Assembly (NCBI GenBank): GCA_963922205.1 | Contig: CAWUHX010000017.1 | Location: 434,001 to 498,000, forward strand | From: Romanomermis culicivorax | Lineage: Eukaryota; Nematoda; Enoplea; Mermithida; Mermithidae | Length of the DNA: 64,000 bases | Direction: 5' to 3' | Shown here: piece after piece, positions 1 through 64,000 of the stretch | Position numbering within the stretch: position 1 is the stretch's first letter | Layout: each line of letters begins with the position of its first letter | The notes under the pieces: model-generated | What the model was told of the DNA's origin: nothing | The model's database searches: none | What the model saw: the letters and a program-made list of their open reading frames with translations, nothing else | Position numbers and translations under genes: made by a program

Positions 1-234
1 CAATGCTTAAACACAAATTATTAGAAATCTGCTAAACTTAATTAAATACTGTAACCGATATTAACTTTTTTCTTCCTTCATTTATCATCTATTTTCTTGT
101 CAGTTGCCCCATTGTTTCGTTCTTTTTTTCCTTTCGTTTTTTTGCAGAAAAAAATTAAAATAAGAAAAAAAATCGTTTGTATGTCGGTGCAAATAATTTA
201 ACAAAATATGAAAATTGTAAAAAAAAATTTCGCT

Positions 235-728
235 CCGGCCACTGGGACAATAGAGCGCCAGGACAATAATGCATAGGCGCAATAGAGCGCAAGGACATTG
301 GAGCACAGGAGCAAAATAAAAAAGCCGAAAATGAAATAATGTGGAAAATAACTACATTTCAGCCAAAAATGTTTTCTTCAAATTTTTTCGTGTCTCTGAA
401 GAAGTTCAGGTCAAAGCATTTGTCCGCCATGGTATGTTTTTTTAAAAGTTGAGAAAGACACAAAAAAAACGCAAATATACCTTAGAATAAAATCGTTTCA
501 TTTTGTTATTTTTGAATTCATCTTGAATTTTCAACTCGCATTCAGAATCACACACGCAGTTTTTTTGTCAACTTTTAAAAACTTTGTCAGCTTTTGAAAT
601 ATAGCTGCTTGATTATTATTCTTTTTTCATGTTCGAATATAATTTTAAATTCGTGTTCATTGCAGATCACGGAACGTTGGTTAAAATTTGATGCGCTCTA
701 TTGCCCTGTGCTCTAATGTCCGGTCACG
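235..728. mobile_element. MITE-like element with GAGCGC/GGACATT words
   Basis: The left edge carries three or four copies of a short word, roughly GAGCGC-AGGACATT. The right edge has the same words inverted (GCGCTC, CTAATGTCC) followed by GGTCACG. A second copy with the same edges lies at 55637-56431, so this is a dispersed element. Both interiors share a stretch about a fragment resembling ATGTTTTCTTCA and a phrase on a AAGTTCA-GTCA motif. I see no credible coding region; the ORF-sized stretch at the left edge is low-complexity. The terminal duplication is too decayed to call, so the superfamily is undetermined. Confidence 0.5.
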
Positions 729-2240
729 AGTAAATTCATACATGCAATTGGGAAGAGTAGCATGCTGGGAGAACTATCCCATGCCAAGCGTCATCACATA
801 ATGCTATACGGTGATTCTGGCATAGGCCGGCACCGACAGGCCAGGTCCTGCATTGGGGCGCAAACCGAAAGGTTTTTTGTTTTTCTATCTGATTCGCACA
901 ATCTTGAGTTTCCAAAAGCAAATTAATGCTTGGTATTTATACTGCAGAAATATCATATATCCAAGGCTAAAATTGATGAAAAAATTTTCTCGTACACCAA
1001 GCCCCACTGATGCATGTAGATCATTTTAAGGGATTTTATGTTAAATGAAGCTCACTTTGTAAAGCAGATGACGAAAATATATCCTCGAGGGAGGTATGCT
1101 CAGAGCCCGAAGATAAAGGAATCGTTAAAATCATTGAAACGCAGGATCAGCCAGAAAACTGTCAAGTGGTGCAAGACGAACTGTCGCTGATTTAACACTA
1201 CACTTTGCCCAGAAACTGTTCGGAGTATATTGCATAGATGCACTTACAATTCCTGATTTTAGTTTATTTCGTGTAGTTACTTCCGCTGTTTAAAATAAGA
1301 ATGCTGTTTTTGTTTCAAAAAATTGAGTTGGGTCTGATTCACACATGCGCACGGCAAGAATTTTCCAAGGAGGGTCCTCGGACTTTTCATCCAAGGCGTA
1401 GGGGGTTGGGCGAGCAAAAAAACAAAAGAGCTCTGCAAGCCTGTTTCTCATACAAAATATGCATAAAAATCATCAAAAAAGTTGTATTCGAAAAAGTTCA
1501 GGGGGATGTTTGACGGTTTTTTTCGGGCGAGGGGGTGCCTTAGGTCTCAGGTAGGAGGGTTTACCTGTGTGTACATGTATGGTCTGATTTCAAAAAACGA
1601 CTTGCTTTTGGTTTGGGTGTGGTTCTCCAAATTAACCGAACTTCTGTCGGGTTGGGCCAAAAATTTGATATGTAGGACCTGGCCGGCAGGATACAAAACA
1701 TCGGAAATTCGTAAATGGTCATCTAGTGAATTCTGTATATACTGAAGACATAGAGGTTCAGACGCATAACATATACAAACTTATCAAGGCATAATTCGTG
1801 TTTTCGAAGGAAATTCGGCGATTCTATCAACTTCTTCGAGTTACAAAACCTTACCCCAGATGCACTATCAGACATGAAACGGCAAACACTTCTAAAGCCC
1901 AACATTGCACTACAAGGCGTAAAATTTTATTCCCAGATTAAACGTCAATATCTAAGCACTGCAGAGAACAGAATTGATACATGAACTACTTTTCAACAAC
2001 TGACATAATTGTTCAACAAGACATAATCCGCGGTCATACGAAAATAATACAATATTATTATATTCACGTAGTACAAGGGTTGCTTAATAAGTCAGTACCA
2101 CTCTGTACTTCTTTCTTATGCCTTCAAACAGGAAAGTCAGAGGTCGGTTCGACATTTTGAGTCAAAAGTTGACTATTAAAATAAGCGCCAACACTGCTGC
2201 TTATTGACGTTGTTGTACACAAGCAATAGGCGGGAAAGTG
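729..2240. other. Intergenic stretch without a recognisable gene
   Basis: Lies downstream of LIN9. The stretch at 736-760 resembles the start of the CATACATGTA MITE family (CATACATGCAATTGGG) but is decayed. Open frames of 60-87 codons at 1301-1745 have no recognisable domain and no plausible splice context. Nothing else identified. Confidence 0.4.
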
Positions 2241-2249
2241 CCATAGGAA

Positions 2250-2480
2250 TTCCCCCAAGAATCTCTGGCATTATAGCTAAAAAATTTGAATTTTTTTGGT
2301 GGAAAATTGTCTTTTTTGAAAAAAAGTGATCAAAAAATATTAATTTTTCGTCGTTTTATACCATAAATACAAATTTTTATCATTTTAGACGACATTTACT
2401 ATTTTCTGAACCGAATATTTTTGCTTCAATGACCCTTTCCTGAATGTCGGGTCGGCAGACCATCTCCAGACGTCAGAGCT
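2250..2480. repeat. Decayed CATACATGTA-family MITE
   Basis: The stretch with CATAAATAC, TTTTTATCATTTTAGAC and TACTATTTTCTGAACCG matches in order the interior of the well-preserved MITE at 45732-46156. Ends are not recognisable, so this is an old truncated copy. Other decayed copies occur near 4900-5110 and 39060-39260. Confidence 0.45.
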
Positions 2481-4075
2481 TGGTTTTAATTACGTTACCT
2501 TATCAGAAACACCCCTTGGAAGCTTTGAATAACGCTTTCTAATGGTATCGTGAGTATAGGGGCGCTGTCCTCTCACCATCCGTAAAATTGTTGAAAGTTC
2601 CTTAACTTTCTTTTTCTCTTTTCGTAAGGTGAATCATCGTAGAAATAGCATTTTTAAAAACCCAAAAATTTGCCACGACACGACTTCAACGTAGATATCA
2701 AAGATTGTTTGACAAAAAATAATCCTGAATTTGAACTCCAAAAGCTATAAATAAGTTCATGAACACTCGTAACGAGATATCAATTTGACCGTGACCACAG
2801 GATATCATTTTCACGGAAACATTCAAGTTATATAGTGAAGTCCAATAATCACTAAATCTCTTGCGCTATAATTAACGCCACGAATAAGAACTTATGTACA
2901 CGAAATGTCTAGAGCGACAATGATCAGTGGAATCACATTCGGGAAGCTTAGAGCTTCAAGAATATATGATTAGAGGCTAAAAATATCGATTCACACACTA
3001 TTTATTTAGCTATACTATATAAATGTGTAACCAACATATCTCTCCACATTGCTGCTTAAATGACGAAAAAACAAAGAAAAAAGTCATTTGAACACTCCGC
3101 TGACGGGCAAGAAAGAACTAATGACACCATAGAAACTACGAAAACGCATTGATACGGTTGCTAGGACATAGACAGAGACGAAAGTCATCATGATCTCGTG
3201 AAAACCACAAAAAATTTCAACATAATCTATCAAAAACTAATTATAGAACGGATAGATGCTTCAGACGAATGGAAAAAAATATAATAAAGTAAATAAAGAA
3301 AGCTAATTCGATAAACTTGTATTTGGTTTATTAAATATTATTATTAATAAACCAAATAAAAATTTTAGAAAGAATCAGGGTCGTAAACAAGGAACGTGGG
3401 CGACCGCCCTCATTGGAAAGCTGGCTAAATTTTTTGTTGGGTATTGTAGGAAATGCATTTTTGGACGTTGAAAAGTTATTAAAATCAAAAATTTTCTGGT
3501 GCAGTCTAACATTATTATTTCAATAACTTCTCCGTATTGGCGAAATGTGAAAAACAGTTACATTTATCAAGATTAGTGCGCATTTGGGCGAAATGGCGAA
3601 GAAAAACACGAAATAGAGAAAATTTTGACATTTTAGCGAATGATGAGAATTTTTCCCGCTCCCTTAAAGAATTTCTGTCTACGCCCCAGGAAGTAAGTAT
3701 TTAAAAATTATTAAATTATAAATAGACCATATTTTGCACTATCAATAAACGCTGGTTGCCAACAATGCCGAAAATTAAGCATTCTTCGCGTTTTTTTGGA
3801 AAGAGAGTGGATACAGTTAGAAATAATAGAAAACCTTTCTAGAGTGGTAAAAATTTACTAAACTCGGTATTGTTCGTGGAACGAGATTTCCATCATACGA
3901 ACAATTGCTTCTTTCCATACTAAACATAGAAAATTCAGTTGGCCTGTTTTTTGATTTTGAGATCAAAAACATGCAAAACGCAAATCATTTCCGACATTGT
4001 TTCATTGCCAATTGAGATTTTTGGCATCAAAATCAAATCCAAAACGGTTACTTCGTGTGAACGTCCTACGCCCTA
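2481..4075. other. LIN9 3' flank, no gene recognised
   Basis: Sequence immediately downstream of the LIN9 stop codon, so it should contain the 3' UTR, but I cannot fix a poly(A) site. At 3317-3359 there is an AT-rich hairpin: TTTGGTTTATTAA is followed a few bases later by its reverse complement. No other structure seen. Confidence 0.4.
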
Positions 4076-4841
4076 TCAAGTTCCATGCGAATTTTCTGAC
4101 ATACTTTGCTCAATATATTTAAAGTGCACTTCTACGTGATCCTCAAAATCGCGCACTAATCTGGGATCAATTTGACGTTTAACGCGTTCGATCCTTTCGC
4201 GTAATGTTCGTAGATCATATTGATTCGGCGGTGCGCTCCGCCTATTTAGGTGATGTTGCTGCTGCTGTTGTTGTGACTGACCCAAGGATCTAACTTGTAA
4301 TAACAATGATGTCAACATGACTATTAATTCATTTGTCGTGCCACTGCGAACGCGTAGATTATCAGAGCAACACTTTTGCATAATTTGGCCGGCCGTTTGA
4401 TCACAACAATTCTTCAGTTCCTCGGCTTTGAAGGTAACAAGCGGATCGCTCAAATGCGGTACTAATTTATTTGCGAAATCTTCCACCTCCGTTTTCGCCG
4501 CGTCAATACGTTTATTTATTTGATCTAAATCGATTATAATTTTAGCGTATTGATGTTGAAATTCGTGCACATAATTTTCTGCGTATAAATGTATGCGCTC
4601 GGCTTCGGAGTTCATTTGTTGCAGTTGGACTAATAAACAGCGTTTATACTCGATCAACTTCGATAATTTGGCGATATTGATAATGGACTTCAACGGATAA
4701 TAACCGCATTTTTCTTCTAAAGCTAAAGAACTAGCCGGTCGGGGAAGCAGCGGATCGTTGGATAAAGAATTAGCGTCGGATGCACTTGATAACGAAATGT
4801 GATATTTTGATGGTGTTCCGAAAGTCAGCCCGCTATTACAT
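4076..4841 (-). CDS. LIN9: LIN9, exon 4 (C-terminal part)
   Basis: Last coding exon. It opens after a clear acceptor (TTTGTATGTTTCAG, minus strand), in a phase that needs two bases from the previous exon, and encodes about 254 residues to a TAA-type stop. The first residues (NSGLTFGTPSKYHIS, then NDPLLPRP) match the LIN9 segment after the DIRP region, where vertebrate LIN9 has an FFMTPP...DNDPLL motif. The rest is the helical C-terminal region, with IAKLSKLIEYK aligning to the LIN9 ITRLSK stretch, then LQQMNSEAERI and a coiled-coil. In LIN9 this part contacts LIN52 and B-MYB. A short run of glutamines and histidines (SQQQQQQHHL) near the middle of the exon is specific to this sequence. Identity is from recognition of the family, not alignment. 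Confidence 0.88.
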
Positions 4842-4899
4842 CTGAAACATACAAAAAATGTAAATCACTGACCTTAATTGCCAAGCTGTAGTCTATCTA

Positions 4900-5110
4900 T
4901 ACCAAAGTGGCATAGCAGTCCGCCAGAAATCATCGACTATATGACTAGCCATACTGAGACACCCTAGATTTACGATCGTACGGCTTATCATAGGGATCCT
5001 ATATTTTTTAGACGAAAATTTTTTTTTGTATATTGACTTTTAAACCACAAGAAACATTCGTTTAACAAATTTCTCGACTTTAATGCGAAAATTTCGGCCA
5101 TTGTTCCCTA
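4900..5110. repeat. Decayed CATACATGTA-family MITE in LIN9 intron 3
   Basis: Contains GGCATAGCAGTCC, ATCATCGACTATATGACTAGCCAT and TTTTTTAGACGAAAA in the order seen in the intact family copies (ATAGCACT, ATCGTCGACCATATGGCTAGCC). TIRs are not preserved. Confidence 0.4.
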
Positions 5111-5704
5111 ATGACTCTTTCCGTAACATTTAGAGAACCGATGGACCATTTCGGTAGGAGATTTGATGGAAGTAGCTGAACCTTCGGTGGGCGGTTTGCC
5201 TCATTTCATCTATTCTATGTCGACGTGGTTTGCCCAATACCCTCTATTCTATATCTGCCTCAAACTATTGTGTAGTGAGTGATGATTATCGAATATTTTC
5301 AGACATCCGGATATACGAGTTTTTGGAGAGTTCGGATATCCGGTTACATTCACTTGAGAAAATCGACTCGTGTTTATTTAAATTTTGAATAAAATTGACG
5401 AACACCATTTAAAATCTAGCTGTTACCATCATTTGACCATTAGGAAAATTGGAAACAAAGCTTCTAAAATGTTTTTTGATGTTTATCAATCATCACTGAT
5501 GATGACGATGATGATAGATATCAAAAATCTTTCTATTTCAAATTCTATTACTAACTCGGTAAGCATCAAGTAAGGAAAAATACGAGTAAAATCATCAGAA
5601 AAGAATTAATTGTCGGCTATTATTGGCCTTACAATTGCATAAAAATGTGATACACCATTACTAGAATAACACAATATAACACACAATAATATAGTAGTGA
5701 GTGA

Positions 5705-5737
5705 CGTTTCGGTAGTATACCTACTACCTTCTTCAGG
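5705..5737 (-). ncRNA. Hammerhead ribozyme-like motif of the Penelope remnant
   Basis: On the minus strand the sequence reads CTGAAGA, one extra A, then a perfect six-base stem (GGTAGT paired with ACTACC) with a short loop, then GAAAC and GTC. This is the order of the hammerhead core (CUGANGA, stem II, GAAA, cleavage triplet). Hammerheads are known in the terminal repeats of Penelope-like elements, and this one is on the same strand and downstream of the endonuclease fragment. The extra A before stem II and the lack of an obvious stem III loop mean it may be inactive. Confidence 0.42.
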
Positions 5738-5773
5738 CTATGACAATTAGAGTAATATTCCATAAATACTTAC

Positions 5774-5845
5774 TGGCACTGGGGTCTGATCCCTGAACTC
5801 CGAGATTGTGAGTCGAGAGCTGTAACCACTGGGCCAATGTTCGTC
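5774..5845 (-). other. tRNA-like segment (A-box and B-box)
   Basis: Minus strand carries TGGCCCAGTGG, which fits an internal A-box, and about 40 bases later GGGATCAGACCCC, which resembles a B-box/T-arm. A CTCACAA stretch between them would give a CAC (Val) anticodon loop, but the stems are imperfect and no acceptor stem is found. Best read as a tRNA-derived SINE piece or tRNA-like relic, not a working tRNA. Confidence 0.35.
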
Positions 5846-5931
5846 TGGTTAGATCTTCCTGCTAAGCTGGTGGGCCATTGTGTCTCTTAAGGAACTTCCT
5901 CAAGAAGGTTCTATTCTATGTGGGGCCTATT

Positions 5932-6835
5932 CAGGGTTTTATTTTTAGGCCAATTGGGAGCGATGGCTCCTGAAAATTCTGATTGGCTCCTAAAAAGCCA
6001 AATTGGCTTGTAGAGAAATTTGAGAATTTTAGTGTAATTTAGGGTAGTTTTCAGCTTCGAATTTCATCGCCACTTCGTGGAATTATCTGTACATGCCTTA
6101 GTAATGCTGTAATTGTGTATATCAGGTGCGTTGCACGAAATGTTAATTCACACAACAATGAGAGCTTCAAGTATCTTAGACATGAAACACTGATTTGATT
6201 TTGATTTTTAAGAGTTCAAAATATCCAAAACTATATTAAACTATTGCGTTCGGTCGAATCAACAAGGTGATGTCGCATGACGCATGTAAAAAAATTATTG
6301 TGCAGACACCAAATAAGTATCAGAAATTCAGAACAGCTAAATGGCAATTGTTGCAAAATAGGTCTAACCTGTCCCCCATAGAATCATGCTAATGCACAAT
6401 GTTTTATTTGCTGTAAAAGCTGAGTTTCTATCAGAACAGCAGAAAAGTTGCATATATTATTATCTAAGCATGTCACTCAATTAAACGAAGAAAAGACAGA
6501 GGAATATGTAGTGCCTCACAATAAGATTGAATATTTTAACTGAAATTGTAATACATATCCATATCATTGATTGAATAATAACTGACCTAATATGTGAGCC
6601 TTATTATTCTCTGTCATCGAAAACATATTCAAAATGCCTAATCTGTTATATGGCCTTCTACTGTAACTTTGAAGCCTGTTTTCGAATGAATTTGTTGAAA
6701 AAACATTTTTTCCTACCACATTCGTTTACAAACATTTTAGTTTTGGCTCATTGAGTTCAAATTCGGATTGGCCAGTAAAATATTGATCCTAGGAGCCAAT
6801 TGGCCTGCAGAGAAAAAATGAAAAATAAAACCCTG
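5932..6835. mobile_element. hAT-like MITE R4a (GAGCCA/TGGCTC words)
   Basis: Starts CAGGGTTTTATTTTT and ends AAAATAAAACCCTG, flanked by 8-bp duplications GGCCTATT and GTCCTATT (7 of 8 identical). Both ends contain repeated words GAGCCA/TGGCTC. A degenerate GC palindrome lies near the left end (ATCGCCACTTCGTGG). Its left half is shared with 49757-50088. No coding region. It is inserted in the Penelope-like remnant, so it is younger than that remnant. Confidence 0.8.
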
Positions 6836-7454
6836 GTCCTATTTCAATGCTTTTTGTTCCTACATTGCTGGAACCTGCTACTTCCATTTCAATGGTCTCC
6901 CTAATTTTTCTCTTGAAGTTGTTGTCGATCAGAGTTTGGCCTACACCCACACTTTAGACAATACTCTGCCACTCCACTTCTTTCATCATTCAGGTTCTTC
7001 AATGCATTTCTATGTTCTGAGACTCTAGTCTGGAGTATTCTAGCCGTTTCTCCTATGTAGACTTTTGCACATGGTTCCATGGTGATGGTATAAACTACTC
7101 CCTAACTTTCCTGCTTGTCTCTTGTTGGGGCTACCTTGCTCAGATGTTTCCTCAGGGTATCCCTAGATGTTGCAACTAGTCTGATCTTATACTGCTTGCA
7201 TATTCTCTTGGGTTTCTGTGTCATCTGACCACTGTATGCTACCATAGCAGTACACTTACACTCAGTGTCTTCCGTATTAGACTTTTTCACAGCCAGTCTT
7301 TTGGATTAAGTTTTTGGAGTATTCATTCCACTGAAAGGCGGTTTTGATGTTTTTTAAACTCATTTTTGTACTCCTGTTCATTGAAGCATGTACTTTTGGC
7401 CCTTATGAGCATACTTTTTACTATTCCTATCTGAGTATAAGTGTATATACAGCT

Positions 7455-7612
7455 ATTGTATCATACAGTGGTCAGGTGACACAGAAACTCAAGAGAATAT
7501 GCAAGCAGTATAAGATCAGACTAGTTGCAACATCTATAGATATCCTGAGGAAACACCTGAGCAAGGTAGCCCCAACGAGAGACAAGCAGGAAAGTCAAGG
7601 AGTAGTCTATTC
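7455..7612 (+). pseudogene. Second, inverted Penelope linker fragment
   Basis: This stretch is the near-perfect reverse complement of 7106-7255 and encodes the same linker on the plus strand (SGQVTQKLKRICKQYKIR, then TSIDILRKHLSKV, KQESQGVVYS). It keeps the glutamine codon where the other copy has a stop. Together the two pieces form an inverted repeat with a 200-bp centre, either from two insertions or one foldback rearrangement. Confidence 0.65.
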
Positions 7613-7689
7613 CAGAGCACCCCTTGGGAGGGTATGGGGGGGTATTACCCCGGTCTTAGATTTGGAAATTCATCTACTACCCCGGTAAA

Positions 7690-8143
7690 GGGGGGGGGGG
7701 TCTCTGAAGAAAAAAAATTTGAATTTTTAATGAAAAAAGTCCGAAAAACGGTTCGAAAAATAGTAATTTTTGTCTGAAAAATGATAAAAAAATGTATTTT
7801 ACCGGAAAAATGTACCATAAAAATTGACGTTTTTGACCATTTTTTGTTCAAAAATTGACATTTTTCACTATTTTCCGACCAAAAGTATGGGGGTCCCTAG
7901 GGCTACCATATGGCTAGCCATTGGGCGACCGCCTCCCCAGGATTTTCCAGTCCCATGGCTAGCCATAGGGTAGCCCATGGACCCTCGTACTTTTGGTCGG
8001 AAAAATGTCAATTTTTGAACAAAAAATGGTTAAAAACGTCAATTTTCAGAGACCTCTCCCTCCAAAATTTTGGGAATTCCTGACCCCCGGCCCAAAAAAA
8101 GTGGCATAACTCCCCCAGACCTCGGAGCTCCGTTACATGTATG
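7690..8143. mobile_element. CATACATGTA-family MITE, palindromic isoform
   Basis: The right end is the family terminus (CGGAGCTCCGTTACATGTATG). The two halves are inverted copies of the same interior, meeting around GGGCTACCATATGGCTAGCC. Intact copies at 45732 and 55138 have a single-orientation interior, so this copy has undergone an inverted duplication. The left TIR is missing or replaced by a GGGG-rich sequence. Confidence 0.6.
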
Positions 8144-8149
8144 CCCCAA

Positions 8150-8700
8150 ACAACATTCCGAAAATTATAATCAGAAACGTTTAAATCAAAACTAACTCTT
8201 GAAAAACGTCGAATATCAATGGTTGGTAAACATTACAGATGCACTGAAACAATCAAATATCAATTGAGAAACGTACTAGACTTTCCAAAGGCTGCGCTTG
8301 GGACAAATTCAAATTAATTATAACTATACCTGAAGCCAGGCCAGTGCTGACAAATTTGAAGATTTTGACTTTCTTTAACACACCCGAATGGAATTTCTTC
8401 TTGACGGCCAAATTTTCCTCCGATATTTGTGAAAAGAGTACAAATTTATTTCCGACAAGCATAATAAGAAAAAACAGTGCGTGTGTTTGGTGTGTCAACT
8501 TGGCGCCTATGAGACGATAGAAAAATTATCCAATAAATTTATAACAGAGTAGATTATAGATGAAATTTGTATTCTGTAATAGATAAACTTCAGCTTGAAA
8601 TTGCTGCTCTTTTTATTCATCTCATTTTCTTATTGACCATTTTTTATACAATCCAATGATATTTAAGAAGAATAATAACAGAAAAGTTGTGCTGAAAATT
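8150..8700. repeat. Dispersed repeat shared with 12410-12640
   Basis: The segment with GATGCACTGAAAC, AATATCAATTGAGAAACGTACTAGACTT matches GATGCACCAAAAC, AATATTAATTGGGC...TACTAGACTT at 12410-12500. Both lie in LIN9 introns. The minus-strand open frame at 8253-8498 has no recognisable domain and overlaps this repeat, so I do not call it coding. Confidence 0.4.
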
Positions 8701-9474
8701 TTCGCCTACTGCAGACTGTTTTTCGAGTCAGATTGAATTCAAATCCCGAAGAGTCGGCAAAGACACTTTGTAAAAATATTACCAATATAAATTATTCGCG
8801 TAATTCATTTTAGCTGAGAAACGGTAGTGTTAGTGACACAAAGGCAGTAAGATTGAGGAAATGACAATAAAAAAACAAGCCAAAGCTATAAATCATAAGA
8901 GAGGATAAACTGAAAATAAAAACTGTCAATAAAACCATAACATACTTATCGTTAGCCACACCTGTGGGTTGGGGGTGGTAGAGGTATAACTCTTGCCGGG
9001 ATGCTCGTTTACTACACATGGATTTTGGGCAGTATATGTGAGTTGCTACCAGCCTTTTCAACCCAGACGCTGCTCTACTTGCGCCTTTGACAGGAGCCCA
9101 GTTACTCATGAAGGATTTTGGCCGTTTAAGCTTCCTCTCTTCGAGTTCTTAGAGAAAATCCGTCAATATATATTTACTGCCCCGACAAAATTCTAGTTTA
9201 CCCCTCAGGCTGACCACATGTACGTTGTAAGCCATCAACTTTTTCACCTGATCACTTCGCGTTTTTGTCATTTTAATATTATTGTGATTTGATTTCAACC
9301 GCCTGTTCATTTTGTTCTCTGACATTTGTTATTTTTTTGTGATTTGTGCCAAAAGTTTTTCGGATAAAATATGCTGATATATGAATATTTTTTCATATCC
9401 CGATATTCGACGAATGTTATTACAATTGAGCTATATTTTAAATTTTACCGCCAAATGTTTGAACGCAAAGTTTC

Positions 9475-9657
9475 CATACCTGTAATTGGGGAGGGGGTTG
9501 GGGGACCCTCCCCCCCCCAACTTGGCCAACCATATACCCAACCCCCCCCCCCCGTTTGGAAAAAATTTGCCAAAAAGTGTATGTTTTTTGGTCTTTTTTG
9601 GGAAAAATTTCGACTTTTTTCGACCCCCCCCAACTGGTCGGACCTCTTACAGGTATG
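9475..9657. mobile_element. CATACCTGTA MITE, copy 1
   Basis: Bounded by CATACCTGTA and TACAGGTATG and by perfect 8-bp target duplications AAAGTTTC (9467-9474, 9658-9665). G- and C-runs flank a core with CCAAAAAGTGTATGTTTTTTGG, shared by all copies. It sits about 40 bp beyond the 5' splice site of LIN9 exon 3. Proline- or glycine-rich open frames across it are by-products of the C and G runs. Confidence 0.9.
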
Positions 9658-9698
9658 AAAGTTTCAATAGTATAAACATAAAGAACACTAGCCTGAAC

Positions 9699-9984
9699 GT
9701 TAAAGGCTGCGCTGCTTTATTCTTCTCGATAAAGAACGAAACCGGTGCCAAATTATTGAACGACCAATCGACGCTTTTCAAGTCAGAATCATCGACAACT
9801 AATGGAGGTAGAATATCTTTGTCAAAGAATATCCGGTATTTACCATCCATTACTGCGTCGACCGTACCGACAAAAATACCGTCCTTCGGAAGACGTATAC
9901 GTGCGACTACGCGGCTGCCGACGACAAAAGGGTGAGGTATTTTAGAAGGCAATTCGAGGTCAGCTTCCAAGGATAAGGCTGTTC
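9699..9984 (-). CDS. LIN9: LIN9, exon 3
   Basis: Starts after a good acceptor (TGCTTCTTTAG, minus strand) and completes the glycine codon begun in exon 2. It encodes LPSKIPHPFVVGSRVVARI, then DGIFVGTVDAV and YRIFFD, which is the conserved small beta-rich segment after the DIRP domain of LIN9 (IP-P--IGTKVTAR, DG-FTG-IDAV, YRVTFD in vertebrates). The 3' boundary is less certain: GT at 9698-9697 (context AAC|GTTCAG) is the only nearby donor whose phase fits exon 4; an alternative GT at 9688-9687 does not. An undetected micro-exon between exons 3 and 4 is possible. Confidence 0.82.
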
Positions 9985-10596
9985 CTAAAGAAGCAAAACA
10001 TGCGGAACCAGAAATCATAACCAGAGTGTCCAGCGCTTTTCCAAAATGAAATTCCTCGACTTTTCCAGATATCCCAGGTTTTTTTCAGAACAAAAATCTA
10101 TATTCCCCACATCAAATGGTAAAAATGTGTAACCATATGGAGATCTCAACAACGTGCTGATATTCTCAATCAGCCAGACAGGGCCGCCAACTAACTAGAA
10201 AGCCCAAAAACACCAGCTAGAAATCGACGATTTTTCAAATATTCGGTCAAAACAACATAAATCAAATCATCAGGTAACCAACCAAAAATTGAAATTCTTC
10301 GACCTCAGCAAGAACTTCTATGTTTGCCCAGTACTTACCAGAGGCTGTAAACAGTATATAACATTACAAGGCAGACATGATAATTAAAAAATTCAGTAAA
10401 TTAATTTCGAAATATATTCACATTTTCTTAGATTTTACGATTTGTAATCTCAACACTTTTTTCCTGAAAATGAATTCATTTAGTGTTTTTTTCTTTGAGT
10501 AATTCTGTTTTAACTTTTTGATAGTTTGTTAGTACCGAGGCTGTTTTTTCGAAGGAGGCTGAGAGCGACAAAAAAAAACACGTGCTTTACACAATT
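9985..10596. other. LIN9 intron 2, proximal part
   Basis: Starts with the polypyrimidine tract of the exon 3 acceptor. Remainder is AT-rich; nothing recognised. Confidence 0.4.
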
Positions 10597-11157
10597 CAGG
10601 AATGTGTGTGCTTCCATTTGCATTCCACAGTTGTGTAAAGCACACAAATTTATTTCCCAAATGAGGATTTTTTAAAAATACATTTCTGCTTAAAAAGGGC
10701 TAATGTAGCTGCTGTTTGTGTCGAAGTTGGAATGATTAATACTTATTACAGTGACTTTAACGTTTTTAGTGGTGTACTCATGCAAACCACACATGGTTTC
10801 AAGTACGGTGCTAATGAAACCAACGCCGTGCTAACGGACATTTCTAGCACGCGTGCTATTTGCTGAGAGTGAGAAATTTATAAGAAAAGTTCGAGAAGAA
10901 AATTTGATGAAAGATATCAACAAATTGTGGCAAAAAATCAAAAATTTTCTAAAATTTATTCCATGACTTCCACAAAATGAAAAAATTCATTCGTAATGCT
11001 TTCTTTTTCCTTCAAAAAATTCATTCGTAATGCTTTCTTTTTCTTTCAAAAGCACACACATTTGCACCAGGCCAACGAAGTATCAGTCGTCAAATGTGCT
11101 AATGAAATATTTTTTTATTAGCACCTGTGCTAATGATACTCGCGCTAAAAAAACCTG
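10597..11157. mobile_element. CAGG...CCTG element with GTGCTAAT words
   Basis: Begins CAGGAATGTGTG and ends AAAAAAACCTG; the six bases ACAATT lie directly on both sides. Repeated self-complementary words GTGCTAAT/ATTAGCAC occur in the right half and GTGTGCTT/AAGCACAC in the left. A 36-bp stretch beginning AAAAAATTCATTCGTAATGC is tandemly doubled near 10980-11050. TIR similarity beyond CAGG is weak, so the boundaries are tentative. Confidence 0.45.
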
Positions 11158-11163
11158 ACAATT

Positions 11164-12745
11164 CAAGGTTTTTAAAACCTGTTTTATTTATACTCTAAAT
11201 ACGTTTTATGTATCCAAAACATAATGTAATCTGAATCTAGTGGTTAAATGGTCATCAGAATTTGTCATCAACCGCATTTCGACAGTATGATAATCCGAAA
11301 TATGGATACATGATTACTGATGATTCACCGCTCAAAACAAACAGTCGCATCATAGATTTGAATGTAATAATCAGAAATTTTATGAAATGTCAGTACAATC
11401 GTAAAATATGCTTATTCTAGATTTCATCGCATTTTCAGAACTTTTGTTAGTAACAATGTTTTCCTTCCAAACTGAAGCACGTGAAGATTATGTAAGACTT
11501 CTACTTGAATACGCTACAACTGCATGAGCAGGATCATCTTGTGTCGCTAGAACCGTATGATGCATGATTACAAAAATTTTTTTTAAAGTGTGTCATAAAC
11601 GTACCCGATTATTATTATCATGAGACTCGCTATTCTGGAACTAGGTACCTTTGAAAAATGGCGAGTGATAAATCATATTGTCATGTTATATAAAACATAT
11701 CAAAAAACTGATTTGAAGTTGGAAGACTTCTGCCTCATCATGCAGTCGATCATAGGATCACAAAACAACCTAAAACTAAAAGTGGTACCGAAAAATTCTC
11801 TATTATCAGCAGAACAATCAAGACTCGGAACAAAGAATCTCTGTATATAGTTATCGTCAGTAATAGAAGGGTATTTGAACTTTATCTAGAAAATATGGTT
11901 CTGGACATATGTAAATTTACTAGCATTTCTGAACATGCGTAGCAAAATATGGAATTCTGGATTCATGTGTAAATCGCCCTCTACTGGTTTTTTATGTCTT
12001 TTTCTTTTAATCTTTGTCTTCCCTTTTGTAATACTGCTCCAATTATATTTTAATTTTTAAATACATTTTTTGACTGCACTGTGACTCGAATATAGCATTG
12101 TCAAAACCAAGGAATATAAAATGTTCTGAAATTTGTTTTAATTTCATCATGTACGAAGAAATAAATGTCACACAAGCATCTCGCATAAAATTATTATGCT
12201 TCAGCTTTTCTTCGATCAGATCAGTTTATCTCATTGCATTGATAGCTCTCACTAGCTGAACATCGTAGTTAAAAGTGAGCTTATAAAATGTTTCTTAGTA
12301 TTTATGAACGCAACGTTATAACAATCATCAAGTTGCCAAGCATAACAATATCAGCAGAAAAGTTGAAATCATTATCACGCTTCAAAAACGTTAAATATTA
12401 ATAACTAGAGACGAAGTAGATCTACTGATGCACCAAAACACTTAAATATTAATTGGGCTATATGGTACTAGACTTCCGAAAAACCACATTTGAGCCAAAC
12501 AAAAATAAATGATACCATACTCAAATGCTTAAACCCGGGGCAAAGTTGCGGAGAATTTTGAGATTTTGAACTTCTGAAACACAAATTTGTCTTATCATGC
12601 AATAATTAGGGCTTATCTTGCGATAAAAACACCAACATCAAGACAATTTTAATCGGAATTTCTTGACTTTTCCGTTTTTCAAGGTTGCTGGACACCCTGC
12701 ATAACACGAGGTAAAATTAACTACGGGACAGAGTTTTATGATTAC
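11164..12745. other. LIN9 intron 2, distal part
   Basis: No gene recognised. An open frame of 76 codons at 11620-11850 has no known motif or splice context. 12410-12640 is a dispersed repeat also found at 8150-8400. Confidence 0.4.
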
Positions 12746-13077
12746 CCTTATAAATATCACGGATTCTTTGTCTTTTCTGTAGTAAAATATGCCGCTCTTC
12801 GTCGAAAAACGCTTGTGAACAACGTCTCGGTTTACCAATTGACCTACGTATATGTTGCCACTCGACCTTGGTCATTTGTCTAGCTTTTAAAGCCGGAAAA
12901 GACTCCCTCAAACACAGTCGAAAATCGTTATCACTCAGGAAAAGCTCTCGGTCGACGTCTGAATAAAAAAATTCGCTCCATACAAAACGTCGAGCTTTGG
13001 GTAGTTTCAATAAATTTTTCAATTGTCGCAACGAATCTCTGAGTGCGCCAGGCAATTGAACGGAGGGATTACCGTAT
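12746..13077 (-). CDS. LIN9: LIN9, exon 2 (DIRP domain)
   Basis: Encodes about 110 residues that are almost entirely the DIRP domain, the hallmark of LIN9/Mip130/Aly proteins: LKNLLKLPKARRFVWSEFFY, then D-DRELFL-DNDF, LRESFPALKARQMTKVEW and IRRSIGKPRRCSQAFFDEER. Each block has a direct counterpart in vertebrate LIN9. In the MuvB core this region belongs to the DNA-binding LIN9-LIN37-LIN54 part that binds CHR promoter elements. Acceptor TTTCTCTTCTAG and donor AAGG|GTAATC (minus strand) keep the frame with exons 1 and 3. Confidence 0.93.
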
Positions 13078-14162
13078 CTAGAAGAGAAATATTTCACGAG
13101 GTATTACCGCCGTTTTTTCGAAGATTCCTTCCACACGAGAACTATACCTAAAAATGTTTTCCTCATTCCCCGAAAATTTTCAACATTTTAAAGAACGTTG
13201 TAATGTGGCCAGGCCCTTTTTTCTCCACTTTAAGAGCACACCCAAACAGTTTGATGTTTTCGGAGTCAATGACATGTAAAAATGAGGTGAAATTTCGGGG
13301 TTTTCATATTCTAAAGCGCTAGAAGCATGAGTCTACAGAAGAAACATTGCTGATTAGAAGCCCTAAATTCATAGTAGAATGATGTCTTAATCTTCACCGT
13401 TTATAAATGCAAAATTTTCCGTTGAAAACGTTTGAAAAATTTAAAGCCAGCGAGTGAAAAAATTGAGAGGATTGATGAAAAATCCCAATTTTCGGCAAAA
13501 TACTGATTCAAAAAATAAAAACCGAGATGAGGTAACTTTATCGATAGAAACTGCTGAGGATTGATTAGGAAATGGAAGTAGATATACTAACAGCCGCGCC
13601 TGATAGATATGGGATATTCAAAACCAGGAAGATGCATTTTGGTGAACCTTACAACGTCAAAATCTCAAAAATTGCTGGCGCATCGCGCCAGAAAATTCTA
13701 TCAGGCACGACCGTTGGCATATATACTATTAATTACTACCTCAACAGTCTCTATTGATTGAGTTGCGTTGTTTCATTTTCTAATCGTTTATTAGGGATGG
13801 GCCGGATCGACTTTTTTGGCGACAGCGGATCCAGATCCGGATCTTGAAAAATTTGGTTCAGCGGATACGGATCCAAAAAAATTTGGTTCAGCGGATCCGG
13901 ATCTTGAGGAACAGATCCGAGCGGATCCGGATCGGATCTTTCAATGTATTATGTCTAATTTGTCTAAAATTGAGTTGTATGAATTTATATTGATTGGTGT
14001 CAATAGATTAATAGATTATTAATGACTGAGGTGTTCGTTTATTGAGATAGTTAACATATACTAATTAGTAATTTTTATTCATTAAATTGTATTCATGCTT
14101 AGATTAATATTGGTTTCATCAGAAAGGAAATAAATAGAAATGGAAACTTTTTTTCAGAAATT

Positions 14163-14357
14163 ATGGATTCAAGTTCTTCTTTAACTAGCAGAGTATGGGA
14201 CTACTTCACAGTGTCCCCAGATGATGAAGAAAAAGCAAAGTGCAATAAATGCAGAATACAGTTATTCAGAAAAGGTTGTGCTACTGGATGTCAGAGAAAA
14301 CATTTGGAGAGGAAACATATGGCGATATACGAGTATAAGCCGTTTGCGGCTAAATAA
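14163..14357 (+). pseudogene. BED zinc finger fragment of hAT1 transposase
   Basis: 64-codon frame starting MDSSSSLTSRVWDYF. The pattern C-N-K-C at CNKC (residues 28-31) followed by H-x4-H (HLERKH, about residues 47-52), with WDYF ahead of it, is a BED-type zinc finger, the N-terminal DNA-binding domain of hAT transposases and ZBED proteins. The catalytic region that should follow is missing; the reading frame stops at TAA and the next recognisable piece is the dimerisation region at 14450. A domesticated two-domain protein cannot be excluded, but no intron joining the two was found. Confidence 0.75.
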
Positions 14358-14449
14358 AAAGAAGATAATGAAAATAGAAGTAACTGTGGAACAAATTGCT
14401 ACTAGTATAGAAATGTTAAAGAATTAATTTTTGTGTTTTCTTTGAAGAT

Positions 14450-14682
14450 TGCCAAAAAATGAACCTAGCAACTCAAAAACCAAATTAGAGCATGAACTTA
14501 AATCTCAAACGTCTCCGGAATTGCTTCATGCAGAAAGTAAACTTAAATTAGCACCAGCGAAAAGTGTCCCCTATGAACAGCTATTCAGTGGTGCTGGTCA
14601 AATTTATGATCCTACCAAAAATCGTTTGAAGGGTGATACTGTTGAAAAATTACTGTTCCTCAAGTATAATTTTGCTACCATT
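14450..14682 (+). pseudogene. hAT dimerisation (hATC) fragment of hAT1
   Basis: The frame reads VPYEQLFSGAGQIYD, then RNRL-like KNRLKGDTVEKLLFLKYNF. The order LFS-AG-I, R/NRL, EKLLFLK-N is the conserved C-terminal dimerisation block of hAT transposases. An acceptor-like GTGTTTTCTTTGAAG precedes it. The tail of the frame is cut by the small MITE at 14683-15066. Confidence 0.72.
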
Positions 14683-15066
14683 GCAGTGTTTTTTTTTGTA
14701 CAAGCCTGTTTGTGCCTGTACAAAAAAGTATCCAAAAAGTCTTTGTATGAAGGAATTTTTTTTATACACTGAAAAAAACATGATCTAGCACTCGAGTTCC
14801 CGTCCTTCATAATCATCTTACAAATTAGGAAAATATACTCATAACTTTCATAAATCTGAAAAACTTCGAGTTAAACCTGAAATTTCTGAAAATTAGTTCC
14901 ACGATGCTTGTCAATTCAAACTCGGCTTCATATTTAAAATTACAGTTGCAAAAAAGTTGGAAAAATAGGTTTTGACGTTCTGAAATGGCCTTTTCCATAC
15001 AGGTGCGTTTTCATACATTCATTACATTTTCCATACAAAATTCGCCCTTTCCGTACAAGAGGACTG
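14683..15066. mobile_element. Small hAT-like MITE inside hAT1 (GTACAA words)
   Basis: Starts CAGTGTTTTTTTTTGTACAAG (first base G at 14683) and ends GTACAAGAGGACTG; flanks CTACCATT and CCAACATT agree at 6 of 8 positions. Words GTACAA/TTGTAC recur at both ends. The middle resembles the right part of the R2 body. It truncates the transposase remnant of hAT1 near its C-terminus. Confidence 0.55.
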
Positions 15067-16326
15067 CCAACATTTTTTCCTTTACTGGAAATTTTTTCTC
15101 CAGAAAAAACGATTTGTAGAAAAATAGTATTGCAAAGAATTATAAAATCCGGCGCGTAGCGCCGGAAAATTTTTCGTGTCTTCTAGTACTGCAAAATTTT
15201 ATGTGAATAATAATGAATAAAGATCCGATTATGACCGGATCTTAATCATTGACAACAGCGGATCCGGATCTTAAAAAATTTGGTTCAGCGGATCCGGATC
15301 CAAAAAAATCTGGTTTAGCGGAATCGGATCGGATCCTAAAATTTAGGGGGATATACGCGAATCCGGATACCCGGCCCATCCCTATCGTTTAGAGTCAGTA
15401 TTTGGCCGGAAATATAGATTTTTCATAATTTTCCCCAATTTTTCTTCTCGCGATTTGGAATTTTCCAAACTTTTCCTACGTGAAATTTTCTATTTATAGG
15501 CCATGAAGATTGAAGTAATCATTCTAGACTGTAAATTTAGTTTCTATCCATGAATGTTTGTTGCAGAGATTCATTTTCTAGCGTTTTAGAATTGAAAATC
15601 GATAAATTTCTCATCGTTGCGAAGATTGATTTTTCAGCGTTTAAGAAAATAAAAATCAAAAACTTAAAAAGAAACAAATAAAATTCGATAATTTCAATCG
15701 AAATCACAGAAATGTTAATAGCAGATGGATTAATGAGAAATCTATCGTCGATATATTTTCAACTGATGTAGAACACCAATGTAATTGTTCATCAGCTCGA
15801 TTTGACTGACCTGATTAGAATTTTCTCAATTATTTGCTCGTTTTTCAAGGTTACTGACTTCAAAAACATGGATATACTACTAAAAAGCAGAAAAGGCATT
15901 CGTGACCACATTATAAACGTTTTAAAGAATTTGGAAAATTTTTGGAAAATGAGGGAAAAATTTTGGTTTCGGTTCACACGTGGAAAAAAAATCTTAGAGG
16001 GAAAAAACGGCGATTTTCAGATGTTTAAGAAGTCCCAAAATCGATTTTTTCACCGCTTTCCGCCGAACAAGTCAGTGGTAACGGCATTTTCATTATTTTC
16101 TTCACATCGCACGTGCTTTCATCACGTCAATGAGCTTCTCTTCACTATTCGCATTTGCGCTTGATTTTCTTTTGATAAATTTCATTCTTTCCTCCTTTCA
16201 ACTAAAGGAATTCGGCTTAAAGAGCCCAAAACTGCGAATCAAACAAAATACAAGAGAACTGATTTTCAATCGTTTTTCTGAAGCGAATTATTAATTTTAG
16301 TGTGAACACCCTATAATTTATCTGTG

Positions 16327-16497
16327 CAGTAGCGGATCCAGAAATTTTTTTTCAGGGGGGGGTGGCGCGGTGCTCAAAATTGAGTATTTTTCCAAAAAAA
16401 ATTCAAAAATTTTCCAAATTTGCCTATAGGTATACAGAAAAAAACGTATTTCAAAAGTTTGAGGGGGGCGGCCGCCTCCCCCCCAAATCCGCACTGG
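16327..16497. mobile_element. Short MITE with CAGT-GCGGAT ends
   Basis: Begins CAGTAGCGGATCC and ends AAATCCGCACTGG with flanks TATCTGTG and TCTCTGTG (7 of 8). The interior is G/C-run bounded and A/T-rich in the middle. No coding capacity. Confidence 0.6.
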
Positions 16498-16615
16498 TCT
16501 CTGTGCAACCAATAATTTTTTATTTTTAAACGCCACCAATAATTTTCTTAGAAGTTGCACATTGCAACCTGGCCTATACAAAAAAATGTGTTGACTAAAT
16601 TTTTTTACCCTCCTC

Positions 16616-17699
16616 CAGTGTTTCTTTTTTGTGCCAAAACATGGTTTTTGGCACAAAAAAATTTGGAATAGCACAAAAAATTTTGAGTGTTTGTGCCAAT
16701 TAGCAAAAATTTTTTTGCTGGTCAAACATTAAATTTCCTTGATTTTTAGACGTTTTAGGGGCTGAAAATGCAAAAAATTTTCGGCGCTTCGCGCCGAATC
16801 AATGAATATAATATTTCCTATTTGTATATTTGACCGGAACGCAAACGATTTCTTTTCGAACAGTGTATAAGTATCGTTGCAGCAAACTTTGTAGGCTGTC
16901 AAGACTGATGAGTGAAAAAAAATTCTGAATATTCTCTCCTCATTCAGTCAGATTCGGATTTAAAACTGAAATTCTTACTTTTTGTGTTTGATTGATTCAA
17001 AAAGAAAAATCGATATCGTTGATAATGGTACAATGTTTCGATCGAAAATTAACACTCCTTGCGACTTTATTTTCTCTATTCTTTACATGGTTGTTAAATA
17101 TACATAACATGGATATTCGTTCGTAGCATACCTGTAAGACCTCCGACCAGTTGGGGGGGGGGGGAAATCCGAAATTTGGGGGGGGGGGTAGGAAAAAGTA
17201 GAAATTTTTCCCAAAAAAGGTCAAAAAACATACACTTTTTGGCAAATTTTTTCAATTTTTTCCCAACTGGAGGGGGGGGTTGGGGGGGGGGGGGGGTAAA
17301 TGATTTTGGGTACTGGGTTGGCCAAGTTGGGGGGGGGGGTCCCCCCCAAGTACAGGTATGGTTCGTAGTCGAAAATTGAATAAAGTTGAACTTCCTGAAC
17401 AATTTTAGAGCTGTTTAAATTGTCTCAGCATTCCATTTCTTTTTGGGATTTCGTGAACTATTTTGTTGCACAGTTTTTTCTTTTCCCACTGACATGGTTA
17501 GCTGAAAAATACGTTGGGCACGATTTTTACAAAAAATTAATGCGTTAAACGTTAACTTTTTATCAAACTTTAGGCCTAAAACTTTTCCACAGTTTTCAGT
17601 AATGTCTCTAGTACAAAAAATTTTTTTGTGCCATTGGCACTAATTTTTTTGGCCAATTGTGCCAATTGGCACAAATGTCCGTGCACAAAAAAAACGCTG
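16616..17699. mobile_element. hAT-like MITE R3a (TTGGCACAA words)
   Basis: Starts CAGTGTTTCTTTTTTGTGCC and ends GTGCACAAAAAAAACGCTG. Perfect 8-bp duplications CCCTCCTC lie at 16608-16615 and 17700-17707. Words GTGCCAAAA, TTTGGCAC and GTGCCAATTGGCAC recur at both ends. The palindrome TCGGCGCTTCGCGCCGA is at 16781-16797. A CATACCTGTA MITE (17127-17360) is inserted in it. Sister copies: 59275 (left half) and 63309. Confidence 0.9.
17127..17360. mobile_element. CATACCTGTA MITE, copy 2
   Basis: CATACCTGTA ... TACAGGTATG with perfect duplications GTTCGTAG (17119-17126, 17361-17368). Inserted inside R3a. Long G runs give glycine-rich shadow frames on both strands. Confidence 0.92.
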
Positions 17700-17948
17700 C
17701 CCTCCTCCCCAAACTCCATATAAGTGAAGGGACCCACCCCTACCAAGTACTGTAGCCAAAAAAGTGATGCCTGACCAACTTTGCACTACACGTGTGTCAA
17801 AGGAGCGCTATTTACTTGCTCACGCACTCCTTTTAATTTATTTTTTAATTGAAGAATCAAATTATTATTTATTAATTTACTTACATGCGACAAAACCACA
17901 AAGAACAACGATTCGAAGCATTAGATGTAATCAGTATATATAGCTTAC

Positions 17949-18358
17949 TTATTGTAAAGCTCTCTACGGAATTGTTCAGCTTCGTAAGGCAAATTGGGCG
18001 GAAAATATTGATGTAAAGATGGCGAAGTTTTCGGCTGATTAAAATTTCGATCATCCCCCGACGTCCTCCGATCGTTACTCTTACATTTGTTATCTTCGTC
18101 ATCGCTGGTTTCGGACTCTGTGTTTGACGTTGCAGCGCTGGTCGATGGAGACGTATTCGTCGAAGACTGAGATTGTTGATGTTTCGAATTCGAAGTCGCC
18201 GGCAGAAACAAGCGCTTTTTAGCGTGTATTGACTGTCGTCCGGCGCTCGAGTCGCTACAGCTAGCTGAAGAGGTTGAGGGAAAATAGACTTCGGACGATT
18301 TAGCACTATTTTTGAAGCTTAATAGTAATTCGGCCGTTCTACGGAGACTTTCAGTCAT
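17949..18358 (-). CDS. LIN9: LIN9, exon 1 (N-terminal part)
   Basis: Encodes 136 residues starting at the first ATG (MTESLRRTAELLLSF). The open frame extends about 30 codons upstream without another ATG, so an upstream coding exon is possible but not needed. The segment is low-complexity and serine/threonine-rich with a basic patch (HAKKRLFLP), an acidic stretch (ESETSDDEDN) and ends QFRRELYN-K, joining in frame with YGNPSVQLPG of exon 2. Such a disordered, poorly conserved N-terminus before the DIRP domain is usual in LIN9. Donor AATAA|GTAAGC on the minus strand is strong. Whole protein about 597 aa against about 540-560 in vertebrates. Confidence 0.82.
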
Positions 18359-18644
18359 TCTTGAAGAAGAATGAGAAGGGAAGGCCACAGTTTGTACACG
18401 CGCCTTCCGATAATACAGTAAAGATACGATTTGTCATTTTGAACCACTCACAATTAGATTTGCAAGTTTGATCACTTTTTGATCATAGATCTGGAAATTT
18501 TCTCTGTAATTTGAGGTGAAAATAGCTAGGGAATTAGAATTTCAGAATTTCATCGTGAAGCTTGAAATGCTAACCAGAAAGTAGTTTGCTCCTAGTTGAA
18601 CCCACTCAGCTACCTGTTTACTGTATAAAGTACGAGTGTTCGTC

Positions 18645-19563
18645 CAGTGACACCGTTTTTTCCCTCAAATGGGGTCTTTTGCACCGTTTTTTTTTTCCTC
18701 AAATGGGGTCTTTTGAGGAAAAAAATTTCGAAATGAGGAAAAAAATTTTGGGTATGGTTCTCATTGTGGAGAAATTTTTGGGGAATTCAAAACTGAAAAG
18801 ATGCGTTTTGGTGGACTTAAAAGGGTCAAAATCTCAAAATTTTCCGGCGCGCGCCGGTCATGGGTATAATCTTAACTATTTTCTATCAGGCGCGGCCGTT
18901 AGCATATCTACTTCAACTTACTAATTAATGCTTCACAGTTTCTATCAATTAAGTTGACTCGTTTCATTTTCTAATCGTTAGCAGTCAATTATGTCGCCCA
19001 AAATTGAGATTTCTCATCAATTCTCTCGATGCTTGGAATTTTTTCAACGTTTGTAACCTTAACTTTTGCGTTTAGTGAAGATGAAAATTGAAGACATCAT
19101 TCTAGACTGCGATTTTAGAACTTCTGCTCATGAATATCTGTTGGGGAAATTTATTTTCCAGAGTTTTAGAAAGCGAAAATCCAAAAATTTTTCCGGCGCT
19201 CCGCGCCGGACTGAGAACTAAATAAAATTAGATGATTCGAATCGGAACCACAGAAATGTTAATAGCGGATTTAGTCCTGAGAACTCTATCGTTAACATGC
19301 TTCACCCGTTCCTGTAGAACACCAATATTTTTTTCATGAGCTCATATTGACTAACAGAACCAGAATTTTCTCAATTTTTTCCTCATTTTTGCAGGTTTCT
19401 GACTCCAAATACAACGAAATGCTTGGATATGCGCCTAAAATGCATAAAAAATCATCCGTAGCCACATTATAAACGTTTTTAAAAATGAGAAAAATTTTGG
19501 GAAAATGAGAAAAAAAATTGTGGGTCCGGTTCTCATGTGGAAAAAATCTTCGAGGAAAAAAAA
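18645..19563. mobile_element. R1-family element, copy 1 (TGAGGAAA words)
   Basis: Left edge CAGTGACACCGTTTTTT, then repeats of CCTCAAATGGGGTC/TGAGGAAAAA; right edge with AATGAGAAAAA words and ...GAGGAAAAAAAAACGGT. Palindromes CCGGCGCGCGCCGG (18844-18857) and CCGGCGCTCCGCGCCGG (19193-19209) sit in the left and right parts. It lacks a clear right-hand duplication, so the right edge is approximate. It lies directly upstream of LIN9 exon 1. Confidence 0.65.
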
Positions 19564-20082
19564 ACGGTAGTCTTTTGGAGAAAAAAATTTCGAAATGAGA
19601 AAAAAATTTTTAGGTATGGTTCTCATTGTGGAAAAAATTTTGGAGAATTCAAAACCGAAAAGACGCTTTTTGGTAGACTTCAAAAAGTCAGAATCTCAAA
19701 ATTTTCCGGCGCTTCGCGACGTTTTCATGCCTATAATCACTCAGTGCTTTTTCAGGGTTGGCAAGGTTTTGGTTTTTGGTTTATTTGGTTTTTTGAGAAA
19801 AGCAAAAAATTGGAAAATCTCTGGTTTTTGTTTTTTTCCAAAGTCACTGGGAAACTTTTTTAACATTATTCGATCTTCTAGGCTATATTGGAGTCTATCT
19901 AAATCAACAAAACCATTAATTTAGTTGAACTGACTTCACTACAATGTAGAAAAAAGTCGTATTTTTATGATACATTTCGCACACAAAAAATGTATATAAA
20001 TCAATCGATATTCTATGTTTCCATAATGCAAGCGCACATTTCGTACATGAAACGAGTTTGCTATAGTTTCTTCACAAACAAA

Positions 20083-21093
20083 CAGGGTTGGCAAGACCTG
20101 GGTTTTTGGGTTTTTGGATTTTTCTGGGTGTTTCTGGGTGCATTTTTTTGACAAAATTTGGGTTTTTGGGTTTTTCTTAATTCTTTTAAAATGAGGATTT
20201 CATCGTTAATTTGAGGATTTCATCATTAATTTCCCTGTGGCAAATCCAGAACGAGATTGAGGATTTCATCGTTAATTTCCTTGTGGCAAATCCAGAACTA
20301 GCTGACCAAAAAAGTGCTGTGTATCAAGAATTGACGCAATACATGATTGAGGCAAAATTACAAAAACAAAATACTTAACTCATTTCGCTACCAGACCAGA
20401 TGCTCGTCAAAAAGGAAAAGTCAGTCCTTGAGTATTGGCTCACAGATGGAGCTGACTGGCCGCTGGTGCAACGAATCGCTCTGAAGGTACATAGATAACA
20501 TGTTATTTGTTTCAATGTATTACATGTATAAAAAATTAATTGAGGTTTTTTCGCTCGTTGTCTCTACCGCATCTTCGGAAAGAAACTTCTCTACCTTTGG
20601 CTATGGCTTCATACATTCCAAGCTGCGAAATCAATTGTCGACGGAAACAGTGCGCAAACTGGTATTCGTTAAGACAAACTTTGGGCTGCTAGAAAGTTCC
20701 CGTGACTGTGAATCTGATGAAGTGAGCGAAGCCGAAGCGTGAAATTTGATTTCCGTAATTTTCAATTTTTTAAAGTGACATTTCAATTTTTAGTGTTTAG
20801 ATCATGCAATAAAAAATTCAATAAACAGCCAATCGTTTTAATGAACCAAATCGATAAAATCGTTGTGCAATGTGCAGTCGCGTGACTCGTGTAAATATGT
20901 TACAACCAAATGTATAGTCAGTCTTGAACACTGTTCAGCAATTTAATACACTTTATACGTTAAAAATAACATTCTCATATATATTTTAAGTAAAATGATC
21001 ATTCATTAGTACAAAACTGGAACAAAGCCCTAGAAAAACCCACCCAAAAACCCAAAAATGAAGAATTCAAAAACTGAGTTTTTGCCAACCCTG
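20083..21093 (+). mobile_element. hAT element hAT3 (nested in hAT2)
   Basis: CAGGGTTGGCAAGACC ... TTTTTGCCAACCCTG with perfect 8-bp duplications CAAACAAA (20075-20082, 21094-21101). Encodes the C-terminal part of a hAT transposase. A segment of about 50 bp containing GAGGATTTCATCGTTAATTT is tandemly repeated at 20195-20290. Confidence 0.93.
20225..20742 (+). pseudogene. C-terminal hAT transposase fragment in hAT3
   Basis: Pieces in order: VANPELADQKSAVYQELTQY, then KSVLEYWLTDGADWPLVQ-IAL, then, after a candidate 58-bp intron (GTACAT...TTGAG, 20487-20544), FSLVVSTASSERNFSTFGY and HSKLRNQL--ETVRKLVFVKTNF. The last part is the canonical hAT C-terminal dimerisation region (ASSERNFS, LRN-L, KLVF-K-N). 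A stop lies after KQNT upstream, and the N-terminus and catalytic centre are missing, so this cannot make an active transposase. Confidence 0.8.
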
Positions 21094-22195
21094 CAAACAA
21101 ATAGACTCGTGGAGTGTATTCCGATCCTCGTTTAATTCTTTAGAATGTTTGGTACATCAAAATAACTGTGTGAAAAACTGCTGGAAGCTCCCTGTATTGT
21201 CTAAGACTAGTTAGGGACTAGGGAGCCTTAAAATGGCAGCTAGAAAAATTAATCTTATCGGAAGTGTCATTATTTTATGCTATAGGAAATCCCTATTATA
21301 GCAATAGAAATACAGTAATAGTGGGCACATAAGAGAGGAACCATTAGTGAAGAACATAAGAAAAGTAAAAATGGAACAGAGCATGTGATATGTAAGGGAA
21401 GGGGCAAATTCAAGGAAAAGAAGAAAAATTACAAATAAAGAGAAATATACAATACACAATGTAAGTAATCAAAACTCAAAAGAGATCAACTACAGAATTG
21501 TATCAATGCATCACATGTATACATATGCACAGAAAAGTTGAAATGAAACTATACCGTTTTCGATTAGAGGGTTTTAAATTGAAAAAATTAGAGGGTTTTG
21601 AATTTTAAAAAAATTGTTTAAAAAAAATATTACAAACTGTAGTTGAAGGTCACACATAGACATTTCAGATGTTTGTAAATTTTTGCTTTTCAAACCTGTC
21701 TGCGATCTATAACTACAGCAAATCGGTCTTAGAAAGAACCATAGAAAAAGTAGAAAGTTCTTAGAAAGAACCATAGAAAAACCAAAAAACTATTAAAAAC
21801 CACCAAACAACAAAAAAGTCGAAATTTCAAAAGTTTGGTTTTTGCCAACTCTGGTTTTTTTGCTCAGGCCAGGTTGCAATGTGCAACTTGGGGGAAAATT
21901 TTGGTTGCACAGATAAATTTATGGTTGCTCACTCTAAAATCGATAAATTTGCTTAAATTTATTGGGAAACCCATCACAAACTAGTTTTCTAGTATTTCAC
22001 TCGATCTGCATCAGTTTCAGACGGCAGTGGTTATTCAGCATCGGCACTGAATATACTTCCGTCTTAATTTTTTTTATTCAGCGCCCAGTGCTGAATAACC
22101 AAGCATGTTAATTTTTTTATGCAGCGCTGGGCGCTGAATAACATTTTATCATTACGTTGGTTATTCAGCGCCCCGTTCTATTATGTTACAATGTA

Positions 22196-24117
22196 CAGTA
22201 CGGGACAAATTCGTTGCAGCACCAGTAATCTTTTGGTGAATGTCTTGGTGATATACTGGGTCCTTACTGGTAGAAATTTCGAGATGAAATGGTGGATTAC
22301 TGGTGCTTTACTGGTTGATAGTTTGGCGGCCATCACGCATTACTGGTGGATTACTGGTAACATGCTTCAATAAAATGACATGCATACTACTATTTATATG
22401 CAAGTAATCAATACAATGTCGGTAGTTTTGGCCTGCAGTCTGCTTTGCGTTTTTCTCCTTCACAAAAATACGGGCGTCCTCCATCCTCATGAATATACAG
22501 GACAAATTCGTTGCAGCACCAGTAATCTTTTGGTGAATGTCTTGGCGATATACTGGGTCTTTACTGGTAGAAATTTCGAGATGAAATAGTGGATTACTAG
22601 TGCTTTACTAGTTGATAAGTTTAGCGGCCATGACGCATTACTGGTGGATTACTGGTAACATACTTCAATAAAATACGTACACATACCATACCTGTAAGAC
22701 CTCCGACCAGTTGGGGGGGGTAAATCCGAAATTTTGGGGGGGGGTAGGAAAAAGTCGAAACTTTCCCCAGAAAAGGCCAAAAAACATACACTTTTTTGGA
22801 AATTTTTTTAATTTTTTCCAAACTGGGAGGGTTGGGGGGGAAATGATTTTGGGTACAGGGTTGGCCAAGTTGGGGAGGGGTCCCCCCCAACCCTCCCGCC
22901 CCCCAAGTACAGGTATGACACATACTATTTATATGCAAGTAATCAATACAATGTCCATAATTTTAGCCTTCTATCTGCTTTGCGTTTTTCTCCTTCTCAA
23001 AAATACGGGCGTCAGCCATCCTCATGAACATAAATGGAGCAAAAAAGAGAAATGGCGTTTTATTGTGGTCGTTCTGCCACTTAGCATTAAAGCTACCTTA
23101 CAATTTTAGTGAAATTAAACTGACACTGCATGCATCAATGTAGTGTTTTCATCTATGTTTTGATTTATCCACCACTCATTTATTTGTATTTATCCGTTTT
23201 TATTTTGAATTGATAACTTTTCCAAAAGCAATCAAAATGTACATTTTTAATTCTGCTATTATCATATTACTTGAACTGATTTATTTACACTTTACATGAA
23301 AAATAATAACTAAAATAGTATTGGTGCCTGAAGTTACAGAAAAGTTCTATAAACAAAGACTGTATCACTCTCAGTTGATGAAATGTGCTTCTGGCCAAAT
23401 CAAGACACACATCAGAAATTAAATACCCACTATTGTTTATACACATGAACATTATAGAACATCAACCTTTGAGTATATTTATCCGGAAAATTCAGGTTGA
23501 AAACTAGAAATAGTTATTATTTTCCAACATTTGCTCAATGTTCACCTTTCCCAAGTATAGGAAACCGAAAAAAATTTAAAAAGAAAACAAAAATCACACA
23601 AAAATTACACAAATTCCTTCTATCTGAAAATTGATGGTCATAATCTTCCCAATTTGATGACATTAAGGTATGCATTGCAAAATGCGTCTAAACTGAAAAC
23701 CTACAAAGCAAGTACCAGTTCATATTTAACTAGAAGTATTCAGTAGCTGAAATGCTCAGTGGCTGAAACAGACACAATAAAAAGCCATTCCTCCTTTCTG
23801 GTCTTTTTTCGTTACACAATTTTTAGGCGATTCATTAATATCCATGAAGATGGTGGATGCCAATATTTTTGTGAAGGAGAAAAATGCAAAGCAGACTGAA
23901 GGCCAAAAATATGGACATTGTATTAATTACTTGCATATAAATAGTATGAGTTTATTGAAGTAAGTTACCAGTAATCCACCAGTAATGTGTCATGGCTGCC
24001 AAACTATCAACTATAGTAAAGCACCAGTCGAAATTTCTACCAGGAAAGACCCAGTATGTAATCACCAAGACATTCACCAAAATATTACTGGTGCTGCAAC
24101 AAATTTGTCCCATACTG
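22196..24117. mobile_element. Tc1/mariner-like non-autonomous element, copy a
   Basis: TA-flanked CAGTACGGGACAAATTCG ... AAATTTGTCCCATACTG. The word ACTGG/CCAGT recurs many times in the arms (CACCAGTAATC, GATTACTGG). The left arm (about 300 bp) is present twice in tandem, at 22196-22495 and again from 22496. The second arm is interrupted by a CATACCTGTA MITE. The middle (23040-23760) matches copy b in reverse orientation. No transposase reading frame survives. Confidence 0.8.
22687..22917. mobile_element. CATACCTGTA MITE, copy 3
   Basis: CATACCTGTA ... TACAGGTATG with perfect duplications ACACATAC (22679-22686, 22918-22925), inside the Tc1-like copy a. Confidence 0.92.
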
Positions 24118-24439
24118 TACTTCTCGCCTTGCACCCATAGAGTTTATGTTTAATCAAAATATGAGTTCCATCATCCATAATGGGTTGATTCGAAGTAGGT
24201 ATGCATCAGATTCGGATAAACCCCTCTGAACTGCGATCAAAGTACAACTGGTCACTTGCAGTCCATCCGGCTGAGAATTAATTTTGACAGCTTACAATTA
24301 ATTGTTTACCATTACAATTGGTTGGATTTTTTCAAGTGATTTTTGGTTAAGGAATATGATTTTAATCTAATCCTCATTAGTTTTGTTGCAGTATATACAA
24401 TACCAGTCTTTTTTTTGAAGCCAGACTTTCTGTGACTAT

Positions 24440-25545
24440 CATAGTTTTTTTTAGCATTTTACAAGCCATGGCTTGTTGGACTGACAAAATGGCTTGTAGA
24501 ATTTTTGTCTAACAAGCCAAAATGGCTTGTCAGAATTTTTTGAGTCATGTGTTTGATCATATCGGATACAGAAAAGATGCATTTTCGTGCATTTTAGATG
24601 GTCATAATCTCAAAATTTTCCGGCGCTTCGCGCCGGTTATGACTTAAATAGGCATTATTATTTATTTCCTCTTCAGGCGCTGCTTCTAACATGTCTACCT
24701 TCACTTATCATTTAATCTTTAATAGTTTTAATCATCTTAAACGTATTATCTCATGTTTTAATTGGTAATCTTCAATATTTCATCTTGATATTTAATGAAG
24801 ATTCACATTTTTCCCTTGATACACTTTTTGAGAAAGATCAATACGTCAAGTCTGTAAACTTTTTGAAGCGATTATTCCTTTCTTAATGTAAAATCAATTC
24901 AAAAGCTTCATGGAAGTAGTTTTCGGAAATTTCTACTCTTCTTACTCATATCTTTTTGGCCAAGTTCATGAGAGTGTGAGAATAAATTAATGATTTTAAA
25001 ATTTTTCAAACATAAAATTCTAGAAATTACAACTTTTGAACAGAAAATTTGAATCTAATTCTTCAAATAAGTGTTTGAAAAATTGATTTTCCAGCATCGC
25101 AGAATGTCAATACCCAAAAAAATTTTCAGGCGTTTCAGACAGGAAAGATTAATAGCTTTTTTGAGCTCTCACTTGTCATCATAGAGGATTTAACCGCCGA
25201 TTTCTCGTGTAATTCAAAGTTATTATGTTCTTGGATAGTTTGCTGGAAAATTTGTTCCACAATGCTTGTAGATTCGACTTCGATCAAACTCAAAAATTTC
25301 AAATGTTTCCAGAATTTTAATGAATTAACGGCTCTAAAATGTCATTGAATAAATGTTGAATGACATCTCTTTTTTGATCGATTGCCATTATGCTCAATAC
25401 ATTTCTTTAAAAAATAACCTAGCATTGGAATTGATTCACATATACTGATATTATAAAATTGGCTTGTAAAAATTTGGAATGGCTTGTAGAATTTTAGGTC
25501 AACAAGCCACTTGGCTTGTGACTCGTAGGTCAAAAAAAACCCCTG
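24440..25545. mobile_element. hAT-like MITE R2a (TGGCTTGT words)
   Basis: Starts CATAGTTTTTTTTAGC and ends CAAAAAAAACCCCTG with perfect duplications GTGACTAT (24432-24439, 25546-25553). Words ACAAGCCA/TGGCTTGT occur about four times at each end. Palindrome CCGGCGCTTCGCGCCGG at 24620-24636; the right-hand counterpart near 25129 is decayed. Body shared with the elements at 30415, 37619, 43764 and 60358. Confidence 0.92.
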
Positions 25546-25947
25546 GTGACTATAACTCACAAAATCTTCACCCCTATTAGGTCTTTGGCCTTTTGCTGGA
25601 GTCTAGAAAATGATTAACATGAATTGCAATCTGCTTAGAAATAAAGAATTGGCTAGTCAAAAACAGTTTCTCATCAAGCATAAGATTTTTATCATTCGGT
25701 GGGTGTATATAGCAAAGCTTGAAAATCGTGAAACAAGTCATGGAAAAATTTAACAGAGCACACATCCCAAGTGGTGGTGATCTTTCTATTCATCAAGTTG
25801 TGCTAGCAGCAACCCAAAAGTTCAACAGTGTTATTTTGCACTGTATTATGAGGTTTGGAGTTCAGGATTACTTGCTTGTTCACTTGCAGGAAACACTCAT
25901 AGATTAGAGTACTTCTTTTTCAACAGGTTCTGGATTAACTTTCCATA

Positions 25948-27502
25948 CAGTACGGACAAATTTGTTGCAGCACCAGTAATCTTTTGGTGAATGTCTTGGC
26001 GATGTACTGGGTCTTTACTGGTAGAAATTTTGAGATGAAATAATGGATTACTGGTGCTTTACTAGATGATAAGTTTGGCGGCCGTGATGCATTACTGGTG
26101 GATTACTGGTAACATATTTCAATAAAATGCACGCATACTGTTTAAATGCTAGTGATCAATACAATGTCTGCAGTTTTTGCCTTCAGTCTGCTTTGCGTTT
26201 TTCTCCTTAACAAAAATACAGGCGGCCACCACCCTCATGAATATTAATGAATTGAGAAGCATTTAGTTGTTTTCTCGCCTAAAACTTGTGTAATGAAAAA
26301 AGACCAGAAAGGAGGAATGACTTTTTATTATGACTGTTTCAGCCACTGAGCATTTCAGCTACTGAATACTTCTAGTTAAATATGAACTGGTACCTGCTTT
26401 GTAGGTTTTTAGTTTAGACTCATTTCAAGATGCAAAATATAATGTCATCAAATCAGAAAGATTATGACCATCAATTTTCAGATAGAAGAAATTTGTGCAG
26501 TTTCTGTGTGACTTTTGTTTTCTTTTTAAATTCTTTTCCGTTTCCTACTTGGGAAAGGTGAACATTGAGCAGGCTGTGTTCAGGCAAATGACAGCCCAAG
26601 TGAAGAGTTTTTTGACCAAATATCTTATAGTTCCTTATGCTTATGGTTCCTGTTGAGAACCATAGCGAAAGCTATTTTAAGCTTTCATCAAAAGCGAAAG
26701 TTATTTTAAGCTTTCATCAAAAAGCCAATTATAGGTGTGCATTAAAGTTTGAGGCATACTGAGATGTGATCTATTTTTAAATGTAAAAAAACTATAATTC
26801 TTTCCAGTTTTCAACCCAAATTCTCCAAATAAATATACTTAAAGGTTGCTGTTCTATCATGTTCATGTGTATAAACAATAGTGTGTTATTTAATTTCTGA
26901 TGTGTGTGTCGATTTGGCCACAAGCACATTTCAGCAACTGAGACTGATACAGTCTTTGTTTATGGAAGTTTTCTGTAACTTCAGGCACCAATATTGTTTT
27001 AGTTATTATTTTTCATGTGAAGTGTAAACAAGTCAGTTCAAGTAATACGGCAATAGTAGAATTAATGAAGTGCACATTTTGATTGCTTTTGGAAAAGTCA
27101 CCAATTCAAAATAAAAATGGATAAATACAAACAAATGAGTGGGGTATAAATCAAGACATATGTATATGAAAACACTACATTAATGCATGCAGTGTCAGAT
27201 TAATTTCACTAAAATTGCAGGGTAGCTTAAATGCTAAGTGGCAGAATGCCCACAATAAAATGCCCTTTCTCCTTTTTGCTTCATTTATATTCACGAACAT
27301 ATTTTTGTGAAGGAGAAAAATGCAAAGCAGACTGATGGCCAAAACTATGGACATTGTATTGATCACATGCATATAAATAGTATGCGTGTATGTTACCAGT
27401 AATGTGTCATGGCGGCCAAATAATCAACAAGTAAAGACCCAGTATATCACCAAGACATTTAATAAAAGATTACTGGTGCTGCAACAAATTTGTCCCGTAC
27501 TG
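25948..27502. mobile_element. Tc1/mariner-like non-autonomous element, copy b
   Basis: TA-flanked CAGTACGGACAAATTTG ... CAAATTTGTCCCGTACTG. The two arms are inverted repeats of roughly 300 bp rich in ACTGG words. The interior is in the opposite orientation to that of copy a. GCTTTCATCAAAAAGC-type short repeats near 26690-26730. No intact coding region. Confidence 0.85.
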
Positions 27503-27789
27503 TAGCTTTAAGTGGTTAATGGTCTATCTTCAAGTCCTCTATCTTGTTTTTGCAGTTAAAATTGTTTCACACACAAAACATGATCTGGTGCCAAGAATTA
27601 AGTCATCTGGTACCAGAGTCACATCATCCGATACCGAGTTGAATCCAGTTGAACCTATTGTCCAGATATACCTCTTCCTTGAGCTTCAGCCTTGAGAATT
27701 ATGTTGTTACGTCTTATAATCACTCATGTCAAAGTTTCATCAATAAAAAAATCCATAGGCAGCTCCTAGAATAGTTCAGGAATCACTGG

Positions 27790-28022
27790 CATACCAGTTA
27801 TTGTGGGAGAGCTGGGGTCGACCACCACTCACAACTTGGTTGAACCCTTTACCCATCAGAACCCCCACCAACCCTATACCCAAACTCCCCCCCCCCCCAC
27901 ACACTTGGAAAAATTGGGGAAAAAATTACTTTTTGGGAAAATTTTCGAATTTTTTTGCGTTTTTTGGACCAACACACCCAAATTTTTGGATCCCCCAGCG
28001 GGTCGGACCTCTTACAGGTATG
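27790..28022. mobile_element. CATACCTGTA MITE, copy 4
   Basis: CATACCAGTT ... TACAGGTATG with perfect duplications ATCACTGG (27782-27789, 28023-28030). The most diverged of the complete copies. Confidence 0.9.
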
Positions 28023-29590
28023 ATCACTGGTGCAAGCAGTCCCTATTACTTTTAGCTTTTGTTCACTAATATTGCTGATTAGGTTAGTATTTCCAGCATA
28101 TAATGATTTAAGTCTCGATTACTGTAGTTATCATCGCCGGGTGCTGAATAACCATGTGTCGTGCCACTGGTTATTCAGCACCTGGTGCTGAATAAAAAAA
28201 ATCATAGTGCTTGGTTATGCAGTGCTGGGTGCTGAATGCAAAAAAATAATGTAATACTGTTATAGAGTGCCGGGCGCTGCATAGCCCCTGCCATTTCAGA
28301 CATTTAAAACCCAATTTTCTGAGTTTTGGAGAGAAAATGAAAAGATTAATATGACTAGACAGTAATGTGTTCGGCGCCTAGCGCCGAAAATTTTTTCTGG
28401 ATTTCAATATTCAAGAATGCTGGAAAATGAATCTTTTGACCTTTTTTTTCCCAGACAGATGGTTTGATTTCTCAGTGAATTTAAAGAATTTTCAGTCAGA
28501 CAAACTAAAATTCAAAAACTAGGCAAGCCACTAAGATTCTGGATCATTCAATCTGCAAAAATTTTTAAACTCGAAAGGTTTTAATTACATGAAAAACAAA
28601 ATTTTTATGAAGATAGCAAAAAATTTTTGGGAAAATGACCCAGAAAAATGTTGATTTTTATCAAATTGTCTACAAACAATACAGAATCAAATATTTATCC
28701 ATAATATCTTGATAATCAGAACCTATAAGCACTAACTAGAATGATCTTTCAAACCGCACACCAGAATATTTTATTAAATTATAAATGAATTGAAACCCAG
28801 CGTGAAGCGCCTAAAAATTTTCACTTTCTTTCTGTTTTAGAACGCATGAAAATGCATCTCCAGACAGAAAAACCTTATACCTAATCAAAAGAGCAGTCTG
28901 GCCTCAAGTTGCACTGTGCAACTTAGCAGAAAAATTTGGTTGCACAGCGTGAAGTTTGGTTGCTGTGTGCAAAAAAAAACCCTGAGTATAATGATAACTA
29001 TTTTCCATCAGGTGCAGCCGTTAGCATATCTACTTCGACTTACTGATTAATGCTCAACACCTTCTATCAATCAATTCAGCTCGTTTCATTTTCTAATCAT
29101 TAACAGTCAATTATGTCACCGAAAGTAGAGATTTTTCATCAATTCTCTCAATTTTTTCTCTCGATGCTTGGAATTTTTTTTAACATTTGCAACCTGGACT
29201 TTTGCGTTTATTGAAGATGGAAATCAAAGACATCATTCTAGACTGCGATTTTAGAACTTCTGTTCACAAATATCTGTTGGAGTGATTTATTTTCCAGCTT
29301 TTTAGAATAGCAAAACTCGAAAATTTTTCTGAAAATTTTTTGGAAAAATTTTCTTTGAAACAAATTACACTTCATCAATTTGATTTCAATTTATTTCTCA
29401 ACGTCGTGAAGGTTCATTTTGCAAGGTTTTAGAAAATGAAAGTCCAGAAATTTTTCTGGTGCTCTGCGCCAGACCAAGAACTAAATAAAATTAGATTATT
29501 CTAATTGGAACCACAGAATCTTAATAGTAGATAAATTCATGGGAACTCTACCATTAACATGCTTTAACCGCTCCTGTAGAACACCAATAA

Positions 29591-31655
29591 GGTAAAGTGG
29601 GGTGACTTTGATCAGAGTATGGCATTTGATAACTAATTGAGATCAATAGGTCATTTTTGATGTGTAGACATAGACAACCTCACAGCAGAGATTGATACGA
29701 CCTGCTTTTTCAGCAGGTTGTTCCAATGTGCTATTGTAAGCACATTGTCCTTCAATCTTATATCATCAATGATGATATATGGTCCTTGCTGAGGTAACCC
29801 CAGTTTTTTCTGTCCGTGGACTTTCAACAGAACCCAATCTTGGTTTCTAAAAACCAGAAGTCTTAATTTTGCTATGAAAATGTTTCTTGCTGTCCTTAGC
29901 GGCTTCTGGTATGTTTTCGACTATACTTTCGTACAAATTTGTAAGATGGGTAGCCAAAACATACTTGTAAGCCTTGTAGTCATTTGGCATGACTATTTTA
30001 AGGGCAGCAGTGAAATAGATACCAAGATTAGCATCATACCCCCACAGCAGTGAAAATAGTGAAAATTTTGTTGCTGCGTTGGGTGTGGCATCATATGCAA
30101 ATACCCCTGCACTGAGGTACCTTGGCCATTTGTTATCTTCAATTCCAACTTTTCGCAGCTCTTTATTAGAGTTTGGTTAAATCTCTCAACTGTACCATTA
30201 CCCTGTGGGTGGTATGCAGTTGTGAAAATTTTTCTGCACTCTTAACAGTTTACATACTGCTTTCAAGATCTGAATTATATCCAGATCCTTTATCACTAAG
30301 CAGTTTTCTTAAAGTACCATGCCTAAATATCACATGCTCTAAGAATGCATCCACTAAAGTATCAGGAATCAATATAGCTTCAACCCATTTAGTGAAATAT
30401 TCCTGAAAGATAATCAGTGTTTTTTTCGCACTGTGCAAAATTTTTTCTGCTGGTGCAAAACTTTTTCTCAGTTTTTTTGCACCGTGCAAAAAAATTTTTA
30501 TTTCTGGAAAAAAATTTGGTGTTTTCATATGGAAAAGATACATTTTGGTGCATTTTAGTAGACCCAAATTTCAAAATTAAAAAAAATTATCGCCTTGGTT
30601 ATAACTTTAATAATCATCATTTTTTATTGTCAAGCTCAGGGGCGACTTTTAGCATGTCTACCTTCACTTATCACTATTTTTTAATAGTTGTCATCGTTTT
30701 AAACATATTATTTCATGTCTAATTGGCGATCTTCAATTATCATTATATTTAATGGAGGAAGATCCCCATTTCTCCTTCATACATTTTTTGAGAAAGATCA
30801 ACACATCAACTTGGTGCATATTAGAAGGTAATAATGTCAGAACTTTAATAATCATTATTATGTATGTATTACATATCTCAGACGCGGCTTTTAGAATGTC
30901 TACCTTCACCTATCATGTAATGTATAATAGTTTTCATCATCCCAAACGTATTATCTCATGTACAAAAAAACCTGTTTATAGTACAAAAAATTTTTTGGCA
31001 TGCAAAACTTTTTTGGTGATTTTTTTGCACTGTGCAAAAGAGCTCATGCAAAAAAACACTAAAGACAATGACATATGGGCAACGTTCCCTCAAGGGAGCA
31101 ATCCCTACATGTCCAGAGAGACAATATCCAAGGGTCCCTCTGGTTTAATGGGGATATGGAGATTTTACTGCGAGTAGCCACTTGGCAGACAGGGCAAAAC
31201 TTCATCCAATTTCTGATATCCTTTTCAATGCCAGGCCACCAGCACTGCTGTTTGACAACACTCAGTTCTTTCGAACCCTTGGTGTGTCATTATAACAGCT
31301 CTGTGGTATTGATGAAGAATGATGTCTCTAAGGGAATTTGGGACCATGATCTGATCATGGCCATGTCCCTCAGTTTCCCTATAAGGAACTCTGTTATCCT
31401 CATAGAATCCATTATGATACTTTGTGGTGCTTTTGACACCTAATCTTTCCCATATAGGTTTAAGATTAGTGTCTTTTTTTGGAATTGATATATAACCTTT
31501 AAATCTATTGGATAATTGGCCTTATCATCATCCCTCTCGTCATTCCCTCCTTCTTCCACCTCTTCAAACTCCTTTTCTCTATTCCGGAAAAGCCGAGCAA
31601 TATTTTCAACATCAATTAGTACTGATGTACCTGGTTCTTGATTTACTGTGCTCTG
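29591..31655 (-). pseudogene. Ty3/gypsy-like integrase region, decayed
   Basis: Minus-strand pieces in order: around 31360-31090 the integrase zinc-binding module (HQ-F-RT, then CWWPGIEKDIRNWMKFCPVC); after the MITE at 30415-31061, the catalytic core start (FQEYFTKWVEAILIPD) and a LLSDKGSGYNSDL stretch where the second catalytic Asp is expected; then GNGTVERFNQTL and a trailing domain to about 29640. Frameshifts and stops are frequent. No LTRs, gag or RT were recognised. Integrase normally joins retroelement cDNA to host DNA; this copy cannot. Removing the MITE brings the two halves back together. Confidence 0.78.
30415..31061. mobile_element. hAT-like MITE R2b (GTGCAAAA words)
   Basis: Starts CAGTGTTTTTTTTCGCACTG and ends CATGCAAAAAAACACT(A), flanked by AAGATAAT (30407-30414) and AAGACAAT (31062-31069), 7 of 8. 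Words GTGCAAAA/TTTTGCAC recur at both ends. It has the left part of the R2 body twice (CGGCTTTTAGCATGTCTACCTTCAC near 30650 and again near 30890), so it is rearranged. Inserted in the integrase relic. Confidence 0.85.
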
Positions 31656-31789
31656 ATCCTGATTTTGCTCGGATCCAAATCGAATCCGGATCCAAAAAAA
31701 ATCTGGTTTGGTGGATCCAGATCGGGTCCGGATCCAAATATTTAGGCAGATATCCACGGATCTGGATCTAGATACCCGGCCCATCCCTA
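31655..31789. mobile_element. Terminal fragment of a hAT1-type element
   Basis: Array of GGATCCAGATC/CGGATCCAAA repeats followed by GATACCCGGCCCATCCCTA, the same right terminus as hAT1 at 15384. The left end is missing. Confidence 0.7.
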
Positions 31790-32624
31790 GTATTCAGATC
31801 AAGTTATCCTGCAAAGTATGATATTAGCCCAAACTTCGAGTTAAAACTTTCCTCTAAACTGCTCGGAAATAAAAATTGTGAAAAATCCACGAACCTGAAG
31901 TACAAGACCATCGAACGGGTGAAATGAATTCCACCACTTGAGACCTGTCACTCACGTTCTCCAAATCATATGTCATGCAGCATAAAGTTTTAAAATTCTT
32001 TCGGTAACATCAACATTGTTTTGGTGAATTAATGCATATTCTCATTTATTAAGACAAAGGTTTGACCCATCGCCCTATACAATGCATTGAGTGGTATCGC
32101 ATATCACTGAAATTTTACGCATGAAATTCGGTTCCATGCATACCCTCAAAATATCTAGATTTTGAGCCCAACAGGGGAGTGTTGTTGCTATTTTTCACGT
32201 TTTTTCAAATTAACAGAACCCCTGTTGATTTTAAGCCCTGGGTTTGTATACTTATTGCTCCTTTCAGAGCACCCTACATTTTTAGTACAGTGCACTTTGC
32301 TATAGGATCATAATTAGTTTTCCTCAAATCATGGCATCCCATCCACGTGCATTGTCTAGATAATTGACAAAACATATTATTGCACAGAAGTCGTTGATGA
32401 AAATTTTAGAAACACATACTTGCTGTCCAACACTTATTGGATTCATCCCCCGCCTAAATTGGTATCATGGTCCATGCGCATCTATGACCTGCCATCTTTG
32501 ATGCAACTGTGCCAGGGAATTATAATTTTAAGTTTTGAGTACCCTTCTTACTGCTTGTGTCTCATATCAATATACAATGCGGAGAATATTTTAGCATTTA
32601 TCACGTTTTTATTGATTTCCTGCG
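31790..32624. other. Upstream region of VMA21
   Basis: No element or gene recognised. This should contain the VMA21 promoter, but I see no motif I would name. The 5' UTR extends an unknown distance upstream of 32625. Confidence 0.4.
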
Positions 32625-32772
32625 ATGAACAAAAACGTTGTTGCAGCAAAATTTGGTCCTCCCGCTGACCCGAAAACTGCAACTGCATTGAAGAAATTGC
32701 TCGTCGCAACTGTTTTGATCATCATTTTGCCCGTTTCGTCTTTGTTTCTTTCGAAGCATTACTTTTTCGAAA
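32625..32772 (+). CDS. VMA21: VMA21, exon 1
   Basis: Starts at ATG 32625 and encodes MNKNVVAAKFGPPADPKTAT followed by a hydrophobic helix (LLVATVLIIILPVSSLFLS, about residues 25-43) and KHYFFE, ending in phase 1 at a GAAA|GTGAGG donor. VMA21 is a small ER membrane chaperone needed to assemble the V0 sector of the vacuolar H+-ATPase. The layout (short cytosolic N-terminus, helix, KxYxFE, luminal loop, second helix) matches the family, and the 100-aa total is close to human VMA21 (101 aa). Confidence 0.9.
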
Positions 32773-32984
32773 GTGAGGATTTATATCATGACTTCTCAGT
32801 CATTATTTCGCATTGCACACACGAACCTGCATATGTTACATTTTATCTCTATCATCATTCACGGCTCAAACAACAATTGATAAGTAGAAAAATTGTGTGC
32901 AATGTTGATGTAGTATCAAGTTTCCAATTTTCCCTTTCAAAAATTTATCGTATTTCTTCTGATTTACCAATCTTTGCTTTTTAG

Positions 32985-33139
32985 AAATTTTTCACTGTCC
33001 GTCAGACGACAGTTTGATATATTCCGCCGTCGTTGCTGTTATTGTTGTGCATATAATTTTGGGCGCCTTCATTTATCTAGCCTGGGGAGAGAAAGACGAA
33101 TCGGAAATAACTTTTCAAAAAGAAGATAAAGCGGATTAG
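32985..33139 (+). CDS. VMA21: VMA21, exon 2
   Basis: Follows a 212-bp intron (acceptor TTTGCTTTTTAG), the only short intron in the window and free of transposons. Encodes the luminal loop and second transmembrane helix (YSAVVAVIVVHIILGAFIYL, about residues 62-81), then AWGEKDE and a charged tail ending FQKEDKAD. The loop and helix correspond to the YFYAAIVAVVAVHVVLALFVYVAW region of the human protein in pattern. The tail has no classical dilysine ER signal. Stop TAG at 33137-33139. Confidence 0.9.
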
Positions 33140-33216
33140 TTGCGACAAGTTAAGGCTAATTCGCCTCGTATCCATAAATTTCTCACATATAAATTTAATT
33201 GCTTATTCTCGTTATT
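33140..33216 (+). other. 77-bp VMA21-PDCD2 interval
   Basis: Between the VMA21 stop and the PDCD2 ATG. It contains no AATAAA and no AG within about 60 bp of the ATG, so neither a standard poly(A) signal nor an obvious trans-splice acceptor next to the start is visible. It is too short for a normal 3' UTR, terminator and independent promoter. Confidence 0.6.
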
Positions 33217-33512
33217 ATGTCTGATCGTTCAGTTGAGTTAGGTTACGCCGAAATACTGGACAACGTCAATTTAGTAAAAAGTCAATATTTCCCGTGTAAA
33301 ATAGGCGGAAAACCTGCCTGGCTTTCGTTTAAACCTTTGCCCGATTCGTTGACTTTAAAATGTCAAATATGCAAAGGACCCATGTGCTTTTTGTTGCAAG
33401 TATACGCGCCTGAGAATATGGAGCGGGCTTTTCATCGTACCGTCTTCCTGTTTGTGTGCCGCAACGGTGCTTGTTCGGAAATCAATTCGTCGAAAAATTT
33501 CGTGGCCTTGAG
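33217..33512 (+). CDS. PDCD2: PDCD2, exon 1
   Basis: ATG at 33217. Residues 1-99: VELGYAE, GGKPAWL (30-36), CQICKGPMCFLLQVYAP (49 on) and AFHR-VFLFVCRN. These are the N-terminal signatures of PDCD2 (VELGFAE, KVGGRPAWL, CELCGRPLSFLLQVYAP, AFHRCIFLFCC). PDCD2 acts as a dedicated chaperone for a small-subunit ribosomal protein during 40S assembly. Donor AG|GTAAAG leaves phase 2. In-frame codons upstream lack an ATG, so this start is preferred. The intron that follows is 6.9 kb. Confidence 0.93.
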
Positions 33513-34282
33513 GTAAAGAATAGAGGAAGTCTTTATTTACGAAGTATATGCCAATTTTTGATAGTTGGTGTAAAATTTTCGAGGAAAAATCATCTCCATT
33601 TTCACATTATAAATGGTGGTTTCAAAACTTTCACATTTCAGCTTTTTCTACGTAATTTTATCGGAAAGTTGAAAAAGTATATGTCGGAAAACAGAAATGC
33701 TTCAGTTTCCCAAAATTGATTTGACTTCCTGGGGTACAAAGCAGTCCCCATTCATTTGAACGTTTGCAGGCACTTTCTATTTTTCGTGGGCCAAGGCATA
33801 ATTTTTAGTCTACAAAGCTCATGATCATTGCGCAATCCATCTGTTAGTAATTCGAATTAAGATATGGCAGTTTTAGCTTCCATAATTTATCTCGAGATTA
33901 TTGCGAATTTTATCTTTTAGGAAGGAAATTGAAGTTTTTTGACTGAAATAGGACCCATGTGGACCCCAAAGTTTGCGTCTCTCTCTAGAGCAAAAACGGT
34001 AAGAGCTAGAACCCTTGATTTTTTTATAATTTCGGCCCTAGAGACAAATTATGGGGTGCATGCAGTCCTTTGGCCTCTATCTGCAAATAGTGCTTCGGTG
34101 GGGCCCTAAGGGTCTCTAGTTCTGATATGCCCCACATTGGGTGTAGCATCCCCCTCCGCCTTATGCATCTACCCAGTGAGTCGGATCACGGGTCGGGCCA
34201 AAGACCTCTGACGTGATTTATAGCAAACGGGGTCACGGTTCAAAAAAATTATGAGTAGTTCGTGTGAGACGAGCACATGCGA
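33513..34282. other. PDCD2 intron 1, proximal part
   Basis: AT-rich at the start, then a relatively GC-richer unique-looking segment (33940-34260). No element boundaries or genes recognised. Confidence 0.4.
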
Positions 34283-34290
34283 GCCATGTG

Positions 34291-35336
34291 CAGGCCTTTT
34301 TTGGTCATTGTAGGTGCCTGGGCCCCTAAATGTTTGGAGATGGCTCCTAAAATTTTAGGTCTAGAAGCCATTTTGGCTCTTAAAATTTTGACTCATTCAT
34401 TAATATCATAGTGAATTGTAGTTATTTTCATTTAATTTTAGATCTAAATAGGTGTTTTACAGACTCTAAAATCATAAAATTTCGAGAATTTCCCGGCGCT
34501 ACGCGCCGGATCTCATATAATTTTTCAAATTGGTGTATTCACTGTTTTTCTACAATTCAAACTTTCTGGGAAAAAATTTCTTGACAAAGGGAAAGAATAT
34601 GGTGTTCAACATGGAAAAGATGAATTTTGGTTCATTTAAGAGATAAAAATCTTAATTTTTCCATTTTTGTCACAATTATTTTGTATATGGAGCCGAGTTT
34701 GAATTCATGATCATAATGGAGATGATTTTCGTAAACTTCGAGTTCAATTTGAATTTGTCAAACTTATGAGGTATGAAGATATTTTGCAGTTTTTAAAATG
34801 ACATATACATGTTTTCGAACCATGTATGTTTATCGAATAAGTTATCTCTAAATTGATTTTCCAGCATTTAAGAGTGTCAAAATCTAGAAAAAAATAGTTG
34901 CGTAGCGCCGAAAAGATATAAGGAAACAACAGAACGATAAGAACAGAAGCTGTATTTTCAAAACCCTATAGTTTTGAGTCAAAAGAAAATGAGCTCAAAT
35001 GCTATCTTGGAAGAAGGTTTGTGCAAAAAAACGACGAAACGAAATATCGTGTTTTTTGCATAAAAATTTTTTTGATGTAAAGATTTCTCCGCCGATCTTA
35101 GTACACGAAGAAAGAAACTTGTAACTGAAGACGCTGTTTGGAAATCAAATTTTGAACACTAATTTTTTAACTCGTATCAACTGATTGAATATCTTTATTA
35201 TTTATTTATATGGTGCATTCTTTATTTTTCAATATTCTTTAATTAAAAATTTTTGGCTCCCAAAATTTCAATTTGGCCCCTGAAAATTTAGGCCTAGGGG
35301 CCATTTGGCTTCTGGTTTTCAAACGAAAAAAGCCTG
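34291..35336. mobile_element. hAT-like MITE R6 (GGCTCC/GAGCC words)
   Basis: Starts CAGGCCTTTTTTGG and ends ACGAAAAAAGCCTG with flanks GCCATGTG (34283-34290) and TCCATGTG (35337-35344), 7 of 8. Words GGCTCCTAAAA, GGCCCCT and AAGCCATTTTGGCT recur at both ends. Palindromes: CCGGCGCTACGCGCCGG (34493-34509) in the left part, and GCGTAGCGCCGAA near 34903 in the right part, showing the paired arrangement. Confidence 0.88.
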
Positions 35337-35344
35337 TCCATGTG

Positions 35345-36630
35345 ACATGGCCATTTATCATTCAATTTTTATTGTAAATAAACATTGAAAATTACGGATA
35401 GACGGGATCATTTGAAGAACATGGAAAAAATTGAAAAACTGTTCGCGGTTGAAAAAATGGTGGAACACACCAACCTATACAGTAATCTTATCGAACATCG
35501 TGGGTAAGTTTTTCAACTTCGAGAGCGTCTTTTCAAAAAATTTCTCCGTTACTTTTTTCAAATGGTCCATAACGTTTGAAAAAAATAATAGCGTTTGAAA
35601 ATTATGCGTACTCTTTAAAAAACAGAGACAAAAACTGAAAACGAACATCCATCCAAATCGACGTGCGAAAAATTTTTGATGAGAAATAAATAAAATCTTT
35701 CTCTCATTAAAGACAGAAACCGAAAATCAAAGGATCTACGATCATTGAAAGTAGATCATAGAATATCTGCAATAATAGCCAACGATGCCCTTCTTGTCTG
35801 CGGAAAAAATGTTTTTTTAGAATTTCATTGTTTGCTTAACCTCAAAAACTGCCTTATTCGAAAACTTTCTCTCAGGTAGAAAACAGTCGATTGCAGAAAA
35901 TCGCTGTTGCCGATGCATCTGCCACCGATAATGTCAGCCGATATCCGATGGTCAATACTATCAGCCTAAATCTTTGCAAGTCATAATATATATATATACA
36001 AGCACCATAACTCAATCGATTTTTGTTTCCTTCTTTTGAAATCCTTCTGAATATATAAACTGAAAGGCAAGCTCATAGTTTTCTATCTATTTACGATTTT
36101 CTGCTAAGCTATATGTCACGTAGGGCTGAAAATCTGGGTGCATGGTCCACTAACCTACATCAATTTATAACCAAAAAATTCTAGTGCTCAAGTAGTGCTT
36201 CACCCGACGAAAATTTTCTACCCGGATACCCGTTTATCCATTACCCGAGTATGGTAATGACATCGAGGAAATAGATATTGAACAGATGAAAAATAACGGA
36301 AAAAAAGAAAAAATGAAAATTCATTCATTTATTTTCCATTTACCAGATTATTTGAAAACAATCTCTTTTGATGAATAATTATGATTGGTAAATTATTGAC
36401 CCAAGATATATTACATCGAAAATGCAGAAAAAATGTTTGGCCTCTTTTGCCAACCAAATGGCATAAAAAACAAGATCGATCATTGATAGTTGCAAAAGAG
36501 TGTGCTGGAAAAGTGATTTTGCAGGCGTTTTAAGGTCCTCGAAATCAAAATTCTTCATCACTAGGCGCCAAACAAGTTGCTTTTGCCAACCTTTCATTTT
36601 TCCTCCAAAACTCTGGAAATTCCATTCTAA
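35345..36630. other. PDCD2 intron 1, no element recognised
   Basis: AT-rich; a short TATATATATA run near 35985. Nothing else supported. Confidence 0.4.
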
Positions 36631-36822
36631 GGCCCGTATTCACAATCGCGTGTTAAGTCAACACGGTTAGGACTTATCACCGTGTTGGCTAACACGGCGA
36701 TCGAGCTAATACCGTGTCAAGTATCACCTCGTATTCACAATAGCGTGTTAAGTCCGTGTTAGCCAACACGGTGTTAAGTCCTAACACCGTGTTGACTTGA
36801 GACGCGATTATGAATACGCGCC
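36631..36822. mobile_element. PIF/Harbinger-like MITE
   Basis: GGCCCGTATTCACAATCGCG ... CGCGATTATGAATACGCGCC, flanked by 3-bp TAA duplications (36628-36630, 36823-36825). The whole 192 bp is nearly one hairpin with internal words GTGTTAAGTC and CCGTGTTGGCTAACACGG. The TAA target and GG-start fit PIF/Harbinger. Confidence 0.85.
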
Positions 36823-37162
36823 TAAAAGTCCAAAACTGGCACGAATTGAATGATATACAAGCTTTTAACCATTTCTCTAATACAGTTAAGCGAATTCATC
36901 ATTTTTAGAGCGAGCAACAAATAGTTTATCTGTACAACTAAATTTTAACCTGCTCTGTGCAAAAAAAATTGGAACAGGCCTAAACAAGCTGCCGAGAAAA
37001 TTTTATTTTAGAAATATTCGTAATAATTACTCAATTTTAATCTCGAATGTAGAATAACAATTTTCGTTCTATTGACTGAAAATGATCAAGTGAATTCTGT
37101 GACCCGTAATACACAGTTTTCATGCATGGTCAAGACCGACTTGAAGGGTTTAACTGGTGTCT

Positions 37163-39018
37163 AGTTAATTAGAAAATGCACCCGATGGGGCAGAAAAAAA
37201 ATAATATACTTGCTTGGATAGTTGCCAAGCTAGAAAAAAACGTAGACGGTATTTTTCAGAACTTGGGTGAGAGCCTGAAAAATGCCATTTTGTAATATTA
37301 GATTTCATTCTTTCTCACCAAAAAGATTTTCCATATCTGTGAAAAAGTATATTCTGTAGCTGACTGCATCAACACAGTTTCCAACTAAATGTGCGGCTCC
37401 AAAAATTCGAGGAGGTACGGGGGGCGGACCCTGTAGTTTTAGCGTTTTTTGAGATAAAAATCTAAAAATTATATTGCATATAATCTTCAGTCAGATCAGA
37501 AAAATTCCACTGTAGTCGATGCCATGTTCGAGAAAGGACAAAAGCTTTTTCACAGACATGAAAAAATTTTAATGAGAAAGAATGAAAATCCAATATTACA
37601 AAATTAGGTTACTCTCACCAGTTTTTTTTCTGCACAGTGCAGACTTTTTAGGCTTCGTGCAGAATTTTTTTGTGATTCCTGCACTGGTGCAGAATTTTTT
37701 GAGTCATGTGTTTGATTACATATATTCTTCTAAAATGTGTCAGTCATTGATTCTGAACTTTAAAACTCAATTATTTTTCTTATTTCAAGACTTTAGTCCA
37801 AAAACTATAAAATTTTCAAATTTAACATTGGATAAATTTAATTTGCTTTTTTCCTACATTCACTATTATTGTGTGTAACAGGTACTGTTTTTTTCCAAAA
37901 TCGTGCTCTTTGGAGAAGAATTCGCAAAATTCGCAAAAGTTCGAATTCACAAAAGGGGAAAATATTTTGGACTCTTTCCCAATTTGAGGAAGAAAATGTT
38001 GGGGATCGGATACAGAAAAGATCCAATTTAGTGCACTTTAGAAGGTCGTAATTTCAAAATATAACTTTAATAATCATTATTATGTATTACTAGCTCAGAC
38101 GCGGCTTTTAGTATGTCTACCTTCACCTATCATTTAATCCATAATAGTTTTCATCATCTTAAACGTATTATCTCATATTTTAATTGACCATCTTCAATAT
38201 TTTATCTTGATATTTAATAAAGATTCGCATTTTTTCCTCGACACGTTTTTTTAGAAAGATCATACCTTAAACTTTTTGAAGCGATAATTCCTTTCTTAAC
38301 GTAGAATCAATTCAGAAGCTTCATGGAAGTAGTTTTCGGAAATATCCACCCCTCTTACTCATATCTTTTCGGCCAAGTTCATGAGAGTTTACGAATAAAT
38401 TTTTCAAATGATAAAATTCTAGAAATTACGACTTTCGAACACAAAATTCGAATCCAATTCTTGAAAGAAATGTTCGGAAAATTGATTTTTCAGCTTCGTC
38501 GAATGTCAATATCAGAAAATTTTTCCGGTGCTATGCGCCGGAAAGATTAACATATTTTTTGGGCTCTCACTTGTCATCATAGAGGACTTGACCGTCGATA
38601 TCTGATGTAATTCGAAATAATTATGCTCTTCGATAGTTTGCTGGAAAATTCGTTTCACAAGGCTTGTAGATTAGACTTCGATCAAACCCGAAAAAATTTT
38701 TCCTCGATTCTAATGAATTAACGGCTCTAAAAATACCAGAAGGTTTGAAAAAGCTCAAAAATACATAAATAAGGCGTCTATGAGCATTAAGCAATGAAAA
38801 ACGACTCCGGGCAAATAAGATAACATTTTCAACCCCTTTCCCTATTTGGGGAAAAGGCCCTGGTAAAATACCGTGGTAACAGGAGAAAACCGCAGTACAG
38901 AAACTTTTTTTTGGCTTTTCTGCACTGTGCAGAGAGCCGGGCGCAGAAAAACCACTGACACTCACCCAAGTTCTCGAAAATTTAGTCCACCCCTTTTTTG
39001 CTTCATCGGGGCATTTTC
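37163..39018. mobile_element. Foldback element R5 (GAAAATGC-CCCGATGGGG ends)
   Basis: Left end TTAGAAAATGCACCCGATGG and right end CATCGGGGCATTTTCCAC are inverted repeats. The arms continue inward: TGTAATATT-GATTT-CATTCTTTCTC and TCCATATCTGTGAAAAAGT at 37290-37350 are inverted at 37535-37605. The right arm is interrupted by R2c. Related pieces occur at 50088-50275 and, reversed, at 53060-53490. Confidence 0.68.
37619..38957. mobile_element. hAT-like MITE R2c (TGCACAGTGCAG words)
   Basis: Starts CAGTTTTTTTTCTGCACAG and ends CGCAGAAAAACCACTG; flanks ACTCTCAC (37611-37618) and ACACTCAC (38958-38965), 7 of 8. Words CTGCAC/GTGCAG at both ends. Palindrome CCGGTGCTATGCGCCGG at 38525-38541 in the right part. 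Most complete R2 body in the window. Inserted in R5. Confidence 0.88.
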
Positions 39019-39059
39019 CACTAAACTATTTCACATGTTATCTGAGGGAAGCATCATAT

Positions 39060-39260
39060 GACCTCTTCAGAAGTTGTCGGCTATATGACTAGCCAAAAAG
39101 TGACCCGTAGATTTGTCAATCATATGGGTGAAATTGCCTAGTCATAGGAAGGCCATCTTTTTGGACGAAAAGTATTGATTTTTTGGCAGAACATTGTCAT
39201 TTGTGAACAATAATTGTCAAAACATTTTTTCTTGCGCTTTGCACCATAAAAACATCTTTT
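39060..39260. repeat. Decayed CATACATGTA-family MITE
   Basis: GTCGGCTATATGACTAGCC, CTAGTCATAGG and TTTTTGGACGAAAAGTA in the order of the intact copies; ends lost. Confidence 0.4.
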
Positions 39261-39545
39261 AATGAATTTCTACACACCAATTACTTTTTTTAAATAACAA
39301 TCGAAATTTTCTTTGTTCAATGGTCTGCTGAAATTTCAGGCAATCGATGACTGTACTCCTTCCACAAAATGTCACTTGACTTTCCAGACCTGGCAGCTCT
39401 GTAACATACATGAGACAAACGTCCCCAGGGTCTTAAATTTAGTTAGCGATAAAACCCCACTTGTACCTACTCATATGCCGTGCCTTGACGTTCTTTTGCT
39501 CGTTTGTCAGGTTGGGAGGATGTACATTTTGGTAGTCCCTTCAAT

Positions 39546-39640
39546 CATGCCTGTAAGAGGTCCGACCAGTTGGGGGTGGGGGGGGTCGGAAAAGACGAAA
39601 TTTTTTCCAAAAAAAGGCACTTTTTGTCAGTTTCATATTT
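39546..39640. mobile_element. CATACCTGTA MITE, truncated copy
   Basis: CATGCCTGTAAGAGGTCCG, GACCAGTTGGGG and the CCAAAAAAAGGCACTTTTTG core are present, then the similarity stops. No right TIR. Confidence 0.65.
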
Positions 39641-39969
39641 CATATTGTATTAGATTCAAAGGTTGAAACAATCCTGAAAAAATTTTCATAAACTTCAACC
39701 CCTACTATACATCCAACACAAATTATAAAATATGTACAGCAAGAAAAAGCGTAATATTATGTAGGAGACAGCGAAATGAAAGTCAATCAATATTCAACAA
39801 ATGCATTACACTGTTAGACATGCAAATTTTATTATAAAATATATTTGTACCTTTAACCCTTCTTTTTTATGATTCAATAAAGGAATAGAAAAAAATTCAC
39901 AGGTGCCAAGAGTAGTCACTTGTTCACATACATGCGCTCGATCAGATACGCTAAAAAATTTTTTCGGAT

Positions 39970-40026
39970 TTCATTTCAGGGGGGAATTCCCCCCATTCCC
40001 CCCCCCCCCTAGTTACGGGCCTGCAC
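39970..40026. mobile_element. MITE terminus with CAGGCCCGTAACTAGG end
   Basis: CCCC-rich run followed by CTAGTTACGGGCCTG, a terminus of the type seen in many invertebrate MITEs. The other end is not identified. Confidence 0.4.
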
Positions 40027-40409
40027 ACGTGTGCCTAATATTATTTTCCTTGTGAACAAGGACTTGATCACAAATACCATATCATTTTCTTGTCGTTTCT
40101 GCTAAACGATACGTCGTATGGAACTGTCATCTTGTGAATATCCTGAACTAACATCCTTTGAAAATTTGAGTAATAACTTCTTATTTCTGTCATTTTGTCA
40201 ATTCTCAAATATTTTACAAAAAATCGGCCGTGTTGGTAATAAATCAATTATGCTATATAATAATGTTAACTTTGTTCAACTAATAGGGAAAAGTCGATCA
40301 GAAATCGGCTCAAATATTCACTCAGTGATGTGTAATTATTTCACTGTGATATAGGTATAGAAGAACGGTCGAATTTCAAATTTACGAATATCACGTTCTT
40401 CTATTTCAG

Positions 40410-40943
40410 ATGTCAATTACCACTCCACAATGAGTTTTATCCATCGAAACCGATTAAGTGCGTCGAAGACGAAGAGAAATCTAAGCAAATCGAACAATTT
40501 TCTAAATTATGCAGTCTTTGCGGATGCCTGGGTGACAAGCAATGTGCCAAGTGTAAAAAAGTGGCGTACTGCGATCGATCGCATCAAGTCTTACATTGGA
40601 AAATGGTTCACAAAAATCAGTGTAGCCAGAATACTAGCGACGAGGCGGCGGGACTTGTGGCCGACATTAAAAACGACTTTATATTTCCCGAATTCGCATT
40701 GGCAATTGAAAGCGAAATTTTATCTGACGACGAGAAGTTCGATGAAGAATTTTTGGAGGAGAAAAGTGAAGAAGAGAAAATGAAAGAATATGAAGCGTTT
40801 TTGCGTGAAAACGGTATAGATGAGAAAGTCGATGTTGGCCAAGCAAATTTCGACGATTTAGAGACTTTCGAGATGGCGAATGCTGATAAAGTTTTCAAGA
40901 AATTTTCGAAACGTATCGACCAAAATCCCGAACAAGTCATCAG
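40410..40943 (+). CDS. PDCD2: PDCD2, exon 2 (MYND finger)
   Basis: Acceptor TTCTTCTATTTCAG; phase matches exon 1. Encodes CQLPLHNEFYP, then the MYND zinc finger: C133-x2-C136, C144-x2-C147, YC153-x3-H157, H166-x3-C170 (LCSLCGCLGDKQCAKCKKVA and onward). Then FIFPEFALAIE, an acidic linker rich in Asp/Glu, and KVFKKFSKRIDQNPEQVIR, matching IFQKFKTQIALEPEQILR of vertebrate PDCD2. Donor ATCAG|GTGATG leaves phase 2. Codons are much less AT-biased than the surrounding intron sequence. Confidence 0.95.
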
Positions 40944-41047
40944 GTGATGTCTGTTTACTTGGTACATTCACAATGTAATCGATGAATATCGGAACTAGAG
41001 ATGTCCCAGGCTCAAGCGCAGGTGTCATGATATTTAGTACGGGCAGG

Positions 41048-42312
41048 GCCCGGTTTCGCCACAACGTTACGAGTCTTACGAGTACTACGAGTGTGAAATT
41101 CTAAGAGTAAATGAGTTTCACCAGCTTCTCTCGTGCTACGGGTGACGGACTGCAAGCTACGAGGGATGTGCTTTGAGTTACGAGTCCGTAGTAAGAGTGT
41201 TTGACCATGTTTTTCGTAGGACTCATAAAATGAGCATTTTATGGGTGTTTTTTGGCACTCGTCATTAGGGAATCCGTAATGTTTTTATAATCGGATGGTG
41301 CAATCGGATTTAGAAATTTGTTCTGAAAATTTTCTAAGTTATTCTAAAATTTCATCAAACCTTGAAGAAATTTTCTCAATTCTTGTAAAATTTGTTAGAT
41401 TTTGTTGAAACATAAAAATTTCGAAAAATTTTTCAATCTCTACGGAAAATCATTTTCCTCACATTTTTGAAAATTCGCCAATTTTACAGAAATTTTTTAA
41501 ATTTATTGTGTAGATGAGTTAATTTTATTAAAAACTTTTAAAAAAATTGCAAAAGATTTTCAGATCTTTGCATATTATTCATTTTTGTTAGTTATTCATA
41601 CGGAATACAAGAAGGACCACTTGAAAAAACTCGTTAATGCTTGAAAAAATGTGTTACCACATGAAAAAATTTGTTATCATTGAAAAACATCGTTACTTTC
41701 GAACGTGATACACAACATTTTTTCAAGATGCATCGCTAAAATTTCAAGATGCATGGTAAAAAAATCAAGATTTAAGAGTTTTCTGATGTTCGACTTTTTT
41801 TCAAGTGCATCGATTTTTTTTGAAATTTATTTGTTATGGTTATTTTTGGTTATTTTGCACGCACAATCCGATGGACATATTGGTTTTTCTTAAAAAATTT
41901 ATTTTTTGAGGTTTTCAGGCAAATGTCAAAAATGCTTGTTTTTTACTCAAAGTGTGATAATTTCGGAAAAGGTTCAAATTATAGTTTCGTTGTCGCGTTG
42001 ACAAAAAAAATGACGTGAAAATCTCATCAAATTTATGAGTCCTTTCATTATCATAATGATGGGTAACTCATTTGGTGAAACTTAACTGTCGTAAATCATA
42101 AAAAACCGTCGCTCGTAACACTCATAACTCGTGTGCCCATACTCATAATTTTTATTTTTCGTGAAACGGCCACTCGTAGCGCTCCTAGACTCGTAATTCT
42201 TTGCTCGTAAACTCTGATTTTTGGTGAGACAGCCTTTCGTGGCTCTCTTAACACGGGACTCGTAACTCGTGACATTTTACTCTTAATACGGAGTTTTGTG
42301 GTGAAACCGGGC
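41048..42312. mobile_element. Element with GCCCGGTTTC ends (ACTCGTAA words)
   Basis: Left GCCCGGTTTCGCCACAA and right TTTGTGGTGAAACCGGGC are inverted repeats. Dozens of short words of the type CGTAACTCGTA/TACGAGT fill both ends (41060-41220 and 42100-42290). No coding region. Target duplication not clear (CAGGG lies near both edges). Confidence 0.68.
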
Positions 42313-43198
42313 TCAGGGTTCTGATCTTGCCGCCGGTAATTTTATGATGTCTATAAAGAGTTGGAAATACAATCATGTGCACCTAAAATTATACTGTCAG
42401 CAATCCAAAAGTGCTTGGAGTGCAATGCGAGTACAACAAAATTCATATTCGATATAAAGGTTTGATCATTAGATACAAATTTGTTGTCTTATCACAGGAT
42501 GTCAAGCGAACCTGGAAAACCTAGAAAAGTCAGGGAACAAAATTTTAGGCCTAGAAAACCTAGAGAAGTCAAGAAATTTTGCCTGGGATTCTTGGGATGT
42601 AGTTGTTTTTTGTTGTTTTTTTTTGTGACATATTTCTGTACTGTACTTCAAAATCGAAAAAATGCATTTTGGTGGACTTTAAAAAGACAAGTTCTCAAAA
42701 ATTTTCGGCGCTTCACGCCGGTCGTGCGCAAAATGATCATTATTTTCTAGAGATGTATCGGGTCCAAAATTTTACAAAAATCGGATCCAAAATTTTACGA
42801 AAATCGGGTCCGGGTCCAAAATTTTAGGAATATCGGATCCGGGTCCGGGTCCAGCAAAATAGTCGGGTAATTTCGTGTCCGGGTCCATTATATTTTCCAC
42901 ATGCTATTCTGTGTGACATCATTCAAAAACAATTTCTGAGAGATTTGACCTTCTGTTCCATCAACCTATGATAAGTTGGAAATCTGAAAATGATATATTT
43001 TGAGTTGTTTTATATGCTGAATGACAGCATATATTCAGCAGAAAAACAAAATTTGCATACCTACGGCACTCCAAAAGTTGGAAGTCCTACATTTTTTGGC
43101 ATTCTTCATTCTCTATGCCTGTTTGGAAATATAATTCTTCAAACCTTCATTATATGCAATAGGTATGTAAGAAATTTTCTCAAATCTTACTCTCTTAG

Positions 43199-43257
43199 GT
43201 GTCAAAAATGAAGTCGAAATGACCTGAACAAGTCATTTGAAGCTTTTTTTGACACCC
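43199..43257. repeat. 58-bp hairpin with GGTGTCAAAAA ends
   Basis: GGTGTCAAAAATGAAG and CTTTTTTTGACACC are inverted, with GAAATGAC/GTCATTT continuing the stem, around a GTTCAGG-type loop. Possibly a very short MITE. Confidence 0.5.
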
Positions 43258-44477
43258 TCGTATAAGATGCCACGGAATTTTCCCTCTATTTCTATGGCCA
43301 CTAGTGCCCAAGACTTTGTGTTAAAATTTAAATCAGATTTGTATACCCTTTTGGGAGTTGTAGATGTCTGCACATCTTGAAAATTGATACAAAGATGCTG
43401 TTTGCTGCCCTTGAATATGTCATCAACGAGATGCAGGAAACATTAAACACGTTCATTGAGATAACTCTTGCGTTTTCCTGTAAAGAAACGTCAGAATGGC
43501 TCAATCTCTCAACCTTTATAAAAAAATTTAAATTTTTTTGACTTTTTGTGTGAAGCATGTCGTTCAGCAAATATCAAAGCTAGATGAATCAAAATTTATC
43601 CAGCTTTGAAGTCACAATTTTTTCTTATTCATTATATGGGTGATGGAAAATCCTGTTTTCTCAGAACTTTTTGGTTGGGAATTCATTCGGATTCAAAAAT
43701 ATAATTGAATGGCAGTGCAATGTGTGCAAAAAAATTTTTGAAATCCTATGGTTTGGTTGAGACCAGGATTTTTTTTTGTACATAAGCTATTTGTTGTATA
43801 CAAACGGTAGCCGATATTTGTACAATTTGTACATAGCAAAAATACGTAAAATAAGTAACCTGTGTTCCTCTACGTCATGACCAAAGACTAATAACCAAAT
43901 CAGTGTAATTTTCAAATTTTATTTATAACTCAAAAATGCCGTTAATTCATTAAAATTGAGAAAAAAATTGAAATTTTCGAGTTTCAAGTCTAATTTACAA
44001 GCATTGTGGAACAAATTTTGTAGAAAACTATCCAGACTTTGCATTGGATGATAAATTGATGGTTAAGTCTTTTATGATGATAAGTGAAAGCTCAAAAAAG
44101 ATGTCAATCTTTCTCGCGCGAAGTGCCGAAAATTTTTTTGTGTATTGACGTTTGGCGACGCTGGAAAATCAATTTTTCAAACATTTAGTTCAAGAATTAG
44201 ATTTGACTTGTGTGTTCAAAAGTACTTCAGAATTTTATCATCTGAAAAATTATGAAAACAGTAATTCATACCTGGGCAATGGCGGGCCACCCGAGCCTCC
44301 GGGTAGCCACGTTTTTGGGTTCGGTAGCTACGTTGGCGGCTGTCGGTGGCTCCAGAAATTCAACACTTTATAGAGCAGAGAGAAAAAGAAAGGAAAAGGG
44401 GGAAAAAAGAGAAGAGCAGACAAATCAAAAAGTAGAGAAGAAAGAAAAAAAGAGCAGCGGAGGCAAAGAAATAAAGT

Positions 44478-45664
44478 CAGCCAACCAACTAACCAACTGA
44501 TCTGTAAGGAACCAACCGATTTTAGAAACAACCAATCAACTGATCTGGAGAGAAACCAATCGATTTGTGAGTCAACCAACCAACTGATCTGGGAAGCAAC
44601 CAACCAACTGATTCGGAAGCAACCAACCAACCGATTTGGGAAACAACCAAACAAATGATCAGGGAACCATCCAGCAAGTTCTGTAAGCAATCAACCAAAT
44701 GATTTGGAAAGCAACCAACCAACTGGTCTGGGAAGCAACCAACCAACCGATTTGGGAAACAACCAACCAACTGATCAGGGAACCATCCAACAAATTCGGG
44801 AAGCAATCAACCAAATGATCTGGAAAGCAACCAATAAACTAACCTGGGAAACGACCAAGCAACCAGCTATTCTGGGAGTCAACTAACTATAACTGATCTG
44901 CGGAGCAACCGACCAATTTGAAAAAAACCACCCAACTTATCGGGACAGCAAACAACTAACTAATCTGAGAAACAACAGACCAAGTGATCTGGAAAGCAAC
45001 CAGCCAACCGGTCTGGGAAGCAACCAATAAACTGACCTGGGAAGCGATCAATCAATTTAGGAAATAACCAACAAAGTGATAGCTAACCAAACTGGGAACC
45101 AACCAATTGATCTGGAAGGCAACCAGCTGACTGATCTGAGAGGCAACTAACCAATTTGGAAAAAACCAACCAACTTATTGGGAAAGCAACCAACCAATCT
45201 GGGAAACAACAGACCAATTGATCTGGGAAGCAATCAATAGCGGAGCAACCTGTCGTATGCCCAAATCCACGTGGCCAGCGCGTCAGAAAGCGCTCGGTGG
45301 GGGGCTCGAACCCTCGACCTTCTGCATACAAGGCAGACGGGCTACCAACTGCGCCAACCAAGTCACGTGGATATTTCGGAAATTGTGGTTGTAGTGGTGG
45401 TGGTGAGTGTGGGGCATGCCACGTAAAGAATAGCCAGACGCACCACTACAACAAACCAATCAATTTGGGAAACAATCAACCAAGTGATCTGGAAAGCAAC
45501 CAGCAAGAAAGGAACCAATCACCTGATATATAAGAAGCAACCCACAAATCTAAGAAACATCCAGCCAACAAATCCAGGAATCAACAAACCAACCAACTGA
45601 TCTGGGATGCAACCAACTGGTATGTGAAACTACCAACCAACTGATCTGGGAAGCAAACGACCAA
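44478..45664. repeat. Minisatellite of about 24-bp units (AACCAACCAACTGATCTGGG)
   Basis: Dozens of imperfect units of the form CAACCAACTGATCTGGGAAG. It is interrupted at 45245-45451 by the tRNA-like segment; outlying units occur at 46690-46890. Translations give NQPTDLG repeats on plus and W/F-rich repeats on minus; frames do not persist across indels, so this is not a gene. Confidence 0.85.
45292..45363 (-). tRNA. tRNA-Thr(UGU)-like gene or tRNA-derived SINE head
   Basis: Minus strand: ACTTGGT acceptor strand pairs with ACCGAGC at six of seven positions including one G-U; A-box TGGCGCAGTTGG; anticodon arm TCTGC-CTTGTAT-GCAGA gives anticodon UGU; T-arm GAGGG-TTCGAGC-CCCCC with one mismatch. 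The D-stem is imperfect (GCGC against GCCC) and the D-loop is short. It sits in a 207-bp insert (45245-45451) inside a minisatellite, flanked by CCACGTGG/CCACGTGA, so a SINE-type origin is as likely as a functional gene. Confidence 0.55.
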
Positions 45665-45731
45665 TTTATTGTCGGGGATGGACATAGTCTATCTCCAGGT
45701 TGCGAAGAAATAGCCAAAGTCGACGCAAATT

Positions 45732-46156
45732 CATACATGTAATTGGGGGGGAAGTGCTATGGGAACCCCCCCCCCCAGGAATCGTCGACCATATGGCTAG
45801 CCATTGGGCGACCGCCCCCCCCCCAGGATTTTCCAATCCTATGGCTAGCCATATGGTAGCCCTAGGGACCCCCATAGTTTTAGTCGGAAAAATACTGAAA
45901 AATGTCAATTTTTGAACAAAAAATGGTCAAAAACGTCAATTTTCTCGGCGCTTCACGCCATAAGTACATATTTTATCATTTTTTAGACAAAAATTACTAC
46001 TTTTTAAACCGTTTTCGGACATTTTTCATGGAAAAAATCGAATTTTTTTTCCTTCAGGGACCCCTCCCCCCAAAATTTTGGGAATTACTGACCCCCGGCC
46101 CCAAAAAAGTGCTCCAACCCCCCCCCCCCAGACCTCGGAGCTCCGTTACATGTATG
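45732..46156. mobile_element. CATACATGTA MITE, copy A
   Basis: CATACATGTAATTGGGG ... CCGTTACATGTATG, with perfect duplications CGCAAATT (45724-45731, 46157-46164). Internal words ATGGCTAGCCAT, plus the GC palindrome variant TCGGCGCTTCACGCCA at 45945-45960 in the middle. Open frames through it come from C/G runs. Confidence 0.93.
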
Positions 46157-46892
46157 CGCAAATTGTGTCGATGCCGATTTGCATAGACACCGTGCATAAA
46201 AGTGCCGGTTGTCTATGTTTTTGGTCGTTTGTGATTTGTTGTTTATTTTTATATTAAAAGAAATCGGCGGCCACCAGGCCATATATTTATAATAATATTT
46301 GTATTATTATTTTGTGGAGTTTGCGCCAAAATACAAGGTCCCTCGACCGGACATTTATTGGACATCTCACAGCGGAGGGAACGCAGGTTAGAATCCGGAT
46401 TTCTGTAGTGCCACCCACCGTGCAAGTCTACATTTGCAACTTAATTCTCGGTCTGACTTCTAGGTTTGTTGCTGATTGGAAGTTACTTGAGATCAGAGAG
46501 TTGTTTGATCTTCTGCAGTTCTTTGGAACGAAAGCAGGTGATCTTTGTTGACTTTGAGACTGACCGAACTGTTGCAAACTTATTCTACCTAAGGTTCCGG
46601 CCTGATTAGGTGAATTAGCTAGTAACTGATTAGGTCTATTTTTGATACCAATTCTTTTATTACATTTCTCAATCTAACTCCAAGTCTCATTTCAACATTA
46701 TGAAACAACCAATCAATCTAGGAGTCAAACAACTAACCAACTGGTCAATGAAGCAAGCAGAAAGCTTAAGAAACAGTCACAGGGTCAACCGAAAAAAAAT
46801 TGGGTAGGACCAAGCAATTCGAGAGTTGAACTTGACAAACAGCCAATAAAGCCAACCAGGGAAAAAACAACAAACCAATCATGGAGTCAGCA

Positions 46893-47640
46893 ACCTTAAA
46901 AATGCTCATAAACGCTTTATTTATGTGTTTTTGAGCTTTCTCAAACCTTCTGGTGTTTTAAGAGCCGTTAATCCATTAAAATTGAGGAAAAATTTAAATT
47001 TTCGAGTTTGATCGAAGTCTAATCTACAAGCATTGTGGAACAAATTTTCATGCAAACTATCCAAGAGCATAATTACTTTGAATTACATGAGAAATTGACG
47101 GTTATCCAAGTTCTCTATGATGAAAAATGAGAACGCCAAAAAAGTTAATGTTTCCAGCGTGAAGCGCCAGAAAAGTTTTTTGGGTGCGACGCTGAAAAAT
47201 AAATTTTCCGAACATTTATTTCAAGAATTAGATTATTTAAAAATTAAAAAAAAATTATTCAAAAAATTTGAAAACCAGTAATTTATTCGAAAACTTCCAC
47301 GAACTTGGCTGAAAAGATTTGATGAGTAAATTCATTATGGGGTCTGAAAAATTTTCCGATGCTGCGCGCTGGAAACAAGGTTATGCCGGCAGTAGAAAAT
47401 TGGAATTATTGCGCTTTAGATTGTTGTTGATTTTGCTGTATTCAGCGCCATCTGACCTAAAATTCAAGATCTTTACTTTCGCCCTTAATTTACACAAATT
47501 ACTGACTAAGGGAAGAATAGAATGCAAAACATGCTGGAAAGTGTGCATATAAAAGATCATTGAGCATTTTAGAGTGGAAAAGCATTTATGAAAAATATTG
47601 AAACAACCTTTTTGAAAAATAACAACCAATCTAAATAAAT
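46893..47640. repeat. R2 body fragment R2e, reversed, inside element Y
   Basis: Matches the reversed R2 body (GCTCATAAACGC, TTTTTGAGCTTTCTCAAACCTTCTGG, then ...CCAGTAATTTATTCG...GAACTTGGC). Palindromes CCAGCGTGAAGCGCCAG (47154-47170) and CCGATGCTGCGCGCTGG (47356-47372). It duplicates sequence also present in the surrounding R2d. Confidence 0.65.
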
Positions 47641-49756
47641 TTGGCTTGGGTAGCTACGTACAAAATTTGCTTTGCCCAGGTATGCAGTAACTTATTCGTT
47701 TACTCGCATGAACTTGGCCGGAAAGATATGAGTGGAAGAGTAGAAATTTCCGAAGGCTACTTCCATGAAGCTTCCGAACTGATTTTATGTTAAGAAAGGA
47801 ATAATCGCTTCGAAAAGTTTAGAGACTTTGACGTATTGATCTTCCTCAAAAAGTGTTTCAAGGAAAAACTACGAATCTTCATCAAATATCAAGATAAAAT
47901 ATTGATTACCACTTAAAACATGAGATAATACGTTTGAGATGATGAAAACTATTATACATTAAATGATAGGTGAAGGTAGACATTCTGAAAGTTGCATCTG
48001 AGCTGGGTAATACATAATGATTATTAAAGTATAAAGTATATTAAAGTATAAGTAAAGTATAGTAAAAAATTATAAAATTTTGAGATTGTGAACTTCTAAA
48101 ATGAATATTTTCTATACCTTATCCCCAAAATTGTCTTCCCTAAATGGTAAAGGGCCGTTTGTACACGTACAAATGACTACTCCAATTTCGTTTTCCCCAA
48201 AAAATTTTCATTTGCTTCCGGCGAAAAAAACACTGGTTGAGACACAATAAACCGATTCGAGTTTCGTGAAATATTAGTGAGTAAGCATCTCTATAATTTA
48301 ATTCGTTGGGTGTTGCAGATTTTAAATCTAAGTCAGTCTCAAGATGATCTAAACAATTAAGTGTTGATTTTTTACTTATTATATTTCATTAGTTAATTGA
48401 TGTGTCATCACATTCTTTAACATGGGTATTTGTTTTCAGCTGAATTACTATGTTATATATCAGACCCGAATCAGAATTGTGACAATTTTGTCGAGTCCGG
48501 GTCCAAAATTTTAAAAATTTCTGGTCCGGGTCTAAAATTTTGAGAATATCGGGTCCGGGTCCAACAAATTAGTCGGGTAATTTCGGGTCTCATTTCGGGT
48601 CCGGGTACCCGATACATCTTTATTTTCTATTAGGCGCATCCGTTAGCTCATGTACTTCCACTTACTATCCAATGTTCAACAGTTTCTTTCAGTCAAGTTT
48701 GCTCGTCTCATTTTGTTATCGTTTACAGTCAATTTTCATCAATTCTCTCAATTTTTTCTCTTGGGGCTTGGAATATTTCGAACGTTGTTTGAGAATATTA
48801 AAACTCGAAGGAACAAATTACACTCTATTTATTCCTTATGGTTGTGGAAGTTCATTTCCCAGCGTTTCAGGAAGTGAAAATCCGAAAATTTTACCGGCAC
48901 TCTGCGCCACACTAAGAAATGAATACAATTGTATAATTCTAATCGGATTTGATTGACCCGACTAGAAATTTCCCAATTTTTTCCTCATTTTTGTAGGCTA
49001 CTGACTAGAAAAGTATCAGAATGCTTGGGTCCGTGGCCACATTATAATCGTTTTCAGAGATTTAGAAAATGAGGGAAAACATTTTGGGTTCGGTTCTCAT
49101 GTGGAAAAAACTTCGAGGAAAATAAAATTGTGTTACGATCGTGTGTGCTTTATACATGTCGATTTTCCCCGGTACATATGTCTTTAGCAATTCTATGTAG
49201 GAATTAGTGTGAGTTTTCACTCTGAAAAAATCTGGAATATTCTGGGAAATTGACCTGGAAAAGTCAGGGAATTTTATTTTGGGAAACTGATTGACACCCT
49301 GTTATCAACATTTTAAGGCATTGATCAACTTGATTCTGACATCAAGGCAATCACTTTTTCTACTTTTGACTAAACTCCATTCATTTTGAAATGATCGATG
49401 ATGCGAGGTGTCGCCCAATTTTTTAATCAAAATTAGGGAAGAATCGTTCCAAGATTATCGAAATTGATTTCGTGATCTGTAGCAATGCTGCGTTTGCCAA
49501 AACTCCTATCATTTCAAAATCGAGTATCCAGTCGATTGAGCACATGCCGGTTTCTTGGCTGGTTCATCATGAATTATGTTCATACTTCTCGATGTTATAG
49601 CAGTAGTAGTTCGGCCTTCTACTCACATATTTTCCAAGAATAAATCAATGTGAAACAGAGTCTGTTTGTGATAACCTTTGAAGAATTCAATGCGGCTATA
49701 GGGTACAATTAACTGGGAGTAAGATTTCCTTGACTACACTCTTCATCACTTCCAAA

Positions 49757-50275
49757 CAGCGTTTTTAGGCCAATTAAGAGCCATAGCTCTCAAAAATCCT
49801 GATTGGTTCCTAAAAATTCAGCGGCAGGAGCCAAATCGGCTTGCAAAAATTTAGGAATTTAGTATAATATATAATTTAGATAATAATTTAGAGACGCTTT
49901 AAACTTCGAATTTCGAGAAATATCGCCGCTTCGCGGAAGTATATCAAGTGTTCATAGCTTATGTTTTCAAATATTCTGATATGCTATGTATAGGAGATGT
50001 ATTGCCCGAAACGTTAATTTACACAACAATGTTGCATACGTTGTTATCTAAACATTTCGCTCAATTAGACGAAGAACTAGAATGTCCCGATGGGGCAAAA
50101 AAAAAGAATATACTTGCTGGACTTGCTGGGATAGTTGCCAAGCTAGAAAGAGAAATGGACTAGATTTTTGAGAAAATGGGTTGAAGTCGGAAAAAATTCA
50201 CTTTCTGGATTTTCATTCTTTCTCGAAAAAATTTTCCATATCTGTGAAAAAGTATACGCTGCAGCATCGTGCCTT
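49757..50275. mobile_element. R4b fragment fused to R5 fragment
   Basis: 49757-50088 matches the left part of R4a (CAGCGTTTTTAGGCCAATTAAGAGCC start, CGAATTTC...ATCGCCGCTTCGCGGAA, ACACAACAATG, CTAAACATTTCGCTCAATTA). At 50088 it passes directly into the R5 arm (CCCGATGGGGCAAAAAAAAAG). The junction looks like a recombination or insertion boundary. Confidence 0.6.
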
Positions 50276-50485
50276 TTGTAATTCCCCTGTCATCAACTAG
50301 AGAAGAATTTTTCTATCTGAAAATTCTATGCACATGACTTCAAATGTAAAGAAATGGTAAACTAATAGCACTCTAACTCCCAACCGATTCAAAACTCCTG
50401 CCTCTCTCACTGGCTGAAAAATAGTGAGGGAACATAATATTATAGTCATTTTCAGAACTATAAAGAAACCTGATGTTGGTTGCAC

Positions 50486-50929
50486 CAGCGTTTTTTTTTC
50501 TGCTCGGTCCATTTGTACTGGTACAAACGACCTCTCAAAAACCGTTTGTACTCCAAAATTTGCGAAAAATTGTTAAAAAGAGCATTCATTGTTATAAAAC
50601 GCAACAAACATGCTGTGAAATACGTTGGCTATTTTCACGAGACACATAGGAAGGCTATGAATTCAGACACATAAAACACTTGATCATGAGACACAGAACA
50701 TGCACTAGTGAAATACTCCACAAAAAGCTTTTATTATGCTATAGCTACTAGTACGTCGTTATCGATGGGGACGCATAAAAAACAAGTCCATTATTGATAC
50801 TGATGGCTCTTGAGTGACATAAAATTTTTTTGTCCTAAAAATTTTGTTTGTACCAGTACAAACGAAGCCGAAATTCTCGTTTGTACTCTGGACCATTCCG
50901 TTTGTAAAGTACAAATAAAAAAACACTGG
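50486..50929. mobile_element. hAT-like MITE (TTTGTACTGGTACAAA words)
   Basis: Starts CAGCGTTTTTTTTTCTGC and ends CAAATAAAAAAACACTG; flanks GGTTGCAC (50478-50485) and GGTCGCAC (50930-50937), 7 of 8. Words TTTGTAC, TGGTACAAACG and CGTTTGTAC repeat several times at both ends. Confidence 0.85.
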
Positions 50930-51567
50930 GTCGCACTAACCCAACATGAGGATAATCTCAGCATCGGGATTAAATTATTGATTCTCAGTTGAGCTAATTG
51001 CTGTGTGGGGATTATTTTCTTCCAGTGCAGAAACAATACTCACTTCAGGATTAACTGATACTGAGGTTTAAGTTCCTGTTTGGGAATTGCTGACATTTTT
51101 ATATTTATTTGCTTTAGAGATAAGAAAATTATGCGAAATGTTAGTCCAACCCGACAGATCGAGCTGGGGATATATCTTGACATTGAGCTCGTTATACTCC
51201 TGATGACATTCAATATATACCAAACTTGAGATCAAACCGAACCGCCTTTTTTTCGAGATTATCTTGAGCTCGAGCTTAGACCCCTTTAGTGCAACTGGGC
51301 CTTGGTTACAGTCATTGGGCACCGATCTGCAAATGGGAGAATAGGGTAATGCATACAAAAATGTTCCTGATTCAGCCGTGTCTATATTAGGGGTGGGCGC
51401 CAAATCCTGTTCCTGGTTCTACCCCACTATACTCGCACTCCCACGGCAAGAGTACGAATTTTTTGGAAACAGGAGGGGAGCGATGGGGATGGGTAAAATT
51501 GCGTCCCATCCGCAATCCCGAAAAAAGCGCTCTTTCTGCAAATTTGAGTTCAAATCCAGGGTACTTA

Positions 51568-52792
51568 TGCACTTCATGGCCTATGGAATTTTTACCAAGT
51601 TTTTTAACGTGTAAGGTATATAGAGCGTGTATGTACAAGCAACATACGCTAGCTAGTTTTTTAACATGTAAAGTATATACAGCGTGTATGTATAGGCAAC
51701 ACGCTAGCTAGTTTTTGAATATGTAAAGAACACGAGAAAGGTTTCGCGCCTCTGTTCACCACCCCCTTTCCTAAAAAATATTTTTGACACTGTAAGTATG
51801 AAGATGTAAACCTAAATGTGAAATCCAGTAAATGCAGAAAAACGCCGAAGGGGATGGGCACTACGCACCCGCCTGTGTGGCTCTGCTCCTCTCTGCCCTA
51901 AGCCTAAGCTTAAGAGCTTGATAGATGAATGACCAGGCAATATACTGTACTTCCCCTTACTTTGGTGTACATAGTCATCTTTATACCAACATTAGTTTGC
52001 ACTATCTACAATTCAGAGACATACATCTTAGCACTTTGGTGGTCCACAAAAAAACATAAGCTTACCGCAGGTTCAGCATTGTGGATACTGCCATAACAAA
52101 TATCGTTCTTGGCACCATGATATTGCAGTGTCTTCATCGGATGTTGCTCGCAAATAGAGATCCTCTAACTTAAAGCCTCGAAGGTCAAAGGTTAATGTCA
52201 TGGTAAGCAGCAAAACTGAGCATACCCACCATAAAAAAATCGTTTGGCACTGTGAGTATCAAAGTGTAAACTCCAATGTGTAATCCGGTAAATGCAGGAA
52301 AAAACCTAATGGGACGGGTGCTAGGCGCTAGCCTCGCCTACATGTCTCCGCTCCGCTCAGCCCTAGGCCTAAAGGGTTTTTTATACTTGCCTTTTCCGAT
52401 GGAACAGAATGCAATCGACACAACGTTACCGAACGAAAAGGAAATTTTCGTTCCGTTTTGTTCAAGGTTACTGCCGGTAATTTTCTTGAAAATTTCTTCC
52501 TTTCTGATCGGAAGTGGATTTTTAGGCTTAACATTTCTAGTTTTTGATGATCCATTTCGTTCCATCAAAAAAAGCAAGTATAAGTGACCTTTAAGAATTT
52601 AACACACCCCTAATTCACGTTACTTTGGGGCGGTCTTGACACTAACATCAGTTTACACTAATTTGTACTTAACGGATACATGCACGTTGTATATACCTTA
52701 CACATTAACAAACTGGGTAGCGTACGTTGCCTATACGGTGTTACCTTACACATTTAAAAACATAGAAAAAATTCGATAGGCCATAAAGTGCA
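51568..52792. mobile_element. Foldback-like element with TGCACTTCATGGCC ends
   Basis: TGCACTTCATGGCCTATGGAA at the left and TTCGATAGGCCATAAAGTGCA at the right are inverted repeats. Next inside, TTTTTAACGTGTAAGGTATA with CAACATACGCTAGCTAGTTTT is tandemly doubled on the left, with one inverted copy on the right. A further repeat (GTAAACC-AATGTGAAATCCAGTAAATGCAG) is present at 51805 and 52265. A sub-element at 52390-52575 has inverted ends GATGGAACAGAATG/CATTTCGTTCCATC. Confidence 0.6.
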
Positions 52793-53059
52793 TCGAGGAA
52801 CTGTGAATGATGCTATTTTGTTGATTAGTTGAATAGAAGAGAATAAATTTGTTTCTAGCTTGTAATCAGAAGAACTTATGGAGTAAATTCTATAGGATAT
52901 GTTATGTAAAATGGGTGGATTAAACATATCTTGCACAATTGATTTAGTTCTAAGGAGACTTTGTGCTGCAGATTTTTTTCTAAAAAAGGTGAGTTGGATT
53001 TTATGTGCCACTTTCCCACAGTTGATTCCTTCTGTTGATATCAAAATCAGTAAAAAAGT

Positions 53060-53490
53060 TCAACACAGTTGGAAACACACGTGTGCGAGGGGGTATGAGG
53101 GTACAAAATACCCCTAGAGTTTTGGAATTGCAAAATTTGTTACGAAAAAAATTTTTTGTCAACTTTTTTCAATTTTTTGTCTCAAAAAACGCCAAAGAAC
53201 TAAAGTCCACCCCTGTATCCTTTTCAAAATTTCGGAGATGCACATGTTTGGTTGGAAAGTGTGTTGGTGCACTCAGCTGCAGAATACACTTTTTCACAGA
53301 CATGAAAAATTTTTTTGAAAAAAGAATGAAAATCCAATATAACGAAACTAGATTTTTTTCCAACTTTAAACCATGTTCACAAAAATCTAGTACACTTCTT
53401 TTTTAGCTTGGCAACTATCCACGCAAGTATATTATTCTTTTGTCTGCCCCGTCGGGGCATTTTCCAACAAACTAGTCCGCCTCTTTTTAG
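53060..53490. repeat. R5-family fragment, reversed
   Basis: CACTTTTTCACAGACATGAAAAA, AGAATGAAAATCCAATAT, TTAGCTTGGCAACTATCCACGCAAGTATATTATT and CCCGTCGGGGCATTTTCC match R5 in reverse. The left part (53090-53200) has GTAC and CCCC words that are not in the other copies. Confidence 0.6.
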
Positions 53491-53699
53491 TGGGCCTCAA
53501 CCATGTATAATAATCTTCGTAGAAGCACATCGAAGTTGAAGTTTTAAATTTGGTCATATCTACATCGGAGAAACAATAAAAAACAATCTTAAAGCTACCA
53601 ATTTTCACTTTCGGTAGGAGTAAAAGACGTGTAAACCGCATAGAACTTAAAACACTTTGGAAACATACTGTGAAGTGACCAATTCCATCGAATTCTCCA

Positions 53700-54510
53700 T
53701 GATCAAGAACTCCTCAACCCGAAAATACGCAGAAATACCTTTGTTTACACACAGATTACCTCTTGTGTGAAGTGACTGTGTTCCATATGGTCAGAAACCT
53801 CTTCCCCCAAAAGTCGGAGAAATACATTTGTTTACACTCGATATAATTTTGCGTGTTAAATCATTGTATTCATTAATTTCCCAGTGGTCGAAAAACCCCT
53901 TCCTCAAAAAATCACGAAAATACGCTTGTTTACACCCGAGATAATTTTTTTTGTGTAAAACGACGCATCCATTGAATTCCCCGCAGTCGAAAACTCAATC
54001 AACAACAAAATCGCGAATATAAGTTTGGTTGCATGCGGGATAATTTTTGTGTAAAGTGATCGCAGTTATTGAATTTCCCGTAGTTCAAAACCACTTGCCC
54101 CAATTAATCACGAAAATACGCTCATTTACGCACGATATAATGTTTTTGTGTAAAGTAATGCATCCATTGAAATCCCCGCAGTCGAAATCCCAATCAACAA
54201 CAAAATCACGAAAATACGCTTGGTTACATGCCGGATAATTTTAGTCTAAAGTGATCGCATTCATTAAATTCCCCGTGGTCGAAAACCCCTTCCATTGAAA
54301 ATCTTGAAAATACGCTTGTTCGCAGCAGGGATAATTTGTTTGTGTAAAATGGCTGCATTTATTGAATACGCCGTGGTCGAAAACTCCTTCCATCAGAAAA
54401 TTACGAAAATACGCTTGTTTACACTCGGGATTATTTATTGTGTAAAGTGACCGCATCCATTGAATTCCCAATAGTCGAAAACCCCTTGCTCAAAAAGACC
54501 ACCTTTGTTA
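53700..54510. repeat. Tandem satellite, unit about 97 bp, about 8 copies
   Basis: A phrase like ACGCTTGTTTACAC recurs at about 53742, 53826, 53923, 54021, 54118, 54217, 54313, 54411 and 54503, i.e. every 84-99 bp. Each unit also has ATAATTTTTTTGTGTAAAG, GATCGCATCCATTGAATTCC and CGTGGTCGAAAACCCC. No conserved reading frame. Located in PDCD2 intron 2. Confidence 0.88.
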
Positions 54511-54525
54511 CAAGCAGGATGATCA

Positions 54526-55137
54526 GATAACACTACATACAGAAAAAAATGATATTTTTGAACCCAAACGAACGGTTTTATCGTGCTGTGGTCCCTCATA
54601 TAATTTGACCAAATTAATATTTTCAAAAAATAAAAAAAGCGTTTCGAGAGGACACTTGGATGCCCGGATAAAAGTGTCAAGGTCCGGGGTGCATACCCAT
54701 TGAGGCATCTGCTGCAACTGGAGGCCCTAAAAAAGGCCGTTTTTCATGCTTTTGGCGCCCCACCGAGCACCATTTAATTATGGACCATCAGTGACCTTTG
54801 CCACCCATATGTTTGCCCTTATGGCGGATATTATGCAGAAGACTGCACGTTTCTGTCTATAACTGTTTTTTTCTCTAGGGAGGTTAGTCAGATTTTAGGG
54901 GGCGAAGTATATTATAATGTGTTAAAAACATTTTTTTTCACTACTACATTCTTTTAGAAGTTTTTGTTTTGGCTTGTTGAAATTTGGATTGTCTGTAAAA
55001 TGGGCCCTAGGAGAGAATTGGCCTCTGGCACAAAAAGTTTAAAAAATCCTGCTTCCAAAAATGATTATAAATTGTTGATTAGGTTTGATTCATCACTTCA
55101 GTATGTGACACTGGGCGATGAAAAAGTTCCTTCAATC
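54526..55137. other. PDCD2 intron 2, no element recognised
   Basis: A short GTGCATACCCATTGAGG-type unique region, moderately GC-richer at 54640-54830, with no coding feature supported. Confidence 0.35.
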
Positions 55138-55486
55138 CATACATGTAACGGGGCCCCGAGGTCTGGGGGGTTGGACGACTTTTTTGGGGCCGGGGGTCAG
55201 TAATTCCCAAAATTAGGGTCTCAAGGGAAAAAAATCGATTTTTTAACGAAAAATAGTATAAAAAATTGTATTTTTTTCTACAACATGGCGCGAAGCATCA
55301 TTCAAAAATTGACATTTTTCGGTATTTTTCCGACGAAAAGTATGGGGGGTCCCTACGGCTACCATATGGCTAGCCATGGGATTGGAAAATCCTGGGGGTG
55401 GTCGCCGTATGGCTAGCCATATGGTTTACGATTTCTGGGGGTGTTCCCATAGCACTAACCCCCCCCCCCCCCTCATTACATGTATG
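55138..55486. mobile_element. CATACATGTA MITE, copy B
   Basis: CATACATGTAACGGGG ... TCATTACATGTATG, with perfect duplications CTTCAATC (55130-55137, 55487-55494). Opposite interior orientation to copy A. ATGGCTAGCCAT words preserved; the palindrome is reduced to ATGGCGCGAAGCATC. Confidence 0.93.
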
Positions 55487-55636
55487 CTTCAATCGTGTTT
55501 TTTAGAAACGTCCTGGCTTGCTGCATAGAAGCAATGAGAATCTACTTTGAAAATGTTATTTGGAAGTTGAAGAAATGCTTTTACAGACGAAAAGCCTGCG
55601 ATGTACGTGGTATCTTTTTTATATTTTGCAGGATAC

Positions 55637-56431
55637 CGTGACATCAGAGCGCGAACATTAGAGGACAGGACATTAAAGCGCAGGGACATTAGAGCGCAGA
55701 AACATTAGATCAGAGCGAAATAAAAAATCCTTAAATAAAATAATTTGAAAAATGACAACACTTTAGCTCAAAAATGCTTTCTTCACATTTCTCATGACCC
55801 TGGAGAAGTTCATGTCAGAGCATTTTTCAACCATCGAGTATTTTTCCCCATTTTTTATTTTCTTTCTTGTTTCACTTTTCTTACTTTTTCCCGTCTCCTG
55901 TTATTGATATAATATTTTTCCCTTGTTTTCATTTTATATTTTTTATATCTCATTTTTCGTCCACTCCATCACTCATATTCTTTTTAGATTTTTTCATTCA
56001 GTCGCTCATATGGGATTTACCGCTAATCCATTTTGTAAAAACATTTTATTAGATAAAGTTAGATTAGATTAAATTTTCAAAATTAGATTACATTAAAGAT
56101 AAAATCGATGCTTGTTCGAGTAGTTAGTAAAAAGAAAGGATATGCAAATCTTTCATACAAAAGTTACGAAAGACACAAAAAATCGCAAATATTAGTCAAT
56201 CAAGTTGTTTCATTTCGTTGTTTTCGAATTCATCTTGAATTTTTAAGTCGCATCCGGAATGACACACGCAGTTTCTTCTCAGCTTTTGAAAACTCTTGGA
56301 AGAAAGCTATTTGCTTAGTATTTTTTATATTCAAAAATATTCGATTTCATTGCAAACCAGTTAGCGTTAGTTCGAAAAAATATTTTTTTTGAAATGCATC
56401 TTGATGTCCTGCGCGCTAGTGTCCGGTCACG
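55637..56431. mobile_element. Element with GAGCGC/GGACATT words, copy B
   Basis: Left CCGTGACATCAGAGCGCG followed by AGGACATTAAAGCGCAGG repeats; right GATGTCCTGCGCGCTAGTG then TCCGGTCACG. The same architecture as 235-728. No coding region. Confidence 0.6.
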
Positions 56432-56798
56432 ATTTTGTGGTTCTATTTGCTACAGTCGACATAACAATGTGACTCATTCTCGCGTTCCAACCCTCATTCA
56501 TCTGTAATCTGTTTTTCTTAAAGTGCTTCCAAATAATGCATCCGGAAAGCAAGTACTATTTTGTATTTTCAGCATTTTCTGCCTAGCCGTACGTCACATG
56601 AAATTGAAAATTTGTGACAACACTCGGAAATTTTTGAGTAAAAAAATTCTACAGTAAAAGGTTTATCTGGAAGACTTTCGAGCATTTTAATTTTAGGTGC
56701 ATTTTATAGAAAACGGACCATAAAAACACGTTGTATATATTATATATTATTTTAACCAACCACTGTCCTGGAAGATTATTTTTGAATTCTATTTTCAG

Positions 56799-57057
56799 GT
56801 ATGACAGAGGTGGTTCACCCTTATGGGCTACGGACTTCACTCCCGGAGACGATATTCCTGATTGTTCAGTCTGTGGTGCTCCAAGAATTTTCGAGTTTCA
56901 AGTTATGCCCCACCTTTTGCATTATTTGAACGTAGACGACGTCGGTAAAAGTTTAGATTGGGCCACGGTAGCTGTTTATACGTGCTCGGAATCGTGTTCC
57001 ATTGAAAATTTAGGCTACTCTACTGAATTCGTCTGGAAGCAAGATTTTTCGGCATGA
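56799..57057 (+). CDS. PDCD2: PDCD2, exon 3 (C-terminal domain)
   Basis: Acceptor TTGAATTCTATTTTCAG after a 15.9-kb intron, phase match exact. Encodes [55 protein letters not shown] and [14 protein letters not shown] then TGA. This is the PDCD2 C-terminal domain (IPDCPCGAKRILEFQVMP, GKSIDWGILAVFTCAESC, EEFVWKQD in vertebrates), including the paired cysteines of a second metal site. Total protein 362 aa against 344 in human; no frame damage, so the gene appears intact despite the intron load. Confidence 0.95.
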
Positions 57058-57095
57058 ATTATTTCATTTTATAATGTGTCACTCCTAATTTGTAT

Positions 57096-57101
57096 ATTAA
57101 A
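57096..57101 (+). promoter_or_regulatory. Possible poly(A) signal ATTAAA for PDCD2
   Basis: ATTAAA, the common variant of AATAAA, 39 bp after the PDCD2 stop. Such hexamers are frequent by chance in AT-rich DNA. Confidence 0.3.
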
Positions 57102-57170
57102 TAATTTGGCGCTGGTAGTCATTTTTTTATCTCGTTTGCTCTCTAAGAATTCTCGATTTACTTTGATGAA

Positions 57171-57288
57171 ATGGTCGGAGCAGATGGTCTGGTGCAACTT
57201 TTATCCGAAATTTCAGGGGGCGTGTCCCGAAAACAGCGAATAAGAAAAAGTTTTATGCATTGCAGCAAACGGACGCATCATTTTTATA
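57171..57288 (+). CDS. Candidate first exon of an unidentified downstream gene
   Basis: An open frame from ATG 57171 reads MVGADGLVQLLSEISGGVSR, then KQRIRKSFMHCSKR and reaches a potential donor (ATA|GTAAAT). It starts 113 bp after the PDCD2 stop, on the same strand and at a spacing like that of VMA21 to PDCD2. Base composition is less AT-rich than the flanks. I do not recognise the protein and found no following exon in the window, so this is only a candidate. Confidence 0.25.
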
Positions 57289-57599
57289 GTAAATATGCAA
57301 ATTAGGTATATCAACATCGTACTTGCTAGTTGAGATAGTCTATTTTTAGTTGCATTTGGCCGTGCAAGTTTTACATGCTCTGAGCTGTAGTTGCGGTAAG
57401 GTATGCACGAACGGATCATTCCAAAAACACCAAAAAGTATCTGTCAGAAAAACATTTTAGCAAAACGTTTAAAAGAACGGAAAATTATAAGGATTTCCGA
57501 TTAAAATTGTTTTGTATGGAAATTAATTTCAAAAGAATTAGATTTATGAAATGAATAAAATGATAATTAAGCAGTAATGGGAACAAAAAACAAGATACC

Positions 57600-57910
57600 T
57601 GTCACATACTAGATAACGTACAGATAATGGTATACACAAACCTTATGTATTATTTTATCAATGCTTATCTTTTACTTTACCAGTTCTTACGAATGCTTAT
57701 ATGTGACCTTACTTGTTCCAACTATGACCGTATGCATTACCTTATTGGTACGGGTGAGTACAGAAAGGGAACCTGGGTACCTTACATATTACCTTATGCA
57801 TGCCTTGTCAGTACCGAATGACTTATGTGGTATGTTACCCATGCTTATCTCAACCTCATGTTGTACCTTACTAATACCTTCATATACCATGTGTGTTACT
57901 ATACAAGACA
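57600..57910. repeat. Array of CCTTATGCATGCC/TATCAGTACC-type words
   Basis: Loose repeats of GACCTTA..., ATGCTTATC, CAGTACC occur here and again at 62100-62310 (TGACCTTATGCATGCCCTATCAGTAC). The element boundaries are not clear. Open frames in the region follow from the repeat. Confidence 0.45.
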
Positions 57911-59266
57911 ATGTGATGCCCAAATTTATTCTTAATAAAAAATACCATTATTTTCCATAATAAAAAGCAAGGATTATAAAGAACATGAATATGTAAATGG
58001 CTAAAAAAGTTATCACCCATCTTTTACATTTCGGAACTTCCACAATTTCATACGGAGCCTTAGATTCTTCATACAATTATCGGTCAACTGACATATAAAA
58101 TCAACCAAATAGTCTCAAAAATACAGACACGAACACAATTTGAAAATACCTCTATCTCATCACAGAATATTTAATTGTCTTCTATGATTTTGGATTATAT
58201 TCTGTCCAACATGGCTGCCTGAAAAAAATTTTACATTCAATCAACACTTACTTCTAAATTATATATCCATTAACTTGATCATCACAATTTTGTCAGTTCC
58301 AAGCATCAGAAGCCTATCTGTAAACAAGAAAAAAAACTGATCTGATTAAGAATGCACTCATCTAATCTTCACAAACTTATTACCAGGCTGGGAAAATGTG
58401 ATGATGTTTCAGTCTGCTAACAATAAAAAATAAGTAAAATGTCAGATAGAAAAATTCGATTTTAATAAATTTGATCCAAGCAACTGAATCGAACTTGAAC
58501 TGAAAACATGCAATTAATAACATAACTGGACTGATCAATGTCCACTAGCAAGCAAGAACTTTTGCAGTTCACAGCCTTCCCGGCTTTCTTTATTCCTGTC
58601 TTCTTGGCAGTTTTTGGGGTGGATTCAAGTACTTAATGACTATACCTATGGAGTAAAAATGATACTCTATTTATTTTCGAGACTTATTACCTATTTGTTT
58701 ACAACTTTTTATCAGAAACGATGCCGACTTTGCTCTGTATTGAACACGATATCCAATTCGTCATGAGCTCACGATAAAATTTGAAATACAAACATTACGC
58801 GAATATAAGAAACCTGAAAAACAAGAATCTGGAATTAATTTTTAACACAAAGACCTTCTGCACAAGTAATCCTGCTACTCCAAAAGTTCAAAAAATGCAT
58901 CAACCAAAAAAATTCTGTAACAGCAAAGCATCTCAGCATTTTGGAATGTGTCTGGATCACAGAGAACTGAGCATTACTTGTATGCAGAAATTGTCAAATT
59001 GATGCTTGCCTGACCAAATTGTTTTTGTTTTTTTTGGATCAAAAATACCACATAATGCTTTATTATGCTTTTTCAAGTTTGTTTGAACATTCTGATGCTT
59101 CTGCAGTCAGTAAATAATTCACCAGAAAATGAAGAAAAACCGCCAGATTATACAAGAATATATGGATCAAACAAAATTAGCATTAATAAAAAGCAGCAAA
59201 AAAACGATCAAAAATATCTAAGTTGCCTAGGATTTGACTAAAGGATGACACTTGGAAAATTTTCAG
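57911..59266. other. No gene or element recognised
   Basis: AT-rich; open frame 58781-59002 (73 codons) without a known motif. Nothing else supported. Confidence 0.35.
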
Positions 59267-60357
59267 GTCTTGATCAGTGCTTTTAGTGCCGAAATATGGT
59301 TTTTGACCAAAATTTAGAATAGCACAATTTTTTTTAGCATTTTTATCAATTGGCACAAATTTTTGGGGTGGTCAAAAGCCAAATTACATAGATTTTTACA
59401 CATTTTAGGGGCTGAAAATGCAAAACTTTCTCAGCAGTACATGCTGAGTCAATGAGCGTAATATTTACTGCTCTTATTCAGGCTGAAGGCGAGCAAAGTT
59501 TCATCAAATAATATACTAATAATATTGTAGCAAACTTATCTTCAATGATTGATGAATGAATAGAAATTCTAAACTTTGTCTGTCAATTCAGTGGGATTGG
59601 GCACTGAAATTGCTACTTCGGATGTTTGATTGAAATTGAAAGTTTACATTGTCAGCATAATTTTTCAACTGAAAATTTATGCAACTTTGGAATTCATATT
59701 TTCCAGAAGCACTCTCTTTTCCACTTGTTCAGAATCACTCTTTTTTCCACTCGTTTTCTTGAATTTCATTCGAATCGCGTCAGTTAGGCTTTTAACAGTC
59801 AATTTTCTGAGATTTAAAGGGAAAATAAAAACCTTGGTATGATTAACTTGTTCGGCACCTAGCGCCAAAAATTTTTCTAGGATTTTGATATTCTAGATTG
59901 CTGGAAAATGAATCTTTTCAACTTTTATTTCCAAGACAGAAGGTTTAATTTTTCAGCCAATTCAATGAATTTTCAGTCAGACAGACAACAATTCAAAAAT
60001 CACTTAGAGGAAAGCAACTGCGAATTTCGATTCTTCAATCAGCAAGAATTTCTACTCGGACTCAAAATGTCCTAATCACACAAATGTCAAAATGTTTTAA
60101 CGATCACAAAAAATTTTCGAGGAAAATGACCGAGAACAATCTTGCTTTTCGTTAAATTCACCAAAAAACAACACAGGATTAAACATTTATCCATATGTTG
60201 ATTATTAAAAGCTATGAGCATTAGCTAGAACGACATATTGTAACCGCGCACTGGAATAATATAGAAAATATATTAAATAATTGAAACTGGCACCAAGCGC
60301 CAGAAACCCTATAACCTAATCAAAAGGGCAGTCAGGCTTCAAGTTGCACTGTGCAAC

Positions 60358-61550
60358 CACTGTTTTTTCCACATTTGCACTATAATGTGGAAGAAAAATC
60401 TGGGATGTGAAAAAATTTTTTGAGGTCTTTCCACAAATGTGGAAGAAAGATTTGGGTTTTCATACTGAAAAGATGCATTTTGGTGCATTTTAGGAGGTCC
60501 AAATCTCAAAACTTCAATAATCATCATGATTTATTAAGTAGCTCATGTGCGGCTTTTATCATGTCTACCTTCATTTATCACTTAATCTTTAATAGTTTTC
60601 ATCATCTTAAACGTATTATCTCATGTTTAAATTGGTAATCTTCAATATTTTATCATGATATTTAATGAAGATTCACATTTTTTCCTTTTGAGAAAGATCG
60701 ATACGTCAAGTCTCTATGCTTTTTGTTTTGATGTGATTATTTCTTTGCTAACATAGAATCAATTCAAAAGCATACCTGTACTTGGGGGGTTACTTGGCCA
60801 ACCCAGTACCGAAAATCATTCCCCCCCCCCCCAGTTGGGAAAAAATTAAAAAAATTTGCCAAAAAGTGTATGTTTTTTGGCCTTTTTTGGGAAAAATTTC
60901 GACTTTTTCCTACCCCAACCCCAAAATTTCGGATTTACCCCCCCCCCCCCAACTGGTCGGAGGTCTTACAGGTATGTTCAAAAGCTTCATGGAAATATCT
61001 TTCCGAAATTTATACTCTTCTAACTCATATATTTTCGACCAAGTTCATGGGAATTTACAAATAAATTACAGATTTTAAAATTTTTCAAGTAAAATTCTAG
61101 AAATTACGACTTTTGAACACAAAATTGGAATCTAATTCTTGAAATAAATGTTCGGAAAATTGATTTTCCAGCGTCCCAAAATGTCACGCTTTGCGCCGGA
61201 AAGATTACCATATTTTTTGGGCTTTCACTTGTCATACTTGACCATCGATTTCTCATGTGAGTCAAAGTCAATTATGCTCTTGAATAGTTTGCTAGAAAAT
61301 TCGTTCCACAATGCTTGTAGATTAGGCTTTAAAGCCGAACATTTCAATTTTTTCTTCAATTTTAATGGATTAACTTCGCTAAAAACACCGGAAGGTTTGA
61401 AAAAGCTCAAAAATAGTGCGATAAAGCGTCTGTGAGCATATTTTAACGAAAAAACGAGGATTTTGAGACGAAAAAAATTTTTTCCACATGTGCAAAAAAA
61501 ATTTTAAATCTTTACACATTTGTGAACAGAAGTTCGTGGAAAAAACAGTG
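60358..61550. mobile_element. hAT-like MITE R2f (CCACATTTGTGG words)
   Basis: Starts CACTGTTTTTTCCAC and ends GTGGAAAAAACAGTG; flanks TGTGCAAC (60350-60357) and GGTGCAAC (61551-61558), 7 of 8. Words CCACATTTG/CAAATGTGG at both ends. The R2 body is shared with R2a and R2c; a decayed right palindrome (CACGCTTTGCGCCGG) lies near 61184. The uninterrupted target reads at 28910-28940. Contains a CATACCTGTA MITE. Confidence 0.9.
60771..60976. mobile_element. CATACCTGTA MITE, copy 5
   Basis: CATACCTGTACTTGGG ... CTTACAGGTATG with perfect duplications TTCAAAAG (60763-60770, 60977-60984); the joined flanks restore AATTCAAAAGCTTCATGG, as at 24892 in R2a. Confidence 0.94.
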
Positions 61551-62099
61551 GGTGCAACTTGACAGAAAAAATCTGGTTGCACAGCCCGAAAATTTGGCTG
61601 CTTCTGTTAATTTAAAAATCAATACGATGCCTCATATTTACTGTATTAACCGAACGGAAGGAAGCACGAAGGCACTACCATGTTCGTCTCTACAAAAAAT
61701 CGCCATCCAAATACGTGCATAATCTTGAAAATTATGATTCGAGGCATATTATAAATATAAACGATTGAAGTATTGTTTCTCTTGCTAGAATTTCTCTCAA
61801 CCTTGTATTGTACAATACCAATTCTAGCATCGTATCCAAATTTGTGCATATCTAATTAATAACATATTGTCAAACATCATCTCGATTTTCGTCATTCTGA
61901 TTATTTTACTGATCATTTAAACTTTGATTTTCATGTTCATACCTGATCTGGCAAACAGTATTAGTTGAAATGACAAAGTCCGTTATTAAATCAAATTTGG
62001 ACCTTACGAATGTTAATACTTTGGAATTTACGAATTTTTAACCACTTTATGTCCTACTCGACCATTGACAATATCAGATTTCTCAAAATTACTCTATAC

Positions 62100-62310
62100 A
62101 TTCCTATGGGGTACCTGACCTTATCTGTTTCTATCAGTACCTATTATATATTACATTAGCAGTGCTTGTAAACTACGTGACCTTATGCATGCCCTATCAG
62201 TACGACTCATGTTACCTTAGCTAGGCTTAGGTATTACGTGACTTTATCTATGACTTGCTATGGCAATGTTTGTGAAATCTAAATTTTTCACATTACATTA
62301 TTTGACCTTA
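62100..62310. repeat. Second array of CCTTATGCATGCC-type words
   Basis: Matches the repeat at 57600-57910 in word content (GACCTTATC, TATCAGTAC, GTGACTTTATC). No clear ends. Confidence 0.4.
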
Positions 62311-62417
62311 AAGGATTGTTATAAATGTCAAATCGACCTTATTGTGTACATTTGAGCATAACTATCTATTAATAATGAAAAAAGGAACGCAAACCATGAA
62401 ATTCAAGTCTTATCACA

Positions 62418-62614
62418 ATTGACATTTTTCATAGAAAAAATGACATTTTTCAGTATTTTTCCGACTAAAACTATGGGGGTCCCTAGGGCTACCATATGGC
62501 TAGCCATAGGATTGGAAAATCCTGGGGGGGCGGTCGCCCAATGGCTAGCTATATGGTCGACGATTTCTGGGGGGGGTTCCCATAGCACTTCCCCCCCCCC
62601 CAATTACATGTATG
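62418..62614. mobile_element. CATACATGTA MITE, 5'-truncated copy
   Basis: Right half of the family from TTGACATTTTTC through ATGGCTAGCCATAGG to the intact terminus CCAATTACATGTATG. The left TIR is absent. Confidence 0.75.
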
Positions 62615-63300
62615 CCTTATCTGGTTCCTTAGGAGTAGACTATCAGTACCCTTCACCCTGGGAATAAAGAAACGAAAAGTAAAACCATGTTTAAAAAACT
62701 AGGTTACAAATAGAACAAAAGTACACGACCTGAAAAAAATTAAAAGTGGCTCGAAATGGGAAGAATATAAGGGGGAGTTAGTCAATAAGGGTAAAAAGAA
62801 ACAAAAAACATGCATATAGATACGTTATTAATACAAACCACAATAAATAGCTGTAATGTGAAAACACATGCTATAGAGCCAGAATGTCAGAAATCTGGTG
62901 ATTCGTGCCAAAATGTGTGAAAACCAGCATCCACCAGTTCGAAATGGAGGACGAAATTAGGTCGAAATGTCTGCCCCGCCCAATCTTCATTTTCCCATTC
63001 TAAAGATAACTTTTTTGAAAATTTGCCATCATTTTGAGAGTCTGTTCTGAAACTTCGCTGATTGGAGAATCACTGTATTGAGTCCCGCTATTTTGTGTTT
63101 CTCTGAATAGAGATGAAACCTTTCAGGGATCTCACTGACCGTATTCAACTTTCTTGAGCTGTTTTGGCGATTGCTGCGATTATTTGGGGCGATGTGTTGT
63201 GTGGGTTTCAGTTTTTTGTCCTCAAGTTTGTCCTTTCAGATTTTCTGCCTGCCCGGTTAAATAGAGTACATTTACTGTGAATTACAATAAATTTCCCATC
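62615..63300. other. No gene or element recognised
   Basis: Slightly less AT-rich than the flanks (62880-63250). No frame or repeat supported. Confidence 0.35.
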
Positions 63301-63308
63301 GTTTACAC

Positions 63309-64000
63309 CAGTGTTTTTTTTTGTGCCAAAACATGGTTTTTGGCACAAAAAAATTTGGAATGACACAAAAAATTTTGGGCGTTTGTGCCAATTGGCACAA
63401 AATTTTTGACTAGTCGAATGCCGAATTTCTTTGATTTTTAGTCATTTTAGGGGCTGAAAACGCAAAACTTTCTCGGCGCTTCGCGCCGGAGTCAATTACT
63501 TAAGTGTTATATTAGTCAAGTGTCAGAAATCTGAAATAATTGTATTCGAATAGTAGATTTGTATGATCGCAACAAACTTTGAGATTGTCAATGATTTAAA
63601 AATGAATTAGTCAACTTTTACTGTTCATTCAGTGTGATTGGAAACCGAAATTTTTATTTTTGGTGTTTGATTCGAACAGAAAAATTTACCTTGTTGGCAC
63701 AATTTTTCAACCAAAAATTTACGCGTGACTTCCGTTCTAGTTATTTTCGGGAAAAATCATTATGGACATTCTGTATTCATTTACATCGGTGTTAGGAAGA
63801 AATCCGAAGCCGAAAATTAAAGATAAATATAAAATAGCTAAAAAATTGTATAAAAACATCTGAATTCTCGCAGCATATGATTTCTTTCCAAATCGTATAA
63901 ACTGCTTTCTACATCAGTTTTTCTTATCGCACTGACGTGCTTAAGATAAAATAGAGTTGGCACGATTTTTTTGCAAATTAGTGCGGCAAAAGTAACCTTT
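63309..64000. mobile_element. hAT-like MITE R3c, cut by the window end
   Basis: Starts CAGTGTTTTTTTTTGTGCC after GTTTACAC. Same words as R3a (TTTGGCACAAAA, GTGCCAATTGGCAC). Palindrome TCGGCGCTTCGCGCCGG at 63473-63489. The match to R3a continues to the last base (GTTGGCACGATTTTTTTGC near 63957), so about 100-150 bp of the right end lie outside. Confidence 0.85.

What the first reader, a model, noticed from the sequence alone, without database searches (positions are those of the whole stretch)
5932..61550. MITEs with a shared body but interchangeable terminal 'words'
At least five R2 elements (24440, 30415, 37619, 43764, 60358) have recognisably the same body and 8-bp duplications, yet their ends hold arrays of different self-complementary words: TGGCTTGT, GTGCAAAA, CTGCAC/GTGCAG, TTTGTACA, CCACATTTG. 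R1 copies likewise differ (TGAGGAAA against CCTGGAAA). R3 and R3' use TTGGCACAA and GTTGCAC. Within one element both ends always use the same word. In hAT elements such subterminal repeats are transposase binding sites, so the pattern suggests one body lineage repeatedly re-addressed to different transposases, with both ends changed together. A mechanism that homogenises both ends (fold-back gene conversion or template switching) would be needed.
Basis: partly seen in the sequence, partly recalled or inferred. Interest (0 to 1): 0.85.

Follow-up and report, generated by a model that had tools for sequence, protein, structure and literature searches.

The report
MITE bodies that changed end addresses
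Short non-coding jumping-gene relatives in this animal genome carry one recognisable middle under several different pairs of matching ends, and the sequence indicates that the middle was carried into new ends by one element landing inside another, so both ends change at once.

Summary
The window holds hAT-like MITEs with 8-bp target duplications (9 found; simulation mean 0.05), and a real R2 body (alignments up to 779 bp) occurs under different terminal words. Ends of one element match each other.

(1) End exchange is real but needs no homogenising mechanism. Element 37619 is a CTGCAC-ended MITE (R5) with a nearly complete CCCC-type R2 element nested in it, flanked by exact 8-bp duplications; 75 empty R5 sites exist. 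The composite lost an internal piece and amplified. Its body, with the same chimeric junction, also sits in TGGCTTGT ends (element 24440). A predicted TGGCTTGT MITE with a different interior was found. Bodies do not group by word (AU p=0.0004).

(2) Within one end frame the words differ by concerted changes: 563 exact CCAC/CCAC ends against 6 mixed CCAC/CCCC ones. This resembles BED-finger sites in Hermes.

Shared-body, different-ends elements are known from Galileo. Matching transposases were not found, and which of 24440-type and its look-alike came first is open. The R1 and R3/R3' examples are not supported.

The parts
24440..25545 (+). E1: TGGCTTGT-ended MITE with R2 body; exact TSD GTGACTAT
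   Evidence: 42 genome matches listed, 40 scored of 5137 candidates
24440..24531 (+). E1 5' TIR and TGGCTTGT word array, shared with R6 MITEs that lack the R2 body
   Evidence: 92-95% to L060, L062, L063
24531..24562 (+). E1: R5-derived stretch just inside the array (CAGAATTTTTTGAGTCATGTGTTTGAT)
   Evidence: 94% to 37690-37723; a pattern over it counts 1317 genome matches at <=2 mismatches, control 0
24561..25339 (+). E1: R2 body
25337..25545 (+). E1 3' region and TGGCTTGT array, shared with R6
   Evidence: 92% to L060:275-487
37619..38957 (+). E3: R5 (CTGCAC) MITE with a nested R2 element; outer TSD ACTCTCAC/ACACTCAC
37883..38875 (+). inner R2 element (CCCC-type ends, decayed) nested in R5
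   Evidence: aligns with positions 36-984 of the 998-bp element L036:24-1021, 78%
37875..37882 (+). TSD of inner element, GTAACAGG (5' copy)
   Evidence: same letters beside the inner 5' TIR in L042 and the inner 3' TIR in L043 and L048
38876..38883 (+). TSD of inner element, GTAACAGG (3' copy)
   Evidence: 75 empty sites genome-wide, 58 of them with GTAACAGG
43764..48235 (-). E4: GTACAAA-ended element with R2 body pieces (46957-48034 and 43939-44263, minus strand) and other insertions; exact TSD GTTGAGAC
30415..31061 (+). E2: GTGCAAAA-ended element with partial, duplicated R2 body; TSD AAGATAAT/AAGACAAT
60358..61550 (+). E6: CCAC-word R2 element (frame like that of CCCC elements), inserted into an R3' word array; TSD TGTGCAAC/GGTGCAAC
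18682..19569 (+). R1 element, CCTC words in the same end frame; exact TSD GTCTTTTG; lies inside another R1 array (by eye)
16616..17699 (+). R3 element, GTGCC words in the same end frame; exact TSD CCCTCCTC
50486..50928 (+). GTACAAA-ended MITE without an R2 body (recipient-type for E4 ends); TSD GGTTGCAC/GGTCGCAC
5932..6835 (+). R4 element, TGGCTCC words, no R2 body; TSD GGCCTATT/GTCCTATT
34291..35336 (+). R4-type element, GGCTCC words; TSD GCCATGTG/TCCATGTG

Best explanation
These are hAT-type MITEs whose ends act as addresses. Right after the TIR sits an AT-rich frame with palindromic words in fixed slots. By analogy with Hermes, the frame reflects transpososome geometry and the word is the binding site of a transposase BED finger (inferred). 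Two processes change the address. (1) End capture: an element lands inside another MITE; the composite moves with the outer pair of ends, internal deletion removes much of the old material, and the body amplifies under the new address. Shown: CCCC-type R2 nested in CTGCAC-ended R5, internal deletion and amplification, and the same body with the same junction in TGGCTTGT ends. How the last step happened (nested insertion plus deletions, or template switching during gap repair) is not resolved. Both ends change together because they are the two ends of one recipient. (2) Word drift: inside one frame the slots carry the same variant (CCCC or CCAC; CCTC in R1), presumably because only elements whose slots match the current transposase move (inferred).
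For: Nested insertion: inner element flanked by GTAACAGG twice in E3, inner 5' TIR with GTAACAGG in L042, inner 3' TIR with it in L043 and L048. 75 empty R5 sites genome-wide, control 0, of which 58 hold GTAACAGG. Composite amplified: 5 copies that keep the stretch 104-386 (E3, L042, L043, L044, L046; L044 and L046 with further insertions) and, by my count of the table, 14 copies in which query 1-103 abuts query 387 onward. E1 has the same 103|387 junction. Body tree: all CTGCAC-ended bodies together without E1, p-AU 0.0004; the deleted CTGCAC set together without E1, 0.036; E1 plus the deleted set together costs nothing (p-AU 0.55). Predicted TGGCTTGT MITE with another interior: 18 genome matches, 13 reading ...TGGCTTGTCGTTT; L060 and L061 read end to end; an R6 copy with exact TSD CCCAGCCC. 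L062 shows the 5' part of a CTGCAC element inside an R6 interior. Old-end relics inside the new arrays of E2 and E4. Drift: TTTTCCNCAAATGNGGAAA, 1850 matches, control 0; of the 100 rows listed 56 A/T, 38 C/G, 6 not complementary. Slot 1 with slot 2, exact: 563 CCAC/CCAC, 1 CCAC/CCCC, 5 CCCC/CCAC. Frame shared by R1, R2 and R3: 2826 matches, control 12. Hermes: palindromic STRs at rigid positions bound by BED domains (passages).
Against: The direction R6 -> E1 is not resolved: end identities are E1-E1 96.7%, R6-R6 94.7%, E1-R6 94.6%, and the end tree is weakly supported and puts R6 among E1 rows; R6 could be an E1 whose interior was replaced. L060 and L061 have no TSD that my scan could find. 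The body tree is small (19 rows) with several backbone supports below 70; L056 is poorly aligned. In the best tree CCCC, CCAC and E4 bodies fall among the composites, which a single nesting event does not predict; a single origin is not rejected, but fits worse (p-AU 0.09). The 30 E1 loci were chosen by similarity to E1 with its ends, so 'all carry TGGCTTGT' is biased. No recipient was found for E2's GTGCAAAA ends. L062 pairs a CTGCAC 5' end with a GTACAAA 3' end, a possible exception to matched ends. No transposase was tied to any R1-R6 word. Matched text for the two-slot pattern was shown for only 22 of 2576 matches, and CCCC/CCCC was not counted on its own.
Confidence: 0.78

Rival explanations
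1. In-place homogenisation: fold-back gene conversion or template switching between the two ends rewrites all words of an element.
For: Both ends and the slots agree. For CCCC against CCAC the frame stays and mainly the word differs, which conversion could also give.
Against: CTGCAC, GTACAAA, GTGCAAAA and TGGCTTGT ends lie outside stretches that belong to other ends, and E1's 3' region shares about 210 bp with R6, not just words. MITEs with CTGCAC, GTACAAA and TGGCTTGT ends but no R2 body exist. Exact mixed CCAC/CCCC ends are rare: 6 against 563.
Confidence: 0.1
2. For E1 alone: gap repair after excision of a TGGCTTGT element copied its two ends, switched template into a CTGCAC-ended R2 element and back, replacing about 157 bp of interior by about 800 bp (SDSA or microhomology template switching).
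For: Clean internal replacement with no TIR of the CTGCAC element left at either side; the 3' junction shares about 4 bases (TAAA), judged by eye. Gap filling with microhomology is described for Pack-TIRs (passages of PMC8277862).
Against: A nested piece of a CTGCAC element inside an R6 interior exists (L062), so insertion followed by two deletions also works.
Confidence: 0.4
3. Reverse order for the last step: E1 is the older element and R6 is an E1 whose R2 body was replaced by another interior; the TGGCTTGT ends then reached the R2 body from a source not seen here.
For: E1 is far commoner than R6 (1317 matches to the junction pattern, against 13 of 18, under different mismatch rules); the end tree does not place R6 outside E1.
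Against: R6 copies are slightly more diverse in their ends (94.7% against 96.7%) and the interiors of L060 and L061 are only 76% alike, as expected of an older element. In either order ends and interior were exchanged.
Confidence: 0.25
4. Plain vertical divergence: each word family is an old lineage, words track body phylogeny and nothing was exchanged.
For: Fits CCCC against CCAC: the two well-aligned CCAC bodies group next to the CCCC body (supports 100 and 100, 73 and 65).
Against: Rejected for CTGCAC and TGGCTTGT (p-AU 0.0004; 0.0005); shared chimeric junction; nested TSDs.
Confidence: 0.05

Closest known systems
Galileo (P superfamily), Drosophila mojavensis; PMC3573991 (passages, section 8 read)
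   Same: The same central region is found with TIRs of three subfamilies (D, E, X); exchange between copies is thought to found new subfamilies.
   Different: Long TIRs, 7-bp TSDs, exchange ascribed to ectopic recombination or conversion; here 8-bp TSD hAT-like MITEs, with one step directly shown as a nested insertion with TSD and empty sites.
MER6 composite MITE, mammals; PMC6887750 (passages)
   Same: An element inserted in a MITE and the composite diversified under the outer ends.
   Different: The insert was a SINE, in a different type of MITE (the passage shown begins 'Tc1/'); here a MITE body is found under at least three end types.
AgaP2-P12MITE, Anopheles; PMC1562414 (passages)
   Same: A MITE combining parts of two subfamilies.
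   Different: Its two ends differ from each other; here they match.
Hermes hAT transposon STRs; PMC10368747 (passages)
   Same: Palindromic subterminal repeats at fixed distance from the TIR, AT-rich context.
   Different: Binding was measured there, in one family; here only sequence, many words in one genome.
Pack-TIR gap filling; PMC8277862 (passages)
   Same: Interior of a TIR element filled through template switching at microhomology.
   Different: There non-TE sequence is captured; here another MITE's body.

Membership tests
hAT superfamily (as MITEs) | 8-bp target site duplication | tested here: met
   9 elements with <=1 mismatch, simulation mean 0.05; exact 8 bp in 16616, 18682, 24440, 43764-48235 and the inner element of E3
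hAT superfamily (as MITEs) | short TIR of CAGTG-like form | tested here: met
   CACTGTTTTTT, CAGTGTTTTTT, CAGGGTTTTA at the ends; that this form is typical of hAT is recalled
hAT superfamily (as MITEs) | subterminal repeats in fixed frames, matched between ends | tested here: met
hAT superfamily (as MITEs) | a cognate hAT transposase with the same ends | tested here: inconclusive
   150 hATC hits scored of 1837 candidates, 8 of these places read (L049-L056), none with R1-R6 ends that I could tie to it. L049, L052 and L054 carry GGATCCGGATC words as in the window hAT relic 13790-15390
hAT superfamily (as MITEs) | mobilised by that transposase | not testable with these tools
   needs an excision assay
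Composite (nested) MITE | inner element with its own TSD inside the outer one, empty outer sites, amplification as a unit | tested here: met
Galileo-type end/body exchange | same central region under several end types, ends matched | tested here: met
   mechanism and superfamily differ
Galileo family itself | 7-bp TSD and long TIRs (P-type transposase not looked for) | tested here: not met
   TSD is 8 bp and the TIR is short

The most novel reading that the evidence does not exclude
The MITE ends form a modular address system: one frame set by transpososome geometry holds a palindromic word in which a single base (CCNC with N = C, A or T) decides which transposase family moves the element. Bodies pass from address to address through nested capture, so non-autonomous elements outlive the loss of any one transposase by changing address.
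Probability: 0.3. Interest if true: 0.8.

Novelty: new variant of a known kind. Interest (0 to 1): 0.6.

Why it matters
How non-autonomous elements stay mobile over long times, and how both ends of a transposon can change specificity together, are open questions. Here one genome keeps steps side by side: the empty outer element, the nested composite, the deletion derivative that amplified, and the same body under a further set of ends. It also offers a natural series of near-identical word variants in one fixed frame, which makes transposase-to-site matching directly testable. It cautions against classifying MITE families by body or by ends alone.

Tried and rejected
Own first idea that E3 is an R2 with swapped words: rejected by the TSD and empty site. 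Idea that the ends of E1 came directly from R4 (TGGCTCC) elements: the frames resemble each other (71% over 84 bp), but the closer match is R6. Idea that the TGGCTTGT word is tied to a hAT transposase through L063: its ORF looked hATC-like by eye, but it lies in a further nested element (by eye) and Pfam gave no family at E<=1; note entry 10 states the earlier, wrong reading. hAT coding loci L050, L051, L053, L055 and L056 showed no end that I could tie to R1-R6 words; L056 merely holds a CCAC R2 element nearby. R3 against R3' and R1 'CCTGGAAA' as swap examples: not supported. Rows dropped: L026b and E2 were in the first body tree and left out of the AU tests as short; one E1 row (L019b) was also left out and L056 added. 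Only 6 of 31 available E1 bodies were used there.

Not in print: I did not find concerted word change in fixed hAT end frames, nor one body under several end types in hAT MITEs, in nine full-text searches; the library holds only open-licence PMC papers, and most hits were seen as listings only.


Full report
WHERE IT IS. The window is part of contig C17 of a 359-Mb, 595-contig genome. It carries pieces of animal-type genes: LIN9_C and DIRP domains (4079-4864 and 12720-13103, minus), which together suggest LIN9 (recalled), and a MYND finger with a below-cut-off PDCD2_C hit (40336-40944, plus). The species was not determined.

OBSERVATION. A scan for TIR pairs with an 8-bp duplication found 9 elements in the window against a mean of 0.05 (maximum 2) in 100 simulations. 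Left and right ends of one element share far more 6-mers than ends of different elements (256 against 106, 0 of 100,000 permutations; 11 elements). The R1 and R3/R3' examples do not hold.

FIRST END CHANGE, SHOWN. L036:24-1021 is a clean R2 element with CCCC words and exact TSD CTCGGGCC. Element 37619 contains positions 36-984 of this 998-bp element, decayed ends included. The inner copy is flanked by GTAACAGG on both sides, and the outer CTGCAC element (R5) occurs without it in L021, where the site reads GCAACAGG. L042 keeps the inner 5' TIR next to GTAACAGG, L043 and L048 the 3' TIR. A pattern for the empty R5 site gives 75 copies, L021 among them, and no control match; 58 of the 75 hold GTAACAGG. 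So the CTGCAC ends of this R2 body come from nesting.

COMPOSITE BECOMES A FAMILY. Searching with E3 (40 scored of 7288 candidates) gives 5 copies that keep the stretch 104-386 (E3, L042, L043, and with further insertions L044 and L046; the 3' R5 end of L046 was not matched), and, by my count of the table, 14 copies in which E3 1-103 abuts E3 387 onward within 0-7 bp, that is, the composite minus 104-386. This deleted composite is called F_CTG here.

SECOND END CHANGE. Element 24440 (E1) belongs to a high-copy family (40 scored of 5137 candidates). All 30 loci fetched by that search, one of them the window copy, carry TGGCTTGT on both sides; they were chosen by similarity to E1 with its ends, so this is biased. 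E1 has the same 103|387 junction as F_CTG, and a pattern over the R5-derived stretch counts 1317 matches, control 0. On the body tree E1 sits with F_CTG L047 and L048, F_CTG L045 being next (supports 87 and 80; 96 and 90). Forcing all CTGCAC-ended bodies together without E1 is rejected (p-AU 0.0004; 0.0005); forcing F_CTG together without E1 gives p-AU 0.036; E1 plus F_CTG as one group fits as well as the best tree (p-AU 0.55), and composites, F_CTG and E1 as one group, the single-origin case, is not rejected but fits worse (p-AU 0.09) (19 rows in each). So the TGGCTTGT ends were not inherited with the body.

PREDICTION AND TEST. If E1 received its ends from another element, MITEs with the same array and a different interior might exist. 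A pattern for the E1 5' array not followed by the E1 interior gave 18 genome matches, 13 of them reading TGGCTTGTCGTTT. Four of the 13 were read. L060 and L061 are about 458 bp, with E1's array at 5', an unrelated interior of about 157 bp, and E1's 3' region of about 210 bp (92% for L060); my scan found no TSD for them. A third (L063+L064) has an exact TSD CCCAGCCC and a further insertion. The fourth, L062, has the 5' part of a CTGCAC element inside its interior, the kind of intermediate expected. Which of R6 and E1 is older is open: end identities are 96.7% within E1 (36 pairs), 94.7% within R6 (3 pairs) and 94.6% between (27 pairs), and the end tree does not separate them.

OTHER END CHANGES. 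E4 (GTACAAA) keeps a piece matching positions 55-144 of the L036 element inside its array, and E2 (GTGCAAAA) one starting at position 72. Both look like new ends outside old ones. A GTACAAA MITE without R2 body lies at 50486-50928. No recipient was found for E2's ends.

WORD DRIFT IN ONE FRAME. R1, R2 and R3 share the frame T6-W-AAA-N7-TTTT-W'-A6TTT, with W' the reverse complement of W: a scan of the fetched sequence gave 7 rows, 6 of them complementary, with CCCCC, GTGCC and CCTC. The frame occurs 2826 times in the genome against 12 control matches, and by eye the 100 rows shown are mostly GTGCC and CCTC. In a 3' slot, TTTTCCNCAAATGNGGAAA occurs 1850 times (control 0); in the 100 rows shown, 56 are A/T, 38 C/G and 6 not complementary. 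With two slots in one pattern, matched text was shown for 22 of 2576 matches and all 22 agree, 16 CCAC and 6 CCCC. Exact counts are 563 CCAC/CCAC, 1 CCAC/CCCC and 5 CCCC/CCAC; CCCC/CCCC was not counted by itself. E6 and L056 carry CCAC at both their ends. On the body tree the two well-aligned CCAC bodies group beside the CCCC body (supports 100 and 100, 73 and 65), so here word follows body; L056, also CCAC, is poorly aligned and falls elsewhere. The spacers also differ between CCAC and CCCC copies, so these are two families, not scattered point variants.

HOW IT PROBABLY WORKS. In Hermes, BED domains bind a palindromic pair of subterminal repeats and a third one at rigid distances from the TIR, in AT-rich context (passages of PMC10368747). 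The anatomy here fits: fixed slots, AT-rich frame, palindromic words. That the word is the binding site of a matching transposase is inferred. Only elements whose slots fit will move, which alone keeps both ends alike. Nested capture gives a body a new matched pair of ends in one event; deletion then trims old material. In-place homogenisation is not needed for the large word changes and is not excluded for the one-base drift.

AGAINST KNOWN SYSTEMS. Galileo has one central region under TIRs of three subfamilies (section 8 of PMC3573991), so the general pattern is known. MER6 is a composite MITE that diversified after an insertion (passages of PMC6887750). Possibly new here are the hAT-type setting, the direct record of nesting with empty sites, serial end change of one body, and concerted word variants in one frame. 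I found no report of the last two in nine searches of open papers.

Noticed in passing
13790-15390: hAT-type relic with GGATCCGGATC words and hATC coding (14446-14769, PF05699), itself carrying a nested insertion; coding relatives L049, L052, L054 have the same words downstream of their hATC domain.
   Followed up: partly
42755-48618: Stretch with GGGTCC words at both sides (CGGGTCCGGGTCC) splitting an R1 copy and containing E4; its words differ from GGATCC by one base, perhaps another drift pair.
   Followed up: no
60358, 18682, L021:1501: Three MITEs are inserted inside the word array of another MITE (TSDs TGTGCAAC/GGTGCAAC, GTCTTTTG, CTTCATGC); arrays may be preferred targets.
   Followed up: no
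L062:195-601: Apparent element with a CTGCAC 5' end and a GTACAAA 3' end: possible exception to matched ends.
   Followed up: partly
9475-9631, 17124-17349, 22684-22890, 60768-60976: A separate repeat family rich in G or C runs (GACCAGTTGGGGGG); one copy lies inside the E6 body.
   Followed up: no
44486-45670: Degenerate tandem array of CAACCAACCAACTGATCTGG-like units inside E4.
   Followed up: no
53820-54496: Tandem array reported with periods of 98 and 195 bp.
   Followed up: no
L055:838-3429: 864-aa open hAT transposase frame (PF14291, PF05699); the hATC table lists a second 864-aa frame on contig C77 with a similar score (59.2 against 58.9 bits).
   Followed up: partly
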